The notes beneath the pieces are model-generated. The model was not told the DNA's origin, searched no databases, and saw only the letters and a program-made list of their open reading frames with translations. Positions 1-64,000 of a DNA stretch of 64,000 nt are shown here, piece after piece; positions within the stretch are counted from its first letter, which is position 1, and each line of letters starts with the position of its first letter. The DNA comes from a virus. The position numbers and the translations under genes were made by a program. The stretch covers positions 1 through 64,000 of the IMG/VR virus record IMGVR_UViG_3300031963_000068; one strand, written 5' to 3'.

Positions 1-2
1 AA

Positions 3-3000
3 TTAATGATAAACCTTCTAGCATACTACGAAGGTTTATCATTAATTCCATATTTTAGAGATTTAAATGGTAGAAATATTTTCATTGAAACCACTATTAA
101 CAGAGACACAGATAGAACTGGTTTATTCTGCGCATTCAACACAGACTTAGTAGAAGATGATTACTACAATGGTTTGCTAGATATAATTGGTAATACAATT
201 GTTGGCCAAGTAGAAGCAGATATTGACTTTTTATCATATAAAGAAACAATTGCTGAACAAATTGAAATAACAGCAGTTCCATTAGATTTACCAGGAAACG
301 TAACATCTATATTTGGAGCAACCGGTGCTTATAGTTCAGGATATCAAGGTCAGGATGAACACGCTTTTGGTGAATCAGGTATTTACGGACCTAACGGAGG
401 CGGTGATCCTGCTACAACATCAGCAGTTATCAATAACGGTGATAATAGAACTGGATGGTTTGGTGAAGGGTCAGTTTATAACGTGGAAGAAGGAACAACA
501 AGCTTAACTGGAACTGGTTCTATTTCAATTAGTTATAATGTAGGCGCAGGAGCTTTTGCTATTATTGGTGATACTTATATAACTTTATCAACTACATCAT
601 CAACTACAGAAACATTGACTGTTAATTCTAGTGATTATCCTATATCATCTAGCACAAACTCATATGTAGCAACTTTTGTTGTAGACTCTACAGGAGAATT
701 TAAAACAATAACATCTACTTTAGCATTTGACGGCACTAATTATCCGACGGTAAGTAGCACAGATGTAGTTTTAGGTTATGTAACATTCGGAATAGGTAGC
801 AATGGTCAATTCGCTGGTGGAAAAACTATGTCTAGAGTAACAATTGACTCTAACGGATTCAAAAACCTTAACTTTGGAACAGCATCAGGAAATGACTTCT
901 ATATATCAGAAGTGAATGGCGTTGGTTCTGGAGATTCAATAAAAATTGAATTCTTAGGCACAAACACACAACCTTCAGTAAGAAACTATGCACAATACAG
1001 AAGGTTTAAAATGTTTAATAGATTAGTAAATCTTATTGATAGCCCTAATAAAAATAAAATGTCTCTAAACTTAGGAAAAACTAAAAATTATAGAAAAATT
1101 AGTTTTGACCAAATTGAAATTAGTGATATTCAAACTAATTCAACTCAAAACAAATCTTTTGTTTTGAAAACAGGACTAACTTCATCTGAATTATCAGAAG
1201 TATTACAGGGTCAACTTGTTATTTATACATTAGATAACGAATTTATTCTTGGTTCTGAATCAGTATCTACAAAAGAATCAGCAGCAACAACAACAGACGG
1301 TGTCGTGGCTAAATATTCTAAGTTTTATTCAAGATACTATGATGGTATTACAAATACTAGAGACTTCTTCTACAGCAACAGACTTTATCAAGATTATAGT
1401 GGTTCAACAAACACTTTATTAGGTGAAATGGTTGACATTACGTTCTTAGACGGAGAAGTAGCTGCGGGTCTTACTTCATCATATGCAGGATATGACTACA
1501 TTGTTTTTGAAACAGATGCGATGTCAGCCACTGCTGCGGCAATTCAATTAGATTTTCAGACTTATGAACAAATTTTGTTCCCAGGTGCTCAATTAAATAA
1601 AGGCACATTCACCATAGTAACAAATGCGGTTGATCCGTTAATGACACCAAATGAATTAGCTAATGAATTGGGTATACCAAATGGATTCGCTTACCAGATT
1701 AATGAGGAAGTTGAATTTGAATACTTACCTGAGCAAAATCTTGTTTATAATTTCTTAAAGAAACATTACTTAAAAATGTATCTTGAAAATGACGGAGACC
1801 TACAAGTAGAATTTTTAGATGAACTTCTTGAATCAGATGAAGATGTTAATATTGAAGCTAATAATACATTCTATATTCAATCTAATAAATCAAATCTTAA
1901 ACAAACAGTTGAGATTGAAATACCTACATCATATGTTCAAACACCAAATAAGATACTTATCAAAGGTGATAGATATACTGAAGTAAAAGTAGGTGATTTC
2001 TTAGAAGCTTATGTAGACGAAAGTACTCTACAATTAGGTCAATATCCAAGAAAACTAACAAGAATTCTTAGCAAAAGAGCTTGGTCAGGTGACTCTACTC
2101 TTACAGAAGTAACTTGTGATGCTAGAATTAAAAAATACAATTTTGGTGGTGATTATCAAACAATGAGATACGTTTCCATCGAAAATTATGTAACTACATA
2201 CAAAGCAATTCCTTTGGATGGATTCAGAATAAGACAAGCATCTTTACCAGATGGTACAGAAACTAGACAAAATTCAATACTAAACTTAGTATCTAAAGGA
2301 ACACCTTTATTCAAAGCAATTACAAATAAAGAGGCAATAGACTTCAGATATCTAATTGATTCATTTGGATTAGGTCTTACTGAGAGATCAAAACAACAAT
2401 TAGTTGATATATGTGGTGAAAGATTAGACGCATTTGGTATATTAAATATGCCATCTTTGAGACAATTCAAAAACTCTTCTTCACCATCATTTGTAAACGC
2501 AGAGGGTGTGTTACAATTAGAATATGTTGCACAAGGAGGTGATCCTGAAAGCAACCCGGCATTCCTTTACTCTTTTGGAGAAGGAGCTGGTTCTACTTGT
2601 GTAGGTTACTTTAGTCCATACGTGTTAATTAATGACAACGGTAGACCATTAGAACACCCACCAGCACCATTCGTAGCAACTACATTTATGAGAAAACACA
2701 TTTCAAATGTCACATCTGTTACACCGTGGACAATATCAGCTGGTATTACTAATGGTAGAATTACAAATATAAACGGACTTGAAATGGATTTCACACCGAG
2801 TGATGTAGAGTATATGAATCAAGCACAAATGAATCCACTTGTATTCAAAAGAAACAGAGGATATGTAATTGAAACTGAAAACACTGCTCAAACACTTTAC
2901 AAATCAGCTCTATCTTACATTCACGTTAGAGAGGTATTGATTGAACTTGAAAGAGATTTATCAGCTATGTTACTTGATTATCAGTGGAAATTTAACACAT

Positions 3001-3245
3001 CTGATGTTAGAGCGGAAATTAAACTAAGAGCTGACTCTATTTGTGAATCATTTGTAAGTAGAAATGGTCTTTATAACTTCTTCAACAAAATGGACGAAGA
3101 AAACAATACACCAGAGATTATAGATAATCAAATTGGTGTTCTTGATACCTATGTAGAACCAATTAAAGGTATGGGTATTATTGTGAACAATATCACAATT
3201 CTAAGAACAGGAGCTATAAGCGCTGGTGGATTTATAAATCCTTAA
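3..3245 (+). CDS. Contractile tail sheath protein (gp18-like), 5' end outside window
   Basis: Forms the contractile outer sheath of the tail. The last ~170 residues look like the conserved sheath C-terminal domain: a segment with NRGYVIETENTAQT, then a helical stretch beginning YIHVREVLIELERDL, then the terminal strand with YVEPIKGMGIIVNN. The first visible ATG is at 6, but the reading frame is open to the window edge and the N-terminus lacks the usual sheath opening, so the gene probably starts upstream. At 1079 or more residues it is much longer than T4 gp18 (659). Residues ~100-330 are rich in Gly, Ser and Thr and look like an inserted surface domain. A terminator follows, and a gp26-like gene and tail tube lie next door, which supports the tail assignment. 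Confidence 0.85.
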   Translation, partial: LMINLLAYYEGLSLIPYFRDLNGRNIFIETTINRDTDRTGLFCAFNTDLVEDDYYNGLLDIIGNTIVGQVEADIDFLSYKETIAEQIEITAVPLDLPGNVTSIFGATGAYSSGYQGQDEHAFGESGIYGPNGGGDPATTSAVINNGDNRTGWFGEGSVYNVEEGTTSLTGTGSISISYNVGAGAFAIIGDTYITLSTTSSTTETLTVNSSDYPISSSTNSYVATFVVDSTGEFKTITSTLAFDGTNYPTVSSTDVVLGYVTFGIGSNGQFAGGKTMSRVTIDSNGFKNLNFGTASGNDFYISEVNGVGSGDSIKIEFLGTNTQPSVRNYAQYRRFKMFNRLVNLIDSPNKNKMSLNLGKTKNYRKISFDQIEISDIQTNSTQNKSFVLKTGLTSSELSEVLQGQLVIYTLDNEFILGSESVSTKESAATTTDGVVAKYSKFYSRYYDGITNTRDFFYSNRLYQDYSGSTNTLLGEMVDITFLDGEVAAGLTSSYAGYDYIVFETDAMSATAAAIQLDFQTYEQILFPGAQLNKGTFTIVTNAVDPLMTPNELANELGIPNGFAYQINEEVEFEYLPEQNLVYNFLKKHYLKMYLENDGDLQVEFLDELLESDEDVNIEANNTFYIQSNKSNLKQTVEIEIPTSYVQTPNKILIKGDRYTEVKVGDFLEAYVDESTLQLGQYPRKLTRILSKRAWSGDSTLTEVTCDARIKKYNFGGDYQTMRYVSIENYVTTYKAIPLDGFRIRQASLPDGTETRQNSILNLVSKGTPLFKAITNKEAIDFRYLIDSFGLGLTERSKQQLVDICGERLDAFGILNMPSLRQFKNSSSPSFVNAEGVLQLEYVAQGGDPESNPAFLYSFGEGAGSTCVGYFSPYVLINDNGRPLEHPPAPFVATTFMRKHISNVTSVTPWTISAGITNGRITNINGLEMDFTPSDVEYMNQAQMNPLVFKRNRGYVIETENTAQTLYKSALSYIHVREVLIELERDLSAMLLDYQWKFNTSDVRAEIKLRADSICESFVSRNGLYNFFNKMDEENNTPEIIDNQIGVLDTYVEPIKGMGIIVNNITILRTGAISAGGFINP

Positions 3246-3264
3246 TTTAATCAAATAAAAATAG

Positions 3265-3291
3265 AAACCCTCAATTTATTGAGGGTTTTTT
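3265..3291 (+). terminator. Rho-independent terminator after tail sheath
   Basis: Perfect 10-bp stem AAACCCTCAA/TTGAGGGTTT with a 4-nt loop, followed by a T run, 20 nt after the sheath stop codon. Confidence 0.85.
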
Positions 3292-3376
3292 GTTTTATAT
3301 TAAACTTTTAACGTATTAATTATTATAATAGAGGAATAGTTATATAGAATATATATTTAAAAAATAACAAATTAAT

Positions 3377-4318
3377 ATGTCAAATAATAAGAATGAAATG
3401 TCTGAAGAAGAATACTTAAAAAGACATTTGACCGAAATGGATCAAGGTAAAAATCAATTTAGCGATATACCTTTCCAAAATGCAGAACCCGTGATAGAAC
3501 AAAGAGTAGATGACTTACATTTCTTCAGTTTTGATGTAAAAGAATTACCTTGCGGTAAGTTTTATCCATCCGGAACACTACTACAAGTAAGAGCAGCACA
3601 AGTAAAAGAAATTCAAGCATATTCAATGGTTGACGATAATAACTTTTACGATATAGTAGAAAAGATGAATTCTATGTTACAATCTTGTATAAGAGTAAAA
3701 TACTCTGACGGTAGAGTTGGTTCTTATTTAGAAATTAGAGACCAAGATAGATTATATCTGATATTCCTTATAAGAGAATTGACTTTTCAACAGGGAAATA
3801 GTCTATCAGTAAAAACAAATTGTAAAGCTTGTAATACAGAAACACAAATAGAAATAAAAAGAAGTACATTTGTATATTATGACGTAGATGAAAAATTAGA
3901 AAAATTCTACAGCCCATCTACAAATTCTTTTCATTTTAGATTGAAAAACGGAAAAGAATTCGAGGTGACACCTCCAAATATTGGTTTACAAAAATCTTTT
4001 ACAGATTATATCATTAAAGAAAATCAAGAAAAAAGAACACCAAACCTTTCTTTCTTGAAAATAATTCCTTTTATGTTACCTGGTAGAACATCTATAACAT
4101 ACGATGGTATAAAATCAAAACTACGCGAATTTGAAGATATGGATGATATATCATTTCAATTTTTGAATTCAGCCATAGGTAAAATGACATTTGGTGTAAA
4201 AGAACTGAAATATGATTGTTCGTGCGGAGAGGAGGTCCGCACAGATATGCAATTTCCCAACGGAGCCTCAGGCATTTTCGTTATTCACGATGCCTTTGAA
4301 GCATATATTAAAGAATAA
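3377..4318 (+). CDS. gp26-like baseplate hub / tail assembly protein with zinc-binding cysteines
   Basis: 313 residues, resembling the T4 gp26 base-plate protein family, which acts in assembly of the baseplate hub and tail. Two cysteine pairs (C149-x2-C152 in a TNCKACNTE context, and C281-x-C283 in YDCSCGEE) could form a zinc ribbon bracketing the core. The N-terminal ~50 residues are charged and probably disordered. It is longer than T4 gp26 (208 aa). It sits between the sheath and a small overlapping gene, resembling the 26-51 pair of T4. The start is ATG at 3377 after an AT-rich leader containing TATATA at 3348-3353. Family assignment is from motif and context; a general tail-chaperone role is possible. 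Confidence 0.6.
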   Translation: MSNNKNEMSEEEYLKRHLTEMDQGKNQFSDIPFQNAEPVIEQRVDDLHFFSFDVKELPCGKFYPSGTLLQVRAAQVKEIQAYSMVDDNNFYDIVEKMNSMLQSCIRVKYSDGRVGSYLEIRDQDRLYLIFLIRELTFQQGNSLSVKTNCKACNTETQIEIKRSTFVYYDVDEKLEKFYSPSTNSFHFRLKNGKEFEVTPPNIGLQKSFTDYIIKENQEKRTPNLSFLKIIPFMLPGRTSITYDGIKSKLREFEDMDDISFQFLNSAIGKMTFGVKELKYDCSCGEEVRTDMQFPNGASGIFVIHDAFEAYIKE

Positions 4319-4541
4319 ACTTTTACTTCAGAAACATTTCAATCTTCAAGAATTATCAATTGATAAATGGCCATTTTGGATGTTCGAAGAAAATATTAAA
4401 ATTGTTAATGAGATTGTTGAAGAGGAAGAAAAACAGAGAAAGAAAGACGAAGAAGCTCAAAACAAACAAATGGGTAACTTCGATGCAAACTCAATGATGA
4501 GAAATGCACAAAGTATGACAAACAATGTCCCTAAATTTTAA
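4290..4541 (+). CDS. Small gp51-like / tail-chaperone candidate overlapping gp26-like gene
   Basis: 83 residues from ATG 4290, overlapping the end of the gp26-like gene by 29 nt in another frame. The frame is open back to 4212, so a product joined to the upstream protein by +1 frameshifting cannot be excluded. The core holds DKWPFWMFEENIKIVNEI followed by a highly charged Glu/Lys coil and an Asn/Met-rich tail. The position matches T4 gene 51 (hub assembly), but sequence support for gp51 is weak. A terminator follows directly. Confidence 0.5.
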   Translation: MPLKHILKNKLLLQKHFNLQELSIDKWPFWMFEENIKIVNEIVEEEEKQRKKDEEAQNKQMGNFDANSMMRNAQSMTNNVPKF

Positions 4542-4543
4542 AT

Positions 4544-4574
4544 AAAAAACCCTCAGATTCTGAGGGTTTTTTTT
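4544..4574 (+). terminator. Terminator after the gp26/gp51-like pair
   Basis: Stem AAAACCCTCAGA/TCTGAGGGTTTT (GATTC apex) followed by a T run, immediately after the stop at 4541. Confidence 0.85.
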
Positions 4575-4582
4575 GCACAAAA

Positions 4583-4609
4583 AAAACCCTCTTTATTAAA
4601 GAGGGTTTT
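4583..4609 (-). terminator. Terminator of the leftward tail tube gene
   Basis: Inverted repeat AAAACCCTCTTT/AAAGAGGGTTTT with a 3-nt loop. Read leftward it ends in a long T run (the A run at 4579-4586), placing it just past the tail tube stop at 4627. Confidence 0.8.
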
Positions 4610-4626
4610 ACTAAATATTTTTAGTA

Positions 4627-5262
4627 TTAGTATAATCCAGTAGGAGCCGCAACAGTTTGCTCACTAGCACTATCAATGTATTCATCAACAAAGTAATCCC
4701 ATACAAATGTTCCTGTAACATCCTGAACGATTGTATTAGAAGACCAATCTAAATCCCAACCAGTCAATGACTTTAACTGAACACTATTAAAAGTTACTCT
4801 TCTTAACACAACACCTTTTTTATCGTGTTGGTTTACAATAATAGAACCAATAAGGTCTGCTTTATAGTGAGTATAACCATTTTGAGAGTTAAATAACAAA
4901 TCATACCAAGCTTTTAACGTATTCCAAACTTCCATTGAACCAGCATCATTAACATTGACTTGGAATGGTATAGAAAGTTCACCAGACGTTTTAGTTGGTG
5001 TAGTTAAAAACTCTCTTGTTGAATACTTAAAACGTTGAGTAGCTTGTCCAACATCAAAGGCTGTAAGGTTAGCACCTCCTAAGTTTACTTTTGTAGCATT
5101 TTCTAACAAAAGAACTGGGTCTCTACCTTGATCATCTACTAATATTGTAGGTAAGATAAAAGTTATCTCAAATAAGTTAAGATACACAACTTCTTCTGGT
5201 AATGAACCAGGAACTCCCGGTGTTCCAGTTTGTTTTAAATTGGTAAAATGTGGTAATGGCAT
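4627..5262 (-). CDS. Tail tube protein (gp19-like)
   Basis: 211 residues, close to the usual tail-tube size, and similar to the T4 gp19 family that stacks as hexamers inside the sheath. Supporting segments are the early strand VVYLNLFEITFILPT, the middle region with YSTREFLTTPTKTSGELSI, and the C-terminal GWDLDWSSNTIVQDVTGTF, a typical tube beta-sandwich pattern. It is transcribed opposite to the sheath and gp26-like genes with its own terminator. A weak TATATT-type box lies ~50 nt upstream of the ATG. Confidence 0.8.
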   Translation of the reverse strand: MPLPHFTNLKQTGTPGVPGSLPEEVVYLNLFEITFILPTILVDDQGRDPVLLLENATKVNLGGANLTAFDVGQATQRFKYSTREFLTTPTKTSGELSIPFQVNVNDAGSMEVWNTLKAWYDLLFNSQNGYTHYKADLIGSIIVNQHDKKGVVLRRVTFNSVQLKSLTGWDLDWSSNTIVQDVTGTFVWDYFVDEYIDSASEQTVAAPTGLY

Positions 5263-5425
5263 CTTTTTTTTATTATTTTTTATTTAATTTATAAACAAAT
5301 TATGTATTATATATTATAATTTTATTCGTCTCTATCTTTTTTAATCTTTATAAGGTATATATTTATTTAAAAAATTGATTTTTTTCTAAATCTAAACAAA
5401 CAAATCACTTTACAATACAATAAAT

Positions 5426-6553
5426 ATGAGTAAAATATATTTAATTGGTGATAGCCACATAGGCTTAGGATACCCAAATTCAGTCGACAAATGGTATAAA
5501 GTACACAAAGAATATTTTTCGGAATTTCTTATACCGACATTAAAAAAAAGAGTCAAATCAGGAGATATAATAATACACTTAGGTGACTTATTTGATAACA
5601 GAAACATTATTCCTATAAATCTTTTGAATTACGGAATGGATATAGTTGAAGAACTATCTAAAATAGCACCGACACACATTATCATTGGAAATCACGACCT
5701 TTGGTCAAAATCAGCCTCTGAAATCAACTCTATAAGACCATTTAGGTATATTCCTAATGTCACAATTTATGATAAAGTATCAAAGATTGAATATAATGGT
5801 GGAAAACTATTAATGATGCCATACATTGAAAAGAGGTTAGAACAAGTCAAACACATAGACGAAAATAGAGATTGTGATTATTTATTCTGTCACTCAGACT
5901 TAAATGGTTGTAAAATGCACCTAACATCAGTTGCTCACAAAAATTCAGACAAAATTGACATAGAAAACTTTTCAGCCTTTAAAGGTGTTTATTCAGGTCA
6001 CATTCATTTAGTACAGACAAATAAAAACTTTACTTTTGTTGGCTCTATATTCCAAATGGATAGAAATGATTTTGGTGACCAAAAAGGAATCTTCGTTATT
6101 GATACAGAAGACAATACAGAAGAGTTTATTCCTAATAAAGTATCACCGGTTTTCAAAAAGGTAAGAGTGGTCGGAGAGGAAGATATAGAAGTTTTAGAAA
6201 CATTAAAAGACACAAAAGACTACGTTGATATTTCAATATCAAATAATCTACTAATATCTAATAGAAAATTAAGAAGAAAGCTTGAGATCATTTTAGAAAA
6301 GAGCAATTTTGCATCAGTAGAATACATAGATGATATAACTAAAGAATTAGAAGATAACGAACAAGAATCAATAAATGAAAATTTAGACGAAGAAAAAATA
6401 GACATTTCTATACAACTTGACTATGAAGACTACGTAAAAGAATATATTCTGAAACAAAACTATGATAATGAAAAGTTCAAATCTGGTCTTTTAACAGAGT
6501 ATGATGAAGTAATAAGAATTTTTAAAGAAAACTATAACTCAAAATTAGATTAA
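5426..6553 (+). CDS. 47: Recombination endonuclease subunit, gp47/SbcD/Mre11-like
   Basis: 375 residues; calcineurin-like metallophosphoesterase that in T4 partners gp46 to resect DNA ends for recombination-dependent replication. All phosphoesterase motifs are present in order: D9-S-H11, G53-D54-LF-D57-NR, G88-N-H-D91, H156 in FCHSD, and G191-H-I-H194. The last ~130 residues are acidic and helical, as expected for the part that contacts the ATPase subunit. No gp46-like gene is visible in this window. A hypothetical gene starts one base after its stop. Confidence 0.88.
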   Translation: MSKIYLIGDSHIGLGYPNSVDKWYKVHKEYFSEFLIPTLKKRVKSGDIIIHLGDLFDNRNIIPINLLNYGMDIVEELSKIAPTHIIIGNHDLWSKSASEINSIRPFRYIPNVTIYDKVSKIEYNGGKLLMMPYIEKRLEQVKHIDENRDCDYLFCHSDLNGCKMHLTSVAHKNSDKIDIENFSAFKGVYSGHIHLVQTNKNFTFVGSIFQMDRNDFGDQKGIFVIDTEDNTEEFIPNKVSPVFKKVRVVGEEDIEVLETLKDTKDYVDISISNNLLISNRKLRRKLEIILEKSNFASVEYIDDITKELEDNEQESINENLDEEKIDISIQLDYEDYVKEYILKQNYDNEKFKSGLLTEYDEVIRIFKENYNSKLD

Positions 6554-6554
6554 A

Positions 6555-6785
6555 ATGAAATGCTTAGAAGTTTTTGATAGGTGCAAAATAAATAAACCAT
6601 TCTCAAAAGAACTCAAAATATACTCGGAAAAATATTTGAAATCAATACTGAAAGAATTAGAAGAAATAGAAGAATACGAGAAATGTCATTTTTTAAATTC
6701 ATTCATTAAAGAAAGATTTAATCACAAAAAAAACTATTTAAATGGTAGCCATTTGCACAATGATATGCAAACCATTTCACTTTGA
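6555..6785 (+). CDS. Small hypothetical protein
   Basis: 76 residues; the ATG lies one base after the gp47-like stop and the 3' end overlaps the glycosyltransferase start by 44 nt, so it sits inside a tightly packed rightward operon. It is Lys/Glu-rich and helical with the segment ILKELEEIEEYEKCHF. No family recognised. Confidence 0.5.
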   Translation: MKCLEVFDRCKINKPFSKELKIYSEKYLKSILKELEEIEEYEKCHFLNSFIKERFNHKKNYLNGSHLHNDMQTISL

Positions 6786-7542
6786 AACTTGGTTAAACTA
6801 TCACTTTAGTATAGGTGTCGAATATATTTTCTTGAGAGTTGAAAATACTCCGGAGTTAGAAGAAATTATTTCAAAATATTCAAACGTATTTGCATACTAC
6901 GACTCTGATGTTAATACTTTTAATAACTACTGGACAATTCAAAAAAGACAAAACCATTTTTTTGAAACAATAAAACAAAAAATGTTAGATTTAAACATTG
7001 AATGGGTCGTCTCAAATATAGATTCTGACGAACTACTTTGTTGTGAAAACATAAATGAAATTTTAAAAAATGTTCCAAAAAATTATGACGTTGTTCAAAT
7101 ATCTAATTACGAGGCAGTTTACTCAAATGACAACGTTGATAATCCATTCATAGAAACAAATACTTTTATAGAAAATAATTTTTTAGCATACGGAAATGGT
7201 AAATCCGCGTCTAGATTAAATGAAAAAACCGAAACACATGGTCCACATTCATTCAAAGGTTCGGTTTTTAAACTTCTTCCAAGAAAAATCTGCGTTTTAC
7301 ACTACGAATCTTCAAATTTTGAAAGATGGTACACTAAATTTAAAAACTACAACCAGACAGATAAAGAATTAATTGATAAAATACCATTTCCATTTTATAA
7401 AGAATCAATCGAAATAATAAGAGAAGGTAACAAAGAAAAAGCAAGAAAATATTTTAATAAAAAAAAGGTTGATATATCAGAAAACACTTTAAAATTGTAT
7501 TGGACACCTACATTACAACAAAAAAATATTTGCTGGGGTTAA
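6742..7542 (+). CDS. GT-A fold glycosyltransferase (GT2_4/GT92-like)
   Basis: 266 residues. The N-terminus runs CTMICKPFHFETWLNYHFSIG-V, resembling families that begin with a Lys-Asn-Glu-x-EW-x2-YH-x-lGV pattern. The metal/nucleotide-sugar DxD is S-N-I-D94-S-D96-E. A later HGPHSFKG plus VLHYESSNFERW resembles the conserved C-terminal region that closes the active site. It likely transfers a sugar from a nucleotide-sugar donor; the acceptor is unknown. It is the first of four glycosyltransferase genes on this strand (6.7-15.2 kb) upstream of the fibre block. Confidence 0.7.
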   Translation: MVAICTMICKPFHFETWLNYHFSIGVEYIFLRVENTPELEEIISKYSNVFAYYDSDVNTFNNYWTIQKRQNHFFETIKQKMLDLNIEWVVSNIDSDELLCCENINEILKNVPKNYDVVQISNYEAVYSNDNVDNPFIETNTFIENNFLAYGNGKSASRLNEKTETHGPHSFKGSVFKLLPRKICVLHYESSNFERWYTKFKNYNQTDKELIDKIPFPFYKESIEIIREGNKEKARKYFNKKKVDISENTLKLYWTPTLQQKNICWG

Positions 7543-7543
7543 T

Positions 7544-8188
7544 TTACTTTTTAAGAGTGATTGTAATAGTAGCACTTTTATCACCATATCTATCTTCTGT
7601 TATTTCCTTTTCAACATTAAATTTTGAAAAATCTATACCTCTAAAAAGACCATTCCATTTTCTATCAGTATAAGAACTTACATATCCATTACAATTAACA
7701 GTGATTTTCAATTCTTCTTTATCCAATTTCTTAGTCATACCATTAACAAAGTCGCTTTTAGCAGCAAATGTTTTTTTAGTCATTTCATTATAAAGTTGTT
7801 GAACTAAAAACAAAGGTCCATCGACTTTAGATTTTTGTATAAAAGTAACTACTATATGATGTCTCATATGTGGATTTATTGAAACTCTAGAGCTTTCTAA
7901 GCGATTTTTAAGAGCTATTAACTCATCTAAGAAATCCCAAAATTTATCATCAATAATTGTTTCACTGTATCCACCAGATGGTCCTAATTTAAAAGAGTTT
8001 CTAAATATTATATTAATAGATTTATATCCAGAAAATTCACCTTCGGTTATAATTCTTGGTTCCGAAAAAGAATATTCAATTCCTAGGTCAGCAATAGGAA
8101 GTAATAACTCATCTAAATCTTCTTTAGATAAATCTGTTATATCCTGAGATTCATTTAAATGTTGTAAAAACTTATGTAAGTATTTCAT
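7544..8188 (-). CDS. Hypothetical protein with capsid-targeting-like N-terminus
   Basis: 214 residues, no recognised family. The N-terminus MKYLHKFLQHLNES resembles the T4 capsid-targeting sequence and ends in L-N-E, a possible prohead-protease site. The rest alternates strands and charged helices. Start and upstream stop overlap as TAATG with the preceding gene at 8188, indicating translational coupling in a three-gene leftward operon. It converges with the glycosyltransferase gene, one base apart. Confidence 0.6.
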   Translation of the reverse strand: MKYLHKFLQHLNESQDITDLSKEDLDELLLPIADLGIEYSFSEPRIITEGEFSGYKSINIIFRNSFKLGPSGGYSETIIDDKFWDFLDELIALKNRLESSRVSINPHMRHHIVVTFIQKSKVDGPLFLVQQLYNEMTKKTFAAKSDFVNGMTKKLDKEELKITVNCNGYVSSYTDRKWNGLFRGIDFSKFNVEKEITEDRYGDKSATITITLKK

Positions 8189-8889
8189 TATTTGTTTTTA
8201 AGTTTTTTATCTAATATCTGAGCAATATGACTTCCTATAAAAAAGTGAAAGTTTTTCAGTGTATCTGTATCAAAAGTTTCTATTTCGTCCATAAATCTAA
8301 ACTGAAATCTATAATAATCATTTGAGTTATCACTATCATCAATATAAACTTTTTTTATAGACAACTCCATATCATATTGATTATTAATGTTGATTTTAAA
8401 ATCAAAAGTGGTTTTGTCACAAGGAGTGTGTTTAAATTTTGGTTGATACTGAACATCAAAAACCGAATAATCAGTTATATTCTCTCTGCGCATATAATAA
8501 TTTAAGAACATTGAAGGTGCCTCAATAAAGTCCGAAAGTATCTGTAAATCTTCTCCAAAATCATTTGAATCTACTATATCTTCTATCTTTTTCTTTAAAT
8601 CTAAGAGATTTTCAAATTGAATTTTATGATAAACACAATTAATTTCGTACAAATAAATAAACGAATTTTCAATTAAGTTCTTTTTTTCCGAGTCTACTTT
8701 AAATATAAATTTAGTATGAATTATTGAAATATCTTCAGTTGACAATCCATGTAAAGTTATTACAAGTTTTAAATAACTATCATCATCTGGTTTTTCATAT
8801 AATGTCTCAATAGACGAAACCACTGTCTCATCTTCAGTTGTAAACAACTCTTTAAATATTTCTTCGACCTCTGATATTTTTACTCCCAT
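8188..8889 (-). CDS. Hypothetical protein
   Basis: 233 residues, acidic, mixed alpha/beta, no recognised motif. It is the middle gene of a leftward operon: 5 nt after the nucleotidyltransferase-like gene and coupled by TAATG to the following gene. There is no targeting-like N-terminus (MGVKISEVEEIFKELF). Confidence 0.55.
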   Translation of the reverse strand: MGVKISEVEEIFKELFTTEDETVVSSIETLYEKPDDDSYLKLVITLHGLSTEDISIIHTKFIFKVDSEKKNLIENSFIYLYEINCVYHKIQFENLLDLKKKIEDIVDSNDFGEDLQILSDFIEAPSMFLNYYMRRENITDYSVFDVQYQPKFKHTPCDKTTFDFKININNQYDMELSIKKVYIDDSDNSNDYYRFQFRFMDEIETFDTDTLKNFHFFIGSHIAQILDKKLKNK

Positions 8890-8894
8890 ATTAA

Positions 8895-9659
8895 TTATTT
8901 AAATTGTTTATCGTATAACTTTCTTTTCATTTCCATTACTTTACCGATATATCCATTTCTTCTAAGTAGTTTAAAAACTAAATTACCTAAAGAAAATTCC
9001 CCACTTTCAGAATCTAAACCACTTTGACGATAGTTTTTGATTTTTTTCCAAACTTTTTTTATCTTTGGCTCTAATTCGTCAAAGTCTTTACTCTTTGACT
9101 CTTCTTCAATATCATCTATTGACATTATAATATTTTTAGACTTTTCTTTTATCATTCTTTCATTGGGTTTGAAATCCATTTTGACTGGTTTTTTAACCCA
9201 TTTATCATGTAGTAACGAATAAACACCACCCATTTTCCCGGTTTTGAGTTCATCTCTCATAACATCGTCATCTTGAATACAAACCTCAACTTCATATCCT
9301 TTTATTTTGATATCATGTTGTTCATTCCAAATCTTTTTAGCATAATCACATAGTTTTTCAACTAAGTCATAGTCTTCATCAACATCTTTAAATTTAATTG
9401 TTATATGTAAATCATAATCAGAATATTTCTCGGACCAGTTATAATTACAAAGAGAACCACAAAGAATTATATCAATTACATCCGCTTTAATTTCAGTACC
9501 ATCAAAAAAATCCTGACCAATTTGAAGTAATTGTTTTCTAACTTCGTTGTCTAATTCAAAATCATCCCATAATTTAGTAGGTAAATTGTCTTGCAATCTA
9601 AATGACTTTATAGGTGTAAATGTTCCTCTTTTGAATTCAAAAAACTTTGTCAATTTCAT
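8895..9659 (-). CDS. Nucleotidyltransferase-fold protein
   Basis: 254 residues. Carries the pol-beta-type nucleotidyltransferase signature: LC-G68-S69 followed by KYS-D81-Y-D83-LHI, and a third acidic strand GYEVEVCI near residue 120. Such enzymes move NMP groups onto proteins, RNA or small molecules; the target is unknown. The C-terminal third is Lys-rich and helical. The N-terminus MKLTKFFEFKRG weakly resembles the capsid-targeting pattern. First gene of the leftward operon; a TTAATATATA box ends 5 nt before the ATG. Confidence 0.65.
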   Translation of the reverse strand: MKLTKFFEFKRGTFTPIKSFRLQDNLPTKLWDDFELDNEVRKQLLQIGQDFFDGTEIKADVIDIILCGSLCNYNWSEKYSDYDLHITIKFKDVDEDYDLVEKLCDYAKKIWNEQHDIKIKGYEVEVCIQDDDVMRDELKTGKMGGVYSLLHDKWVKKPVKMDFKPNERMIKEKSKNIIMSIDDIEEESKSKDFDELEPKIKKVWKKIKNYRQSGLDSESGEFSLGNLVFKLLRRNGYIGKVMEMKRKLYDKQFK

Positions 9660-9664
9660 ACCAG

Positions 9665-9674
9665 TATATATTAA
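9665..9674 (-). promoter_or_regulatory. TTAATATATA box, 5 nt upstream of ATG 9659
   Basis: TTAATATATA then CTGGT then ATG. One of a recurring set resembling the T4 late promoter TATAAATA. Confidence 0.5.
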
Positions 9675-9707
9675 ATTAGGAAAACTTAATTTGATAATCT
9701 AAATATA

Positions 9708-11369
9708 ATGATTATGAAAAAAATTCTAATTATCGCGCCGCACTTATCAACAGGTGGATTACCTCAATTTCTATTAGAAAAAATTCAGATTCTAATAGAA
9801 AATTATAAAGTCTTTCTAATAGAATGGTCAAATATAACTGGTGGAGTATTTGTAGTTCAAAGAAATAAAATCTCTAAATTACTCGGAAATGACTTTTATA
9901 CTTTAGGTGAAGATAAAAAAATGGTATTAAAAATAATAGACGAATTGAAACCGAATGTTGTTCATTTTGAGGAGTTTTCCGAAACATTTATTGACTTTGA
10001 AATATTACATAGTATTTATCAAAATAAAAATTATTTTATAACCGAAACCACACACGGTACATCTTTCAATATTAATGATAAAAAATTCATTCCTGATAAA
10101 ATAATGTTTGTCTCAAAGGGTAATTTTAATCAATACAGAACAATTACTCAAGATTGTGATGTGATAGAATTTCCTGAAAAAAATAAAAAAAGAGTTGAAA
10201 ACTTAGAAAAATTAGGTTTAGACCCAAGTTACAAACATATTTTAAATGTAGGCCTTTTTACCAGTGGTAAAAATCAAGGTGAAATATTTGATTATGCCAG
10301 AAAACTAACAGATTATAAAATTAAGTTTCACTTTATAGGAAACCAAGCTGGTAATTTTCAAGATTATTGGAAACCAATAATGGATAACAAACCAGATAAT
10401 TGTATAGTATGGGGTGAAAAGGAAAATGTTAAGGATTTCTATGATTCTATGGATCTATTTCTATTTACATCAATTTGGGAAAATAGACCTCTGTCTGTTT
10501 TAGAAGCAATAAATAGCGACATGAAAGTTTTAATGTATAACTTAACTAATTATGCAAATGACTTTGCCAGATTTAATAATGTTTCTTTTTTAACATCTGA
10601 CTTTGATTCTAATATAAATTTAATATTAGAGAATCTTTCTATTCAAAAATCAAATAAACAAAATAAAAACTCTGTTAAAATTGATACAAATTTTAATCAA
10701 AACTCATTAAAAAATACAAATAGAATTTCAACATATCATATACTAACCGATATTGACACAGAAAGAGAAATAAGGTCTATTGCCGACCTATCTAAACTAG
10801 AAGATTTTGATTTCTCTTACAATACAATAATTAGTAAAAGATGGACAGAACTTCCACCAAAAGAAACTTGTGCCTTTCCAGACATAGTTGCTATGGAACC
10901 AGGTGGTAAATTGACACCCGCACACTATGGTTGTTATTTAGGACACAGAAAAGCTTTTGAAACAGGCTACATAGATAATCCAGAGTATATGATTATATTT
11001 GAATGTGATTGCATCTTAGACACTACACATGAAGAGTTTGTAAAAAAAGTAAATGAAGCTATTGAAATAGTCGAAAAGAATGACCTGTTTATGTTTTCTT
11101 TTGGTTTTCACAATAACCAATCAATTTTATCAAAAGAGGAAAAATATTATAAAGTTTACGAATTTATAGGCGCACATGCTTATTTAATTCCTAGAAAATC
11201 TTATAAAACAATTTACGATACTTATCAGAACGAAAAATGGAATGTTGCGGATTTATTTATGGGAAACAACTTCAGAAATTTTGTTCATGGAATTTTTCCA
11301 AAACCAATTACCAAACAAGCTGGTGGTATATCAATATTAGAAAATTTAGCAAATGAGGACAGATATTAA
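9708..11369 (+). CDS. Two-domain glycosyltransferase: GT-B (GT4-like) plus GT25-like
   Basis: 553 residues. Residues 1-~320 look like a GT-B glycosyltransferase: Rossmann start KILIIAPHLSTGGLPQ, a second-domain start YKHILNVGLFTSGKNQGE, and the donor-site run LFTSIWENRPLSVLEAI. Residues ~340-553 resemble family 25 (LPS-type) transferases: LTPAHYGCYLGHRKAF matches the family's glycine/cysteine/histidine block, followed by MIIFECDCIL as the acidic metal motif. One polypeptide could add two successive sugars. A second in-frame ATG at 9714 is an alternative start. The gene overlaps the next by 17 nt. Confidence 0.72.
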   Translation: MIMKKILIIAPHLSTGGLPQFLLEKIQILIENYKVFLIEWSNITGGVFVVQRNKISKLLGNDFYTLGEDKKMVLKIIDELKPNVVHFEEFSETFIDFEILHSIYQNKNYFITETTHGTSFNINDKKFIPDKIMFVSKGNFNQYRTITQDCDVIEFPEKNKKRVENLEKLGLDPSYKHILNVGLFTSGKNQGEIFDYARKLTDYKIKFHFIGNQAGNFQDYWKPIMDNKPDNCIVWGEKENVKDFYDSMDLFLFTSIWENRPLSVLEAINSDMKVLMYNLTNYANDFARFNNVSFLTSDFDSNINLILENLSIQKSNKQNKNSVKIDTNFNQNSLKNTNRISTYHILTDIDTEREIRSIADLSKLEDFDFSYNTIISKRWTELPPKETCAFPDIVAMEPGGKLTPAHYGCYLGHRKAFETGYIDNPEYMIIFECDCILDTTHEEFVKKVNEAIEIVEKNDLFMFSFGFHNNQSILSKEEKYYKVYEFIGAHAYLIPRKSYKTIYDTYQNEKWNVADLFMGNNFRNFVHGIFPKPITKQAGGISILENLANEDRY

Positions 11370-12939
11370 ACACGGATTTATTGTAACTTACTTTAGAAGT
11401 TCAGACGAATCAGAAAAATTACTTTCTGATATGATCGAAGTATTAAGTAAAGAAAATTTCTATTTAGTATTAGCAGCACATAGCTTAGTACCAGTTGAGA
11501 TACAACAAAAATGTGACTTTTTTATTTATGAGTCTCTAAACATCTCAGATGATAGAAAATATTCACACGGTGTTGCAGAAAGCTCTCTAATTGAAATGTC
11601 ACTAAATCACCTAAAATATCAAAATATTGAGTGGACATTTAAAACCTGTTATGATATCATATTAAATGATGTTTCAGTATTTTCTAAAGTTACTAATAAT
11701 TACAAATTTCCATTTGTAACATGTAATTGGGGCGATCATTTTATATGCACCCATACTTTTTTTGCAAACGTAGATTTTATACTCAATAATATCAATTTCT
11801 ACAAAACAGTAGAAGAAATGTTCCAAAACAGCAATGTATTAGAATTGTGCTGGCAAAATGATATTTTAAATAAAAACTTAAAAGACCAACTCTATATCTA
11901 CGAAAGTAAAGCAGAGTTATTTGGTAATTCAAATATAATAGATGTAGTTGGTTTCAACTATCACAATGTTGAATTCTGGTACGAAGAACAAGAAAATAAA
12001 TTTTATGTAAAAAATAATGGAGTTGATTATTCAGCAGAACTTAGAATCTTTGATTACTACAGCGATACTTGTTTGTATGTAAATAAAGATTTTAATCAAC
12101 CAAAAGGAGCTGTCCATTGGATAGTATCACCAGTGACAGATTATTTAAAATTTTCTAAAAACGGATATTATTTAGAGATTTATTTAGAAAATAAAACTAT
12201 AACAAAAAATATCTTAATAAAAGATTTTAGACTAAAAGATCCTAACTCAAAAAAATTTAAAAGAATCAAAAGAAAAGAAGTCAAATTTAATGAATATTGT
12301 GATTTTACAAATTTTGACCTTTATTCAGAATTTGGGATAGATATTAAAAAAATTAATAATTATGTAGACATCGGTGCTTGCTATGGTCTTTCTATTTTAC
12401 CTTTTTTAGAAAATAATTGTAAAATATACATGATTGAACCCGATACAAATAATTTAGATATTCTAAAAGATATATGGAGTAACTCAAATAATATAAAAAT
12501 AATAGATAAAGCAATATCAGACACAAATGGAGTAATAAATTTCTACATAGAAGAAAATTTGAGTGTTGTATCTAGCATTTTTGAAAAAAATGCCTTAGGT
12601 AACGAAAATGGTAGAAAATCTATCGAGATAGAATCCATAACACCAAACAATTTAATAGAAAATTACATAGATGAATCTGAGATTGACCTTATGAAAGTTG
12701 ACATTGAAGGAGCAGAGTATCAATTTTTTGAAAATATCACAAAAGAAAACTTATCTAAAGTTAAAAGATTTATTATTGAGTTTCATAATAACGAAGACTT
12801 TAGAGTGATGAATATATTAAAAACACTAGCTAAAAACGGATTTAGATATAAATTATCCAAATGGCAAAATTGGGATGATGATTTTATCATTTCAAATAAA
12901 ATGGGTATAATTTACGCAGAAAAAACTAATAAATTATGA
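11353..12939 (+). CDS. Glycosyltransferase-like domain fused to FkbM methyltransferase
   Basis: 528 residues. The C-terminal ~200 residues form a class I SAM methyltransferase of the FkbM type: V338-D-I-G-A-C-Y-G345, the acidic strand IYMIEPDTNN, and KVDIEGAEYQFFE. FkbM enzymes O-methylate sugars or polyketides. Residues 1-~200 begin HGFIVTYFRSSDESEK and resemble a small GT-A-like domain, less surely. A middle strand-rich region (~200-310) may bind carbohydrate. It overlaps both neighbouring glycosyltransferase genes (17 nt and 4 nt). Confidence 0.68.
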   Translation: MRTDIKHGFIVTYFRSSDESEKLLSDMIEVLSKENFYLVLAAHSLVPVEIQQKCDFFIYESLNISDDRKYSHGVAESSLIEMSLNHLKYQNIEWTFKTCYDIILNDVSVFSKVTNNYKFPFVTCNWGDHFICTHTFFANVDFILNNINFYKTVEEMFQNSNVLELCWQNDILNKNLKDQLYIYESKAELFGNSNIIDVVGFNYHNVEFWYEEQENKFYVKNNGVDYSAELRIFDYYSDTCLYVNKDFNQPKGAVHWIVSPVTDYLKFSKNGYYLEIYLENKTITKNILIKDFRLKDPNSKKFKRIKRKEVKFNEYCDFTNFDLYSEFGIDIKKINNYVDIGACYGLSILPFLENNCKIYMIEPDTNNLDILKDIWSNSNNIKIIDKAISDTNGVINFYIEENLSVVSSIFEKNALGNENGRKSIEIESITPNNLIENYIDESEIDLMKVDIEGAEYQFFENITKENLSKVKRFIIEFHNNEDFRVMNILKTLAKNGFRYKLSKWQNWDDDFIISNKMGIIYAEKTNKL

Positions 12940-15212
12940 TTAAAACAAAAGTTAAAATAGATTTTCAGGGCTCTGATGTAGTCGAAGTCACAAACATGAC
13001 CGATATAAGATTAGAAAATTGTTTATTAGATATAAAGAACATTCTTTACGGAACAATATGTTATCAAACATTCGATTTATCACCAAACGAAACTATAACA
13101 TTTCAATTATCAAAAGATAATTTTTATGAAGAGTGGAAGGATGAAAAATTTAATGTTAAATTTTATTCAAACCATAAGTTGATTATTGAAAAAAGTTATA
13201 ATGATAAATCAAAATGTTTTGTGATTTTAACAAATGATAAGTTTGAAAAATTAGCTGAACAATTAATCATAGGATTAGTTAAATATACCGATATTGATAT
13301 TTTACATTATAACATCGGTTATAAATCTACACTAAACTATCCAAATCTAAAAAATATAGAATTTGGAATTGGTGAAGACACAAATGATCCTCACTACATG
13401 CAGTTTTCAAAAGCTCCTGTGTTTTTAGATGTGATTGAGAAAGGTTATAAAAATTGCATATTTTTAGATGTTGATATACAAGTGAGACCAAATATCTATA
13501 AAATGTTCGAATTATTGAGTGAAATAGAAGATGGTCCGATTTTTCAAAAAGGCGCACATGATTACACTTTAGTTGGTAAAGAATATGTTCCAGGCCCATT
13601 GGTTCAAAATTTGTTAGAGCTTCCTAATCAAAAATACCCACATGGGATAACCAATGTAGTTCTTTTTACAAATAATCACAAGAATTTATTTCAACAATGG
13701 AAGGATGTATGCTTTTCCAAAGAGATAAAAGAAATAAAAAAAGTAGAGTTCCTACATGATGAATTGTTGTTAAATGGATTGATGTGGAAAAATAACATCA
13801 AGCCAAAATATTATTGGTTTGGTTTGAATATTGACTCAATTGAAGATGTTAAATTTTTCTATAACTATAATAATAATACATTCAATGATCGTGTCGATTT
13901 AAATGACTACGGTATAGGTCATCCTTTTCAATCCTTTATACCTTTTGATAAAGAACAAATAATGTTCTTTCATTGTATAAAAGATCCAAATGTTGCAAAA
14001 AAAATAAATGATTATGTATCTGAAAGAGAATATGGTAGTTTCTCCGATAGAATTTCATCATTCTATAAAGACATAAAATTTACCGAAAATAGAATATTAG
14101 AAAAAACAAATATTCAAATAATATCACACTACATAGATGGACCATACGTTGAAATTTTATGTAATGAAAAAAGAAACTTTATTGTAAATTTCTTTGACGG
14201 AAAAATGAAATTAATACATCGTTCAGAAATCACTAGTAATATGTGGACAAGAGCAAATAAAAGATATTATGATGATTATACCGTTCAAATAATAGAAAAC
14301 GGAGAGGTTATTTTTGAAGAACAAATTAATTTAGAAAATAAAAGAGTTTTGATAACAATAGAATCTTCATCACTTGGAGATTCTCTAGCATGGATGCCAT
14401 ACGCTGAGGAATTTAGAAAAAAACATAATTGTGAGGTCATATTATCAACATTCAATAATGAAGTTTTTGAACAAAACTATCCAAATTTAATTTTCTCAAA
14501 ACCAGGTGAAGTTGTTCACAATCTACACGCATTATATAGGATTGGCTGGTATTACGACGCTTCAATGGAAGTAGACTATTCAAGAGTTCCAAATAACTTT
14601 AGAATGCAACCTATGCAAAAAACTGCCTCTGATATTTTAGGTTTAGAGTATAAGGAAGTTATGCCATTACTCACATTACCCAATGTAGAAAAGAAAAGAA
14701 AAGTAGGTATTGCAATACATGCAACAGCACAAGCTAAATATTGGAACAATCCAACTGGTTGGCAAGAGGTTGTAGATTATCTAAATAGTTTGAACTATGA
14801 AGTAATGTTATACTCACGAGAAGGAGATGGCTATATGGGAAATTATCATCCATCTGGTATAACTAAATATCCAGGCGGAACGTTACAAGATGTTATAAAT
14901 GATTTAGCAACTTGTGAATTCTTCATAGGCATAGGTTCAGGTCTCAGTTGGTTATCTTGGGCTACAAAATTACCAACCATTATTGTGTCTGGATTTAGTT
15001 ACGATTATACTGAAACAATTTCAAATACGTGGAGAGTAATAAATAAAAAGACTTGCACAGGTTGCTTTAATACTCATAGATTGGATCCAGGAGATTGGAA
15101 TTGGTGTCCTATATTTAAAGGAACTGAAAAACATTTTGAGTGTAGTAAGGAAATAAGTAGTCAAGTGGTAATAGATAAAATAAATGATGTTATAAATACT
15201 TTACGTAATTAA
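12936..15212 (+). CDS. GT-A transferase fused to autotransporter-heptosyltransferase-like domain
   Basis: 758 residues. Residues ~90-360 form a GT-A-like domain with CIFL-D178-V-D180-IQ and a late HDELLLNGLMW. From ~470 a GT-B domain resembles the TibC/Aah autotransporter heptosyltransferases, which O-glycosylate Ser in repetitive surface adhesins: GDSLAWMPYAEEFRKKH, later IGIGSGLSWLSWATKLP. A terminal metal finger has four cysteines (C707, C710, C724, C736) around DPGDWNWCP, the hallmark 'iron finger' of that family. ATGA overlap with the gene before; the 3' end overlaps the convergent methyltransferase gene by 23 nt. Confidence 0.75.
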   Translation: MIKTKVKIDFQGSDVVEVTNMTDIRLENCLLDIKNILYGTICYQTFDLSPNETITFQLSKDNFYEEWKDEKFNVKFYSNHKLIIEKSYNDKSKCFVILTNDKFEKLAEQLIIGLVKYTDIDILHYNIGYKSTLNYPNLKNIEFGIGEDTNDPHYMQFSKAPVFLDVIEKGYKNCIFLDVDIQVRPNIYKMFELLSEIEDGPIFQKGAHDYTLVGKEYVPGPLVQNLLELPNQKYPHGITNVVLFTNNHKNLFQQWKDVCFSKEIKEIKKVEFLHDELLLNGLMWKNNIKPKYYWFGLNIDSIEDVKFFYNYNNNTFNDRVDLNDYGIGHPFQSFIPFDKEQIMFFHCIKDPNVAKKINDYVSEREYGSFSDRISSFYKDIKFTENRILEKTNIQIISHYIDGPYVEILCNEKRNFIVNFFDGKMKLIHRSEITSNMWTRANKRYYDDYTVQIIENGEVIFEEQINLENKRVLITIESSSLGDSLAWMPYAEEFRKKHNCEVILSTFNNEVFEQNYPNLIFSKPGEVVHNLHALYRIGWYYDASMEVDYSRVPNNFRMQPMQKTASDILGLEYKEVMPLLTLPNVEKKRKVGIAIHATAQAKYWNNPTGWQEVVDYLNSLNYEVMLYSREGDGYMGNYHPSGITKYPGGTLQDVINDLATCEFFIGIGSGLSWLSWATKLPTIIVSGFSYDYTETISNTWRVINKKTCTGCFNTHRLDPGDWNWCPIFKGTEKHFECSKEISSQVVIDKINDVINTLRN

Positions 15213-15756
15213 CATAACAATCTGAACTATTATGATAAGTATTGGTCGGAATGTCACAAGTAATATTCATAATATATTGATGTAATCTATCACCATATTT
15301 ATATCGGTCTCTTCCTTTTGGATCAAAATAAGAAAAAACCCCATTTTTAGAAAGAGATCTATCAACAACTTTTTCTCTAAAAAATGAGATATTATCACAA
15401 TCAGCATCATAGAATATACCATCATATTTATGTTGATTTATCTTCCAATATATTTTATACCAATCACCATAAATCACTCTAACATTTTCCTTTGACTCTG
15501 ACCATATTTTTAACTTCTCGTAGATTTGTGGATTTACTTCAACTATTGTATGTGATTGAATTGAAAAACTTTGAACATAATTTGCAAAAATTCCCATGCC
15601 AAAACCTATTTCTAAAATATGACCACCATTCTGACAGACTACTTTTGAATGTTCAAACATAAGCTCATTTTCCCAACTCATCATAACAAATGAATTAGGT
15701 TCATTTTCTAAATGAATTGAATCTTCACTAAATACAACATTTCTACCATTTGTCAT
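15190..15756 (-). CDS. SAM methyltransferase, GAMT/RMT2-like
   Basis: 188 residues. Motif I is HILE49-I-G51-FGMG55, preceded by FVMMSWENELM and followed by SHTIVEVNPQIYEKLKIW; this arrangement matches guanidinoacetate and RMT2 protein-arginine methyltransferases. FYDADCD is the post-motif acidic loop. A guanidino or protein substrate is therefore suggested, but the substrate cannot be read from sequence. It is coupled by ATGA overlap to the 102-aa gene, itself 12 nt downstream of a fibre gene, so it may be co-transcribed with the fibres. Confidence 0.7.
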   Translation of the reverse strand: MTNGRNVVFSEDSIHLENEPNSFVMMSWENELMFEHSKVVCQNGGHILEIGFGMGIFANYVQSFSIQSHTIVEVNPQIYEKLKIWSESKENVRVIYGDWYKIYWKINQHKYDGIFYDADCDNISFFREKVVDRSLSKNGVFSYFDPKGRDRYKYGDRLHQYIMNITCDIPTNTYHNSSDCYVNYVKYL

Positions 15757-16061
15757 ATTACCTCACATATATATCCCATACTTTCATATCTCTGAACAGC
15801 ATATGTGTAAACCGAATCCAATGATTGTATCTCATTAGTGGCGTCTATACTACATAAAATATTACCATCATGTAAATCAGTGAATATTTTGATGCCTTGA
15901 TGGTATTTTTCTTTTGAATAATATATCTCAATTTCAATTTCCATATTTCTACCATTTGAATGTGCTTTAAATCCAACTCTAGCATAAACTGAATCAAGCT
16001 CAACATCTGTACCTAATATGTGAATTTTTCTTTTTTCTGTACTCTTTATTAATAAACCCAT
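15753..16061 (-). CDS. Small beta-rich hypothetical protein of the fibre operon
   Basis: 102 residues, predicted mostly strands (IHILGTDVELDSVYARVGF, MEIEIEIYYSKEKY). No cysteine motif or signal. It lies between a fibre gene (12 nt) and the methyltransferase (ATGA overlap), which suggests a virion or fibre-assembly role. Function not recognised. Confidence 0.6.
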   Translation of the reverse strand: MGLLIKSTEKRKIHILGTDVELDSVYARVGFKAHSNGRNMEIEIEIYYSKEKYHQGIKIFTDLHDGNILCSIDATNEIQSLDSVYTYAVQRYESMGYICEVI

Positions 16062-16073
16062 AAAATCTTTTTT

Positions 16074-17936
16074 TTAAAAATACGTAGTTACTACAACAAT
16101 CCCATCACCACCACGGCCACCAGCACCTGATACAACACCAACACCAACATTACTTGAAGCAGCACCACCACCACCTCCGCCTCCATATAGACCACCAGCG
16201 GATCCAGAACCGGCTGCAATATTACTAGAGCCTCCGCCTCCGCCTCCTTGACCAAACAAAGTTCCAGCAACTTGACTCAAAGCAAGACCACCACTTGCAG
16301 CAATAGGACCACCGTTTGTATCACCTGTAATAAATATTTGTCTTATGTTACCACCACTTCCACCAGATTGTAAAGCATTAGCCGAACTAATTGAGCCTCC
16401 GCCTCCGCCTCCGCTCGGTCCATATGGTATTTCAGCACCATCATCCGCAGTAGCAGCCGTATTCGATCTACCTCCATTAGCAGGGTTAGTTAGATAAGTA
16501 TTACCAACACCTCCAATCGGTGGAAGTATACTTTTAGCAGAAGAGCCACCAAAACCGGCGCCTCCGCCTCCAGCAAAAGAAAAAGTTCCAAAAAGACTAT
16601 TACCACCAGCCGAACCAGGTCTACCATTAGTTGAGTCAGTTGCTTGAGAACCACCTCCTGTACCAGATGTACCAACTGTAACCGAGACAGTAGATGGCAA
16701 ATCTTGACCGATGAAATTAGTAACAGAAACACCACCACCTCCACCACCATCACCACCCATTCTAGTAGAAGAAGCAGCACCTCTTCTACCAGAGCCACCT
16801 CCACCACCAGCACCAATAAGAATAACATTTACTAATTTAGCTCCATTTGGTTTAGTCCAAGTAGAATTTGAGGTATAAACTTGGACATTTGAAGCACTAA
16901 CGTTTCCTTGACCCGACGTACCAGAAGTAGAACCTGACGTACCAGAAGTACCAGAGGTAGTTGCTTGACCTCTTGTTCCAGATGTACCTTCAGAAGCTTG
17001 AGTACCAGATGTACCAAATGTTCCACTCGTTCCACTTGTACCATTTGAACGACTTATTCCAGATGTACTAATACCACTTGTTCCAGATGTAGATGAGAGT
17101 GCAGAAAAGCCAACTATTGATGAACCACTTGTTCCAGCAGTAGAAACACCACCTGAACTTCCCGAGGTACCGGATGTTGAAACATCACCATTAGTACCAG
17201 ATGTTCCTTTAGTACCGGAAGTAGCAACTTGACCCGTTGTTCCAGCAGTACCAGACTGACCAGATGTACCATTAGTACCAGATGTACCCTGAGTACCAGA
17301 TGTACCAGATTGACCAGATGTTCCAGCAGTTCCAGTTTGTACACCGGATGTACCGGATGTACCAGATTGAGTAGAAACAGCATTTGTAGTTATGTTACCT
17401 GATGTACCAGATGTCGTAAGAGAAGCATTTGCAGTTGAAATACCAAAATTACCAGATGTTCCGGATGTATTAGAGTTCCCGGATGTTCCGGATGTGTTAG
17501 ATGTTCCTGATGTTCCTGATGTTGTTATTTGACCTCTTGTACCAGAGGTACTTGATAAACCAGATGTTCCAGCAGTCGTTGATAAAGTATTATTAGTTGA
17601 TATTCCAGAGAGACTACTGACTGAAGAAAAACCCTGTGTACCAGATGTTCCAGATGTTCCATTTGTACCAGATGTTCCAGATGTTCCATTTGTACCAGAT
17701 GTTGCATTAAAAACAGCACCTGAGCTACCAGAAGTTGAATTCTGACCAGATTGACCAGATTGACCATTTGTACCAGAAGTATTTGAAATACTACTATTTC
17801 CAGATGCACCGGATGACAAAGAATTTCCAGAAGTACCGCTGGTTTTAGAAGAACCATTTGTACCAGAAAGTCCATTTGTACCAGACGTTCCACTCTGTAT
17901 TAAACCACTAACACTATTAATTTTAGATAACGACAT
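16074..17936 (-). CDS. Collagen-like fibre with glycine-rich adhesin tip (paralogue 1 of 3)
   Basis: 620 residues. A short N-terminal anchor ([15 protein letters not shown]) is followed by residues ~16-370 of Gly-X-Y triplets, mostly G-T-S, with almost no proline. Then [19 protein letters not shown] opens a glycine-rich C-terminal domain packed with GGGGGG runs, resembling Gly_rich_2-type and gp38-like phage adhesins built from polyglycine loops. The chain ends [10 protein letters not shown], a pattern shared with its two upstream paralogues. Probably a receptor-binding or decorating fibre. A TTAATATATA box ends 4 nt before the ATG. Confidence 0.8.
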
Positions 17937-17940
17937 AATT

Positions 17941-17950
17941 TATATATTAA
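17941..17950 (-). promoter_or_regulatory. TTAATATATA box, 4 nt upstream of ATG 17936
   Basis: TTTTAATATATA then AATT then ATG; overlaps the stop codon of the preceding fibre gene. Confidence 0.5.
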
Positions 17951-19821
17951 AATCTAGTAATGACAACAACCACACCGTCACCACCATCACCACCACGACC
18001 CGAACTAAATCCGTTAGTAGAAGCACCTCCGCCTCCGCCACCACCTCCATATAGACCACCATCACCTCCCCTGCCTCCAGGAGTAAGCGCGATATTACTT
18101 CCAGCACCACCACCAGCACCACCTCTTCCCAATAAAGAAGCATCTGAACCAGGTCCAGTTTGACCATTTACCCCAACAGCTGCACCAGCAGCAAATATTG
18201 TACTATTATCAACCGTCAATATTGACCCACCGTTTCCTCCAGTCCCGAATACATTAGTAGCAGAAATGTTACCACCACCTCCACCACCAGTCGGTTTATA
18301 AGGAGTATCCTCAGCAGCACCACCCGATGTTCCACCATCACCAGTATTACCTGAAGTTCCTGGATAATTAACATCACCACCAATACCACCGGTACTAAAT
18401 GAAGCGGTTTTACCACCATCTCCACCTCGACCACCTCCCACAGTCAAATAGACATTAGCACCAGTAATATAATCACCAAATATAGTATCGTCACCATTAT
18501 TACCATCATTACCGTTTGTGTTTATAGTTGAAATTGCAGCACCACCACCACCACCAGCACCCGGATTACAAAGCACACTAGATGGTAGTATTGAGGCATT
18601 AATAAGAACTCTAACATGTCCTCCTGAACCACCACCAGATCCACCGAATCTTGTTCTACCAGAAGCATTCAAAGCACCAGAACCACCACCACCGCCACCA
18701 CCTATACAAATGACCTCAACCATTTTAGCACCGCTTGGTTTAGTCCATGTAGCATTTACAGCCGAATAGGTATTAATTTGTATAGAAACAGCACTGGTAC
18801 CACTTGTACCAAAAGTACCCGATGTTCCCGAAAACCCACCAGAACCGGAAGTTCCAGAGGTTCCACCAGTTTTTGAGATACCAGAAGTTCCGGATGTTTG
18901 AGATGTTCCTGAAGAACCACTAAGAGTACCAAAACCAGAAGTTCCTGAAGTAGTACCAGATGTACCGGAAGTAGATGATAAACCAGAAGTACCGGAAGTT
19001 CTGAATGCACTAGATGTACCCGAATTACCACTATTTCCTGTTGTTCCTGAAGTACCACTATTACCATTAGTTCCAGATGTTCCAGAAGTCGATGATAAAC
19101 CAATTGTACCTGATGTACCTCGTGTACCACTAGTACCAGAACCACTTGATACACCAGAACCACCAGAAAATGAAGAGACACTTGATACCCCAGAACTTCC
19201 TGATGTACTTGAATTTCCAGATAAAGAAGAAGTTCCAGATGTACCAGAAGTTCTACTTTGACCAGAACTTCCTGATGTACCTGTAGTTCCTGAACTACCC
19301 GATGTTCCAGAAGTAGTCAATCCAGAGGTACCGGAGGTTGACGAATTTGCGGAGGTTCCTGATGTATTTGAAGTTCCAAAAGTTCCAGAAGTTGATGAGT
19401 TATTACTCAAACCAGAAGTTCCAGAAGTAGTATTCAAACCATTAGAAAAAGAATTACCGGACGTCCCTGATGTCGTATTGACACCGGATGTACCGGAGGT
19501 TGTATTAATACCTGATGTTCCAGAAGTATTTGAAGAATTACTTATGCCAGATGTACCAGATGTACCAAATCCTCCAGATGTACCAGAAGTATTGTTATTT
19601 CCAGATGTACCAGAAGTATTGTTATTTCCAGATGTACCAGATGTTCTAGTTAAACCGGATGTTCCAGCGGTTGAAGATAAACCAGATGTTCCTGAAGAAC
19701 TATTATTACCAGAACTACCACTAGTGCCGTTGGTTCCTGATGTACCAGAACTACCAGAAGTCGATGATAAACCAGATGTACCGGATGTATTATAATTTAC
19801 ACTATCTATTTTATTTATCAT
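17947..19821 (-). CDS. Collagen-like fibre with glycine-rich adhesin tip (paralogue 2 of 3)
   Basis: 624 residues with the same plan as its neighbours: a ~12-residue N-terminus (MINKIDSVNYNT), a (GTS)n-type stalk to about residue 345, NATWTKPSGAKMVEVICIG, then a glycine-rich tip with GGGGGGG runs ending DGVVVVITRF. The tips of the three paralogues share strand positions but differ in the loops between glycine runs, as expected for receptor-specificity variation. A TTAATATATATA box lies 3 nt before the ATG. Confidence 0.8.
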   Translation of the reverse strand: MINKIDSVNYNTSGTSGLSSTSGSSGTSGTNGTSGSSGNNSSSGTSGLSSTAGTSGLTRTSGTSGNNNTSGTSGNNNTSGTSGGFGTSGTSGISNSSNTSGTSGINTTSGTSGVNTTSGTSGNSFSNGLNTTSGTSGLSNNSSTSGTFGTSNTSGTSANSSTSGTSGLTTSGTSGSSGTTGTSGSSGQSRTSGTSGTSSLSGNSSTSGSSGVSSVSSFSGGSGVSSGSGTSGTRGTSGTIGLSSTSGTSGTNGNSGTSGTTGNSGNSGTSSAFRTSGTSGLSSTSGTSGTTSGTSGFGTLSGSSGTSQTSGTSGISKTGGTSGTSGSGGFSGTSGTFGTSGTSAVSIQINTYSAVNATWTKPSGAKMVEVICIGGGGGGGSGALNASGRTRFGGSGGGSGGHVRVLINASILPSSVLCNPGAGGGGGAAISTINTNGNDGNNGDDTIFGDYITGANVYLTVGGGRGGDGGKTASFSTGGIGGDVNYPGTSGNTGDGGTSGGAAEDTPYKPTGGGGGGNISATNVFGTGGNGGSILTVDNSTIFAAGAAVGVNGQTGPGSDASLLGRGGAGGGAGSNIALTPGGRGGDGGLYGGGGGGGGASTNGFSSGRGGDGGDGVVVVITRF

Positions 19822-19824
19822 AAC

Positions 19825-19836
19825 TATATATATTAA
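19825..19836 (-). promoter_or_regulatory. TTAATATATATA box, 3 nt upstream of ATG 19821
   Basis: TTAATATATATA then GTT then ATG. Confidence 0.5.
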
Positions 19837-21743
19837 GTAAAATAAGTTGTAACAACAACAATTCCATTCGCACCAAAACCACCGTTTCCAAACTTATCAC
19901 CACGAGGTATGTTATCGCCATTAAGACCAGCACCACCGCCTCCACCGCCTGCACCATAAAGAGCACCATTAGCACCAATACCGGATCTAGCAGCTCCTCC
20001 ACCTCCTCCACAACCAATATCAGAAAAAGAATCACCCTCATTACCATCAGTTAATGATGGGTCAGTACTAGCAATTCCAGGATTACCACCTAAACCGTTG
20101 GTATATTGAACTGTACCACCATCTCCCCCGTCGAAATTAGTATTACTAGCGTTTATACTACCACCACTACCTCCACCAGTTGGTGCTCTGAATGTGAGAG
20201 CACCAGCAACACCAATACCACCAGCACTATTTCCACCAGAACCTCCACGTTCAATATTACCATAACCACCTGAATTGTTAGAAGTCGGAATACTAGCAGA
20301 TGAACCACCTCCACCACCTCCACCACCAAAAGCAATTAGGTTACTACCAAATCCAGAACCTAGTGCTGAAGTACCAAATATCGAATCAGTACCCGCGGCA
20401 CCATCACTTCCATCTTGATTATTGGCAGTCACTACTCCTCTACTACCACCCTGACCAACCTGAACCGTCTCTGAGTTTTGTAAATCAGAAGCCCTGAAAA
20501 TAGCTCGTGAAAAACCTCCACCACCTCCACCATTACCACCCCATCGAGCAGTACTAGTAGCTGACCTTCTACCAGCACCTCCTCCTCCGCCACCACCAAT
20601 ACAAATCACTTCAACCTTATCTGCATTTGCAGGCTTTGACCAACTAAAAATTGTTGTAAGTGGACTAGCAATAACCGTGTAAACCTGAACATCAATAACA
20701 TTCAGTGTACCGGATGTTCCAGATGTTCTTGATAAACCAGAAGGAGCAATAGCTCCTTGACTAGTTGATATACCAGAAGTTCCACTTGTCGTAGCATTAG
20801 GAAAAGAAGATTGAAAACCAGAAAAATTTGGATTATTACCGGTAGTTCCTGAAGTACCTTGTGTACCAGATGTACCTACAGCTCTGCTAAGACCACCCGT
20901 ACCAGAGCTACCAGAGGTACCATTGGTTGAATTTAATCCAGCAGTACCACTAGTAGAAAAATTGGTTGATATTCCTGTGTTACCACTACTACCAGATGTT
21001 GTGGAAAATCTGTTACCACCACTCTCTCCACTCGTACCAGAAGTTCTAGATAGACCGTTAGTAGTCAGACCTGATGTTCCATTTGTTCCTGAAACCGAAA
21101 CAAAACTACTTGAGGTTCCAGACGATCCAGCGGTACTCTGTGGCGTTTGAGCAGATATACCTGAATTTCCAAATGTACCAGATGAACCAGAGGTCAATGA
21201 AACCCTGCTTGAACCAGAATTTGATGAATTTGATGAATTTCCAGACGTACCAGAAGTTTTATTTGAACCAGATGTTCCACTTGTACCATTCGTACCTGAT
21301 GTAGAAGAATTTCCAGCGGTTCCTGTAGTACCATTTGCTGAAGACTGACCAGAAGTACCGGAAGTTGAATTTGTACCAGAAGTGGATGATTGGCTTGACA
21401 AACCAGACGTACCACTCGTACCATTAGTTCCAGAAGTAGAAGAATTTCCAGCGGTTCCTGTAGTACCATTACTTCTTGAATTACCAGCCGTGCCTGATGT
21501 AGAAGAGGTACCAGCTGTTGAATTTATACTTGAAATCCCACTTGAACCTGAAGTACCAGAACTACCAGAACTACCGGATGTTGTAGATAAACCACTAGTA
21601 CCTGTTGTACCAGAACTACCAGAAGTACCAGAAGTACCAGAAGTAGAACTTACTAAGCTATTAGTAGATTGTCCAGATGTACCAGATTGACCATTTGTAC
21701 CGGACGTACCAGTATCTATAACAATACCATTTATTTTCTGCAT
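19833..21743 (-). CDS. Collagen-like fibre with glycine-rich adhesin tip (paralogue 3 of 3)
   Basis: 636 residues: N-terminus MQKINGIVIDT, (GTS)n/(GTN)n stalk to about residue 345, FSWSKPANADKVEVICIGG, glycine-rich tip, end [10 protein letters not shown]. The stalk contains two near-identical modules built on [18 protein letters not shown], showing recent internal duplication. Start supported by a TTAATATATA box 4 nt upstream. Confidence 0.8.
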   Translation of the reverse strand: MQKINGIVIDTGTSGTNGQSGTSGQSTNSLVSSTSGTSGTSGSSGTTGTSGLSTTSGSSGSSGTSGSSGISSINSTAGTSSTSGTAGNSRSNGTTGTAGNSSTSGTNGTSGTSGLSSQSSTSGTNSTSGTSGQSSANGTTGTAGNSSTSGTNGTSGTSGSNKTSGTSGNSSNSSNSGSSRVSLTSGSSGTFGNSGISAQTPQSTAGSSGTSSSFVSVSGTNGTSGLTTNGLSRTSGTSGESGGNRFSTTSGSSGNTGISTNFSTSGTAGLNSTNGTSGSSGTGGLSRAVGTSGTQGTSGTTGNNPNFSGFQSSFPNATTSGTSGISTSQGAIAPSGLSRTSGTSGTLNVIDVQVYTVIASPLTTIFSWSKPANADKVEVICIGGGGGGGAGRRSATSTARWGGNGGGGGGFSRAIFRASDLQNSETVQVGQGGSRGVVTANNQDGSDGAAGTDSIFGTSALGSGFGSNLIAFGGGGGGGGSSASIPTSNNSGGYGNIERGGSGGNSAGGIGVAGALTFRAPTGGGSGGSINASNTNFDGGDGGTVQYTNGLGGNPGIASTDPSLTDGNEGDSFSDIGCGGGGGAARSGIGANGALYGAGGGGGGAGLNGDNIPRGDKFGNGGFGANGIVVVTTYFT

Positions 21744-21747
21744 GTCT

Positions 21748-21757
21748 TATATATTAA
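21748..21757 (-). promoter_or_regulatory. TTAATATATA box, 4 nt upstream of ATG 21743
   Basis: TTTTAATATATA then AGAC then ATG. Confidence 0.5.
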
Positions 21758-21767
21758 AATACAAGTC

Positions 21768-24413
21768 TTACAATTCTATCCAATCTTGAGAAGGATTAAA
21801 ATAAATTCTTCTATTTGTAGAAGTTCCTATTACATAACCTATGACTCTTACAATATTTCCAGCAGAAGAAGGCGCAGCAGCGACTGTTCTACCAGCTGTT
21901 GAAGAACTCAAAAATAATGGCTCTCCTATATTACCAACGGTGAATAAAGAAGAACGATAGAAGCCTCTTACTAACATACCATCATTGGTTGAGTTTGTGC
22001 CAATTGCAACGGCTAATAAATCATTTCCGCCATTTACCAATACATCACCTTGTGCTTTAGTCCAAGTACCACCGGTATTTAGGTAGTAAATTTCACCAGC
22101 AACAGTTGTTGTATTTCCAAAATTAACAATATCACCATAACCGGTGCTATCAGCCGATAAATAAGTATTGGATGTAGGGTCAGATATTAAATCATAACTA
22201 CCAGATAATACTAAATTTGTACCATCAAAAGTAAAGTTTGGTTCACCATCTAATGTAGAAGCAGTACCAGTCATAGTAACAACTCTGTTATTAGAATTAC
22301 CATTTAGTGTGACCGTCGCTGAGTTGCCAGATGTTCCAGAAGTTCCTTGGTTTGTTGTTATAAACAATAATAAATCAATTGAATTACTAAAGTTAGTAGT
22401 ACCTGTTCCACCAGAATCTATATAAGTTACCGGAAATGAATAGTAGTTATTAGAAACAAAAGTTGGATTAGAATTTACTTTCCAAGTCTGATAATTATTT
22501 GAATTTGTTCTATCTTGAATTATAATATTCTGACCAATTTGCATCAACCCTAGAAATACATCAATATCATCACTATTTGTAGTAAAATGATCGATGTTGA
22601 TAATAGTAGAAGCTGTCTGACCTGAGCTATTCCAAATTATGAAACCTGGTCCTGGATCTCCACTGAATATTGTTGTGTTGGATTGATACGGAAATACATT
22701 GGACGAACCACCGTTTAAACCACTAGTACCGGAAGTTCCTTTAGTTCCGGAAGTTCCAGCAGTTCCATTGGCACCATTAGCACCGGAAGTTCCGGCAGTT
22801 CCATTAGCACCATTAGCACCCGAGGTTCCAGCAGTTCCGTTAGCACCATTAGCACCCGAGGTTCCAGCAGTTCCGTTAGCACCATTAGCACCGGAAGTTC
22901 CTGATGTTCCGTTAGCACCATTTGCACCAGAAGTTCCTGATGTTCCGTTAGCACCATTTGCACCAGAAGTTCCTGATGTTCCATTAGCACCGGAAGTTCC
23001 TGATGTTCCATTAGCACCGGAAGTTCCGGCAGTTCCATTAGCACCCGAGGTTCCAGCAGTTCCGTTAGCACCATTAGCACCCGAAGTCCCCGAAGTCCCA
23101 GCAGCTGAATTGATTGTTAATATGTTACCATTTGTATCAAAACCAAGAGCTCCAATAGAAGTTCCTGGAAATTTACCAGCGGTGTTATAATTAGGTAGTT
23201 GTAATTGACCAGTCAAATGATTTATTTGTAAATCAACAGCACTTGAAGTAGTATTATTTCCTTTAAGTATTCTAAAGGAGTCTTGATAGTTATCTATAGC
23301 AGAAGCTGTACCATATCCAGAACCAGATTGAAGTGTTATTTGACCACCTTCACCAGAACCTCCTCTTGCGCCCAGAAATAAAGTAGCCTCTGTTGATGAA
23401 TAAGTTGTTCCTATTAGAACGGATATTGAATTCTGTGTCGAAGACTGCGTAACTGTCATCCATGTTGAAGCAACAGCAGCATTTGTAGAACCATCTGACA
23501 ATAAAACACGTAAATTGCCAGCATTACTGATTGTGTTGAAACCTGTTCCAGAAGTACCTGATGTTCCGTTAGCACCCGAGGTTCCAGCAGTTCCGTTAGC
23601 ACCATTAGCACCCGAGGTTCCAGCAGTTCCGTTAGCACCATTAGCACCCGAGGTTCCAGCAGTTCCGTTAGCACCATTAGCACCAGAAGTTCCAGCAGTT
23701 CCGTTAGCACCGTTAGCACCCGAGGTTCCAGAAGTGCCATTAATTCCAGAGGTTCCGGATGTTCCCGATACCCCATCAAGACCATTTAATAAAATCCAAT
23801 CATTAAGTGAAGATGGAACATTATTATTATTATTTGCAGTGGATTGATAAGAAAACAAACCATCAATAACAATATCACCATCTTGATATGTTCCAGCTAC
23901 ATAAGCACCTTTATATGGTGATGTTCCTGAAGTTCCAGATGTACCATTATCACCAGCAGCACCGTTAACACCGGATGTCCCAGAAGAACCTGATGTACCA
24001 TTATCTCCTTGATTACCGGAAGTTCCTGATGTACCATTATCTCCTTGATTACCGGAAGTTCCAGCAGTCCCATTATTTCCATTAACACCGGAAGTTCCAG
24101 CAGTTCCGTTAGCACCATCTACACCAGAAGTTCCTGATGTTCCATTAGAACCTGTTGCACCCATGCCAGATGTACCTGATTGTTTTAAAACTAAATTCCC
24201 ATCTAAAATACCACCATAAAACCAATATTCTACTATGGGATCAGAACCAACAATAATACCAACCGTCAAACCTTCATATCTATAAGATGGTAATAAGTAA
24301 GTAGTTGCTGCCGAAAGAGCTGCTGATAAGTTGGCACCAGTATATGGACCATATTTGGCATCACCGGGACCTGTAGTTTTAGCTAGTATGTTATCACTTA
24401 AATTAATTGCCAT
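21768..24413 (-). CDS. Large collagen-like tail fibre
   Basis: 881 residues. Residues 1-78 form a non-repetitive head, followed by Gly-X-Y blocks rich in [13 protein letters not shown] separated by two folded inserts: one with [18 protein letters not shown], resembling small carbohydrate-binding modules, and one at ~290-430. The C-terminal ~150 residues ([18 protein letters not shown] to [12 protein letters not shown]) resemble a trimeric fibre tip. No glycine-rich adhesin domain, unlike the next three genes downstream. Lacks an obvious TTAATATATA box; it starts 17 nt after the upstream stop and is probably read through. Confidence 0.75.
22728..23100 (-). repeat. DNA-level tandem repeats encoding Gly-Ala-Asn / Gly-Thr-Ser triplets, block A
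   Basis: Units of 27-39 bp built on the string gttccagcagttccgttagc are repeated with few or no changes, encoding [10 protein letters not shown] and [10 protein letters not shown] modules. Identity extends to codon third positions, so the copies arose or were homogenised recently. Confidence 0.8.
23547..23775 (-). repeat. DNA-level tandem repeats encoding Gly-Ala-Asn / Gly-Thr-Ser triplets, block B
   Basis: The same 39-bp unit family as block A (cagcagttccgttagcacca and flanks), about five copies. Homology between blocks A and B would allow deletion or exchange of the folded insert between them. Confidence 0.8.
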
Positions 24414-24430
24414 TTTATTCTAAATCTATT

Positions 24431-25888
24431 TTAGGAGATTGTCGCAGTTCCCAAAGTTGTTACTTTATTCGCTGGATAAATTTTAAACGTGACAGTCCAG
24501 TAACCATCCGGTGAAACAACAGAAAGCGTTGTAGGAGAAGCAAATAAATCCGTAACACCACCAATACTTCCATTATTTAAAGCATTTTCAAACCAAGTTG
24601 TCTTCGTTGGGTAAACACTATATACAGCAAACCAAGGCCACTCACCTGAAGCATTAAATGCCATACTCAAAGAACCACTACCAGCATTTACAACTTTTGT
24701 AAAATCAGTACCAGATTCAATTATACTAACAATTTGACTAGCCGTTTTCTGTGTAGAAGTTTTACCATAAAAATATGGATAGTAACCAGTAATAGTCTGT
24801 GAGTTTGATGCAAAATTTGTACTAGATGCCTGAGGAGCTGAAGTTGTCCTAACAGCAGGCGTAGCACTATGAGTAATACCCTTATTATTCTTTTTTGCTA
24901 TACCAGCATCATAGTCACCTGTACCAGAATAAACTATCGTGCTACTATCCCCCGAAACAGGAGCAGGCACCATTATTGACTCAGATGTATTTATTTGATA
25001 TGTTAAATTTGGGTTATTTGGATCCGCATAACCAAACTGAGCAGCAATTGAAGTAGTTGTATTTACCGTCATACTCGCAGTTGAGGTAACTGTCAATAAA
25101 GCAGTATTTCCAGCACCATTTATATTTTTATTAATAACCAGTTTGGAAAAAGGACCAGAATCATTTTCAGTACCGGTTAAAGTTATTGTTGGACTAACAG
25201 TAAGACCAATCTCTCTTATTCCTGTAACATCTGAAGAAGCTGCTATAGTAGGTATAGTATAAGTAGGACTGACAGTCGGAAACAACAAATCATCAAATAA
25301 TTGGACAATTGTTTTACTATTCAAATCAGCAACCGTTGTAGTAGCTGGTATCCCACCAACTGTAGCTGGCATAGCTAAAGATGAATCTAAAGCAGAGTTA
25401 TAAATCGTATCAATTATACTATTAGTAGTTCCTGGTGTTATTTCTATTCCAGAATTATTAGAAGTAATTATATCTACTGACCCACTACCACCACCAGTTC
25501 CTGACGAATAAGAACTAAATGTTAGACCAGTAACGCCCAATTGTATTGGATTTGAAGTATTAAGAACAAAAGTTTTATTACCATTTATTGAGCCAGATGT
25601 TACAAAAATTTGAAGACCTTGTAAAAAATCATCATCTATACTAGAATCAGTAGATCTTGACCAACTTCCATCAGAACCAGTACCAACGACATTAACAGTA
25701 TAAATACCATTCTCTATATTTGTTGTTTGATCCTTTACTAAAACTCTATAACCAACTTGTAAAGATTGACCGTCTAAAGTATCAGGAGCACCATTACTTA
25801 AATCAACAATGTTAGTTGTTGTGGCTAAATTACATGGTTGTTTAACCGGAAGTCCTTTAATCGAAGAATAGCCTATTCTTGTAATCAT
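24431..25888 (-). CDS. Tail fibre / baseplate-associated structural protein
   Basis: 485 residues. Residues ~30-130 (RVLVKDQTTNIENGIYTV, then WSRSTDSSIDDDF) form a module repeated in many phage fibres; the 33148-35772 gene carries a variant. The middle has the motif VGGIPATTTVADLN followed by QLFDDLLFPTVSP, shared with the 37438-38448 gene. The C-terminal half is Ser/Thr-rich beta structure. A TTTAATATATAAG box lies ~26 nt upstream of the ATG. Virion role inferred from context and composition. Confidence 0.65.
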   Translation of the reverse strand: MITRIGYSSIKGLPVKQPCNLATTTNIVDLSNGAPDTLDGQSLQVGYRVLVKDQTTNIENGIYTVNVVGTGSDGSWSRSTDSSIDDDFLQGLQIFVTSGSINGNKTFVLNTSNPIQLGVTGLTFSSYSSGTGGGSGSVDIITSNNSGIEITPGTTNSIIDTIYNSALDSSLAMPATVGGIPATTTVADLNSKTIVQLFDDLLFPTVSPTYTIPTIAASSDVTGIREIGLTVSPTITLTGTENDSGPFSKLVINKNINGAGNTALLTVTSTASMTVNTTTSIAAQFGYADPNNPNLTYQINTSESIMVPAPVSGDSSTIVYSGTGDYDAGIAKKNNKGITHSATPAVRTTSAPQASSTNFASNSQTITGYYPYFYGKTSTQKTASQIVSIIESGTDFTKVVNAGSGSLSMAFNASGEWPWFAVYSVYPTKTTWFENALNNGSIGGVTDLFASPTTLSVVSPDGYWTVTFKIYPANKVTTLGTATIS

Positions 25889-25978
25889 TGTTTAAAAAAT
25901 TTTTATTATCTTATCTTATATATTAAATAAATAAAACCTTTTTAAATAAGAAATTGAAAAATATAAAATTAGATTTCT

Positions 25979-27256
25979 TTATAAATAAATTCTTTTAAAT
26001 AATTTTATATTATCAACAGCAAAAGGAGGATTGTTTCCAGTACCAAAATCATTTGACCAACCAAATACTAGTCTTTTTGTTTGACCCTTATACCCGTTAA
26101 GTAAAATTAGTTCCTGTCGCCAGAAACTATCCGGACCTCCATATCCACTATTAAATTTACCAAGATTAGTAGTAGCACCAATTCGACCATTATTTGTAGG
26201 CGCTGAGGTTGGAGTGGCCTGAGTATTTGTTAAATCAGTACCAGCAACAGGAGTAGTCGAAGTAGCAACAATATGAACAGTACCATAATCATAACCAAGA
26301 CTATTACCAGCAGCATTTTCACCATAACATTTCCAATCAAAACTAAGATAAAAATCTCCTGTTTCATTTGGTATTGTAATATCTTTATAAAAATGTGAAA
26401 CTCTTGATGTTGGACCAGCTGTGTAAGCATGAGTCGTACCGTTTGTAGCTGAAATATATGCCGAAAATGTACCAGAGGAACCAGTAGCAGCGGTTCCTAC
26501 AAACCATTGGTTTACTGAATCATTTACTATTGTCCATGAATTAGTTGAGAATGTACCTGATGAAAATTCTTCATCTAAAACATATGTAACTATTGCATCC
26601 TCCAACTTTAAAACTTGTAATGAAGCATTTTCAACTCGGTACCCTGATGTGACAGTCGAAGGTAGTCTATATCTTTTAGCAATAGAAATTCCTTGATTTG
26701 GTAAAATCTCAGTTATAATATTAGATTGAGCAACCATTTTAAAGTTAGCATACGTAGCTGAACTTCTCATCAACTCATTTGTAATACCTTTAGTTGGACT
26801 TATAGTTTTAGTACCAGATATCGGATAAAGAGTTGGCACCATTTCTATAGAGTGGGCATCTGTTATATTGACAAAAGTAGCTGATGACCTAATTAAATAT
26901 TTACCAATACTACCTGGATCTGTAATTCTTAAACAACCATTAAACGAGGATGTGAAACCCAACATATCAGCATCATTTCTATAACTTCCCGGACTTGTTC
27001 CACCAATCGAAGTAGAAGCGTCAAAATACCATGTTCCTGTTGTACTATCAGTGTCAGTAGTCACAGAAGATCCAGTAAAATAAATACCACCATAATTAGG
27101 AGTTACTAAAATCTCCCAACCCGATGTATTATAAATAAAATATTTTCCACTTTCATTATCAAGCGCAATGACTCCGGTTGTTGCAGAATGTGTGGGCGCA
27201 CCACTTACAACCTGATACAATACCGAACCAACTGAAATTTCATTTAATACTGGCAT
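25979..27256 (-). CDS. Structural protein with jelly-roll-like segments
   Basis: 425 residues. The N-terminus MPVLNEISVGSVLY is followed by a region with SGWEILVTPNYGGIYF that parallels SGWEPLLKPGYGEIYL in the next gene. Residues ~220-425 look like a carbohydrate-binding jelly roll (FYLSFDWKCYGENAAG, PFAVDNIKLFKRIYL at the end). Possibly receptor-binding. It lies 3 nt upstream of nothing else on its strand but 90 nt from the following fibre gene. Confidence 0.6.
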   Translation of the reverse strand: MPVLNEISVGSVLYQVVSGAPTHSATTGVIALDNESGKYFIYNTSGWEILVTPNYGGIYFTGSSVTTDTDSTTGTWYFDASTSIGGTSPGSYRNDADMLGFTSSFNGCLRITDPGSIGKYLIRSSATFVNITDAHSIEMVPTLYPISGTKTISPTKGITNELMRSSATYANFKMVAQSNIITEILPNQGISIAKRYRLPSTVTSGYRVENASLQVLKLEDAIVTYVLDEEFSSGTFSTNSWTIVNDSVNQWFVGTAATGSSGTFSAYISATNGTTHAYTAGPTSRVSHFYKDITIPNETGDFYLSFDWKCYGENAAGNSLGYDYGTVHIVATSTTPVAGTDLTNTQATPTSAPTNNGRIGATTNLGKFNSGYGGPDSFWRQELILLNGYKGQTKRLVFGWSNDFGTGNNPPFAVDNIKLFKRIYL

Positions 27257-27259
27257 ATT

Positions 27260-27877
27260 TTAATATATTTTTATAGCAGTAAGAGAAGCATGTCTTAAAT
27301 TTACAGAAACAGTTGCTGTTGTGCATCTAACAACAGTAGATATAGTATCACTATCGGAAAGATTTAAATATCCAGAAACATTTATATTCCTATAATCAGC
27401 AGGTGATAAAAATAAAACCGTTGCTGCTTGATACATGTTATTGGATGGAGTAGCACCATTTACTGAAACCCCAATTTCATAAGTTTGATTTGAAGCAGGA
27501 TTACCAATCGAACCATTAAGAGTTACAATATATTTACCTGATTTACCAGTCAAAACTTGAATAGATGAACTCGTTCCTGATTGCGTAAAACCATTGAAGA
27601 AACCAGCATTAGACCAACTTAAGCTATTTGTAGGGACCCAAGTATTTGTAGTAGAGAAGGTTGTAGATACAGCATTTGCATTCAAATATATTTCTCCATA
27701 TCCTGGTTTTAATAATGGTTCCCATCCAGAGGCATTACCTGTCGAGTTGACCCAAGGAGTCCCTGTTGAAGTATCAGTATATAACGAACCCTTTGGTGAA
27801 ATATGATCAGGGGTTCCATTACCACTTCCTAATTCAATAGAACCTAAAGATTTTGATATCAAATTGTTAGTAGGCAT
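27260..27877 (-). CDS. Small fibre-tip-like protein (TNF/C1q-type jelly roll)
   Basis: 205 residues from ATG 27877; a ten-codon-longer start at 27907 is possible but the shorter one gives a TAATG overlap with the upstream stop, typical of coupled genes. Residues ~60-205 resemble a TNF/C1q-like trimeric jelly roll: GKYIVTLNGSIG, then YLNLSDSDTISTVVRC and the closing strand LTAIKIY. These domains often cap collagen-like stalks. Partner of the adjacent 788-aa fibre. Confidence 0.65.
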   Translation of the reverse strand: MPTNNLISKSLGSIELGSGNGTPDHISPKGSLYTDTSTGTPWVNSTGNASGWEPLLKPGYGEIYLNANAVSTTFSTTNTWVPTNSLSWSNAGFFNGFTQSGTSSSIQVLTGKSGKYIVTLNGSIGNPASNQTYEIGVSVNGATPSNNMYQAATVLFLSPADYRNINVSGYLNLSDSDTISTVVRCTTATVSVNLRHASLTAIKIY

Positions 27878-30243
27878 TATATAATTCGTTGATATTTTGT
27901 AATCCAATTAACGGTTTGTGAACTAGTACCAGTAACTTGTACAATCAAGTTTCCTGTCGAACATGTAAATGAAAGATTTGTTGGTATAAGACCGGATTGC
28001 TTATCTAATTGAGCATTACTCAAAACAACATTAGCTGTACCACTAAAGTTAGTAAGCACAAGCTCTCTTCTCCAAGCACCCCATATTGTATTACTACAAG
28101 TAGCAGTAACATAAACTTCTACTATACTAGTAAAACCTTGAGGCACCGAAATAGTTGCAGCATTTATTGTAGAACCTGTAGTAGTTTGAGCGGTAGTTGT
28201 CAATCTACTAGCGGTCCAACTACCATTTCCAGAACTATCAGAAACCATTATATACTCATTATCAGCACCATTAGTCATTCTAAATCCAGTAGAAGATACA
28301 GTACCAACAACCTCCAACTTATAATTTGGAGAAGCTGTACCAAAACCAACTAAATCTCCTAAAACATTTATAGAACCATCCTCTGTTCTAAAGTGAGGAG
28401 CTGCCTTTCCATCAACACCACCTCTATCCGCTGAATATAATTGAAAACCATCAATAAAATTACTTTCTGTAGGACTTTGATTTACTGAACTAGAAGTACT
28501 GCTATATAAATTTAGAGCATTATCAGGTGACAATTTCATCTGAAGATTAGAAAGTAAAGCTGAATTTTTATGCCACATAAAACCAGCATTAAATCCATCA
28601 CGTGCAGTATTCGTACCATAATACAAAGTTGGATTCACAAAATGCATCCTATAAGGCACGTTATTTGCATCAACAAAAGAAGAATGTTGAAATAAAAATG
28701 TGTTATCACTATAAGTTCCAGTATTGGACCTTCTAGTTAAAGATATTTGACAATCACCAGATGTGCTGTAACCAGTATCAAATATCAATCTATTGTTATT
28801 ATAACCAGCTATAGATATATCTCTTGTACCAATATCTGTTCTATTTCCAACTTTTAGATTACCATTTCCAGTAAACTCTAATAGATTTAAATCATTTGCA
28901 GCATTTCTAATAATTAATGGTAAGTCCGTAGATGATGAACCCGTCGCGATTATAGTCAAATGTGCACCACTTCCAGTACCAGAACCAATTCCTAATTGGA
29001 CAACATTTGTTGTGCTATTAAAAGTCAATCTTTGACTTTGTTGAACAAAATTACCAGATTGAAATAATAACTGATTATTTGTACCTCCAATTACTGATGT
29101 TGTTCCAATAACTATAGGGGTTGTAGCAATAGCTGATGAAGTCCAAGTTGCCAATCCAGTTGAATCCGAAATTAAATAAAAACCACTAGAAGCACCATCT
29201 GTTATCTTAAGTGTTTTTCCTGTAAACTGACCAGCAGTAACATTTGAGTAAGTTATTCGGTTAACAGGACCAATACTAATATGGTCATTAGTAGTTGAAG
29301 CAAAGGTCCACTCATCTGAATTTTCATCCCAATAAAAAGCCTGAGTAGCACCGGTTCCTCTATCAATAAAAATACCAGAATCTAACGCAGGCGTTGATTG
29401 ACTATGTGACAACACGATAATTGAATCACCAACTATTAAATTCGATGTATTAATAGTAGAAGAAGAACCTAAAATTGAAAAAGAACCAGTGACTAGTAAA
29501 TCTCCTTGTATGTTAAGTAGATTACCATCAAAGGTCAAATTTACTTCCGCATTAGCTGAGTTAGAAGTACCATCTGATGTTAAAATTCTATTATTTGAAA
29601 AATTAGAAATTGTGTTAAATCCTGTTCCAGAAGTACCAGCGGTACCACTAGATCCACTAGAACCGGATGTTCCTGATGAACCAGAAGTGCCGGAGGTACC
29701 AGACGAACCACTAGTTCCAGAAGTTCCACTAGTTCCAGAAGTTCCACTAAAACCAGAGGTTCCAGAAGTACCAACTGAACCAATAGAAACAGATGAACCT
29801 AACAATCTTAACGAGTCTGTGCTCGTAGGTGCCGGTCTATCAACATCTATAGATAAGGCTGTACCAGAAATAGTATAATCAATCGATGATTGCATTAATT
29901 GACCATTGATAAAAAATAGATTTGATGGATACAACAATGGATAAGCTAATACAAAGTTTTTGTTTACACCATTTTGTGTTCCAGATATCGGTATTTCTAT
30001 AATACTTTGAGTAGCAACCAAAGACTGAGTCCATGTTGCCAAACCAGTACCATCAGAAGTTAAAACATATCCAGATTGTTGATTACCATCAACAATCTTT
30101 ATTTTACCAACTAAAGAAAAAACATCGCTATTTTGGTCCCAACTTAGCTTGTTTACATCTTCACTAACCGAACTTCCAGTTCCCAAAAAAAGTATGGAAC
30201 CTTGAGAAGCTCCTCGTAGTTGTTTAATATCAATTTGAGCCAT
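27877..30243 (-). CDS. Tail fibre protein
   Basis: 788 residues. N-terminus MAQIDIKQLRGASQGS resembles the 33148-35772 protein (MSLLDGKQLRDSS), probably a common attachment end. Residues ~155-205 are a short (GTS)n collagen-like stalk. Beta-helical stretches follow (LLVTGSFSILGSSSTINTS), then a segment SPNYKLEVVG and a ~110-residue C-terminal domain ending VNWITKYQRII. A TTTTAATATATAG box is 30 nt upstream of the ATG. Confidence 0.7.
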   Translation of the reverse strand: MAQIDIKQLRGASQGSILFLGTGSSVSEDVNKLSWDQNSDVFSLVGKIKIVDGNQQSGYVLTSDGTGLATWTQSLVATQSIIEIPISGTQNGVNKNFVLAYPLLYPSNLFFINGQLMQSSIDYTISGTALSIDVDRPAPTSTDSLRLLGSSVSIGSVGTSGTSGFSGTSGTSGTSGTSGSSGTSGTSGSSGTSGSSGSSGTAGTSGTGFNTISNFSNNRILTSDGTSNSANAEVNLTFDGNLLNIQGDLLVTGSFSILGSSSTINTSNLIVGDSIIVLSHSQSTPALDSGIFIDRGTGATQAFYWDENSDEWTFASTTNDHISIGPVNRITYSNVTAGQFTGKTLKITDGASSGFYLISDSTGLATWTSSAIATTPIVIGTTSVIGGTNNQLLFQSGNFVQQSQRLTFNSTTNVVQLGIGSGTGSGAHLTIIATGSSSTDLPLIIRNAANDLNLLEFTGNGNLKVGNRTDIGTRDISIAGYNNNRLIFDTGYSTSGDCQISLTRRSNTGTYSDNTFLFQHSSFVDANNVPYRMHFVNPTLYYGTNTARDGFNAGFMWHKNSALLSNLQMKLSPDNALNLYSSTSSSVNQSPTESNFIDGFQLYSADRGGVDGKAAPHFRTEDGSINVLGDLVGFGTASPNYKLEVVGTVSSTGFRMTNGADNEYIMVSDSSGNGSWTASRLTTTAQTTTGSTINAATISVPQGFTSIVEVYVTATCSNTIWGAWRRELVLTNFSGTANVVLSNAQLDKQSGLIPTNLSFTCSTGNLIVQVTGTSSQTVNWITKYQRII

Positions 30244-30314
30244 TAACGACTAATAAATTTTTTCACTTATCTATATATTAAAACAATTTATCCTATTTTG
30301 AACGAAGCACAAAA

Positions 30315-30340
30315 AAAGGAGTAAGTTTTCTTACTCCTTT
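30315..30340 (-). terminator. Terminator after the 921-aa fibre gene
   Basis: Perfect 11-bp stem AAAGGAGTAAG/CTTACTCCTTT with a TTTT loop. Read leftward it continues into a T run, 13 nt past the stop at 30354. Confidence 0.85.
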
Positions 30341-30353
30341 CTAATATTTATTA

Positions 30354-33119
30354 TTAAGATTCATAAACTATATCTATAACATCAGTAGTAGATAAATCAT
30401 ATCCAGCAACTAATCCGTTCCAGTATAGTTGTTGACCGGCTACAATATCTACAAAAGCCTCAGCAACTGAAGCAGTTGAAGAAATATAACAATCTACTAA
30501 AGAAGCTGTACCATTACCTAATCTTTGTAACTGACCATTAACATAAACTTGTATTCTTGAGTAATCATTAGGTGTTGATGATAATAAAACTGCAGTAGGA
30601 GAATCATCACCAGTTGTAACAGAAGCATTTGTTCTATCATATACAGGTTGTGAAGCACCAGCAATTACTGATAATACGCCACCTGAGAAAGTAAGACCAG
30701 TACCAGCTATTGTTGGAGAAACCTCTACATTATTACTATTAATAGTAAGTCCATTTGCAACATTCACATCTAAAGTTATAAAACCAGACGTACCACCACC
30801 TGATAGACCACTACCCGCAGTAACTCCTGTTATGAAATCACCATTTATTGAATCAATAGCATTCCAGATTGAAGCAGTTCCAGCATCAACATAACCTTTA
30901 GAAACAAGTGAATAACTGACAAATGTACCAGAATAATCTGATGTATATACCAATCCTTTTTGATTTGATGTTGTGATTGAACCAGTTGCCGTATTCACCG
31001 TAAACTCGTTAGTAGAAATAATATCCACACTACCAGTTGCGTATATAGTCACATCACCACCATACATATCTATAGATCCAGAATTACCAACATCCACTAA
31101 AAATAATCCATTATCTAATTGAACATCAACAGTAGAACCAGTAAGAGTAAGTATATCAAAATCTTGTATAGTTAAATCATATCCATCAGAATTTAAGAAA
31201 GTATCTTGAATTAGATTTCCTCCTAATCCTAAAAACCCTGGAGCAATTTCAGTTAAACCATTTGTTGCCCCAACTCCAGATACAGCAGAGTCAACATAAG
31301 CCTTAGTAACCAATGAGAATGTAGTAAAGTTAGCCGTATAATCTCCTTCATATACAAGTCCTTTATTAGCTATGTTATCTTTTATTAACAAATAGTTACC
31401 AGTAGAACCATCAATACCACCTAAAGTCTGAGAGTCATTAGTAACTCTAATTGAGTTAGCAATTCCATTAGACTCTGAATTCAATGATGAATCGTTGTAT
31501 GTTGTTTTTATAACAGAGAATGTAGCAACATCACCAGATTTTAAAGAAGCGATTACATTTGTAATTTGTAATTTATTTTCAGCATTTGGAATACCACTTT
31601 CAACTTTGACATCAGCTCCATTGGATGCGGTAAATGTAAGAGACCCAATATTTTCTATTGTAAAATCATTAGTTGCTGCTTGTATCTTAGTAGTTTGACT
31701 TAAAGTACCACCTAAATAAACTTTATCAGATACTATTTCAAGTCCGTTTCCAACGTTAACAGAAAGTACTCCACCACTTGCTGATAAACCAGCTCCGGCT
31801 AAATTACCTGCGAACCCCGATGTATCAATAAATATTTGAGAGCCATTTTGTGTCAATCCAGTTCCAGTAATAGAATTAAAATCTATTGATATAGCATTTC
31901 CATTCTGCGTAAGACCTGTGCTTGTAATATCATTGAAATTGACTGACAATTGATTACCCGACTTTGTAAGTCCAGTACCAGCTTCTGTAATTATTGATGA
32001 AACAGAACCAGAAAAACCAGCAGACCACAATGATGTAGTATTATCCCAAATTAAAGCGGCATATGTTCCACCACCTAAGTTTGCTTCAATACCTGTATTT
32101 AATGCATTATAAGGACCAGAATAAGTCGCATTTAATGTAAGGATATTATCTTGAACTAAAATTGTCTCTGTACTTATGTAAGAAACCGTTCCATTAACGG
32201 TTAAATCTCCATTAATAGTTACAGAATCTTGAAAAGTTCTATCACCTGTAATAGTATCTTTTAATCTAATTGAATCTAAATTTATCTCTAATGAATCAGA
32301 ATTAACATTAACGTCTAAAGCCGAACCATTATCTGTTAAACCATCACCAGCTAGTGTTGAGGTAATTTCAGAAGTATTAACACTAAGAACACCAGTTGTG
32401 AAATCTAATCCATTTCCAGCCAAAGATGAATCTATTATAATATCGTTTCCTGAAAATGTTAATCCTGAATTTGCTCCTAAATTCACACTCAATGTGATAG
32501 CTCCTTGTGTTCCACCTCCACTTAGACCACTACCAGCAGTTACACCAGTTATACTACCTAAACCTGTTGATGTAAAATCAGACAATGTGTCTCCAACATA
32601 AACATACAGGGCAATAGATGAAGGCGCACCTCCAGTGACGTCTTGTTGAAAGAACACACCTGAGTTATATTGGTAAATCCAGTTTCTAGCATCACCAGGA
32701 GGTATCAAAGAAGCACCAGTATAAGGTTTAGCCTCAAAAGTCAAACCATATGAAGGCGGAATACCATTTCTTACTCTAGATCCAGTTGTTATTCCAGATA
32801 AAACACCAGAACCATAAGCATATGGTAAAGATGTTATAGGGTCGGTTCCGGATGGTGCTGCAACCGGCCAACTTGCAAAATAACCTCGACCATTTGAAGT
32901 TCCATCAAGAGTCAAACTAGCAGTTACTCCGATAGCCACACCCTGACTAACCGCAATACTTGCAGTTCCTGGTATGTCATTTACCCATATATTAGACGAA
33001 TCTAAGTTAAAAAATATACCTTCCGCTTCGTTGTCAACACCTTTAATTGTGTCAGTCATCGATTTACCTAAGATATTCTTAAGAGCTATTGCCGCTTGTG
33101 TAGATGATGTTAAACTCAT
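30354..33119 (-). CDS. Long tail fibre protein
   Basis: 921 residues of repetitive beta structure. Repeated turns such as AGSGLSGGGTQGAITLSVN, GLTFSGNDIIIDSSLAG and GLTQNGNAISIDFN recur throughout, as in T4 long-tail-fibre shafts and other beta-helical fibres. The C-terminal ~95 residues (YSRIQVYVNGQ, CYIS, LYWNG, YDLSTTDVIDIVYES) form a domain shared with the 35829-37409 protein. Its own terminator follows; no TTAATATATA box is close to the start. Confidence 0.75.
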   Translation of the reverse strand: MSLTSSTQAAIALKNILGKSMTDTIKGVDNEAEGIFFNLDSSNIWVNDIPGTASIAVSQGVAIGVTASLTLDGTSNGRGYFASWPVAAPSGTDPITSLPYAYGSGVLSGITTGSRVRNGIPPSYGLTFEAKPYTGASLIPPGDARNWIYQYNSGVFFQQDVTGGAPSSIALYVYVGDTLSDFTSTGLGSITGVTAGSGLSGGGTQGAITLSVNLGANSGLTFSGNDIIIDSSLAGNGLDFTTGVLSVNTSEITSTLAGDGLTDNGSALDVNVNSDSLEINLDSIRLKDTITGDRTFQDSVTINGDLTVNGTVSYISTETILVQDNILTLNATYSGPYNALNTGIEANLGGGTYAALIWDNTTSLWSAGFSGSVSSIITEAGTGLTKSGNQLSVNFNDITSTGLTQNGNAISIDFNSITGTGLTQNGSQIFIDTSGFAGNLAGAGLSASGGVLSVNVGNGLEIVSDKVYLGGTLSQTTKIQAATNDFTIENIGSLTFTASNGADVKVESGIPNAENKLQITNVIASLKSGDVATFSVIKTTYNDSSLNSESNGIANSIRVTNDSQTLGGIDGSTGNYLLIKDNIANKGLVYEGDYTANFTTFSLVTKAYVDSAVSGVGATNGLTEIAPGFLGLGGNLIQDTFLNSDGYDLTIQDFDILTLTGSTVDVQLDNGLFLVDVGNSGSIDMYGGDVTIYATGSVDIISTNEFTVNTATGSITTSNQKGLVYTSDYSGTFVSYSLVSKGYVDAGTASIWNAIDSINGDFITGVTAGSGLSGGGTSGFITLDVNVANGLTINSNNVEVSPTIAGTGLTFSGGVLSVIAGASQPVYDRTNASVTTGDDSPTAVLLSSTPNDYSRIQVYVNGQLQRLGNGTASLVDCYISSTASVAEAFVDIVAGQQLYWNGLVAGYDLSTTDVIDIVYES

Positions 33120-33147
33120 TTTTTATATTTATTTTTTCATTTTATTT

Positions 33148-35772
33148 TTAAGAATAATTAAACGTTATACCAGTAAACGAACCACTAAACGATGGACCAA
33201 CGGTGATTCTAATCAACATAATTCCGTTAGTGTTTGCTGTATTTTTTGTTCCTATATTTAATCCCCAGTTAGTATTAAATGCTCTACCAGCACCAGTAGC
33301 ATTATTTCTCACACCATCACCATCATTCCATTGACCGGTAAGAAAATCATTGTAAGCATCTAACCAACCAGTCTCAGCAGAAGAAGCACCAGGAGCTTTA
33401 ATTTCTACCCAGATGTAATTTCCTGTTAGAGGGGTAGATTTAGCAACAAATGTACCACCAGAACCTAGTATCTGCATTACAAAGTTTGCAGTCGTTGGAG
33501 ATACCTGTCTAAACCATCTAACATATTGTCTATTACCAGTGGCTCCTGAATAATCAGTTGCTAAATTTCCGAAATTAGCATTTGATGTCAACACACCAGG
33601 TGTGCTAAAGTTTGTAGTCGGATATATTAAAGTACTATTGTAAACTTGTAATCCGTCATTGTAACCAGAACCACCAGATATTAATGATTGGGTTGAATCC
33701 CAAGCATTAGATGTAGTAGAACCATATGTATCATATTGATTTCCAACATACGTACCAACTAATCTGTATCTTTCATCATCAAATCCCTCACAAGTTGTAC
33801 CAACAGCGGTTGAAGAAGCAGCAACGTTGTCTAAATAGACATTTGTCACCGACACAGCACCACCTGTCGAGTTACCCTGAATAGTTCTTTTAGCATTTAC
33901 ACTCAACGAAATTGATTCATTTAATCTTCGTTTTGCTAAAGAGATGATGTTAAAAGTAGCAGGAGCATTATTCTGATCAGAATTTGATATTTTGAATTGT
34001 TTTGCTTCGTTACCACCAGAAGCTGCTAATGAATATTGTGTTGAAACTGTCAATATTGGAGTAGTTGCTCCAGTACTTGTTTCATTAAATGTGATAGCAT
34101 CAGCACCTGAATAATATGTATTTCTGTATAAGTTGTCTATAGTAACATCATAACTAACAGTACCACCTGTATAATAATTGATACCTGATAGATACTTGCT
34201 ACCTGTTAATGTGTAACCAGTGATAGTTGCTCCCGAAATTGATGTAGCAGTAGTATCACCATCAATAATAAATTCATATCTTGTTAATGTTCTTGTGAAA
34301 CTTGGAGCGTTATCATGAACTACATATACATAGTTATAACCATAAACTATATCAGGATCATTACCTCTTAATAACCAAGTTCCAGTTCTATTCCAAAATT
34401 GCTCAAAAACAGCACCTTGTGGGAACTTAGAAGCAGTAGCAGCACCTACACTGAAACCAGTCGTTGTACCACCAGTCGTTGTATTCTGAGCCGCTAAGTT
34501 AGATAGTGTTATTGTTGCTGATGTTTTTTCAACTCCGTTAACGTACATTTTTAACGTTCCTACGTTAGCATCTCCAAAAGTATCAGCACCATATGCGGGT
34601 GTTGGTGTAGTAGTACTAGCAGACACTTGATCATTTAATGTTCCAGAAATATTTCCAGAAGCACTAGCAGAAATTGCTAATCGTTTTCCAGTCGCAGTCC
34701 AAGTTCCATCTACTGAAATAGGTGAAGAAGGTGCGAAAGTAGCACTGATATAATTAAATCCAGATATTGGATTATTACCATCAAAACTCAATTTACCATT
34801 AGCCAAAGTTCCAGCTTTACTACCAGTCCAATCAGATAAGTCCGGAGCATCAGGTGGAACCAACGCACTTAATAATTCGTTGATATTATCTACTGCATGA
34901 CCTATTGGTGTTGAGTTAGTAAAACTAAATACACCATCAGCATAAGTTCCGTCTTCAGCTGGACCAATTGCAACCGTTGTAGAGCCACTTGTCAAATCTA
35001 AAGAAACCGTTCCAGCATTTGTCAATCTACCCTGTGTGTCTACGGTAAATGTTGGTATCTGAGTTGATGAACCATAACTACCTGCAGTAACACCTGTCGT
35101 ACTTAATTGTAATGTATCAGATGATATCGTTAAACCAGTAGAAGAGGATAAACCAACATTTATATGAAATTCATTTCCAACTTGAATCAAACCATCTCCA
35201 GGTGTTATAACACCTGCAGAAGAAAACTGAACCCAATGTTGTGACTCGGTACCTACTAATATGTTAAAATCAGAAGAGTCTGATACATTCAAAACCCAAC
35301 CTGAACCAGAATATAAATCACCATTTCCTACAAAAACGAAATCACCAATCTGAACCTCACCTATTGTTGGAAGACCATCAGCATCTAAAGATCTTGACCA
35401 AGTTCCTGTTGCAACTACATAAATACCGTTTGATGCAGTAGGGTTAGAATTATCTTGACCATTTACTAAAACTCTTTCACCAACTTCGACATCATGATTA
35501 TCAATTGATTGTGTTCCCGATAAAGTTATAGGTGAATTAGATACAACATGAACAGACTCTTTGATATTAAGACCTTGAGCAACAGCATCAACATAGTTTT
35601 TATTAACTACGTCATGACCCACAAGTATATTTTCGTCTGCTTGTCTTAATGTAGACCCAGCATTAAAGCTCATTGTAGCCGCTGTTGTAAAGGTTACTAG
35701 ACCATTAAGTCCACTAACTTTGTTTAGTGATAGAGAGGAGTCTCTAAGTTGTTTTCCATCAAGTAGTGACAT
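33148..35772 (-). CDS. Long tail fibre / baseplate-attached fibre protein
   Basis: 874 residues. N-terminus MSLLDGKQLRDSSLSLNKV resembles the adhesion end of the 27877-30243 fibre. Residues ~60-170 carry ESVHVVSNSPITL, then ERVLVNGQDNSNPTASNGIY, then WSRSLDADG, the same module as in the 24431-25888 protein. A DTQGRLTNAGTVSLD repeat follows. The large C-terminal half ends in a compact domain with WVEIKAPGASSAETGWLD, plausibly receptor-binding. An AATATATAAG box is ~31 nt upstream of the ATG. Confidence 0.7.
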   Translation of the reverse strand: MSLLDGKQLRDSSLSLNKVSGLNGLVTFTTAATMSFNAGSTLRQADENILVGHDVVNKNYVDAVAQGLNIKESVHVVSNSPITLSGTQSIDNHDVEVGERVLVNGQDNSNPTASNGIYVVATGTWSRSLDADGLPTIGEVQIGDFVFVGNGDLYSGSGWVLNVSDSSDFNILVGTESQHWVQFSSAGVITPGDGLIQVGNEFHINVGLSSSTGLTISSDTLQLSTTGVTAGSYGSSTQIPTFTVDTQGRLTNAGTVSLDLTSGSTTVAIGPAEDGTYADGVFSFTNSTPIGHAVDNINELLSALVPPDAPDLSDWTGSKAGTLANGKLSFDGNNPISGFNYISATFAPSSPISVDGTWTATGKRLAISASASGNISGTLNDQVSASTTTPTPAYGADTFGDANVGTLKMYVNGVEKTSATITLSNLAAQNTTTGGTTTGFSVGAATASKFPQGAVFEQFWNRTGTWLLRGNDPDIVYGYNYVYVVHDNAPSFTRTLTRYEFIIDGDTTATSISGATITGYTLTGSKYLSGINYYTGGTVSYDVTIDNLYRNTYYSGADAITFNETSTGATTPILTVSTQYSLAASGGNEAKQFKISNSDQNNAPATFNIISLAKRRLNESISLSVNAKRTIQGNSTGGAVSVTNVYLDNVAASSTAVGTTCEGFDDERYRLVGTYVGNQYDTYGSTTSNAWDSTQSLISGGSGYNDGLQVYNSTLIYPTTNFSTPGVLTSNANFGNLATDYSGATGNRQYVRWFRQVSPTTANFVMQILGSGGTFVAKSTPLTGNYIWVEIKAPGASSAETGWLDAYNDFLTGQWNDGDGVRNNATGAGRAFNTNWGLNIGTKNTANTNGIMLIRITVGPSFSGSFTGITFNYS

Positions 35773-35828
35773 ATTTTATTTTATTTTTTTAATTTTCTTA
35801 TATATTATATTTTTAATCTCTAAAATTT

Positions 35829-37409
35829 CTAATTTATATAATAAAGTGAAATTCTCCATGTTGAATAAAGATCGGTTCCAACGAAATTACCATTCCAATA
35901 AAGAGCATCACCTGATTGTACATTTATTTTTGATGTGACTCCACCGTCGTCACTGAAATAACAAGGAACACTTGTTGTAGTTCCATAACCTACTTCAAAT
36001 TCTTGACCATTAACAAATACTCCTACATAACCACCAGGTAAAGGTGTCTGTGAAATAGTTAAACCAGTAAATTGCCCATCACCATTTGTTGTAAAAGCCA
36101 TTTGAAAGTTCTTATCACTAGAAGTAAGTGTACCAGAAGTTTGAGAAGGATCCAACCAATTAAATTTTCCTGCATTATCTACAGATAAAATGTATCCAGC
36201 AGTAGCACCACCATTTGTTCCTGTATCTAATTTTGAAGCAGTTAATGAACCATCCTTAACTATTGCAGACACAGATAATCCCATAATTGTGTTTTCTTGT
36301 GTAAAGTCTATAGTTTCAGAATCATTAAATGAAGTAGTCAACCCTGTATTTAGTGTAATAAAAGCTAAACTTCCGCTATTTGAAATAGTACCTCCTGATA
36401 AGTATAATGAACCATTTACTACAATGATTTGACCATAATTGACTAATGTTCCAGCAATTGTTAAATCAGAATATACCCAATATTGATAATAAGGTGGAAC
36501 AACTATGTAATCGGTAGGTTCAATGTAATATTTTACATTAAATAAATCTTCGTTTACAAAAGGTCTATTCAATTGAAAATCTACACCATCATAAACAACA
36601 GTATAAACAACATTAGCTTGTATATCCGATGGTAAGAGATCCACTACGCCAGAAGGAGTTGGTTTTTTTATGTAAGCAGAGCCCAAAGAATTTATATTTA
36701 AAGATGCGGTTGTTCCAACATTTTGAGCTGAAAATTTGACTAAAAAAACTGAATCTTGATTATAATTACTGATTGGAGGTGTTGTAGTTGCAATATAATC
36801 AACACCATTACTTGTCGAAGCAGCTAAATTTCTTACTTGACCAAGTTTTTCTTTTTGCCAAGCACCAGTGGGAAAATTACCTTCATATTTATAAATTGAG
36901 TTATCTTCATCATCTACTCTCACAGACATTCCATCTTTAGGAACAGTCAAAGTCCAAGTTGAAGAGTTCCATTCTGCTACTTGCGAAGAAGTAAACGAAC
37001 TCCATTGAGCACCCGACAATACTATAGATGAATCAATTCCTAATAAATATCTATCTCCAATTGAAGGAGACCCAGGCTGAGAAAAAGCAACAGAAATAAC
37101 GGAATCAATCCATTCGGTTCCCCCACCACCACCAGATCCTCCAGAACCACTGAATTCTTTCCAATTGGAGTTATCCATGATACTAGTGGAAACAAAATTA
37201 TATGTTAATTGATATGTTTTATTATCACTTTGAACATAACACATCATACCCCATTCTCTTCTTTCAAAAATAATTGCATTCCGTGTTGTTATATCTATAG
37301 CAGTGTGTAGACCACCACGAATTTCAGTAGCAAATGCGGATGCTATTGGATCTAACGAGTCGTTAGGTCTTATCGCTGATGATATTAATGTTCCTACGTT
37401 TTTAGCCAT
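35829..37409 (-). CDS. Fibre / baseplate structural protein
   Basis: 526 residues. N-terminus MAKNVGTLISSAIRPNDSLD, then IEFERREWGM-like segment and a Gly-rich linker at ~88-97. Residues ~100-190 (IGDRYLLGIDSS, KDGMSVRVDDEDNSIYKYEG) form a module common in phage fibres. The C-terminal ~95 residues (GVFVNGQEFEVGYG, CYFSDDGG, LYWNGNFVGTDL) match the tip of the 30354-33119 protein. A TAAATATATAA box lies ~22 nt upstream of the ATG. Confidence 0.65.
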   Translation of the reverse strand: MAKNVGTLISSAIRPNDSLDPIASAFATEIRGGLHTAIDITTRNAIIFERREWGMMCYVQSDNKTYQLTYNFVSTSIMDNSNWKEFSGSGGSGGGGGTEWIDSVISVAFSQPGSPSIGDRYLLGIDSSIVLSGAQWSSFTSSQVAEWNSSTWTLTVPKDGMSVRVDDEDNSIYKYEGNFPTGAWQKEKLGQVRNLAASTSNGVDYIATTTPPISNYNQDSVFLVKFSAQNVGTTASLNINSLGSAYIKKPTPSGVVDLLPSDIQANVVYTVVYDGVDFQLNRPFVNEDLFNVKYYIEPTDYIVVPPYYQYWVYSDLTIAGTLVNYGQIIVVNGSLYLSGGTISNSGSLAFITLNTGLTTSFNDSETIDFTQENTIMGLSVSAIVKDGSLTASKLDTGTNGGATAGYILSVDNAGKFNWLDPSQTSGTLTSSDKNFQMAFTTNGDGQFTGLTISQTPLPGGYVGVFVNGQEFEVGYGTTTSVPCYFSDDGGVTSKINVQSGDALYWNGNFVGTDLYSTWRISLYYIN

Positions 37410-37437
37410 TTAACATTTATTTTTCTTTTTTATATAT

Positions 37438-38448
37438 TTAACTAACTATAACATCTAAAGCTGAGTTTTGAACCGTATTTGTTATCCAAACCTCAAAATT
37501 AGTAGTAAAACCATATTGATTTACAAATGGCTGAGCAGTTCTAATTCTTGTAAAAGCATTGCTTGAAAAACCACCTACTGTAAAACTTGGGGCAGTAGCA
37601 CCACTAACCGAAGAAGGCCAAGCAAATACTAAATAATTACCACCTCCTCCAATTTGACTATAACTTTTATTTTTAGTGGTAGATAATTGACTACTTAAAT
37701 TCTGTATTACTGTATCAGTAACAATAGATGAAACCATAGATGCTGAACCAGGATTATAAAATAAATTTGGATTACCAATAGAAGATAAATTCACATTGCC
37801 CCAGAAAATTCTATTCATCCAAGTAAAAGTAGCAGAACTATTGTAAGTTCCAGTACCATCATTAACAGAGATAGGAAAAGTCTGTACATAGGATGCTCCC
37901 GGTGAGACAGGATAAAAACCAGTTGTAGTCTGACTACCAGCAACACTTGAAGACCAAGGTGGTCCACCAGTAGAATAAGGAACACTATTAACAGTTATAG
38001 AACTAATATCATTAGTTTTTTTGGTTACACTCCAATTCAAAGTGATAGAAGAAAGAGGTACAGGATAGCCATACTCAGCCTGATTACTTCCAGAAACACT
38101 AATACTAACAACTGGACTCTGATAAGGATAAAGTAATTTATCAAACATCTGAGAAATAGTTAAGTTAGAAAAAGTTGAACCTGCTGGAATACCACCAATC
38201 GTAACTGGTGTAGGAGTAGAATTTGAATAAAACAGAGATACAGAAGCAGATGCTGCAGTCGCAACCACAATAGATAAATCATCAACTTTCTTCCACAAAG
38301 AGTAAACAGGGCTACGTATATCAATAGGATCAATTAAATTACTATTATTATCTAATAGATTCTTCAATAAATCATCTACGTTATCATACAAATCTGTAGC
38401 TGTAACCGCTTCAAAACCAGTAACAGAATATGAGCCAACTAATGCCAT
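37438..38448 (-). CDS. Structural protein paralogous to the 485-aa fibre protein
   Basis: 336 residues from ATG 38448 (MALVGSYSVTGFEAV); a start 12 codons upstream would add a hydrophobic stretch overlapping the promoter-like TTTTATATATAC and is less likely. It shares with the 24431-25888 protein the block IGGIPAGSTFSNLTISQMF, then DKLLYPYQSP. C-terminal region is strand-rich (NYLVFAWPSSV, FEVWITNTVQ). First gene of the leftward fibre block. Confidence 0.6.
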   Translation of the reverse strand: MALVGSYSVTGFEAVTATDLYDNVDDLLKNLLDNNSNLIDPIDIRSPVYSLWKKVDDLSIVVATAASASVSLFYSNSTPTPVTIGGIPAGSTFSNLTISQMFDKLLYPYQSPVVSISVSGSNQAEYGYPVPLSSITLNWSVTKKTNDISSITVNSVPYSTGGPPWSSSVAGSQTTTGFYPVSPGASYVQTFPISVNDGTGTYNSSATFTWMNRIFWGNVNLSSIGNPNLFYNPGSASMVSSIVTDTVIQNLSSQLSTTKNKSYSQIGGGGNYLVFAWPSSVSGATAPSFTVGGFSSNAFTRIRTAQPFVNQYGFTTNFEVWITNTVQNSALDVIVS

Positions 38449-38568
38449 TAAAAAAATTAATTTTAAGTATATATAAAATACCAAAAACTAAATAAAAGAA
38501 AACTTATGGAAAAATTTAAATTTTGAGAAACCAAAAATCAATTAAGAATGTATCATGATGTTTCATGT

Positions 38569-39279
38569 TTAGCATACCCAAATAAAGTGGTCAGATTTCT
38601 CGGATTCAAAAGCCCAATCCTCACCTAAGCAATCTGCGATAATCTCTTTTAACTTAGCGACAGATAATATTTCTTCTAACTTATCGTTAAATTTATCCTC
38701 CGGCACAATATTTTTTAAATTAATTTTGATATTAGGTAAAATTTCTATCTCCTTATCAGAAAATTCACCATATAAAAAAGACAAAATATTAGTTTTAATA
38801 AGGTCTACCTCCTCCTTTGAATAGATTACAACATTCCAGTCGTCATTTTCCCAATCGCTTATTTTAAAAGTGTGTTTATCCGAATCAACCACTTCTATAT
38901 CACCTAAATTCAAATCGAAATAATCCGCTAAAATTTTTTCTTGTGACAAAGTAGATTTTTCAACTCCTTTATATAGACACTCTCTTAAAGAACTCATTTT
39001 GAAATCAACCGATTCAAAATAGTTGAAAGATTCAAAAGTCACAACACCATCTGATTCCATAGAAACCCTGTCATTAATAATATCATTAAGGACTACATTT
39101 GCACCAGACACGTTTTCTAAGTTATTTCTTTTTAAAAAACGATTAAATCTATCAGAACCTGGCCTTAAATAACTTTTTAAATTCTTTGGTCTGATTTTCC
39201 ACTTATCAATATAATCATCAACCAACAAATTAATTTGTTGGTAGTATCTATTAGCATCTTCTCTATTATTAATTGACAT
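38569..39279 (-). CDS. Hypothetical acidic protein
   Basis: 236 residues, acidic, alternating alpha/beta. No recognised domain; residues ~100-108 read VTFESFNYFES, reminiscent of the short Phe-rich motif at the N-termini of neighbouring proteins, but internal here. The start overlaps the end of the upstream zinc-ribbon gene by 11 nt, so the two are translated together. Confidence 0.55.
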   Translation of the reverse strand: MSINNREDANRYYQQINLLVDDYIDKWKIRPKNLKSYLRPGSDRFNRFLKRNNLENVSGANVVLNDIINDRVSMESDGVVTFESFNYFESVDFKMSSLRECLYKGVEKSTLSQEKILADYFDLNLGDIEVVDSDKHTFKISDWENDDWNVVIYSKEEVDLIKTNILSFLYGEFSDKEIEILPNIKINLKNIVPEDKFNDKLEEILSVAKLKEIIADCLGEDWAFESEKSDHFIWVC

Positions 39280-39577
39280 TTTTTTTATTTAAATTATATA
39301 GGTTTATAAAAGTAGATTCTTCTCTTTCTCTATCTTGTCTTAAATCTTCCTTCTCATCATCATCTAATCTTTCACCAACTGCAGAATAATATTCATCTTC
39401 GGATAATTCTTCAATTTCTTCAGAATCACAAAATTTACAAATACTTTCATCTGTGTTAAAAGATTTAAACAGTGCATTACAACCATCACAATGATAATAA
39501 TTGTTTAAAAAATTTTTCGATGTTGACGGTAAAGTCTGACTAAAATCAAAAGTTTCAAAAGTTTTTACATACTTCAT
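39269..39577 (-). CDS. Small zinc-ribbon protein with capsid-targeting-like N-terminus
   Basis: 102 residues from ATG 39577. This start rather than one eight codons upstream is chosen because a TATATATA box ends 5 nt before it and it exposes MKYVKTFETFDFSQ, which matches the recurrent N-terminal motif of this region. A zinc ribbon follows: YHCDGC, then ICKFC, each CxxC, ~15 residues apart. The C-terminal half is very acidic. Function unknown. Confidence 0.6.
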   Translation of the reverse strand: MKYVKTFETFDFSQTLPSTSKNFLNNYYHCDGCNALFKSFNTDESICKFCDSEEIEELSEDEYYSAVGERLDDDEKEDLRQDREREESTFINLYNLNKKNVN

Positions 39578-39582
39578 ATTAG

Positions 39583-39590
39583 TATATATA
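39583..39590 (-). promoter_or_regulatory. TATATATA box, 5 nt upstream of ATG 39577
   Basis: TATATATA then CTAAT then ATG, supporting the shorter start of the zinc-ribbon gene. Confidence 0.4.
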
Positions 39591-39616
39591 AAATTTTTCA
39601 TTTATAAAATTACTTA

Positions 39617-39626
39617 TTAATATATA
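39617..39626 (+). promoter_or_regulatory. TTAATATATA box, 4 nt upstream of ATG 39631
   Basis: TTAATATATA then GTAT then ATG. Confidence 0.5.
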
Positions 39627-39630
39627 GTAT

Positions 39631-40533
39631 ATGAATTTATCACAAACAAGAACTTATTACAATACAAAGCCTGTAGAATTTGTAGTGAAAGAACATTATA
39701 ACCTGATTGAAGATAATGAGTATATCCCAAGATTTTCATTAAAAAATGTAAAAGATATAGCAAACATTCCTATTAATGAACCAGTAAAGTATTCAGACGC
39801 GTTGATGATAAAATGCATCAAATATGGAATGATAATGTTGATAAACTATAAAGGTGAAAAAGACCAACACTTTGCCGGACACGAAAGAGTGGTATATCCT
39901 ATGGTTTTAGGAAGGTCTTCAAAAGGTAAAACATTACTAAGGGGTTGGCATTTGAACGGTTGGTCGGTTTCTCAGAAAAGACATATTAACAAAATCTGGA
40001 GATTGTTCAGAACAGATAGAATATTATCTATGACTTTTACCGGTTCTTTTTATAGACTTCCACCAGCTGGTTATAATATGAATGATAAAGGAATGAGAGG
40101 CGGTATTATAACTAAAGCAGATTTCAATGAAATTAGAAGAAATCAACAAAATCTTGTCAATCAAAACAAAATTCAAAATAGAGAAGAAGTTGAGATGACA
40201 ACCGATGATAGAAAATTTGCTACGATTAGAGTAAAGCAAACTGACACTCAAATAGATTTAATGAATCCTAATGAAAATGCTTACATAAATAACAACAAAG
40301 ATGTAGCAGGACTAAGATTATCTTTTTTGAAAAGTATTTATGGTAATAAATACGTAGCAATTTTAGGAGCGCTTGGCCAACCAGGAAACACGGTAAAAAT
40401 TTTGACAGATAAAGGAACACAATTGGGTGTTTACAAAGTATTAGACTCTATAACTGGACAAGTGTTAAAAAGTATCAAAAATGTAAAAGGTAATTCAGTT
40501 TACGACCTATATTTATTTGATAAAAAAATGTAA
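39631..40533 (+). CDS. WYL-like domain protein
   Basis: 300 residues. Residues ~55-150 resemble a WYL domain, a small ligand-sensing SH3-like fold: KYGMIMLINYKG, then ERVVYPMVLGRSSKGK, LRGWHLNG and the basic IWRLFRTDRILSM, matching the usual beta-barrel with R-x-Phe-x3-RI. No helix-turn-helix is seen upstream of it, unlike bacterial WYL regulators. The C-terminal ~80 residues are strand-rich (KYVAILGALGQPG) and unrecognised. The role could be regulatory or structural. Confidence 0.5.
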   Translation: MNLSQTRTYYNTKPVEFVVKEHYNLIEDNEYIPRFSLKNVKDIANIPINEPVKYSDALMIKCIKYGMIMLINYKGEKDQHFAGHERVVYPMVLGRSSKGKTLLRGWHLNGWSVSQKRHINKIWRLFRTDRILSMTFTGSFYRLPPAGYNMNDKGMRGGIITKADFNEIRRNQQNLVNQNKIQNREEVEMTTDDRKFATIRVKQTDTQIDLMNPNENAYINNNKDVAGLRLSFLKSIYGNKYVAILGALGQPGNTVKILTDKGTQLGVYKVLDSITGQVLKSIKNVKGNSVYDLYLFDKKM

Positions 40534-40589
40534 GTTAATAAAAAATTAATATAGGAGTTTTTATAATTATAATTTTTCTAAATATATTA

Positions 40590-40599
40590 TTAATATATA
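40590..40599 (+). promoter_or_regulatory. TTAATATATA box, 4 nt upstream of ATG 40604
   Basis: TTAATATATA then AGTT then ATG of the polyphosphate kinase gene. Confidence 0.5.
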
Positions 40600-40603
40600 A
40601 GTT

Positions 40604-41758
40604 ATGTTAAAGAAATTTTCAAGTTTTTTAAGAGAAGAGCTATATATCGAAGATATGGATAAAAACTCAGTAAATACTCTGAAAGAAAACATACTTTTCA
40701 GACTGAATGAATATAGAACTTTTATTCTCTCAAATATAATCTACAATTTTGAAACAAATAAAGTTGAATATAAAAATTTTGACCATATAGATATCAAAAT
40801 TATTATGAGAGAACTAACAAATGAGTTTACACAAGAAGTTGTTGAGGAGTTGAATATAGAATCGTTTTTAAGAAAATTAAACCAAATTCTTGAATTAAAG
40901 AAAAGAAACACAAAAAGAAAAATAAGAGAAGCTTTTGATGATTATTACAAATCTATTGAAGTTAGAATCGACCAATTACATCAAATGGGTAAAACAGAAG
41001 ACCACTTTGATGAATTTGAAGGAGAAGGTTCTATATTAGGCAGAAGACAATATGAATCTGAAAAGTATCAATTACAAGTAGAACTACTTAAACTTCAAGA
41101 ATGGGTAAAAACAAATGGAAAAAAAGTTGCAATAGTTTTTGAAGGAAGAGATGCCGCAGGTAAAGGTTCCACTATAAAAAGATTCATAGAATACTTAGAC
41201 CCTAAAGGATTCAAAGTAGTTGCTTTAGGCGTTCCTACTGAGCAAGAAAAAAACAATTGGTTTCAAAGATATGAAAATCACTTACCAAATACAGGGGAAA
41301 TAGTTTTCTTTGATAGAAGTTGGTATAATAGAGCAGTAGTTGAACCAGCAATGGGATATTGTACAGAAGAACAATATCAAGATTTTATGGATAAAGTAGT
41401 TGATTGGGAAGAAAAGCAAATAAGAAATGGACTAATACTTATTAAATTTTGGTTTTCAATTACTCAAGACAAACAAATTAAAAGATTTGAATTGAGACAA
41501 AAATCACCATTGAAATATTGGAAGTTTTCACCAAATGATGCTAAAGTCTTAGATAAATGGGATGTTATTGGTAATTTTAAAAGACAAATGTTCCAACAAA
41601 CATCTTCTAGACTATCACCTTGGGTTATAATTAATTCAAATGATAAAAAAATAGGTAGATTGAATGCTATAAGATATGTATTATCTCAAATCAATTATGA
41701 AAATAAAAACAACGAATTATGTAAATATTATCCAGAAGTTGTAAATATTCTGATATAA
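40604..41758 (+). CDS. ppk2: Polyphosphate kinase 2 (PPK2) with N-terminal extension
   Basis: 384 residues. PPK2 enzymes use polyphosphate to phosphorylate nucleotides (AMP/ADP/GDP) or the reverse. The catalytic core lies at ~140-384: Walker A G181-R-D-A-A-G-K-G-S189, the Walker B/lid F236-D-R-S-W-Y-N-R-A, then GYCTEEQYQDF and the basic PLKYWKFSPND, all conserved in the family. The first ~115 residues are not part of a standard PPK2 and begin MLKKFSSFLREELYIED, a capsid-targeting-like sequence with L-R-E. The core is full length with no missing catalytic residue. Could replenish NTPs from host polyphosphate, or act on delivery into the host. Confidence 0.88.
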   Translation: MLKKFSSFLREELYIEDMDKNSVNTLKENILFRLNEYRTFILSNIIYNFETNKVEYKNFDHIDIKIIMRELTNEFTQEVVEELNIESFLRKLNQILELKKRNTKRKIREAFDDYYKSIEVRIDQLHQMGKTEDHFDEFEGEGSILGRRQYESEKYQLQVELLKLQEWVKTNGKKVAIVFEGRDAAGKGSTIKRFIEYLDPKGFKVVALGVPTEQEKNNWFQRYENHLPNTGEIVFFDRSWYNRAVVEPAMGYCTEEQYQDFMDKVVDWEEKQIRNGLILIKFWFSITQDKQIKRFELRQKSPLKYWKFSPNDAKVLDKWDVIGNFKRQMFQQTSSRLSPWVIINSNDKKIGRLNAIRYVLSQINYENKNNELCKYYPEVVNILI

Positions 41759-41788
41759 AAAAATTTAATATAAAAAAGAAAAAATATT

Positions 41789-42553
41789 ATGAATTCAATA
41801 AAAAAATTCGAAAACTATATGTCAAGAGAAGAAATGTGTAATATGCTATGTAATATTGGACATGAAATGAGCGATTTAGAAAATTGCTCAACACAAGAAC
41901 TTGAACAAATGTGTAAAAACGCTGAAAATTCAAATTCATATAATTCCATTACACAGGAAAAAAAGAACGAAAAATGGATAAAAGACGCCATTAAAAAACC
42001 AGGTTCTTTAAGAAAATCTATGGGTAAAAAAGAAGGTGAAAAAATATCTAAAACTGAAATTGACTCCGAACTTCAAGCACTTAGAGGAAAAGATAAAGAT
42101 AAATCTAAAAAAGGAGTTCAAGGTTTATCTAAAAATGATTTAGCAAAATATAGAAAATTAAATTTAGCAAAAACACTTAAAGGATTGAAAGAAAACCAAG
42201 GAACTCAAAACTATATGTTTTTTGGAAACCTTAAAACAATCAAAAGATTGGTAGATAAGATGTTAGAAATGGATGAGGCAGAAGTTGACTCTATGCTTAC
42301 AAACGGGCACAACTGGGCATTAGACCACATCGCAACATCTAAAGATGATGTAGAAGAAGTATTTAACTTTTTAGCTGGACACGATGAACCAGAATCAAAT
42401 CACGAAGATGAATTGATAGGTGGTCCAGGTGCTAAATATCCAACACATATTCACAAAGATGAACCATCACATGAAGAAACAGAAGGAAGTTTAGCTAATA
42501 AAGATTTAGAAGATGAAATGAAAAATTTGAAAAGTTTTGGAAATTTCAAATAA
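41789..42553 (+). CDS. Basic protein with capsid-targeting-like N-terminus
   Basis: 254 residues. N-terminus MNSIKKFENYMSREEM fits the shared motif. Residues ~60-125 are strongly basic with KKPGSLRKSMGKKEGEKI, a pattern I associate with small viral DNA-associated proteins, then helices and an acidic, His-rich tail (YPTHIHKDEPSHEETEG) ending LKSFGNFK. It follows the polyphosphate kinase gene by 30 nt and is closed by a terminator. No enzymatic motif; a nucleic-acid-binding internal head protein is plausible. Confidence 0.55.
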   Translation: MNSIKKFENYMSREEMCNMLCNIGHEMSDLENCSTQELEQMCKNAENSNSYNSITQEKKNEKWIKDAIKKPGSLRKSMGKKEGEKISKTEIDSELQALRGKDKDKSKKGVQGLSKNDLAKYRKLNLAKTLKGLKENQGTQNYMFFGNLKTIKRLVDKMLEMDEAEVDSMLTNGHNWALDHIATSKDDVEEVFNFLAGHDEPESNHEDELIGGPGAKYPTHIHKDEPSHEETEGSLANKDLEDEMKNLKSFGNFK

Positions 42554-42556
42554 AAA

Positions 42557-42581
42557 AAACCCAGTCGTTTGACTGGGTTTT
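42557..42581. terminator. Bidirectional terminator between convergent genes
   Basis: Perfect 10-bp stem AAACCCAGTC/GACTGGGTTT with a GTTT loop, flanked by A and T runs, between the stops at 42553 (+) and 42587 (-). Confidence 0.85.
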
Positions 42582-42586
42582 CTATT

Positions 42587-43321
42587 TTATAATAAATCCT
42601 TTTCATCTAAAAGAGTATATGTAAATTTATTCTTAGTTATCGTCTTAAACTTTTCACAAACATTCATAACTTCTTCTTTATGAGACCAATTTGAAAATAC
42701 TTGACAACCAGCAGACCATTTTCCAATCTTTGCAGAAGACCCAGCCTTATTTGATCCATGAATATTAATACCAAATAAACCAGTCTCAACTTTTGACTCA
42801 TTCAATTGATAGTTATTATCTTTGTTAGAGTCTCTATAAACAGTCACTTTACCAGTTTGAACTAATGCTCTGTGGTCTGTTTTTTGTTGATGAAATCCTA
42901 ATGACCAACAATCTACCCACTGATTTGGTTTTAAGATTGCAGTTCCTAATTTACTCATAGGATTATTTAACCAATAAACACCTGGGTTTGTTGTGTTCGG
43001 AAAAATTTTAATAACTTCTTGGCCAGCCACTAAGTTATATTGTTCTAATGCAAAAGTAGTATTTTTACCAGCAACGCCATCTTCAGCCAAAGGCTTACCA
43101 TTAGCACCTTTAAATCCATAGGAATTCAAAAATTGTTGTTGACCTTTTAAATCTAAATTTTTTGGCATTTGAGGTATTTGATAAACTAAACAGAAAAAAT
43201 CATTAAACGCATCTGGAACATCTAACGTTGCTCTGACGCCTATTAAATTTGGTCTATCGGTGTACCATTTGTAGCCCTTCTTTGAAAGTGCTGATTTTAA
43301 TAAATCGATTGTTATATTCAT
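42587..43321 (-). CDS. Putative endolysin: peptidoglycan-binding plus YkuD-like domain
   Basis: 244 residues from ATG 43321; a 10-codon-longer start exists but adds a basic stretch between box and gene. Residues ~60-98 resemble a peptidoglycan-binding domain (QFLNSYGFKGANGKP, DGVAGKNTTFALEQYN). The C-terminal part has H188-G-S, then W-S203-A-G-C206-Q-V fifteen residues later, resembling the L,D-transpeptidase/YkuD signature (His ... Ser-x-Gly-Cys). No signal peptide, so release would need a holin; a two-TM candidate is at 53498-53803. Lytic versus cross-linking activity cannot be told from sequence. Confidence 0.65.
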   Translation of the reverse strand: MNITIDLLKSALSKKGYKWYTDRPNLIGVRATLDVPDAFNDFFCLVYQIPQMPKNLDLKGQQQFLNSYGFKGANGKPLAEDGVAGKNTTFALEQYNLVAGQEVIKIFPNTTNPGVYWLNNPMSKLGTAILKPNQWVDCWSLGFHQQKTDHRALVQTGKVTVYRDSNKDNNYQLNESKVETGLFGINIHGSNKAGSSAKIGKWSAGCQVFSNWSHKEEVMNVCEKFKTITKNKFTYTLLDEKDLL

Positions 43322-43425
43322 AATAATAGTTCTTTTTTTTGTATATATCAAAACAAAAACATAAACTTTTACTAAAATTTAAATGAGAATCATAGTATTC
43401 TTAATAAATAAAGTAGTTTCAACAA

Positions 43426-43848
43426 ATGAACAAAATTGACAAATTTTTAGAATTTTTTATAGAAAACTTAGACGACAAAAGAATATCTGTTTCAAAAAAA
43501 ATGAAATACGGTCATAGATATTACTATATAAATTTCATGGTAGATGAAGATCCAACAATTCAAAATAATCAACACAGCATCTATCAATATAGAGATAATA
43601 TGGAAATAATATTTGATAATAGAAATGGTTGTATCGAGATTTACGGAGGCGATGAAAATAATACATTAATAGTAGAGGATAAAACACTACTTGAAAAATG
43701 GTCAACTATTTTAGAAAAGATTGTAAATACAGACTTAGAAAACAGAGTAATTAATATTTTTGAAAAGACTCTAAATGAGTGCTATAATAAAAATCTCTAC
43801 AGAGAATTACAGATGAAAAAATTATTTAAAGAAGATGAATCCCTATAA
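43426..43848 (+). CDS. Hypothetical protein with capsid-targeting-like N-terminus
   Basis: 140 residues. N-terminus MNKIDKFLEFFIENLDD fits the shared [Phe/Tyr]-x2-Phe motif. Middle is strand-rich (YGHRYYYINFMVDED, NMEIIFDNRNGCIEIYGG), C-terminal helices are Lys/Glu-rich. Overlaps the UvsY-like gene by 14 nt. No family recognised. Confidence 0.55.
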   Translation: MNKIDKFLEFFIENLDDKRISVSKKMKYGHRYYYINFMVDEDPTIQNNQHSIYQYRDNMEIIFDNRNGCIEIYGGDENNTLIVEDKTLLEKWSTILEKIVNTDLENRVINIFEKTLNECYNKNLYRELQMKKLFKEDESL

Positions 43849-44329
43849 TCAAGACGAAATTGATAGAATTAATAAATCAAAAGACACTAATGACAAATTA
43901 GAGGAATTTTTTAACGATAAAAGAGCAGAGTGGAATAAAAATGTTGAACCATTATTCAAAATAATTAGAGTTGATTTGACTAATCCTTCATCCGCTAAAG
44001 ATATAATGGAAGCACAATCTATGGCTCTTTCGTATAGACAAGCAATCAGTGAACAAATAAATTTCTTTTTAAATAAACGAAGCAAAGAAACAACCAAAAT
44101 TAAGAAACTTAGACAGGACAAGTTTATTTTTTACGCAACAGGATTTGGAGTTAAAACAAACTTAGGAGAAAAAGGAATTTTAATTGATGGACATCTAGCT
44201 GAAAATGACAGAAGTCTTGAACTTATCGAATCTTATATTGAATTCTTAAGAGATACTACTAAAAATTTAGAAAGTTTGAGTTATTCAATTAAGAATATGA
44301 TAGAATTAATGAATTATTTGGGTCGTTAA
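43835..44329 (+). CDS. uvsY: UvsY-like recombination mediator
   Basis: 164 residues, slightly longer than T4 UvsY (137). UvsY loads UvsX recombinase on gp32-coated ssDNA. The match is to the family pattern of helices: ALSYRQAISEQINFFLNKRSKE, a Lys-rich segment, FYATGFGV, then a D-R-S-L-ELIESYIEFL helix and a final helix SIKNMIELMNYLG, as in UvsY's C-terminal FAIKHIQDM. No catalytic motif is expected. The 3' end overlaps the convergent gene by 4 nt. Consistent with gp47-like and UvsW genes elsewhere in the window. Confidence 0.6.
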   Translation: MNPYNQDEIDRINKSKDTNDKLEEFFNDKRAEWNKNVEPLFKIIRVDLTNPSSAKDIMEAQSMALSYRQAISEQINFFLNKRSKETTKIKKLRQDKFIFYATGFGVKTNLGEKGILIDGHLAENDRSLELIESYIEFLRDTTKNLESLSYSIKNMIELMNYLGR

Positions 44330-45444
44330 TCAACCTTTTTATTCCATTTGGTTTCGATACCCATATTTTTAAGAGTTTGATGACCAGATGAACAATCCAT
44401 ACATAATTGTTTATCACCATCATAGTTAGTTATTATAATATCACCTTCACAATCTTCACACCTCTCTCTATCACCATAAACACTATGTAAGTAATAGCAC
44501 TTTTTGTCTGAAAGATTTGATAGACTATCCTTATCTTTACTAAGATAACACATTGTATCTATATAAGGATAGTTTCTAAAATCACCGTTAAGGTTTAACT
44601 TAACTTCACCAGCAACTTCTGTTCCTTTATAAATAAAAATAACACTATCACTATCATGTGAAGCGGTTTTCTTTTTATAAAACCACCCTTCAGTATCAGC
44701 AAATTGTTTAAACCTATTTATATCCGAATCACGGTTAGTATATACTCTGTCCATAAAATATCTAGACTCACAAGGTGATTTCTTTACTTTCCAAACTAAA
44801 GCTCTTCCGTGAATCTTATCATCTCCATCCACATAAATAAGTAACTTAACTTTAGTCGGATTCTCAGTGTATATCTTAAATATTTTACTACTCTCTTCTC
44901 TCATACAAGATGAACCCAAAGTTCCTGATTTACTATGATATTTACTCTCATCATAGTATTTTGAAATATCTTCACCGTAGACCAATTTAAACTGAATTGT
45001 TGGAATCTCAGTAGAGGCTATCCAAGCATTTACAAAAGACTCTCTATCAGAATCAGTAACTGAAATATTTCTTAAAGAGCAAATATAATTAACGATTTTT
45101 CCAATTTTTACTTCAGATCTACCAGGCATTGTGAAAGGGAGTTCCGGATTATCATATACATCATCCATTACTGTTTTAACCTTTGATTGATTAACAAATC
45201 CAACCATGTCTTCTTTATCAACTAAATCAAAATAATTTTGTTTTATTTTACTATCAGCAAACCATTGTTGACTCTCAATAACATCTAAAATATGCTCAGC
45301 AATTTGACCAACCATTCCGGGTTGTTTCACCAATGACTTCATCTTCATAATAAAATCAGTAGTTGCATAAATGTGACCTTCAAGCAATGAAAAGATTTCA
45401 AACTTTAATCTTTCTAATATAAAACCATCGTATTTTGTTATCAT
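44326..45444 (-). CDS. Conserved phage-type protein with SCMR motif and C-terminal zinc finger
   Basis: 372 residues. Middle region reads YHSKSGTLGSSCMREES, then IYTENPTKVKLLIYVDGDD, IHGRALVWKV, FMDRVYTNRDSD and ADTEGWFYKK; I have a recollection of this block in other phages but no function. C-terminal CEDC ... CMDC is a zinc-binding pair. N-terminus MITKYDGFILERLKFE resembles the capsid-targeting motif with I-L-E. A TTAATATATA box ends 7 nt before the ATG and is shared back-to-back with the 45472 gene. Confidence 0.6.
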   Translation of the reverse strand: MITKYDGFILERLKFEIFSLLEGHIYATTDFIMKMKSLVKQPGMVGQIAEHILDVIESQQWFADSKIKQNYFDLVDKEDMVGFVNQSKVKTVMDDVYDNPELPFTMPGRSEVKIGKIVNYICSLRNISVTDSDRESFVNAWIASTEIPTIQFKLVYGEDISKYYDESKYHSKSGTLGSSCMREESSKIFKIYTENPTKVKLLIYVDGDDKIHGRALVWKVKKSPCESRYFMDRVYTNRDSDINRFKQFADTEGWFYKKKTASHDSDSVIFIYKGTEVAGEVKLNLNGDFRNYPYIDTMCYLSKDKDSLSNLSDKKCYYLHSVYGDRERCEDCEGDIIITNYDGDKQLCMDCSSGHQTLKNMGIETKWNKKVD

Positions 45445-45451
45445 ATAATCG

Positions 45452-45461
45452 TATATATTAA
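45452..45461 (-). promoter_or_regulatory. TTAATATATA box between divergent genes
   Basis: Read leftward TTAATATATA ends 7 nt before ATG 45444. Its TATATA core also reads rightward 14 nt before ATG 45472, so it may serve both. Confidence 0.45.
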
Positions 45462-45471
45462 TTTTACAATT

Positions 45472-45825
45472 ATGAAATTTAAATTAACTGAAGACTGGAT
45501 TCATGAGTACTCATTTTTAGATAGAAAAATGACAAAAAAAATTTATGACAAAGGTCATGTTTTTGAACCGATAGATGGTAAATATGAAATTATTCATCAT
45601 ACCGGTGAGATATTTAATTTAGATGAAGAACAGATGAAATCTTTTGATATCTTAGAAGAAGTAAAGGAAATATCAGATGATTTTGAAATTATAATTGAAG
45701 AGATTCCAGAAGATGATGATATCTTAGTTAGAAACTGGAGGATTCAATTAGATGTAAAAACAACTCGTAAAAAACTAAAAGAAGTTCAGAAGATTATAGA
45801 AGAATATGTAAAACCTATTCTTTAA
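45472..45825 (+). CDS. Small acidic hypothetical protein
   Basis: 117 residues, Glu/Asp-rich. N-terminal MKFKLTEDWIHEYSFLDRKM followed by a short SH3-like run (YDKGHVFEPIDGKYEIIHHTG). C-terminal helix KTTRKKLKEVQKIIEEYV. No family recognised. Stops 11 nt inside the convergent gene's end. Confidence 0.55.
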   Translation: MKFKLTEDWIHEYSFLDRKMTKKIYDKGHVFEPIDGKYEIIHHTGEIFNLDEEQMKSFDILEEVKEISDDFEIIIEEIPEDDDILVRNWRIQLDVKTTRKKLKEVQKIIEEYVKPIL

Positions 45826-46126
45826 TTTTATCCATAGCTTCTTCCAATTCTTGAATCCTCTTGAATATTTTTTCTTTAAAAACATGAGGATCCACTGTTA
45901 GCTTAACAAGTTTTGAACGATACCAGTCACCAGAAGGTATTGTATTCATTCTAAAAATAGCATCTTTGTATTGATAAAAATCATCATATAGATGAAGTTC
46001 TTTTATCTTTTTATTATTTCCATAATAATCCATATTAAAACTACACTCACTTGTTTTGTATGCCTCTTCAAAATCATTTATGATTTCTTGTTCTTTTGAT
46101 TCATTAAACTTTTGTAAGTGTTTCAC
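45815..46126 (-). CDS. Small hypothetical protein with capsid-targeting-like N-terminus
   Basis: 103 residues. N-terminus MKHLQKFNESKEQE fits the recurrent motif (F-N-E). Remainder charged with YDDFYQYKDAIFRMN. ATG overlaps the upstream stop by one base at 46126 (TAATG-type coupling). Confidence 0.55.
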   Translation of the reverse strand: MKHLQKFNESKEQEIINDFEEAYKTSECSFNMDYYGNNKKIKELHLYDDFYQYKDAIFRMNTIPSGDWYRSKLVKLTVDPHVFKEKIFKRIQELEEAMDKIKE

Positions 46127-46824
46127 TATTTCTTTTTCTTTTTTCTTGCCTTAGCCGCCTTAGCTTTAGTCCATAAAGCAGCATCTGCTTTTCTAGCACC
46201 ACCAGCACCAGTGATAAATGAATTTACTCTACCCATTCCCCATTGATGTTGAGCAACACCTGGTCTATGACCAGCGTTCCAAGCTTGCATACCTTTAGCA
46301 AAAACTTTTCTTAAAATACCTACTGGAATTCCCGAAGCCTTTGATTTCTTTTTAAGAGAAGCAGTAACTCCAGATTTTTTTGATTCATCAAGTTCTTCTA
46401 ATTCATCAGAAGATACTCCATGTTTATTTATAGTATCAATGATTTGTTTAACAACATAAATTTCCAAATCTAACTCAATTGAAATTTGTTCATCAGTAAG
46501 ACCCATATCTAAAAGTTCTCTTACATCTTCCATATCAGCATGTGTAAAATCTTCAAATGTATAAGATTCTTCATAGTAATCACCTTCTTCCTCTTCTCTT
46601 GCATGATAAGGCCCTCCTATCCAATTTTCACCACCGGTTGTTTCTCTATCTAACTCATCAATCCAATCTTCGGTTTCTAATGAGTGAAATAATTCTTCTA
46701 ATTCATCATCTGTCATTGCTTCTAACTCTTCTCTTTCAAAAGTCGAAGTAGTAGTTAATGTTTCAATCATCTCTTCTCTATTAGATGGTTCTCTAAAACT
46801 TTCGTATGTTTTTAAGTATTTCAT
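46126..46824 (-). CDS. Acidic-then-basic protein with capsid-targeting-like N-terminus
   Basis: 232 residues. N-terminus MKYLKTYESFREPSNREEM, then ~130 acidic residues with an HTH-like helix pair (LLDMGLTDEQISIELDLEIY). The last ~75 residues are very basic: KKKSKASGIPVGILRKVF, AWNAGHRPGVAQHQWGMGRV, then AKAARK-type Lys/Ala tail ending in five lysines. The W-x3-HRPG-x5-QWG-x-RVN block recurs in viral and phage proteins (a DUF5824-like pattern) and probably binds DNA. Middle gene of a three-gene leftward run. Confidence 0.6.
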   Translation of the reverse strand: MKYLKTYESFREPSNREEMIETLTTTSTFEREELEAMTDDELEELFHSLETEDWIDELDRETTGGENWIGGPYHAREEEEGDYYEESYTFEDFTHADMEDVRELLDMGLTDEQISIELDLEIYVVKQIIDTINKHGVSSDELEELDESKKSGVTASLKKKSKASGIPVGILRKVFAKGMQAWNAGHRPGVAQHQWGMGRVNSFITGAGGARKADAALWTKAKAAKARKKKKK

Positions 46825-46838
46825 ATTTTCAATTATTT

Positions 46839-47747
46839 TTATTTATCACCAAACATTCTTTGATAAGCTTTTGTAGCAGCTGATTTTTTTGTTTTAATTC
46901 TCTTACCACTTCTTTTATCGTAGTCTGCTTCCCAATCTTTTTTATACTCCTTTTTTCCTCTAAAAGTGTCAATTTCTTTTTTCATAGCACCCTTTTTACG
47001 AGTTAAATATTTAGCAGGTATATGTTTTCCTTTATATTTTTCACCACGAGTTTTTGCTTTTTCTAACAACTCAAAACCAACAATTTTAGAGAAATGCTCT
47101 AAAATTTTATAAATTGCGCTCATCAAATTAGTGGGTTCAATATCATAATCATATTTTAAATCATCACCAAATAATATAATCTTTTCTATTATAGACTCAT
47201 AACCTGTAAATTGAGAAAATAAAAATAACTCTATCAAAAATTCTACTAATTTTGGGTGATATTCTGATAATAATCTTTTCAATGTATTTGATTTTGTAAC
47301 TAAATCTTCTTCAAAAAACTTTGAAAAGAATAGTTGACATTTTTTGATACTTGATAAAACCGGTTCTAAATCTTGTTCTGATATTGATGAGTCCCATTGA
47401 CCTAAATAATAACTTTCGTTTATACCCAAGACCATATAAATATCTTTCTCTATAATATCTAAACCCTCGTCTATTGATTCAACATCCTTTGTGAAATCTG
47501 TCTGATTATCAACATATTTTGCAACGAATAGAGAGTCAATATCAAACTCATACTTTATAGATAAATCATTGAACGTAAAATTAATTACCAATTCATGGTC
47601 TTCTTTATTTTGCCACTCATACATTATATTTTGAGTATTGACTGATACATTATCAATAAGGTCTTTTAATTCGGACATTTTTGCATCAATTAAATTATCA
47701 GAATTTTCTATAAATTCTCTTATAAACTCGTTAAACTTTTTTATCAT
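46839..47747 (-). CDS. Protein with capsid-targeting-like N-terminus and basic tail
   Basis: 302 residues from ATG 47747; a TTG one codon upstream is an alternative. N-terminus MIKKFNEFIREFIENS is nearly a copy of the T4 targeting peptide plan, with I-R-E. Residues 20-235 are helical and acidic. The last ~65 residues are basic: KHIPAKYLTRKKGAMKKEI, then GKKEYKKDW and RIKTKKSAATKAYQRMF. The layout (targeting end, acidic core, basic tail) matches the two neighbouring genes. A TTAATATATA box ends 4 nt before the ATG. Confidence 0.6.
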   Translation of the reverse strand: MIKKFNEFIREFIENSDNLIDAKMSELKDLIDNVSVNTQNIMYEWQNKEDHELVINFTFNDLSIKYEFDIDSLFVAKYVDNQTDFTKDVESIDEGLDIIEKDIYMVLGINESYYLGQWDSSISEQDLEPVLSSIKKCQLFFSKFFEEDLVTKSNTLKRLLSEYHPKLVEFLIELFLFSQFTGYESIIEKIILFGDDLKYDYDIEPTNLMSAIYKILEHFSKIVGFELLEKAKTRGEKYKGKHIPAKYLTRKKGAMKKEIDTFRGKKEYKKDWEADYDKRSGKRIKTKKSAATKAYQRMFGDK

Positions 47748-47751
47748 CAAT

Positions 47752-47761
47752 TATATATTAA
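47752..47761 (-). promoter_or_regulatory. TTAATATATA box, 4 nt upstream of ATG 47747
   Basis: TTAATATATA then ATTG then ATG; the regular spacing supports the ATG over the TTG at 47750. Confidence 0.5.
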
Positions 47762-47837
47762 TTTCTAAGTAGAATATATATTAACTTTTAATAAACAAAA
47801 TAAACATTTTGAATATACCATGTAAATAACTAAGTGC

Positions 47838-48620
47838 ATGTCTCATAAAATTAAGTTTAACATCAAAAAAGAAAGTTTTTCAGATTTTATAGAAAAATTG
47901 TCAGATCTAACACATATAGACGATACTATAAAACTCAAAATTGATAATGAACACATACTAATGTATTCTGTTCTTGGTGGTAATGTTATGCTTGCTTTCA
48001 AAAACTACCTAATAAAAACAAAAGAAATTTTAGAAAGCAAAGAAGAAATAGAATATGACTATGATATAATTTTAGCTAATTCAAAAAAATTAGTAAAAAA
48101 TCTCAATTTCATTAAAGACTCTGAAAAAATAACAATCGAATTTAATTGTAAACAATCACCAGATGATGAGTCAGTAATGAATGCTAGATCTATACAAGTA
48201 GTTGGTGGCAAACTAAAGGTAAATTGGCTAGCTGGTGAAAGATATGAAATGAAAGACATAAATAAAAAGGTTCTAAACCAAAGGCTTGATTTAAAAAATA
48301 GAAAATGGTGTTTTGCATTGACTAATCAAGAATTTACTGACGTAAAAAAATTATCATCTATAAATTCTGATAAAATTATTAACATAAATGTAAATTCTGG
48401 AAATGTTGTTTTATCTGAAAATGCCGCCTGGGAATTAGAAATTGGTAACATAGAAGATAGAAACGCTAGTTTAATTCTTAACAAAAGATTTTTAAATTGT
48501 ATAAACGCCGAAAGAGAAACAATTGAGTTTAGTATGTTTGATACATTCATTTTAATAAAAGACGAAGAAACAAATTTGATGCTATCATATGAACAAGATT
48601 TTTCTGACGATGATGTATAA
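47838..48620 (+). CDS. 45: DNA polymerase sliding clamp-like protein (gp45-like)
   Basis: 260 residues, near T4 gp45 size (228). The clamp tethers polymerase to DNA and in T4 also activates late transcription. Two-domain strand/helix pattern typical of clamps: a mid-protein helix start CFALTNQEFTDVKKLS, then IININVNSGNVVLSE, the last helix ASLILNKRFLNCI and closing strands FDTFILIKDEETNLMLSYE with an acidic tail. Same-strand position just before polymerase parallels the T4 45...43 order, although clamp-loader genes are absent here. Sequence support is structural rather than motif-based. Confidence 0.6.
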   Translation: MSHKIKFNIKKESFSDFIEKLSDLTHIDDTIKLKIDNEHILMYSVLGGNVMLAFKNYLIKTKEILESKEEIEYDYDIILANSKKLVKNLNFIKDSEKITIEFNCKQSPDDESVMNARSIQVVGGKLKVNWLAGERYEMKDINKKVLNQRLDLKNRKWCFALTNQEFTDVKKLSSINSDKIININVNSGNVVLSENAAWELEIGNIEDRNASLILNKRFLNCINAERETIEFSMFDTFILIKDEETNLMLSYEQDFSDDDV

Positions 48621-48634
48621 TAATTAATAATAAA

Positions 48635-48988
48635 ATGTTTACTAGAGAAAGTGTAAAATTAATAAAGCTAAAGAGAAGATTAATCTTTTCTTATTTCATA
48701 ATATTGATATTATCAGTTTGGATTAAAAACAAATTTGATGATTTAAAATTTCAAGAAGATGAAAATTCAATATTAATGATGGATTTATTAGAAAAAGATA
48801 AAGAAATTAAGAAATTAAAAAATGAACTAACCAATTGCGATAGTGCTAAAATTCTTGTTCATAAACCCCAAATAAAGAAAAAAATAATAAATAAAGAAAA
48901 AGTTGAAAATTTAGAACAAAAAGTTGATTCATCAAAATCAATTCAAATTGAAATAGAATCAAAGGATACTCTAAAAATTAATAACTAG
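48635..48988 (+). CDS. Small membrane protein with coiled coil
   Basis: 117 residues. Positively charged N-terminus (KLIKLKRR) then one membrane helix LIFSYFIILILSVWI, giving an N-in topology, followed by a coiled coil (DLLEKDKEIKKLKNELTNC). The plan resembles inner-membrane spanins (Rz-like), but it sits between the clamp-like and IF3 genes, so this is tentative. The IF3 gene begins directly after its stop. Confidence 0.5.
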   Translation: MFTRESVKLIKLKRRLIFSYFIILILSVWIKNKFDDLKFQEDENSILMMDLLEKDKEIKKLKNELTNCDSAKILVHKPQIKKKIINKEKVENLEQKVDSSKSIQIEIESKDTLKINN

Positions 48989-49513
48989 ATGAGAAAAAGA
49001 CCAGAAATAAAAAGAAAACACAAAATTAACGAAGAGATAAAATCTTTTGAAGTAAGAATTGTTGGTGATGGTGAACCAAAAGTTATCAAAACAAGTTTAG
49101 CAATCAAAATTGCTCAAGACCAAGAAAAAGATTTAATTCTAATTAATGAAAGTCAAAATCCACCAATAGTAAGAATTGAAGATTATAATAGATTTCTATA
49201 TCATCAAGAAAAAATTGAGAAAGAAAAGAAGAAAAATTCTAATCAATCTCAATTAAAGGAAATACAACTTTCTACAGAAATATCCGACCATGATTTACAA
49301 ATTAAAGCTAAGAAAGCAAATGAATTTTTAAAAGATGGAGATAAAGTTAAATGTGTAATACTTTTAAAAGGTCGACAAAAAGCAAATCCTGAAAGAGGAC
49401 AAATCACTATGTTAAAATTTGCATCATTAGTTGAAGAGTTAGGTGTTCCTGAAAGTCTACCAAAGCTTGAATCGTCTAAGTGGCTAATGATGGTAAAACC
49501 AAAAAAGAAATAA
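48989..49513 (+). CDS. infC: Translation initiation factor IF-3
   Basis: 174 residues, full length for bacterial IF3 (~180). IF3 binds the 30S subunit, keeps subunits apart and checks start codon and initiator tRNA. N-domain ~12-75: INEEIKSFEVRIVGDGEP and PPIVRIEDYNRFLYHQEK, matching the family's PPVCRIMDYGK region. Lys-rich linker ~75-88. C-domain ~88-172: KEIQLSTEISDHDLQIKAKK, FLKDGDKVKCVILLKGRQ and a final SSKWLMMVKPKK. ATG immediately follows the previous stop. Unlike many bacterial infC genes it starts with ATG rather than AUU, so the usual autoregulation is not expected. Confidence 0.93.
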   Translation: MRKRPEIKRKHKINEEIKSFEVRIVGDGEPKVIKTSLAIKIAQDQEKDLILINESQNPPIVRIEDYNRFLYHQEKIEKEKKKNSNQSQLKEIQLSTEISDHDLQIKAKKANEFLKDGDKVKCVILLKGRQKANPERGQITMLKFASLVEELGVPESLPKLESSKWLMMVKPKKK

Positions 49514-49542
49514 ACTTTTAATTTATAGTTCATAAAATATCT

Positions 49543-50970
49543 ATGACTAAAGAAGAAAAGATTAAAAAAATAGACCTTCTAAAAAAGAAAGCCTCTGACT
49601 TAAAAAAGGAAGTAGACTATTATAACGCATTACAACTTGCCCTAAAATTGGTATTGAACGGTAGTTATGGCGCATTTGCTACTTCTTATTTCATACTCTA
49701 TAACAATCACGTAGCAGGAACAATTACAGCACAAGGTCGAGACTTGACCAGAACAATGGATAAAGTCAACGAAGAATATTGGTACAAACAATGGCATAAT
49801 GACCATGAACTACATTTTAAACTAGGAATAAAAAATGTAACACCCCTAACTAAGGATGAACATGTATCAATTTATGCAGATACCGACTCTTTATTTGTTA
49901 CTTTCAAACCAGCTATTGACCATTGTGATTGGAAAAATATAATTTTTGACAATTTAGATGCCATAGAGAAAAAATTTATTATTTATACACCAGAAGAGGA
50001 TTTTATTTGCAAAAATAAAAATTGCATTGGTGTTACAAATAAAATTGAGGAGTTACAAAATTTTCTTAAAGAAGATTACGAACTAATTATCTTTGATGGT
50101 CATTTCATAAAAGACAGAAAGATAAACTCTATGATAGATGAAGGTGTCTTCACATCAGAAATAAGATGGAATTGGTCAAATGAAACTGATTTTATACAAG
50201 GATTAGACCACTTCAGATACGCTGGATATTTTAAAAAGTGTTTAGAAGAATATGCTGAGTCTTTTGGTGTCGAAAATAAAGAAGATTTTGAACTCGAAAG
50301 AATTTCAGAGTCAATAATAAACATAGCAAAAAAGAAATATATACAACACATTCTTTTTGAGGACGGAATTCCCTATGAAAGACTAAACTATATTTATCCA
50401 AAGGGAGTAGAACTAGTAAGATCCTCTACACCTGCCTTTGCAAGAGAAAAAATTGTAAACATAGTAAAGTATCTTTTCTCTCATCCAGACACTTTTAATA
50501 TAAAAGATTTATTAAAATTGGTGAAACAACTGAGAAAAGAATTTGAATTAGCGGATATTGATGATATAGCAATGCAATCTTCTTGCTCTAATTATGACAT
50601 AAAAGTATTAAATGATAAAACACTTCCGTTACAATTTGTATCAGGTGCTCACTTTGCAGTAAAATCAGCAGCTCACTATAACTATCTTTTATCTAAAGAT
50701 AAAAATATGCAGCAAAAGTATGAATTTATTAAATCAGGAACTAAAATTAAATACTATGTCTGTAAAGACAAATCTATCACCGATATGTTTGCTTATATTA
50801 GAGGTTCTTTTCCAATGGAGTTTGCGCCACAGATAGACTTCGATGAGCAATTTGAAAAATCAATTCTTTCACCAATTAATTCAATTATTGAACCATTAGG
50901 AATGCCTGAAATTACTAAAAGACTTTCAGTAGTTATGGATATTTTCTCAGGATTCGGAAAAGGCTTTTAA
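49543..50970 (+). CDS. 43: Family B DNA polymerase, C-terminal (palm/thumb) half, gp43-type
   Basis: 475 residues. Contains polymerase motif B (K35-LVLNG-S41-Y-G) and motif C (YA-D113-T-D115-SLFV), followed by a thumb region like T4 gp43 (RSSTPAFAREKIVNIVKYLF, later FVSGAHFAVKSAAHYNYLL). The exonuclease domain and motif A (D-x2-SLYPS) are absent and no upstream in-frame sequence supplies them; the preceding gene is IF3. So this is one part of a split polymerase, as known for some T4 relatives. Residues ~140-200 hold an insertion with CKNKNC. The C-terminal FSGFGKGF may be a clamp-binding tail. Confidence 0.85.
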   Translation: MTKEEKIKKIDLLKKKASDLKKEVDYYNALQLALKLVLNGSYGAFATSYFILYNNHVAGTITAQGRDLTRTMDKVNEEYWYKQWHNDHELHFKLGIKNVTPLTKDEHVSIYADTDSLFVTFKPAIDHCDWKNIIFDNLDAIEKKFIIYTPEEDFICKNKNCIGVTNKIEELQNFLKEDYELIIFDGHFIKDRKINSMIDEGVFTSEIRWNWSNETDFIQGLDHFRYAGYFKKCLEEYAESFGVENKEDFELERISESIINIAKKKYIQHILFEDGIPYERLNYIYPKGVELVRSSTPAFAREKIVNIVKYLFSHPDTFNIKDLLKLVKQLRKEFELADIDDIAMQSSCSNYDIKVLNDKTLPLQFVSGAHFAVKSAAHYNYLLSKDKNMQQKYEFIKSGTKIKYYVCKDKSITDMFAYIRGSFPMEFAPQIDFDEQFEKSILSPINSIIEPLGMPEITKRLSVVMDIFSGFGKGF

Positions 50971-51665
50971 AATACTTTATGATAAACTAAATTAGATTTA
51001 GGAAAACTCAAGTATTCCGGAGTTACTTGATGATTATATGTTCTATATATGTAACATTCATTATCGTTTATAGCCACAAAAAAGTTAGTGACAAGTGGTT
51101 TTAAATGACCTCTACATCTTGCAAAATCTCTAAATTTACCAGTAGTTAAATTATCAAGAGGTTTTACTTGAGCAGATTTAACACCACCATTTATTTCCCA
51201 AAAGATATCGTAACCTTCCTCGTCTCTTTTTCTACTAGGACTAAATGGTTCTATTAAAATACCTTTTGAGTCGTAGTATTCAATTAAAACATCTTTTGCT
51301 TTTTGCTCTAATCCTCTACCTCTATTGTAAGAGTTTGTCAGAATGTTTATAACATTTTTGAAATATTGACCATTCGGATGATATAACTCAAATTCATTAT
51401 TTGAAATCCAAGTAGTTAAATCATCTATTGTTTTAGTTGGTGATATATTATTGACATAATCTATTAATAATCTGTTATTTTTTGACAATCTAAGAATTTC
51501 AGCCACTATTTTCATACCATGAGCCTTTACCCAATACCTATTTATATAACCCCAAATATTTCTACAAGATTTTATAAGAGCTGTTCCTATCTTATCTTTA
51601 TCGTCCTCTGTTAGAGCATTTGTTAGAGACTCATTAAAATTGAGCCAATTCTTAATATTTTCCAT
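50967..51665 (-). CDS. Possible PD-(D/E)XK nuclease with capsid-targeting-like N-terminus
   Basis: 232 residues. Residues 114-170 resemble a restriction-endonuclease fold core: RGRGLE120QKAKDVLIEYY, then G-Y-D153-I-F-W-E and A-Q166-V-K168, i.e. E...D...QxK. N-terminus MENIKNWLNFNES fits the shared motif. The first 100 residues are helical. If real, this would be a packaged DNA nuclease; nickase and pseudo-enzyme alternatives remain. It overlaps the polymerase stop by 4 nt on the opposite strand; a TTTAATATATA box ends 6 nt before the ATG. Confidence 0.5.
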   Translation of the reverse strand: MENIKNWLNFNESLTNALTEDDKDKIGTALIKSCRNIWGYINRYWVKAHGMKIVAEILRLSKNNRLLIDYVNNISPTKTIDDLTTWISNNEFELYHPNGQYFKNVINILTNSYNRGRGLEQKAKDVLIEYYDSKGILIEPFSPSRKRDEEGYDIFWEINGGVKSAQVKPLDNLTTGKFRDFARCRGHLKPLVTNFFVAINDNECYIYRTYNHQVTPEYLSFPKSNLVYHKVF

Positions 51666-51671
51666 TTGAGG

Positions 51672-51682
51672 TATATATTAAA
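51672..51682 (-). promoter_or_regulatory. TTTAATATATA box, 6 nt upstream of ATG 51665
   Basis: TTTAATATATA then CCTCAA then ATG. Confidence 0.45.
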
Positions 51683-51688
51683 GTAGGA

Positions 51689-51694
51689 TATATA
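51689..51694 (+). promoter_or_regulatory. TATATA box, 4 nt upstream of ATG 51699
   Basis: GGATATATA then ATTT then ATG, seven bases from the divergent box at 51672-51682. Confidence 0.4.
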
Positions 51695-51698
51695 ATTT

Positions 51699-51929
51699 AT
51701 GAAAAATGAAGAATTATATCAGGAGTACCTTACTTATTTAGATTGGAGATTAAGTGAGAAAAAAATTAATAAAGGAAAATACTCACTATTAAAAATGAGC
51801 AGATCGGCTTTTGAAGATTTCAAAGTTAGAATAGAAAATGATGAAACTTTTAATGATGTGATAATAGAACTTATGAAAACTGAAATTAGAGATAAAAAAA
51901 TAGATGACATTTTCGATGACTTTGATTGA
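51699..51929 (+). CDS. Small hypothetical protein
   Basis: 76 residues, helical and charged (YQEYLTYLDWRLSEKKINK ... IDDIFDDFD). No family recognised. First of a short rightward series; the following gene begins 7 nt downstream or overlaps it by 26 nt. Confidence 0.55.
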   Translation: MKNEELYQEYLTYLDWRLSEKKINKGKYSLLKMSRSAFEDFKVRIENDETFNDVIIELMKTEIRDKKIDDIFDDFD

Positions 51930-51936
51930 AAAAATT

Positions 51937-52308
51937 ATGGTTAATAAAAGTTCAGTTTCATTCTATAATGGAATTGACTTTGACTTAATAATGAAGCATG
52001 CAAAAGACGGCACTGACGGATTCATATTTTGTTTTATAAAAAATTGGGCAGATGAGGTAAAATCATGGGAAAGAAATTGTAAAATAAATTCAGTACTGAC
52101 TAATGAGTTTATCAAAAAATTTAAAAGTAAAGATATTGAGAATGACTTTGTATCAATTTATCAATTAGATGGTATTGAAATTAAAGTTTTATTAGAAATA
52201 ATAAAAGAAAAAATAGTTAATAAAAACTTATTAAATCAAACATATATACACGATGGTGATTTAGACAAAGGGGCCTGGAAGATAGTAAAAACAAGGCTTT
52301 CAAACTAA
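51937..52308 (+). CDS. Hypothetical protein
   Basis: 123 residues from ATG 51937 (MVNKSSVSFYNGIDFDLIMK); an in-frame ATG at 51904 would overlap the previous gene. The chosen start follows an A-rich stretch and leaves 7 nt between genes. Mixed alpha/beta with FIFCFIKNWADEVKSW. No family recognised. Confidence 0.5.
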   Translation: MVNKSSVSFYNGIDFDLIMKHAKDGTDGFIFCFIKNWADEVKSWERNCKINSVLTNEFIKKFKSKDIENDFVSIYQLDGIEIKVLLEIIKEKIVNKNLLNQTYIHDGDLDKGAWKIVKTRLSN

Positions 52309-52309
52309 A

Positions 52310-52315
52310 TATATA
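52310..52315 (+). promoter_or_regulatory. TATATA box, 5 nt upstream of ATG 52321
   Basis: AAATATATA then TCATA then ATG. Confidence 0.4.
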
Positions 52316-52320
52316 TCATA

Positions 52321-52836
52321 ATGAAAAGCACATCACATACTATGAAACATTTGATGAGATATGAGGGTTACACATCTAAAGAAAGAGTAGATGATATTTT
52401 AGATAAGATTTCTAAGTATGGTATAAAATCGCTTACTCCTATGGAAAAGGAATTTTTAGACTCACATAAATCAGGAGAAGAAGAAAAATATCATGACAAA
52501 TTAGCTAAATCTGAAACAGAAACAACATTCGAGGATGATAATGGCTATTTCAAATTTGAATTTGATTCATGTGAAGATTATGGTGATGAGACTCACTATT
52601 TAGGAACTCTTTATGTTCCTGATTTGAAATGGCCAAATGGCAAAAAAATTGAAGGCAGACTAGAAGGAAGATTAATTGTTTTTTCAAATGGGCAAGTATC
52701 TCCAGATTTTTACTCCATACAAAAAGATCCTAAATCAGGTGATCACTATGATGTATTTGAGTTTTGTAACGGATTAGAATATGAACTTGACTCATTTTTA
52801 GACTATGTAGCCTCTGAATTAGAACAAAAAGATTAA
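52321..52836 (+). CDS. Protein with Bacteroidota-type LDKISKxGxxSLT segment
   Basis: 171 residues. Residues ~22-50 read ERVDDILDKISKYGIKSLTP and then EKEFLDSHKSG, resembling the DUF6576-type C-terminal tail of Bacteroidota rhomboid proteases, which supports a host in that phylum. The rest is acidic beta structure with ends DSFLDYVASELEQKD. A second ATG at codon 8 would expose MKHLMRYEGYTSKE, fitting the targeting-like motif, but the TATATA box spacing favours the first ATG. Confidence 0.55.
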   Translation: MKSTSHTMKHLMRYEGYTSKERVDDILDKISKYGIKSLTPMEKEFLDSHKSGEEEKYHDKLAKSETETTFEDDNGYFKFEFDSCEDYGDETHYLGTLYVPDLKWPNGKKIEGRLEGRLIVFSNGQVSPDFYSIQKDPKSGDHYDVFEFCNGLEYELDSFLDYVASELEQKD

Positions 52837-52875
52837 TTTCAAAATTTTATATATACAAAAAAAATAAGAATTAAA

Positions 52876-53367
52876 ATGATTAAAAGATATAATCAATTTG
52901 TAAAAGGTAAAGTAAATGAAGACTATGAAATGGAAGCAGAATTAGAGGCTCCTGTAAAAAATTTACCTTCTTTAGGTGGAAGACCACCTGTTAATCCACC
53001 GGTTGAAATGGAATCTGAATTCGAAGGTGAGGAAGAGGAAGTAGCAACTGATAAATATGAGTTAGCATTACAGAAATTAGCCGATGCTGCTGGTGTTGAG
53101 TTTACACCTGGTCAAAAATCAGTTGTAATTGATGGAAAAGAAATTACCTATCCTGCTGAAACCGAAAAATATCATATAAAGGGTGTGAAAAAATCATTTA
53201 CGACCGTTGAAGACGTTTTAGCAAATTTAGGAGGTCAATCAAACACTCCAACTGAAAGGTCAGAGGAAGCAAAAGATGAGTTATCCTCTATAAAAGATGA
53301 AGAAGTTTTAGATTCATCAGAACAATTTGAATCAAAAAGTTATAAATTTAAAAGATTCAAAAAATGA
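52876..53367 (+). CDS. Acidic protein with capsid-targeting-like N-terminus and basic C-terminus
   Basis: 163 residues. N-terminus MIKRYNQFVKGKVNED closely matches the shared motif. A Pro-rich linker (GGRPPVNPPVEMESEF) precedes an acidic segment, a small alpha/beta stretch (KSVVIDGKEITYPAE), and a basic end FESKSYKFKRFKK. The TATATATA box is ~24 nt upstream. The stop overlaps the ATG of a lipoprotein gene (ATGA), so the two are coupled. Confidence 0.6.
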   Translation: MIKRYNQFVKGKVNEDYEMEAELEAPVKNLPSLGGRPPVNPPVEMESEFEGEEEEVATDKYELALQKLADAAGVEFTPGQKSVVIDGKEITYPAETEKYHIKGVKKSFTTVEDVLANLGGQSNTPTERSEEAKDELSSIKDEEVLDSSEQFESKSYKFKRFKK

Positions 53368-53480
53368 AATTAATAATTTTACTAGTCATTTCTATTATGT
53401 TGTTTTCTTGTAAAACATCAAAAAATAGTAATTGTGATGCTTACTCACAAAAAGAAATAAAAAAAGACCATCAAATTTGA
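53364..53480 (+). CDS. Very small lipoprotein
   Basis: 38 residues starting in an ATGA overlap with the previous gene. MKLIILLVISIMLFSCK is a lipoprotein signal peptide with lipobox L-F-S-C16, leaving a mature peptide of 23 residues (CKTSKNSNCDAYSQKEIKK...). The stop codon lies inside the terminator hairpin. Size and position 18 nt from a convergent holin candidate recall outer-membrane spanins (Rz1-like), but superinfection-exclusion lipoproteins look similar. Confidence 0.65.
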   Translation: MKLIILLVISIMLFSCKTSKNSNCDAYSQKEIKKDHQI

Positions 53481-53490
53481 TGGTCTTTTT
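53462..53490. terminator. Bidirectional terminator overlapping the lipoprotein stop
   Basis: Near-perfect palindrome AAAGACCATCAAA/TTTGATGGTCTTT with A and T runs on each side, between convergent genes. Confidence 0.85.
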
Positions 53491-53497
53491 TATTTTA

Positions 53498-53803
53498 CTA
53501 TTCAGCTTGTTTTTCTTTTTGAATTTTGTTAATTATATACCCCGAAACTGCAAATTCAGCCGCTGCCCAAAGTAAAAATTCACCCATAGTCAATGTTGAA
53601 TGTTTTTCTAAAAGGAAGAAAATCATACCCCACTGAGCTATTATGAAAGCTAAACCTGATTCAATTCTTTTCTTAGAAAAATAAGAATCTTTTGATGAAT
53701 AAATGTTAATCAATTCTTTGATACCCCATTTAATATTTGACCACCCAAAAAACATTTTTTTATCTGTTTTTGTGACCGGTGTTGTTTTTTTTTCGTTTGC
53801 CAT
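53498..53803 (-). CDS. Two-TM membrane protein, holin candidate
   Basis: 101 residues. A charged N-terminus is followed by two hydrophobic helices, GLAFIIAQWGMIFFLLEK (~49-66) and FLLWAAAEFAVSGYII (~76-91), and a short charged tail. Size and layout suit a class II-type holin. It has its own leader with TATATA ~26 nt upstream. No enzymatic motif; an unrelated small membrane protein is possible. Confidence 0.5.
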   Translation of the reverse strand: MANEKKTTPVTKTDKKMFFGWSNIKWGIKELINIYSSKDSYFSKKRIESGLAFIIAQWGMIFFLLEKHSTLTMGEFLLWAAAEFAVSGYIINKIQKEKQAE

Positions 53804-53853
53804 AGTGATTAATTTTCTTTTATATATTTTTTAGGAGAAACGGATTTTGGCAA

Positions 53854-53859
53854 TATATA
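53854..53859 (+). promoter_or_regulatory. TATATA box, 5 nt upstream of ATG 53865
   Basis: AATATATA then TCTAA then ATG. Confidence 0.4.
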
Positions 53860-53864
53860 TCTAA

Positions 53865-54329
53865 ATGAATATTTTTAAAGTAATTAAATTTTTGATTTCT
53901 TCAAAACATTCTCATTTTTTATCAGTTGATAAAAAAACATATAAAAAATGGAAATGGCTTATAATAGCAGCGGTCAAAATAAACAAAGAATATAAATCAG
54001 TAGAGATTTTTAGAAAAAAGTTCAAAGTATTAGAAGACTTTGTTGTTGTTGGATTGAAATATAATGGTAAAAATGTAAGGAGGAGAACTTCTGGTTTCGC
54101 AAAAGAATTTATAGAACAAAACGATGACGCTAAATGTCTTTATTGTGATAAAATACTTACTTCTGAAAACGCCACGGCCGACCATATAATTCCAATATCA
54201 GAGGGTGGCAATAACTGCCAAGTAAATTTAGTAGTTTGTTGTAAGGATTGTAATGTAGAAAGAGGCAATTTAGATTTCAAATTTTATCTATCAAAGAAGA
54301 ATGTTAAAAAAATTAAACATTTTATTTAA
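53865..54329 (+). CDS. HNH endonuclease
   Basis: 154 residues. HNH core: C91-L-Y-C94, T-A-D106-H107-I-I-P, N121-L-V-V-C-C126-K-D-C129-N-x-E-R-G-N. The two CxxC pairs bind structural zinc; H107 is the catalytic histidine. N-terminal ~85 residues are basic, probably DNA-binding. Free-standing, so it may be a homing endonuclease. No intron is visible next to it, but a split polymerase gene lies 3 kb away. The end overlaps the convergent gene by 8 nt. Confidence 0.85.
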   Translation: MNIFKVIKFLISSKHSHFLSVDKKTYKKWKWLIIAAVKINKEYKSVEIFRKKFKVLEDFVVVGLKYNGKNVRRRTSGFAKEFIEQNDDAKCLYCDKILTSENATADHIIPISEGGNNCQVNLVVCCKDCNVERGNLDFKFYLSKKNVKKIKHFI

Positions 54330-54855
54330 TTCTACCGACTTTCACATCAATTTCTTTTGAAACCTTTTCATTTATAGTAGAAACTCGCTTAGATGATTTT
54401 ACCATGAACTTTTCATGCCATGGTATGAAAACATTACCCTCGGCAATTATTTCAAGTTTGATATCACCAGTCAAATTCTCACTAAGTATATCTAATTTTT
54501 TTATAGGAATATTACATTTTCCATTTTCAATAACTCCATTGAAAACTAAGTTCCAATCTTCTGACTCTACAACCAATCTTGCCTTTGCCTTCTCTGGATT
54601 AGTACCCTCAATAAAAATATCACAACTGAAATTTTCATTAACGTCTCTATAAAGATTGTAATACTCATCATTATCTTCAATGACATTACTCATGTTAGAT
54701 AAATCTTCTTTAGTCAGGCCGAAGTCATTTAATAAATAATCAACTCGGTCTTTAGTAAGTAAACTCTGTTCAAAATATTCGTTTGAATCATCTAAATTCA
54801 GTTCATTTGAATTTTTATTAACAAAATCATCAAAGCTAAATACATCTTTCTGCAT
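54322..54855 (-). CDS. Conserved-looking hypothetical protein with C-terminal beta domain
   Basis: 177 residues. Residues ~80-165 form a beta-sandwich-like region (CDIFIEGTNPEKAKARLVV, FNGVIENGKCNIPIKKL, VFIPWHEKFMVKSSKR) of a type I associate with T4-like virions. The N-terminus MQKDVFSFDDFVNKNSNE weakly resembles the shared targeting motif. A TATATA box ends 4 nt before the ATG. Function unknown. Confidence 0.55.
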   Translation of the reverse strand: MQKDVFSFDDFVNKNSNELNLDDSNEYFEQSLLTKDRVDYLLNDFGLTKEDLSNMSNVIEDNDEYYNLYRDVNENFSCDIFIEGTNPEKAKARLVVESEDWNLVFNGVIENGKCNIPIKKLDILSENLTGDIKLEIIAEGNVFIPWHEKFMVKSSKRVSTINEKVSKEIDVKVGRIK

Positions 54856-54859
54856 ATTG

Positions 54860-54865
54860 TATATA
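54860..54865 (-). promoter_or_regulatory. TATATA box, 4 nt upstream of ATG 54855
   Basis: TTTATATATA then CAAT then ATG. Confidence 0.4.
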
Positions 54866-54870
54866 TAAAT

Positions 54871-55281
54871 TTATAATTTGACTTTTATTTTTATTTCGTT
54901 TTCTTTTCTTATAAAATCATTAACGACAACTCTTATATTATTTTTATTCTCTAAAATTTTTGTATAGTCAACTCCTTTAATTTTACATAAAACTTTTATA
55001 AATTCTTCAGTTTGTTCAACACCAACTTGATCTTTCATCTGTCTCCAAGGATTACCTTCAATATAAAGCTTTTCTATCTCACCTCTTTGTAACGCACCAC
55101 CAGAACCACCACCTCTTTTTCTTTCAATTTCTAATAAAATAAATATATCTTCCCAATGCAATTCAATAGATTCCCAGTGTAATGTTAATTCTTGCCAATC
55201 TAAAAATTTTTTACCTAAGGATATCTCTTCATCAGTCCAATCTATAAAAGAATCAAGTAAAGAGGAGTATTTTAAAGACAT
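54871..55281 (-). CDS. Hypothetical protein with Trp-rich helices
   Basis: 136 residues. N-terminal half has spaced tryptophans (DWTDEE, DWQELTLHWESIELHWED) and a Gly-rich loop GGGSGGALQRGEIEKLYIEG; the C-terminal half is basic. Virion role possible given adjacent fibre genes, but no family recognised. TTTTAATATATA box 18 nt upstream. Confidence 0.5.
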   Translation of the reverse strand: MSLKYSSLLDSFIDWTDEEISLGKKFLDWQELTLHWESIELHWEDIFILLEIERKRGGGSGGALQRGEIEKLYIEGNPWRQMKDQVGVEQTEEFIKVLCKIKGVDYTKILENKNNIRVVVNDFIRKENEIKIKVKL

Positions 55282-55324
55282 AATCTTTTATTTTTATATA
55301 TTAAAATCAGGTTGACTAAATTTA

Positions 55325-55330
55325 TATATA
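55325..55330 (+). promoter_or_regulatory. TATATA box, 4 nt upstream of ATG 55335
   Basis: TTTATATATA then AGAT then ATG. Confidence 0.4.
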
Positions 55331-55334
55331 AGAT

Positions 55335-56009
55335 ATGATTTACGATTTGACCGGCTCAACTGTCTCAACCACCTATGGTAGGTTAGTTCAAGTAATACAC
55401 GGTACACCAGAAACATATTATGATGGATTTGGCAACTTATTAGACTTAGGACCAGGAACTTATTCAATTGGACCAGTTGGTCCAACTGGTCCTACAGGCT
55501 CAAACGGTACATCAGTATATTGGGCTGGTAGTTGGGATGATATGATGTTATATAATTTTTATGATATAGTTTCATATAATGGCAACACATATCTCTGTAT
55601 AAACTCTCTTACACCCGGTACAATGTATGATTCACCAGATTTAGACCCAACAAATTGGATTTTAATGGCGGAAGGAATAATAGGACCAACTGGTCCACAA
55701 GGCGTTACTGGTAGTTCTGGATTTCATTCAGTGACTGGAGTGACAGCAGCATCTTACAGTATAACTTTAAATGATAACCCAACTCAATATTTCGGAATAT
55801 CTCATTCTTCAACATCAGCCAATATAACTATACCTAATTACACTTCCGATGGAAAGGTTGTAATTGTTAAAGATGAGTCAGGAAATGCTTCAATTTTTCC
55901 AATAACAGTAAATGCATCAAAGATTGACCAATCAAATCAAGCTATAATTGCTTTAGATAATGGTTCAATCACTATGATGTGGAGAGTTAATACTTGGTGG
56001 ATAATATAA
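55335..56009 (+). CDS. Collagen-like minor fibre protein
   Basis: 224 residues. Two short collagen-like runs, GPVGPTGPTGSNG and GPTGPQGVTGSSG, flank a small module (YNFYDIVSYNGNTYLCINS ... NWILMAEG) resembling carbohydrate-binding domains of the CBM5/12 type. The C-terminal ~100 residues are beta-rich and end MMWRVNTWWII. Unlike the 16-24 kb fibres, the triplets here contain proline. Next gene starts 17 nt downstream. Confidence 0.7.
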   Translation: MIYDLTGSTVSTTYGRLVQVIHGTPETYYDGFGNLLDLGPGTYSIGPVGPTGPTGSNGTSVYWAGSWDDMMLYNFYDIVSYNGNTYLCINSLTPGTMYDSPDLDPTNWILMAEGIIGPTGPQGVTGSSGFHSVTGVTAASYSITLNDNPTQYFGISHSSTSANITIPNYTSDGKVVIVKDESGNASIFPITVNASKIDQSNQAIIALDNGSITMMWRVNTWWII

Positions 56010-56025
56010 AAATAATAAATAGATT

Positions 56026-57252
56026 ATGTCATACTTATTTAGTAATACCTTTATTCCAAAAAACACAGACGCATTTGGAAGAACAAGAGTCTCTGAACCT
56101 TTTACATTATTTGATTCAAATCATAGATATGCAGATAACCAATTATGGTCATCGACTACGGCAACAGGAGGAACAGCTACATTTAATTCCGCACAAGGAC
56201 TAGTTGACTTAGCCGTAACCGCAGCATCAGGTTCTGAGGTTCTAAGAGAGACAACAAAAGTGTTTGCTTATCAGCCTGGTAAGAGTTTACTAGTATTAAA
56301 CACGTTTGTAATGGAACCTGCTAAAACTAACCTCAGACAAAGGGTTGGTTATTATGGATTATCTAACGGTTACTATTTAGAACAAGATAATACCACGGTA
56401 AGTTTTGTAGAGAGAAGCTTTGTTACAGGAGTAGTTGTAAATACTCCGGTTGTTCAGGCAAATTGGAATATCGACCCAATGAATGGTTCTGGACCTAGCG
56501 GAATCACACTTGATTTAACAAAGGCTCAGATTCTTTTTATGGATTTAGAGTGGCTAGGAGTAGGAACAGTACGAATCGGTTTTGTAATAAATGGAGAATT
56601 TTACATTTGTCATAAGTTCCACCATGCTAACTTAATTACTTCTACTTATATTACAACAGCATCTTTACCATTAAGATATGAGATAACAAACACAGGCGCT
56701 ACAAGTGGGATAAGCACACTCAAGCAAATTTGCTCTACGGTTATATCTGAAGGTGGTTATACTCTTAGTGGACTACAGCAAGCAATCGGTATTCCTTTAA
56801 CTGCTCCAAGAAACTTACCAATTGCTGGAACATTTTATCCCATAGTAAGCATACGCCTTAAGGCATCTCCTGATCGTTTAGATGGTTTGATAATATGCAC
56901 CGCAATTTCTGCAATGGCTACTACTACAGGACATTACAACTGGCAACTAATTGCAAGCGGAACTACAACAGGTGGAACCTGGTTAAGCGCAGGAACAAAC
57001 TCCTCTACAGAATATAATATCACAGGAACGAGTTTTACGGGAGGTAGAATACTTGCAAGTGGATTTTTTAGTGTGTCAAACCAAGGATCAACTCAAGTTG
57101 ATATTCTTAAAGAGGCACTATTTAAGACACAGCTTGAAAGAAACGGACTGACATCGACTCCATTTGAACTTACTATTGTAGTTGCTTCTGACGCTGGAGG
57201 CGGAGGAGGAAATGTTCTTGCATCAATGGATTGGGAGGAAATAACTAGATAA
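56026..57252 (+). CDS. Virion structural protein of unknown role
   Basis: 408 residues. N-terminal block DAFGRTRVSEPFTLFDS followed by HRYADNQLW is of a kind I associate with structural proteins of T4-like marine phages. Regular beta structure, no catalytic motif; a Gly-rich loop GGGGGN lies near the end. Codon use looks somewhat less AT-biased than the neighbours (more GGA/GGC, CTC, CGC), hinting at recent acquisition. It converges directly on the primase gene. Confidence 0.6.
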   Translation: MSYLFSNTFIPKNTDAFGRTRVSEPFTLFDSNHRYADNQLWSSTTATGGTATFNSAQGLVDLAVTAASGSEVLRETTKVFAYQPGKSLLVLNTFVMEPAKTNLRQRVGYYGLSNGYYLEQDNTTVSFVERSFVTGVVVNTPVVQANWNIDPMNGSGPSGITLDLTKAQILFMDLEWLGVGTVRIGFVINGEFYICHKFHHANLITSTYITTASLPLRYEITNTGATSGISTLKQICSTVISEGGYTLSGLQQAIGIPLTAPRNLPIAGTFYPIVSIRLKASPDRLDGLIICTAISAMATTTGHYNWQLIASGTTTGGTWLSAGTNSSTEYNITGTSFTGGRILASGFFSVSNQGSTQVDILKEALFKTQLERNGLTSTPFELTIVVASDAGGGGGNVLASMDWEEITR

Positions 57253-58449
57253 TTAAAGATATTTCAGACCATCAAATTTTTTGTTGTAATCAGTCTCCTC
57301 GGTATTTTTTTTCTTTTTTCTAAACTTTGGAATCCATTTGATATCTAAAATATCTTTTGAAAAGAATTTTTCAAGTTCTAATTTTTTATACGGATTATCG
57401 ACTAAAGTAGATAATTTATTTATGTCTTTTACCTTTGAGATTCTATGAAGTAATGAAAATGGATCTTGAGAGTTTTTTTTATCTACTATATCTTCAAATA
57501 ATTTTTTCCATAGAAAAACAGGATATCCTTCTTTTATCTTTTCTTCAGATTTTTTATAACCAGCTTCATCGTTATCAAAAAAATATTGAATATCTAAATC
57601 ATTATTTTCTAAAAATCTATAATCAGTATTAACTCCAACAAGGCCTATTGAATTTGGAAAAAATAATGAATCTAAATAACCTTCAAAGACGGTAATAGTT
57701 TTAGAAAAATCTACGTTTAAAATATTAAAGTAATAAGAAAGTTTATTGTAAACTACTAATTGATTTATATCCATTTCTACATCATTATCTTTTCCGATGT
57801 TTATCCACTCTAAAAGGTTTTCATAATTATAAATCTTAAACATTCTACGTTTACCCTCTTTCAAATTTCTTATTTGAAGACCTAAAACTTTAGTATCTCT
57901 TCTATTTAACATCACAATTATCCACTCAGCCTCATCTTCATTCTTCCAATATTTAGCTTGATAAATATTTTTATGAAATTCAACAGGAATTCCTCGACCT
58001 AGAAGATATTTGTAAACACCACCGTTTACTTGTATTGGTTTAAAATCCGATATCGGAGTTAAATCTTGTGAAAAAACTCTTTCTAATTCTGATAAGTCTA
58101 TAAGATCATCAAATTTAGCATCAACAAAATCACCCTCATAATCAGAATACGTCATAACACTATTCAAGTGTTCAATCATTTCTAATTTTTTATCAGGGTC
58201 TATTTGTTCGTTAAAATCCTTACATATTCTATCAATTGTAGTTTTTTTATCACAATTAAAACAAATATAAATAAGTCGATTTAAGTAAAGATTTCCTCTT
58301 TTTGCATGTTTGTTTTTATGACTATCACCACAATAAGGACAAGCAACATTGAATCTATCATTATAGTCCATAATTTTTCTTTTATGACTATCTGAAAATT
58401 CTTTGTTTAAAATCTTTTGTAAAATGTCTTTTATATAAATCTTATCCAT
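57253..58449 (-). CDS. 61: DNA primase (DnaG/gp61-type)
   Basis: 398 residues from ATG 58449; a TTG six codons upstream is less likely. Synthesises RNA primers for lagging-strand replication. Zinc-binding domain: C37-P-Y-C40 ... C63-F-N-C66 with GDSHKNK between. TOPRIM region: TITVF-E256-GYLDS and YFF-D292-N-D294-EAG, the metal-binding acids. The C-terminus is basic (FRKKKKN). Longer than T4 gp61 (342). Helicase partner gp41 is not seen in the window. Confidence 0.87.
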   Translation of the reverse strand: MDKIYIKDILQKILNKEFSDSHKRKIMDYNDRFNVACPYCGDSHKNKHAKRGNLYLNRLIYICFNCDKKTTIDRICKDFNEQIDPDKKLEMIEHLNSVMTYSDYEGDFVDAKFDDLIDLSELERVFSQDLTPISDFKPIQVNGGVYKYLLGRGIPVEFHKNIYQAKYWKNEDEAEWIIVMLNRRDTKVLGLQIRNLKEGKRRMFKIYNYENLLEWINIGKDNDVEMDINQLVVYNKLSYYFNILNVDFSKTITVFEGYLDSLFFPNSIGLVGVNTDYRFLENNDLDIQYFFDNDEAGYKKSEEKIKEGYPVFLWKKLFEDIVDKKNSQDPFSLLHRISKVKDINKLSTLVDNPYKKLELEKFFSKDILDIKWIPKFRKKKKNTEETDYNKKFDGLKYL

Positions 58450-58510
58450 TACATGATATATTGTCAAAACTATTAGGAGTTTTAATATAAAATAACTATA
58501 TTTGTTTATT

Positions 58511-58747
58511 ATGACACTAAAAGAACTATACGAATCAAACGTTGATGTAAAAGAATCTCAAATCCCAGAAGAATGGAAAGAAAGTTTCAATAAATTTATC
58601 TTTGGTTCTACCTGTCTTGCTGAGACAAATGAAGATGGTACTATAAAAGAATTTATTTACTATGCTTGTGATTTTAGATCATGGTATTTCCAAAATAAAG
58701 AAGCGATTGAAAGAGATATCAAAATAGACCAAATAACTAACAAATAA
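58511..58747 (+). CDS. Small hypothetical protein
   Basis: 78 residues from ATG 58511 (MTLKELYESNVDVKES). Contains CLAETNEDGTIKEFIYYACD followed by FRSWYFQNKE, a compact alpha/beta protein. The N-terminus faintly resembles the shared targeting motif. Followed by a terminator. No function recognised. Confidence 0.55.
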   Translation: MTLKELYESNVDVKESQIPEEWKESFNKFIFGSTCLAETNEDGTIKEFIYYACDFRSWYFQNKEAIERDIKIDQITNK

Positions 58748-58748
58748 A

Positions 58749-58775
58749 AAAGTCCTCTTATTTAGAGGACTTTCT
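58749..58775. terminator. Bidirectional terminator
   Basis: Stem AAGTCCTCT/AGAGGACTT with TATTT loop, A and T flanks. It overlaps the stop codon of the leftward HAD gene at 58758. Confidence 0.8.
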
Positions 58776-59825
58776 TTTTTTATCTTTTAAAATTTCTTTT
58801 GAATTTTTAGCTAAATATTGTACTTGTTTTCTGAATTGATTATAAAAATCATCCTGCCTATTTAAACCACCACTTGGATTTAATCTATTAGTCATATTTC
58901 CAAATTGAGTACAAGTAAGTACTGAACTTTCTAGTCCAGGTGTTTGATGTGATGTCTCAGTTAAACCCATCATCGTTACTTTTTTAGTAATATTTTCAGG
59001 GTCTTTAGTACCCTTAACAACAAACTTTATTATGTTCGGGAATTCTTCATGATTCAATTTATCAGCTAACTCCTCAATATGCGCAACATTACCTAAATCA
59101 TCATCAGAAAAACCTATCATGGCCTTCATGCCTAATTGACCAGCAAATCTATCAACTTTTGACTTAAACAAAAGTAAGGCTTCTTCTTTAGCCTTTTCAG
59201 GATTATCTGGTGTACCACCTCTTGATGGTGCCGAAACTCCGATAAAATCACAATTGTCTAAATACAATTTTATCAATTCATTCTGTGATGGAACCCCTTT
59301 AAGAATTCTTTCTCTGTCAGTAGAAATATCATAGAAGTAGGAAAATTTAAGTAAGTTATTATACATACTAAAAAGTTGTTCTTCCGAAAGAACATTATCA
59401 ATAATCCATTCTGTGCCTATTCTCATAGTTTCGGGCTCATGACCACGAGCTGTAATAATCGCAAAAAGAGAACCGTTTGATAAACACTCTATAAAATCAT
59501 CCCAAGCAGGAGCAAATCTATTAGCAGAAATTGCTTTTTTTACATCCTCTAAAAAGACTTGACCACCCAAAGGTCCTGTATCTCTGAAGTTAGCAAATGC
59601 TTCATCAGCACTTTGATTCAAATATCGGTAATTTTCTTTATCATTTCTTACCTCAGCAAACTCTGCAGTTGATACATCTGTTGGTATCCATTGTTCTCCA
59701 ACTTTTTTCTCAAGTCTAATCATAGTTGGCATTCTTAGAATATTATCATCCCAATCAAATGCGTAATATAATAAAATATTAGAATCGCTATTTTCCGATA
59801 TAAACTGATTAAATCTTGATATCAT
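58758..59825 (-). CDS. HAD-superfamily hydrolase-like protein with capsid-targeting-like N-terminus
   Basis: 355 residues from ATG 59825. HAD motif I is AF-D24-W-D26-D27-N28, motif II is AIIT125-A-R-G, and a late GFS-D241-D-D243 could be motif IV. Probably a phosphatase or phosphotransferase; the substrate is unknown. N-terminus MISRFNQFISENSDSN is one of the best matches to the T4 targeting sequence, with I-S-E. An upstream-extended reading is an artefact of the neighbouring acidic gene read out of frame. It starts 4 nt after that gene, so the two form an operon. Confidence 0.72.
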   Translation of the reverse strand: MISRFNQFISENSDSNILLYYAFDWDDNILRMPTMIRLEKKVGEQWIPTDVSTAEFAEVRNDKENYRYLNQSADEAFANFRDTGPLGGQVFLEDVKKAISANRFAPAWDDFIECLSNGSLFAIITARGHEPETMRIGTEWIIDNVLSEEQLFSMYNNLLKFSYFYDISTDRERILKGVPSQNELIKLYLDNCDFIGVSAPSRGGTPDNPEKAKEEALLLFKSKVDRFAGQLGMKAMIGFSDDDLGNVAHIEELADKLNHEEFPNIIKFVVKGTKDPENITKKVTMMGLTETSHQTPGLESSVLTCTQFGNMTNRLNPSGGLNRQDDFYNQFRKQVQYLAKNSKEILKDKKRKSSK

Positions 59826-59829
59826 AAAT

Positions 59830-60177
59830 TTATTTCTTTGATTTCTTATTGATAAAAGATTGAAAAGATTCAAGTGCAGCAGGTTCTCTAACTTCTTCTT
59901 CACCTTCTTCCATTTCTTCTTCACCTTCTTCCATTTCTTCTTCAAAGTCATCACCTTCTTCTGACTCATCATCAAAGTCTTCTTCTTCATCTTGACCAAA
60001 TTCGTCAAAATCTTGAACTTCTTCAGCATCATCGTCTTCATCTTGACCTTGACCTTCTTCAACTTCAATAGAGAATTCTTCAACTACTTCGTCATCTTTC
60101 TCAGCTTTAACAGAAATGACACCGTTTGCGAATTCAATTTCTATTTCATATCCTTCTATTTCAACTTTAGTTTTCAT
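59830..60177 (-). CDS. Very acidic protein, prohead core candidate (gp67-like in character)
   Basis: 115 residues. Residues 1-40 form strands (KVEIEGYEIEIEFANGVIS); residues ~40-95 are nearly all Glu and Asp, including a duplicated EEMEEGEE unit; the last 20 turn basic: ALESFQSFINKKSKK. The acidic body recalls T4 gp67, a head-core protein, but this is composition, not homology. The C-terminal ESFQSFINK resembles the N-terminal motif of the packaged-protein candidates. Operon partner of the HAD gene; TTTTTAATATATAA box ~22 nt upstream. Confidence 0.55.
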   Translation of the reverse strand: MKTKVEIEGYEIEIEFANGVISVKAEKDDEVVEEFSIEVEEGQGQDEDDDAEEVQDFDEFGQDEEEDFDDESEEGDDFEEEMEEGEEEMEEGEEEVREPAALESFQSFINKKSKK

Positions 60178-60271
60178 AAATTAATAATTTTTTTTATTAT
60201 ATATTAAAAACTAAAATTCACTTTTAAAACTATTTTCTAAATTCAAATAAAATAAAAAACTATAATAATTT

Positions 60272-60928
60272 ATGCAAAAAGACTTTGAAAAATATTTAAT
60301 CAGTAAAAATATATCTAGTGTTTATTCCAATGATTATTTCAAAAAAATTCAAAAAAATAGTTCACATTTCTTAGATACTAATGGTCTACCTTTTGATATT
60401 TTTTCCAAACTATTAGAAGACAGAATAATTTTCCTATCAACCGATATTGATGATTACATATGTAACTTAATAAAAGCTCAGCTTTTATATTTAGAAATGG
60501 AAAGCGATGACGATATTTCTATCTATATTGATAGTGGAGGAGGTTCTGTTTATTCCGGACTTGGTTTATTAGACGTTATGGATTTTGTTAAGCCTGATAT
60601 TGCAACAGTCAATACAGGATTAGCAGCTTCAATGGCCGCTGTAATTTTATGTTCTGGTACAAAAGGAAAAAGAAAAGCACTAAAACGTAGTAGAACAATG
60701 ATACATCAACCATTAACATATGGTGGTTGGATGCAACAAGCTTCGGATGTAGAAATTGAAGCAAAGGAAATGAATACTTTGAAAAAAGAATTATATGAAA
60801 TCATATCTGATAGAACAGGACAAACTTATGACAGAGTTTATAAAGATGGTGACAGAGATTACTGGATGTCTGCAATTGATGCAAAAAAATACGGTATGAT
60901 TGATGAAATTGTAGTTAAAAGAAAATAA
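60272..60928 (+). CDS. clpP: ClpP-like serine protease
   Basis: 218 residues. Family S14 catalytic triad intact: Ser120 in TGLAASMAA, His145 in RTMIHQPL, Asp196 in GDRDYWMS. The fold core IYIDSGGGSVYSGLGLLD also matches. ClpP subunits form tetradecamers and normally need an AAA+ unfoldase (ClpX/ClpA), which is not seen here. In some phages S14-type proteases process the prohead; the adjacent acidic core candidate makes that possible, though T4-type heads use gp21. Confidence 0.88.
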   Translation: MQKDFEKYLISKNISSVYSNDYFKKIQKNSSHFLDTNGLPFDIFSKLLEDRIIFLSTDIDDYICNLIKAQLLYLEMESDDDISIYIDSGGGSVYSGLGLLDVMDFVKPDIATVNTGLAASMAAVILCSGTKGKRKALKRSRTMIHQPLTYGGWMQQASDVEIEAKEMNTLKKELYEIISDRTGQTYDRVYKDGDRDYWMSAIDAKKYGMIDEIVVKRK

Positions 60929-60929
60929 A

Positions 60930-60958
60930 AAAAACCCACTTTGAAAGTGGGTTTTTTT
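60930..60958. terminator. Bidirectional terminator after the ClpP-like gene
   Basis: Stem AAAACCCACTTT/AAAGTGGGTTTT with a minimal loop and long A and T runs, between the stops at 60928 (+) and 60958 (-). Confidence 0.85.
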
Positions 60959-61233
60959 TATTCTCCTTTCTTCTTAGAAGGCTTTTTAGCTTTAGGCTTT
61001 GACTCACCTTCAACTTTCTTTTGTGATTTAGGTTTCACTTCAGTAGTTTCTGGTTTTGTTTTTTTCACCTTAGCCTTGATTTCTTTAGCAGTTACTTTTT
61101 CTTCAACTTTTGGAGCCTCAACTTTTTCAACTTTTGGAGCCTCAACTTTAGCAACTACCTCAACTTCTTTAGTGACAACAACTTCTTCCTTCTTCCCACT
61201 AAACAAATTTTTAAAAAACGATACTATACTCAT
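60958..61233 (-). CDS. Lys/Glu-rich low-complexity protein
   Basis: 91 residues. N-terminus MSIVSFFKNLFSGKKEE is a short amphipathic helix; the rest is Lys/Glu/Val repeats (VEAPKVEKVEAPKVEEKV) becoming strongly basic (KPKAKKPSKKKGE). Possibly binds nucleic acid or associates with membrane. The duplicated unit shows slippage at the DNA level. Function unknown. Confidence 0.5.
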   Translation of the reverse strand: MSIVSFFKNLFSGKKEEVVVTKEVEVVAKVEAPKVEKVEAPKVEEKVTAKEIKAKVKKTKPETTEVKPKSQKKVEGESKPKAKKPSKKKGE

Positions 61234-61342
61234 GACTATAATTATTTTTTATTATATATCATAAACAAAACACTCCCTATTTAAAAAACCACAAAAAAAT
61301 TAAGGTTTAAACAAAAATCCTTATTTTATATATAATCATGAG

Positions 61343-62959
61343 ATGAAGTTTAGATATGATAAACAGTCGGAAGAGCTTGTGGTTACAGAGGCAACCAGAA
61401 CAGAATATCACCAGTTAGATTTGTGGCTGACTAGACATGTTAAGGGCTATAGATTTATGCCCGCATTTAAAATGGGTGTTTGGAATGGACAACAAACTTA
61501 TTTCAAAAATGGAAAAATTAATTTAGGTCTTTGGAAAGAAGCACTAAAAGGCTGTCAAGAAATAGGCTCACCTTTTTTTATGGAAAACAAAATTGATTTT
61601 CCAATAAACAGAGATGTAACTTTAGAAAAGGTGCAAGAGTTCTGTAAAGAGTTTTTTAAATTTCATAAAGTAAGAACTAAATCCGGAGAATGGATTCAAT
61701 TTATGCCTTATGATCATCAGATTGAATCGGCATATAAAATCCTAAAAAATAGATACTGCATGGCAGAAGTTGCCACATCAGGTGGTAAATCTTTAATCAT
61801 ATCAATTGTTATGTTCTATACTCTAAAACACATACAACCAGATGCAAAAATTTTAATTATCGTTCCATCAATAACTCTCGTAACACAATTCTACGACAAT
61901 ATAATTGAATATAATTGGGGTATAAACACCTTAACTGAAATGAGAGAAAAAAAAATTGATTCAGTATTAAATCCAGATGCAAAATATTCACCATGTGATG
62001 TTAGAGTAGAAGAAATTATGTCCGAAAGACCAAGAAAACATTCAGGTACTCAAGACGCTAATATTTACATCGGAACTTACCAATCTCTTGAAAAATGGCC
62101 AAAAGAATTTTTTCAACAATTTCACACGGTTGTAACCGACGAGGCACACGGTGCAAAAGCAAAAACAATTACAACAATTTTACAAAAAACTTTTAAACAT
62201 GCTTATTGTAGATTCGGTGTGTCAGGTACCTTTCCAGATGATGATAGTTGTGAGATTCTTACTATACAATCTGTCTTAGGTCCAAAAATTACCGAGGTTT
62301 CAGCAAATGAATTAAAAGAAAAAGGTATCATAACGCCTATGGATATAAAAGTTGTTTTGATGAACCACGATGATATTGATTTTGATTCAAGAATTAAGGA
62401 GATAAGAAAGGGTGGTTATGGAAAAGAAGCGTTTGAAATAGAAAAGGACTACATTCACATTTCCGACAAAAGACTTGAATTTATAAAAAAAATAGTTGAG
62501 AAATGCGATACAAATACTCTACTACTTTTTCACACTATAGACTATGGTCAAACTATCTTTAATAAACTTTCTAAAGAAATAAAAGATAAAGACTTTTTTT
62601 ATATAGATGGTGAAATTTCCGGAAAAAAGAGAGAAGAAATAAAAAAACAAATGGATTCAACTGAAGGAAATGTAAAAGTTTTAGTTGCATCATATGGTAC
62701 GTTATCTACAGGAGTCTCAATTAACGCTATTTTTAATGTAATATTTGCAGATTCTTTCAAATCCGAACAAATAATTATACAATCTATAGGTAGGGCACTT
62801 AGATTACATTCGGATAAAAAGAAAGCTAATATTTTTGACTTAGTAGATGTATATAATTCGGAAAATTTTAATAATATATTATTTAGACACTTTAAAGAAA
62901 GAGAAAAGTTTTATATAAAAAGAAGCTATCCATATAAAATCATAAAGATAAATTTGTAG
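61343..62959 (+). CDS. uvsW: DNA helicase UvsW
   Basis: 538 residues, close to T4 UvsW (~500). SF2 helicase that remodels recombination and stalled-fork intermediates and unwinds R-loops. N-terminal ~110 residues match the UvsW DNA-binding domain. Walker A is AEVA-T-S-G-G-K149-S; Walker B is VVT-D266-E-A-H269; motif III GVSGTFPD; motifs V/VI ASYGTLSTGVSI and QSIGRALRLHS. A TATATATA box at 61327-61334 is 8 nt upstream; the ATG at 61338 gives only a two-codon frame. Confidence 0.92.
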   Translation: MKFRYDKQSEELVVTEATRTEYHQLDLWLTRHVKGYRFMPAFKMGVWNGQQTYFKNGKINLGLWKEALKGCQEIGSPFFMENKIDFPINRDVTLEKVQEFCKEFFKFHKVRTKSGEWIQFMPYDHQIESAYKILKNRYCMAEVATSGGKSLIISIVMFYTLKHIQPDAKILIIVPSITLVTQFYDNIIEYNWGINTLTEMREKKIDSVLNPDAKYSPCDVRVEEIMSERPRKHSGTQDANIYIGTYQSLEKWPKEFFQQFHTVVTDEAHGAKAKTITTILQKTFKHAYCRFGVSGTFPDDDSCEILTIQSVLGPKITEVSANELKEKGIITPMDIKVVLMNHDDIDFDSRIKEIRKGGYGKEAFEIEKDYIHISDKRLEFIKKIVEKCDTNTLLLFHTIDYGQTIFNKLSKEIKDKDFFYIDGEISGKKREEIKKQMDSTEGNVKVLVASYGTLSTGVSINAIFNVIFADSFKSEQIIIQSIGRALRLHSDKKKANIFDLVDVYNSENFNNILFRHFKEREKFYIKRSYPYKIIKINL

Positions 62960-62980
62960 CGGGTAGTTTGACTATCAGAA

Positions 62981-62986
62981 TATATA
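62981..62986 (+). promoter_or_regulatory. TATATA box, 4 nt upstream of ATG 62991
   Basis: GAATATATA then GTTT then ATG. Confidence 0.4.
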
Positions 62987-62990
62987 GTTT

Positions 62991-64000
62991 ATGGCTATAG
63001 AAGTTGCTAGTACGAATATAATACTTGATAAAAGTGGACCAAAAGATGGTGATTATAATCCACAAAGTAAAACTTGGGCCGAAAAAGTAATCGGTACCTG
63101 GAAATCTGAAATTCTACCAAACACTGGAAATTCGAGAATAACTGTTCAAGTATCAGGTAATTATGATACAAAAGGCTGGCCTTATGGTGGTGGAGGCGAC
63201 GCTTTACACTCTTTTGAAAACAGAAAAAAAGACAAAACCGGGGGTAGAATGAATACAAACGTTAATAACGTTTTGAAAGCCATTTACAACGAACGCAAAA
63301 TTAATCCCAAAATAAAATCAATATCTGTTGAAATGACTGGCTCAGTAGTGAGTTGGAAAGTCACAATAGAAGAAAGCGATGATGGTAAAGCATGGGTTGG
63401 ATTAACAAGTAGAGGAGGTGCTGGTGGCGGCGCATCGAAAGGTGGAAGACCTGATATTGAGACCCAATTGAGTAAAAAGAAAAAAGGTCTACCAGGTGAA
63501 ATAGGTGAAAGTAGTATAGACTTCAATGAAGTTTTAAATTATATAAATACACAACAAGATATTAGACAAGTGTTTATTCAATATACTAGTCCAACAAAAT
63601 ATCCTCCATTACCTTCTAACGCTGCTACAAACGCACCATCAGATGGTTTGGTTGGACCACAATCTGCAAATCCTGCAAATGCAAATCAACCACAAGCAAA
63701 CCCGACACTGCCATATTTAATAAAGAGTAAAATAAGTCTTAAAAAAATTAGTGGACCAGGTGAAATAGTTGGCGTCGTTGAAGTTGATGCTATAGATGGT
63801 AGAGCTGATTTCTCAGGTATTCAATTTACTGATCCAGGTAACTATATCATTCAAGTTCTACCATCAAACTCTCAACAACTAATTGGAACGACTTTTTCAG
63901 TGACAGTGAGTGGTGAGCCAATTGAAGAACAACCACAGACAGGAGAGGACAAACCAATTACAGGTAACAGACCAATAATAGCACAAATAGATGAGCCTCG
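62991..64000 (+). CDS. Probable virion structural protein, 3' end outside window
   Basis: At least 336 residues, open to the window edge. N-terminus MAIEVASTNIILDKSGPKDG. Residues ~25-150 look like a folded beta/alpha domain (RITVQVSGNYDTKGWPYGGG ... SVVSWKVTIEESDDGKAW). A Gly/Ala loop, then a Pro/Asn/Ala-rich linker (~210-240), then an Ig-like or cadherin-like repeat (ISGPGEIVGVVEVDAIDG ... GNYIIQVLPSNS). Modular, secreted-type architecture suggests a baseplate or fibre-associated protein, possibly with a peptidoglycan-active domain beyond the edge. Confidence 0.6.
   Translation, partial: MAIEVASTNIILDKSGPKDGDYNPQSKTWAEKVIGTWKSEILPNTGNSRITVQVSGNYDTKGWPYGGGGDALHSFENRKKDKTGGRMNTNVNNVLKAIYNERKINPKIKSISVEMTGSVVSWKVTIEESDDGKAWVGLTSRGGAGGGASKGGRPDIETQLSKKKKGLPGEIGESSIDFNEVLNYINTQQDIRQVFIQYTSPTKYPPLPSNAATNAPSDGLVGPQSANPANANQPQANPTLPYLIKSKISLKKISGPGEIVGVVEVDAIDGRADFSGIQFTDPGNYIIQVLPSNSQQLIGTTFSVTVSGEPIEEQPQTGEDKPITGNRPIIAQIDEP

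Follow-up and report, generated by a model that had tools for sequence, protein, structure and literature searches.

It is clear that dozens to more than 100 proteins per genome, with otherwise unrelated bodies, begin with the same short tag in the phages studied here, and it is highly probable that the tag represents a capsid-targeting leader of the T4 type, massively expanded. The capsid-targeting reading, which was put forward in the original prediction for this DNA, is supported by motif discovery, by a protease in the relatives, by the untagged polymerase and primase, by a late box and by repeats in the scaffold. The window, i.e., the whole stretch of 64,000 nt that was analysed, belongs to an 84-kb record, and whole-record counts refer to the 84 kb. 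The record is a fragment of a Mahaphage-type huge phage, a giant virus that infects bacteria. The comparison set consisted of five complete relatives of 462-735 kb, including W01 (635 kb) and W02 (642 kb); other relatives used included W03, W04, the distant LR756500 and the cultured PTm1. Genes were called mechanically, as the longest non-overlapping open reading frames of at least 50 aa, without a trained gene finder. In the open-access literature searched, no description was found of a head-targeting tag on many huge-phage proteins.

All 12 N-termini originally listed occur in the sequence where they had been placed, and the list proved incomplete, with three to five more nearby. The gene at 7544..8188 (-), which falls outside the 39269-59825 range first given, encodes the leader MKYLHKFLQHLNE^S (the caret marks the predicted cut) and a body without assigned function; its W01 orthologue, 163438, starts MKHLTQFFDYIKES. 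At 39269..39577 (-), MKYVKTFETFDF is preceded by a late box at -13, and the W02 orthologue starts MQYIKKFEDLDF. Polyphosphate kinase 2 (PPK2) is encoded at 40604..41758 (+), with the leader MLKKFSSFLRE^E and a late box at -12. This is the only body guess that was borne out, the kinase having been confirmed as PPK2 (E=7e-80; PDB PPK2 E=2e-82 across residues 146-373), while Pfam gave no confirmation of a HAD fold, a nuclease or a zinc finger. The PPK2 orthologues in W01 and W02 start MPVYNFHKFINEE and MINNFIKFINEE. Immediately downstream lies the gene for MNSIKKFENYMSRE (41789..42553, +), whose relatives start MKHLKTFESY and MKYLKTFESYGSE, followed by that for MNKIDKFLEFFIE^N (43426..43848, +). 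The gene at 44326..45444 (-), with MITKYDGFILE and a late box at -15, belongs to the largest tagged family, with 46 members in the five complete genomes; for its product, AlphaFold and Foldseek give a weak GNAT-like hint only (E=1.6e-3, low TM). A GTG codon starts the protein of 45815..46126 (-), which has the short-form leader KHLQKFNE^S. Next along the sequence are MKYLKTYESFRE (46126..46824, -), with a DUF5824 match at the C-terminus, and MIKKFNEFIRE (46839..47747, -), with late boxes at -12 and -35. The remaining listed genes are MENIKNWLNFNE^S at 50967..51665 (-), with a late box at -14 and orthologues that differ in leader type, MIKRYNQFVKGKVNE^D at 52876..53367 (+), with the leader kept in at least eight relatives, and MISRFNQFISE^N at 58758..59825 (-), with relatives starting MIKKFNQFIKES and MIKKFNHFISES. 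The starts at 39577, 47747 and 59825 are ATGs within longer mechanical open reading frames, and MITKYDGFILER and MNSIKKFENYM match the tag profile less well.

The genes missing from the original list and lying inside the window are MKLTKFFEFKRG at 8895..9659 (-), with a late box at -13 and a weak nucleotidyltransferase-like Pfam match below the cut-off, MKHLMRYEGYTSKE at 52342..52836 (+), a DUF6576 protein, and the probable MQKDVFSFDDFVNKNSNE at 54322..54855 (-), a weak match with a late box at -12. Two more lie in the same record beyond the window, MRWIKLFEEF at 82592 (+) and MKIKDYRLFLDLESDEPINEE at 79307 (+).

Motif discovery, which the original prediction had called for, was performed on the full set of N-termini from one complete relative, and unrelated seeds converged on the same motif. 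Its conserved positions are an aromatic, a second aromatic at +3, Ile or Leu at +4 and Glu at +6. In the leader MKTYQEFIAE of T4 IPIII, mutagenesis has assigned Y4 and F7 to targeting, and I8 and E10 to processing (PMC9026906), and the conserved positions of the tag correspond to these positions 4, 7, 8 and 10. The leaders are approximately 9-20 residues long, and each phage has its own dialect in which the key positions are unchanged; MKYLKKFNES, MIKKYNQFIKES and MKYLKTYKIFES are examples of leader peptides. The tag is found at the start of 92 of 940 proteins in W01 and 114 of 972 in W02, versus 0.5-0.7% of internal methionines (p=1e-38 and 3e-54). The enrichment extends to three more complete genomes (462-735 kb) and is confined to true N-termini in all five. 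With the pattern M-x(0-3)-[KR]-x-[FYW]-x-x-[FY], used for the chance test, matches occur at 9/75 first starts versus 0/324 internal methionines in the 84-kb record (p=1.9e-7), at 69/940 versus 14/2917 in W01 (p=5e-30) and at 83/972 versus 13/3090 in W02 (p=3e-39). The regex counts of 92 and 114 first starts were preferred because a looser profile (score >=7), which gave approximately 190 tagged proteins in W01, included false positives upon reading of the N-termini, namely signal peptides, a DNA polymerase fragment, M28 peptidases and RlaP. Pfam matches were assigned to profile positives by N-termini and lengths, except for singly scanned proteins, and the DNA_pol_B and RlaP matches among them were dropped as false positives. 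An EM-estimated tagged fraction of 0.56 was inflated and was set aside.

Given that the residues of the tag have AT-rich codons, and that the codons used are indeed AT-rich, such an N-terminus might arise as an artefact of translation initiation or composition, with AT-rich starts encoding K, Y, L, I, F, N and E. This is hardly credible: shuffling the identical residues 2-20 within each protein destroys the signal (mean of 8, maximum of 17-19), which means that the order of the residues matters and not their composition, and internal methionines stay at approximately 0.5%. Codon use in the tag equals that in the protein bodies and all 152 tag DNA strings differ (152/152), so that conservation is at the protein level, and orthologues without the tag exist. 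Spread of one gene start by duplication, without a common function, has in its favor that some tagged genes are paralogous, as in the 46-member family. It is nonetheless very improbable given that the bodies are unrelated, as originally claimed (mean column identity of 4%), that orthologues swap tag forms yet keep the grammar, that the dialects of the different phages retain the same key positions, and that Glu11 is nearly invariant within that one family.

The tag is also gained or lost modularly between orthologues. RNA ligase 1, a counter-defence enzyme of T4, carries the leader in W01 and W02, and its orthologues in T4, W03 and W04 start without it. An equally common motif in cytosolic proteins such as polymerase and primase would have spoken against head targeting; homologues of these two are untagged, as are those of helicases, RNR, recombinase, terminase and tail proteins.

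An [ILVF]-x-E site follows the tag in 70-80% of tagged proteins versus 25-30% elsewhere. In the form [ILVFM]-x-E[SNADG] it is found at 43/76 tagged N-termini in W01, compared with 15/198 internal copies of the core (p=3e-17), and at 44/96 versus 24/174 in W02. Ser occupies P1' in 32% versus 7%. In the 84-kb record alone, with 10 strict matches, the excess is not significant.

Each of the five complete relatives has the gp21-type protease that the original prediction called for. In the 84-kb record, a search with Pfam Peptidase_S77 did not find it; the fragment apparently does not include the head genes. The protease profile matches T4 gp21 (PDB 5jbl, E=1.5e-6), which is also the sole Foldseek match of its AlphaFold model (E=2e-7). 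In the relatives the protease and a helical scaffold form one fusion protein, whose scaffold part usually has 5-16 tandem copies of Y-S-E-Y-[IL]-A-E: 11-14 YSEYIAE repeats occur in seven genomes and 2-16 repeats in nearly all of approximately 40 IMG/VR homologues, with few or none in the distant LR756500 and in PTm1. Scored with the complete tag profile, the scaffold does not rank, as its repeats have no counterpart to the [IL]-K half of the tag; for this reason, the resemblance claimed is to the second half only, Y-x-x-[FY]-[IL]-x-E. In W01 and W02, no other open reading frame is as dense in [ILVF]xE[SNA] as that of the protease-scaffold fusion, with 21 sites or 3.0/100 aa versus a median of 0.35-0.39.

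The late box AATATATA precedes 39/48 tagged unit-leading genes in W01 and 47/58 in W02, compared with 27% and 26% of other genes (p=3e-13 and 1.5e-15), and it is enriched before tagged genes in all five complete genomes. It also precedes terminase, portal and protease, and only 3/26 replication genes. Tagged genes thus share a late-promoter box with head genes, which predicts late co-expression. Within the 84-kb record the box does not discriminate (4/7 versus 13/30), probably because most other genes there are also late.

An amphipathic-helix signal for a membrane or another compartment, unrelated to heads, could in principle produce a similar N-terminus, given that such a helix, with basic and aromatic residues, could attach to membranes or to some other structure built by the phage, and that in one protein AlphaFold predicts, at low confidence, a helix spanning residues 4-18. 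This appears improbable, as it leaves unexplained the Glu-Ser cleavage grammar, the match to the mutagenised positions of T4, the scaffold repeats and the coupling to the late promoter.

From the T4-type leader we infer docking, cleavage, packaging, ejection and the functions of the tagged proteins. They would be made late in infection, alongside head proteins, and the leader, probably an amphipathic helix, would dock onto the internal scaffold of the prohead, i.e., the C-terminal part of the protease-scaffold fusion. Cutting by the protease after the Glu of [ILVF]-x-E^[S/N/A] would then free the proteins of their leader and break up the scaffold. The trimmed, mature proteins would remain in the head with the DNA, to be ejected at the next infection and act at once; several may plausibly counter host defences. 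For the more specific proposal that the leader mimics the scaffold repeat, the fusion being a tandem docking array for more than 100 accessory proteins per head that is then destroyed by the cargo-trimming protease, we consider the case evenly balanced.

The tag may instead direct to the prohead a set made up mostly of structural or core proteins of the head interior, which remain in the virion or are lost from it at maturation, with only a few of its bearers being injected effectors. T4 core proteins carry gp21 sites too (PMC9026906), targeting and cleavage signals alone say nothing on ejection, and most tagged bodies have no assigned function. The bodies that are recognised are enzymes (PPK2, RNA ligase 1, a 2H phosphoesterase-exonuclease, DHH and Toprim-like proteins) and not structural proteins, the tagged sets vary between relatives as accessory genes do, and the tagged proteins of T4 are injected (PMC12373910), all of which makes a predominantly core set unlikely. 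Since the tagged proteins far outnumber those of any studied phage, some of them may nonetheless be core or weakly packaged. A literature search found no virion proteomics of any tagged phage, and PTm1 gives no proteomic test because it has hardly any tags.

Most huge-phage proteins have no known function. If the tag reads out head-loaded proteins, it predicts the place and time of action of dozens to more than 100 gene products per genome, as well as the mature N-terminus of each. Given its match to the head-loading tag of T4, a list of its bearers amounts to a testable catalogue of proteins that the largest known phages may inject, among which anti-defence proteins are candidates. Mimicry of the scaffold repeat offers a physical hypothesis for cargo recruitment; if the docking-array proposal is true, the host would receive from the virion, ahead of any phage gene expression, a ready-made proteome comprising tRNA repair, phosphoesterases, PPK2 and acetyltransferase-like enzymes.

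The closest known system is the capsid-targeting sequence of T4 (IPI, IPII and IPIII with gp21), which shares the N-terminal leader of approximately 10 residues on otherwise unrelated proteins, the aromatics at the targeting positions, the [IL]-x-E site, a homologous protease and the association with late promoters. The strictest pattern applied to T4 returns only ipII, ipIII and gp61.1. T4 has three internal proteins plus Alt, whereas dozens to more than 100 genes per genome are tagged here; moreover, the leader forms MKYLKxYKxFE^S and MKYLKKFNE^S are unseen in T4, the protease is fused to a scaffold with tandem repeats resembling the targeting sequence, and Ser is preferred after the predicted cut. 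Across the T-even phages, Tequatrovirus has at least 10 internal proteins that share the leader alone and have variable bodies; these are injected anti-defence proteins, of which Ip1-3 inhibit GmrSD (PMC12373910). The candidate cargo here is approximately tenfold more numerous and adds enzymes (RNA ligase, PPK2 and nucleases). The giant phages phiKZ and SPN3US also eject many head (inner body) proteins and have a gp21-like protease that cuts after Glu (PMC5694885). Their propeptides are mostly of approximately 79-127 residues, without a single short shared motif (PMC5694885), in contrast to the leaders described here, which are of the T4 type, with 10-20 residues.

It is clear that the short N-terminal leader is present in the DNA under study. 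The twelve N-termini put forward in the original prediction were all confirmed in the sequence (12/12), and tagged N-termini beyond these were found: three within the window, which spans bases 1-64000 of an 84,230-base viral record, and two in the remainder of that record. Across the full record, the core motif M-x(0-3)-[KR]-x-[FYW]-x-x-[FY] occurs at 9/75 first starts (N-termini of mechanically called ORFs) and 0/324 internal methionines (p=1.9e-7). Given the low number of genes in the window, complete relatives were chosen for the main test. The window tail sheath shares 66% identity with that of W01 (LR745206; 634,780 bases), 59% with that of W02 (LR756502; 642,428 bases), and 40-44% with those of W03 (LR756504; 636 kb), W04 (LR756501; 735 kb) and W05 (LR756500; 462 kb); its UvsW is 81% identical to that of W01. 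The largest genomes described by Al-Shayeb et al. in 2020 (634, 636, 642, and 735 kb) are assigned to the Mahaphage clade, with predicted Bacteroidetes hosts (PMC7162821). The DNA polymerase B of W01 is apparently split into two genes about 100 kb apart (130568-131992 and 232803-234344), and a homologue of one part is found at window 49543-50970 (+). Three consecutive tail-fibre-like proteins at window 16074-21743 (-) have long S-G-T-rich repeats near the N-terminus.

When the search patterns also admit the short form M..K.FNE, the tag is found at 92/940 first starts versus 19/2809 internal methionines in W01 (p=1e-38), at 114/972 versus 16/2991 in W02 (p=3e-54), and at 67/930 and 83/1013 first starts in W03 (p=8e-23) and W04 (p=7e-31). 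For W05, 22/673 first starts have the [FYW]xx[FYW][ILVM]xE form (p=1e-10). When the same residues are shuffled, a mean of 8 tag hits remains. An expectation-maximization (EM) motif search of all W01 N-termini led to the same leader, with most of eight unrelated seeds converging on K-Y-L-K-K-F-E-E-F. The codon use of the tags equals that of the protein bodies and 152/152 tag DNA strings differ, which argues that selection acts on the peptide.

Three leader forms recur: M-K-[YH]-[LI]-K-x-[YF]-x-x-F-E^S, M-I-K-K-[FYW]-x-x-F-I-x-E^S, and M-K-[YH]-L-K-x-[FY]-N-E^S, where ^ marks the proposed cut. The sequence [ILVFM]-x-E[SNADG] follows the core in 43/76 tagged proteins versus 15/198 internal core copies in W01 (p=3e-17), and in 44/96 versus 24/174 in W02 (p=1e-8), with serine next after the glutamate in about a third of tagged proteins versus 7-9% elsewhere. 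The T4 leader M-K-T-Y-Q-E-F-I-A-E has the second form. In mutagenesis of this leader, residues 4 and 7 were assigned to targeting and residues 8 and 10 to processing (PMC9026906). In the huge-phage tag, these four positions correspond, in that order, to two conserved aromatic residues, a conserved Ile/Leu, and a conserved Glu. In T4, the second form matches solely ipII, ipIII, and gp61.1. The last (T4 18966-19130, complement) starts with MKTFKEFIKED, an intact targeting-type leader, and is possibly an unrecognised internal protein.

Among some 47 T4-homologous proteins checked in W01 and W02, the tag is absent from polymerase, primase, helicases, clamp loader, recombinase, topoisomerase, RNR, ssDNA-binding protein, terminase, portal, and tail proteins; the motif is, therefore, not equally common in the cytosolic polymerase and primase. 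RNA ligase 1 is tagged in both genomes and retains its KEDG nucleotidyl motif, the leader being a 16-20 residue extension absent in the T4, W03, and W04 orthologues. T4 RnlA repairs tRNA cleaved by the host PrrC defence, and for this reason delivery of RNA ligase 1 together with the DNA would make sense. Tagged proteins also include PPK2 (window 40604), a Toprim-like protein, and a fusion of a 2H phosphoesterase, weakly similar to anti-CBASS Acb1, with a DEDD-type exonuclease (W01 448257-449573, complement); this fusion is a candidate injected counter to cyclic-nucleotide defence. In the tagged DHH protein, the leaders differ and the body is common from the proposed cut onward (...PINE^EVGLRN in G000 versus MISKYNQFINE^EVGLRN in W01). 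Many members of a 46-member family from W01-W05 are tagged; its window homologue (44326-45444, -) has a weak GNAT-like predicted fold, the SCM and DRxY motifs are invariant, and each of the four largest genomes has several paralogues. A phage-encoded Clp protease (window 60272-60928, +; PF00574, E=6e-64) adjoins the uvsW helicase; its N-terminus is weakly tag-like and it was left out of the tagged set.

The late-promoter box AATATATA stands before the terminase, portal, and protease genes. Among unit-leading genes it precedes 39/48 tagged versus 95/356 others in W01 (p=3e-13) and 47/58 versus 93/357 in W02 (p=1.5e-15), with an excess also in W03, W04, and W05; for leading replication genes the count is 3/26. 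At least nine tagged genes in the window have a AATATATA or TATATATA box. In W01 and W02 the box lies about 30-35 or just 11-15 bases ahead of the start; the latter distance is found for many tagged genes, the mRNAs of which may therefore be nearly leaderless. Genome-wide, W01 and W02 have two promoter classes, AATATATA (late) versus TAnnTTTG, a Bacteroidetes-type box, ahead of other genes.

The gp21-type protease gene that the original prediction called for was located as a Peptidase_S77 domain in 5/5 complete relatives, and also in both Tenacibaculum phages. T4 gp21 is the single strong match of the clade profile among solved structures (5jbl, E=1.5e-6) and the sole structural match of the predicted model (E=2e-7, TM 0.7 over the gp21 chain). 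The ORF runs on into a long helix (residues 236-450, where model confidence is low) that bears 11-14 tandem units (e.g., N-I-A-Y-S-E-Y-I-A-E-N-L-D-K) in W01-W04 and three IMG/VR genomes. Of about 40 further homologues from IMG/VR, nearly all contain 2-16 units, and some neighbouring genes start with MKTIKTFEQFISEA or MKNFLTFEQFITES. This ORF tops the whole proteome for [FYW]xx[FYW][ILVM]xE units in each of W01-W04, and for [ILVF]xE[SNA] site density in W01 and W02. The repeat resembles the tag in Y-x-x-[FY]-[IL]-x-E alone, and the full tag profile fails to detect the scaffold. An Asn-Glu pair directly after the protease domain, usually as part of [VL]-N-E-S, shows no variation across 23 homologues and is likely a self-cleavage site. 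EYAEFHSINE^NAY near residue 45 of the W01 major capsid protein would represent a gp23-like propeptide end. Remote from the head genes, an 83-residue W01 protein (460435-460686, complement) consists of about four copies of the repeat (NYEDYIAESLEKNISYSEYISENLN...) and may act either as a core protein or as a decoy regulating scaffold assembly.

The simplest reading is a T4 capsid-targeting system enlarged about ten- to thirty-fold, in which the leader would dock onto the scaffold core and be trimmed by the protease, and the trimmed cargo would stay packaged with the DNA and be ejected. The greatest uncertainty concerns how many of the tagged proteins really undergo packaging and ejection. No description was found in the papers retrieved of the tag on dozens to more than 100 proteins per genome, of a protease-scaffold fusion with tag-like repeats, or of the tag system in the largest phages. 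The capsid-targeting principle itself is already known from T4, the internal proteins of which follow the same packaging and ejection route and inhibit GmrSD-type restriction enzymes (PMC9391042, PMC12373910), with at least ten such proteins reported in total for T-even phages (PMC12373910).

Follow-up and report, generated by a model that had tools for sequence, protein, structure and literature searches.

In bacteriophage T4, the internal proteins IPI, IPII and IPIII, three small proteins to which Alt has to be added, enter the head by means of an N-terminal capsid-targeting sequence (CTS; MKTYQEFIAE). For IPIII, ten N-terminal residues are sufficient for entry into the T4 head; residues 4 and 7 of the leader govern targeting, residues 8 and 10 govern processing, and the protease gp21 cleaves after L/I-X-E (PMC9026906). 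Giant phages such as phiKZ and SPN3US likewise package many proteins as inner-body or ejection proteins, some of which are processed after a Glu motif (PMC5694885), but these have long propeptides and an A/S-X-E motif and belong to another phage lineage. Class I polyphosphate kinases 2 (PPK2s), which carry a signature Asn after Walker B, phosphorylate ADP and GDP, AMP being no substrate of the model enzyme PA0141 (PMC8776046). Here, we describe a phage PPK2 that combines a class I kinase with a short leader resembling that of T4. The parts are known, whereas the combination and its scale are new; neither PPK2 nor capsid-targeting leaders were found to be described for these phages in the literature searched, the coverage of which was incomplete.

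The DNA analysed, hereafter the window, comprises 64,000 nucleotides of a virus record of 84 kb. The nearest PPK2s in named records are those of LR745206 (634 kb; 71% identity), LR756502 (642 kb; 61%) and LR756501/LR756503 (735 kb; 43%), and the relatives that share the leader are phages of 600-735 kb. Phages above 634 kb were placed in the Mahaphage clade, with Bacteroidetes as hosts, by Al-Shayeb et al. 2020 (PMC7162821), and we infer that the window derives from a relative of these Bacteroidetes-infecting Mahaphages (634-735 kb).

Results

The window encodes a class I PPK2 with a phage-specific N-terminal domain

The intact PPK2 core expected from the original prediction was verified, including Walker A and the FDRSWYNRA motif. 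The Pfam PPK2 model matches residues 147-370 with 268.3 bits (gathering cut-off 22.3), and the cut-off of TIGR03707, the NCBI equivalog model of class I, is passed with 315.1 versus 301.8 bits, while the LR756501 homologue, at 288.5 bits, stays slightly under it. In an alignment of 43 phage homologues, GRDAAGKGS and FDRSWYNRA are essentially invariant, and two further residues are named as conserved, D237, which aligns with the catalytic D117 of Francisella tularensis PPK2, and N242, which corresponds to the class I signature Asn (N153 of Sinorhizobium meliloti PPK2). The closest solved structures are class I enzymes, foremost F. tularensis PPK2, on which the core of the model superposes with an rmsd of 1.2 Å over 239 columns at 54% identity. 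Walker A and B, the catalytic Asp, the class I Asn and a superposable core are common to the phage enzyme, F. tularensis PPK2 and P. aeruginosa PA0141 (PPK2A, TIGR03707), but the phage enzyme differs from the bacterial class I PPK2s by a one-residue deletion after W219 and by the addition of a helical N-terminal domain of ~105 residues plus the leader. Judged by its sequence, the window PPK2 is a member of class I. Since the TIGR03707 cut-off is passed and the signature Asn is present, the expected reaction is the transfer of phosphate from polyphosphate to ADP or GDP, yielding ATP or GTP. Among the acceptors proposed earlier, ADP and GDP are therefore retained as expected substrates, whereas AMP, as for class I enzymes in general, is not expected to be used.

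In a phylogenetic tree, 58 phage PPK2s lie on one side of a branch that separates them from the bacterial enzymes sampled (support 90/45), and the branch that also includes one long-branch bacterial row has a support of 100/99. This split points to an old phage enzyme rather than a recent acquisition.

The catalytic domain starts at about residue 146, which leaves ~145 residues ahead of it and not ~115 as stated before. In the AlphaFold2 model of the window PPK2 (mean pLDDT 87.8), only residues 1-11 and 134-136 fall below 50; residues 1-11 are disordered and form the segment of lowest confidence, residues ~15-128 have a confident predicted fold with the helical domain at 20-128, and the N-terminal domain was again confident when modelled by itself. 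A structure search with this domain against PDB and BFVD returned no match at E<=0.001, and the assignment to a known fold was dropped. Bacterial homologues align almost only from residue ~143 onward, and Walker A of the bacterial class I homologues lies between ~36 and 234 residues after the first ATG. As bacterial homologues are equally variable in this respect, the length of the extension was discarded as evidence for packaging. The extension had been taken as such evidence in the original prediction, but ~105 of its residues are a folded domain which, in diverged form, is also present on phage PPK2s bearing another leader, so that this argument does not hold.

The leader on phage PPK2s is confined to the first eleven residues

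The N-terminus of the window PPK2 reads MLKKFSSFLREE. The resemblance to a targeting leader is limited to residues 1-11 (MLKKFSSFLRE|E), in which F5 and F8 have the spacing of the T4 targeting positions 4 and 7, and L9-R10-E11 forms a processing site of the L/I-X-E type at the end of the leader. E11 is present in 18 of the 19 members of the clade and varies less than any other of the first 33 positions. Diverged PPK2s of the lineage start with MLKRFSNFIREE, MPVYNFHKFINEE, MINNFIKFINEE and MISNYDNFMNES, among others. The proposal of a capsid-targeting-like leader thus stands for these eleven residues on comparative grounds (profile, T4 positions and controls) and falls for the rest of the extension. 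Some PPK2 orthologues have a weak or altered leader (L005, MNYKKILEEI; L209, L210 and L214), and a second group of phage PPK2s is without it. This group (L233, L234, L237 and L245-L262) shows another stereotyped N-terminus, M..LL.EI.RIK.VMG...E. That this second leader (LLxEIxRIxxxMG) serves as a further packaging tag could not be shown, because hardly any other protein on those contigs bears it.

Unrelated proteins of the relatives share the leader

Many ORFs of the window start alike. A nine-column profile was trained on 30 N-termini of LR745206 (W01) alone, and a score of at least 8 was called a leader. In the held-out genome LR756501, 66 of 981 genes reached this threshold compared to 1 of 548 internal-Met controls (p=2e-12), and 16 of 257 genes did so in the held-out part of the LR756502 genome. 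Phages beyond the lineage yielded 1/372 (G003), 1/322 (G004) and 0/160 (G008) genes, i.e. 0-0.3%. Iteration of the profile on both genomes gave 80 of 918 genes for LR745206 and 90 of 981 for LR756501, counts that are less independent and include some false positives. In the relatives, the leader is thus found on roughly 5-9% of the genes or about 40-90 per genome. In sets of 60 and 75 leader proteins, the consensus was MKYLxxxFxE or MxxxYxxFxNE and the mean column identity 6%, by which the proteins are otherwise unrelated. Expansion of paralogues as the source of the shared leaders is mostly ruled out by these unrelated bodies, a few W03 members being paralogues.

These genomes are rich in A+T (32% GC in the window, 29% in LR745206), which could speak for an ordinary phage-borne metabolic PPK2 whose N-terminus resembles a leader by chance or through A+T-rich gene starts. 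We strongly disfavour this explanation and consider it very improbable, since the internal-Met controls and the three phages from outside the lineage are almost without hits and none of the 79 bacterial PPK2s scored carries the leader (top score <3). Moreover, synonymous codons in the leader follow the usage of the genes (e.g. GAA:GAG 54:18 versus 897:330), which places the constraint at the protein level, and the leader state is kept between orthologues in four close relatives (p 1.7e-8 to 2.5e-3). Between LR745206 and LR756501, the leader repertoire turns over: one reciprocal-best pair is above threshold on both sides with automatic choice of starts (PPK2 would make two), compared to 6 and 10 one-sided pairs.

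The leader matches the T4 capsid-targeting sequence in its functional positions

Applied to 272 non-overlapping T4 ORFs, the profile trained on LR745206 alone ranked IPIII first, IPII second, gp61.1 third and gp24, which is a gp21 substrate, sixth; as the leaders of IPII and IPIII are identical, these two count as one hit in evolutionary terms. IPI, Alt and the T4 core proteins were not found by this profile in the same set. The conserved columns, aromatic-x-x-F-[I/L]-x-E, have the spacing of the four functional positions of T4. The leader therefore shares with that of IPI, IPII and IPIII its N-terminal place, the spacing of aromatic, Phe, Ile/Leu and Glu, the L/I-X-E end and the attachment to unrelated cargo. 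It differs in its scale, with about 40-90 genes per genome as opposed to three small proteins plus Alt in T4, and many of the putatively packaged proteins are enzymes of 200-660 aa. The T4 protein gp61.1 (18966-19130), ranked directly behind IPII and IPIII, starts with MKTFKEFIKED and may, by this similarity, be an overlooked capsid-targeted protein of T4.

Gp23-type capsid proteins were found in 5 of 5 larger relatives, and so were putative S77-type prohead protease homologues, the latter as weak matches (E about 1e-4 to 1e-6, all under the Pfam cut-off). The 84-kb record of the window itself gave no match for the prohead protease and a weak one for Gp23. A [IM]-N-E|N motif is conserved in the prepeptide region of five related capsid proteins, and KKINE|A stands close to the start of the LR756501 protease ORF. 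I-N-E is the commonest end of the type A leaders and matches the prepeptide site of the capsid protein. By this motif, capsid and protease would be cleaved at [IM]-N-E and KKINE, respectively.

Taken together, the leader is very probably a T4-type capsid-targeting sequence, in which case PPK2 would be packaged, trimmed and injected. Alternatively, the leader could be a true shared signal for sorting or processing that directs its proteins elsewhere in the cell, e.g. to a membrane, a replication compartment, the tail or the capsid exterior, and PPK2 would then be an ordinary auxiliary metabolic gene that is not injected. Some of the cargo enzymes (RNA ligase, radical SAM, methyltransferase, GH108 endolysin-like) are plausible in many places. 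Nevertheless, we regard this alternative as unlikely, as the profile picks out T4 internal proteins, the positions it conserves coincide with those mapped in T4 for targeting and processing, and the end of the leader recurs as I/M-N-E in the capsid prepeptide.

According to a further alternative, the leader is capsid-directed for scaffolding or assembly only, and most of the protein bearing it is broken down or leaves the head during maturation, so that no active PPK2 is delivered. There is a precedent in T4, where gp21 cuts the core proteins gp22, gp67 and gp68 to pieces (PMC9026906), and some leader genes of LR756501 lie near head genes (62.9-66.2 kb and 81.9 kb). Such a role is quite improbable, as the catalytic residues and a confident fold, both needless in a disposable scaffold, are kept across the phage PPK2 clade.

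Other genes bearing the leader

Most of the leader-bearing proteins have no family match. In LR745206, recognisable cargo comprises a fusion of a 2'-5' ligase-fold/Acb1-like domain with an exonuclease, a T4-type RNA ligase 1, a DHH protein and a protein resembling GH108 endolysins; in LR756501, it includes a radical SAM protein, a methyltransferase and an aldolase besides PPK2. One leader-scored LR745206 protein has a tentative match to DNA primase families. In the window, none of the recognised replication proteins (UvsY-like, polymerase and, by N-terminus, primase-/helicase-like ORFs) bears the leader. The HAD-like gene of the window, whose true start lies inside the mechanical ORF 58758-60083, is a second broadly shared leader gene beside PPK2 (Table 1). 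The LR745206 fusion (448257-449573; L049:8260-9573, minus strand) combines the leader with a 2'-5' RNA ligase-fold domain, which has a weak match to the anti-CBASS protein Acb1, and an exonuclease domain, and is on these grounds a candidate for an injected anti-defence protein. Small adjoining genes at 447847-458342 of LR745206 carry the MK(H/Y)LKxFNES flavour of the leader, of which the strict pattern occurs 28 times in LR745206 and not at all in LR756501. Separately, three successive large proteins with TSG/NGS-like Ser-Thr-Gly repeats are encoded at 16074-21743 of the window (minus strand) and are probably components of a tail fibre or appendage.

In LR745206, TAATATATA precedes 30 of 76 leader genes compared to 97 of 734 other genes (p=9e-8). 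TTAATATATA, the top enriched 9-mer, lies directly upstream of start codons in both the window and LR745206, is commoner ahead of leader genes by the same LR745206 counts and is likely to be a phage promoter element. Dating of expression by TAATATATA as a late promoter was abandoned, since the motif is also found ahead of the genes for UvsX, PhoH, the portal protein and a methyltransferase.

Table 1 Features of the PPK2 gene and leader-bearing genes in the window. Scores refer to the leader profile.
Feature	Positions	Strand	Remarks
Class I polyphosphate kinase 2, entire ORF	40604..41758	+	384 aa, ATG start
T4-type capsid-targeting-like leader, residues 1-11 (MLKKFSSFLRE)	40604..40636	+	score 13.7 (W01-only profile); predicted cleavage after Glu11
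Phage-specific N-terminal helical domain, residues 12-145 (helices 20-128)	40637..41038	+	pLDDT mostly 85-95
PPK2 catalytic domain, residues 146-371	41039..41716	+	Pfam PF03976, TIGR03707
Walker A GRDAAGKGS, residues 181-189	41144..41170	+	(nearly) invariant in phage homologues
Walker B region FDRSWYNRA, residues 236-244	41309..41335	+	from alignment; contains D237 and N242
Leader gene MKYLHKFLQHLNES..., 214 aa	7544..8188	-	score 19.2; leader kept in orthologues
Leader gene MNKIDKFLEFFIEN..., 140 aa	43426..43848	+	score 15.6; leader kept in orthologues
Leader gene MITKYDGFILER..., 372 aa	44326..45444	-	score 11.6; leader kept in LR745206, G002 and G010 orthologues
Leader gene MKHLQKFNES..., 103 aa	45815..46126	-	score 20.3; second leader flavour
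Leader gene MMIKKFNEFIREFIE..., 303 aa	46839..47750	-	score 16.6; leader kept in LR745206 orthologue
Leader gene MISRFNQFISENS..., 355 aa, HAD-like DWDDN motif	58758..59825	-	orthologues in several relatives also with leaders

Discussion

We consider it probable that the leader of the class I PPK2 is a capsid-targeting sequence of the T4 type and that the enzyme is packaged, trimmed and injected. We infer that PPK2 is packaged, cleaved, injected and active and that the phage benefits from it, and the proposed course is as follows. The aromatic residues F5 and F8 would direct PPK2 into the core of the prohead, where a putative S77-type prohead protease of the phage would cut after L9-R10-E11. 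The N-terminal helical domain would stay attached to the kinase after this cut, and the mature protein would be enclosed together with the DNA and subsequently injected. At the start of infection, the injected PPK2 could make ATP and GTP from host polyphosphate, or drain the polyphosphate. The possible gain for the phage would be a supply of ATP and GTP that does not depend on host metabolism, or the removal of polyphosphate.

The presence of the same tag on dozens of unrelated proteins suggests that these phages may inject a large, ready-made protein kit. We see about an even chance that each virion of the largest known phages injects an enzyme kit made up of dozens of capsid-targeted proteins, about ten times as many as in T4. 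PPK2 would then be one of the few components of this kit to persist in diverged lineages, so that infection would open with host polyphosphate being tapped or drained before any phage gene is expressed. The genomes of these uncultured phages comprise as many as ~1000 genes, the majority of them without a known function. If our interpretation is correct, an N-terminal tag would identify the proteins that reach the cell along with the DNA and thus provide a testable list of effectors of the first minutes of infection, and polyphosphate, which is seldom considered in phage infection, would be among the first host resources touched.
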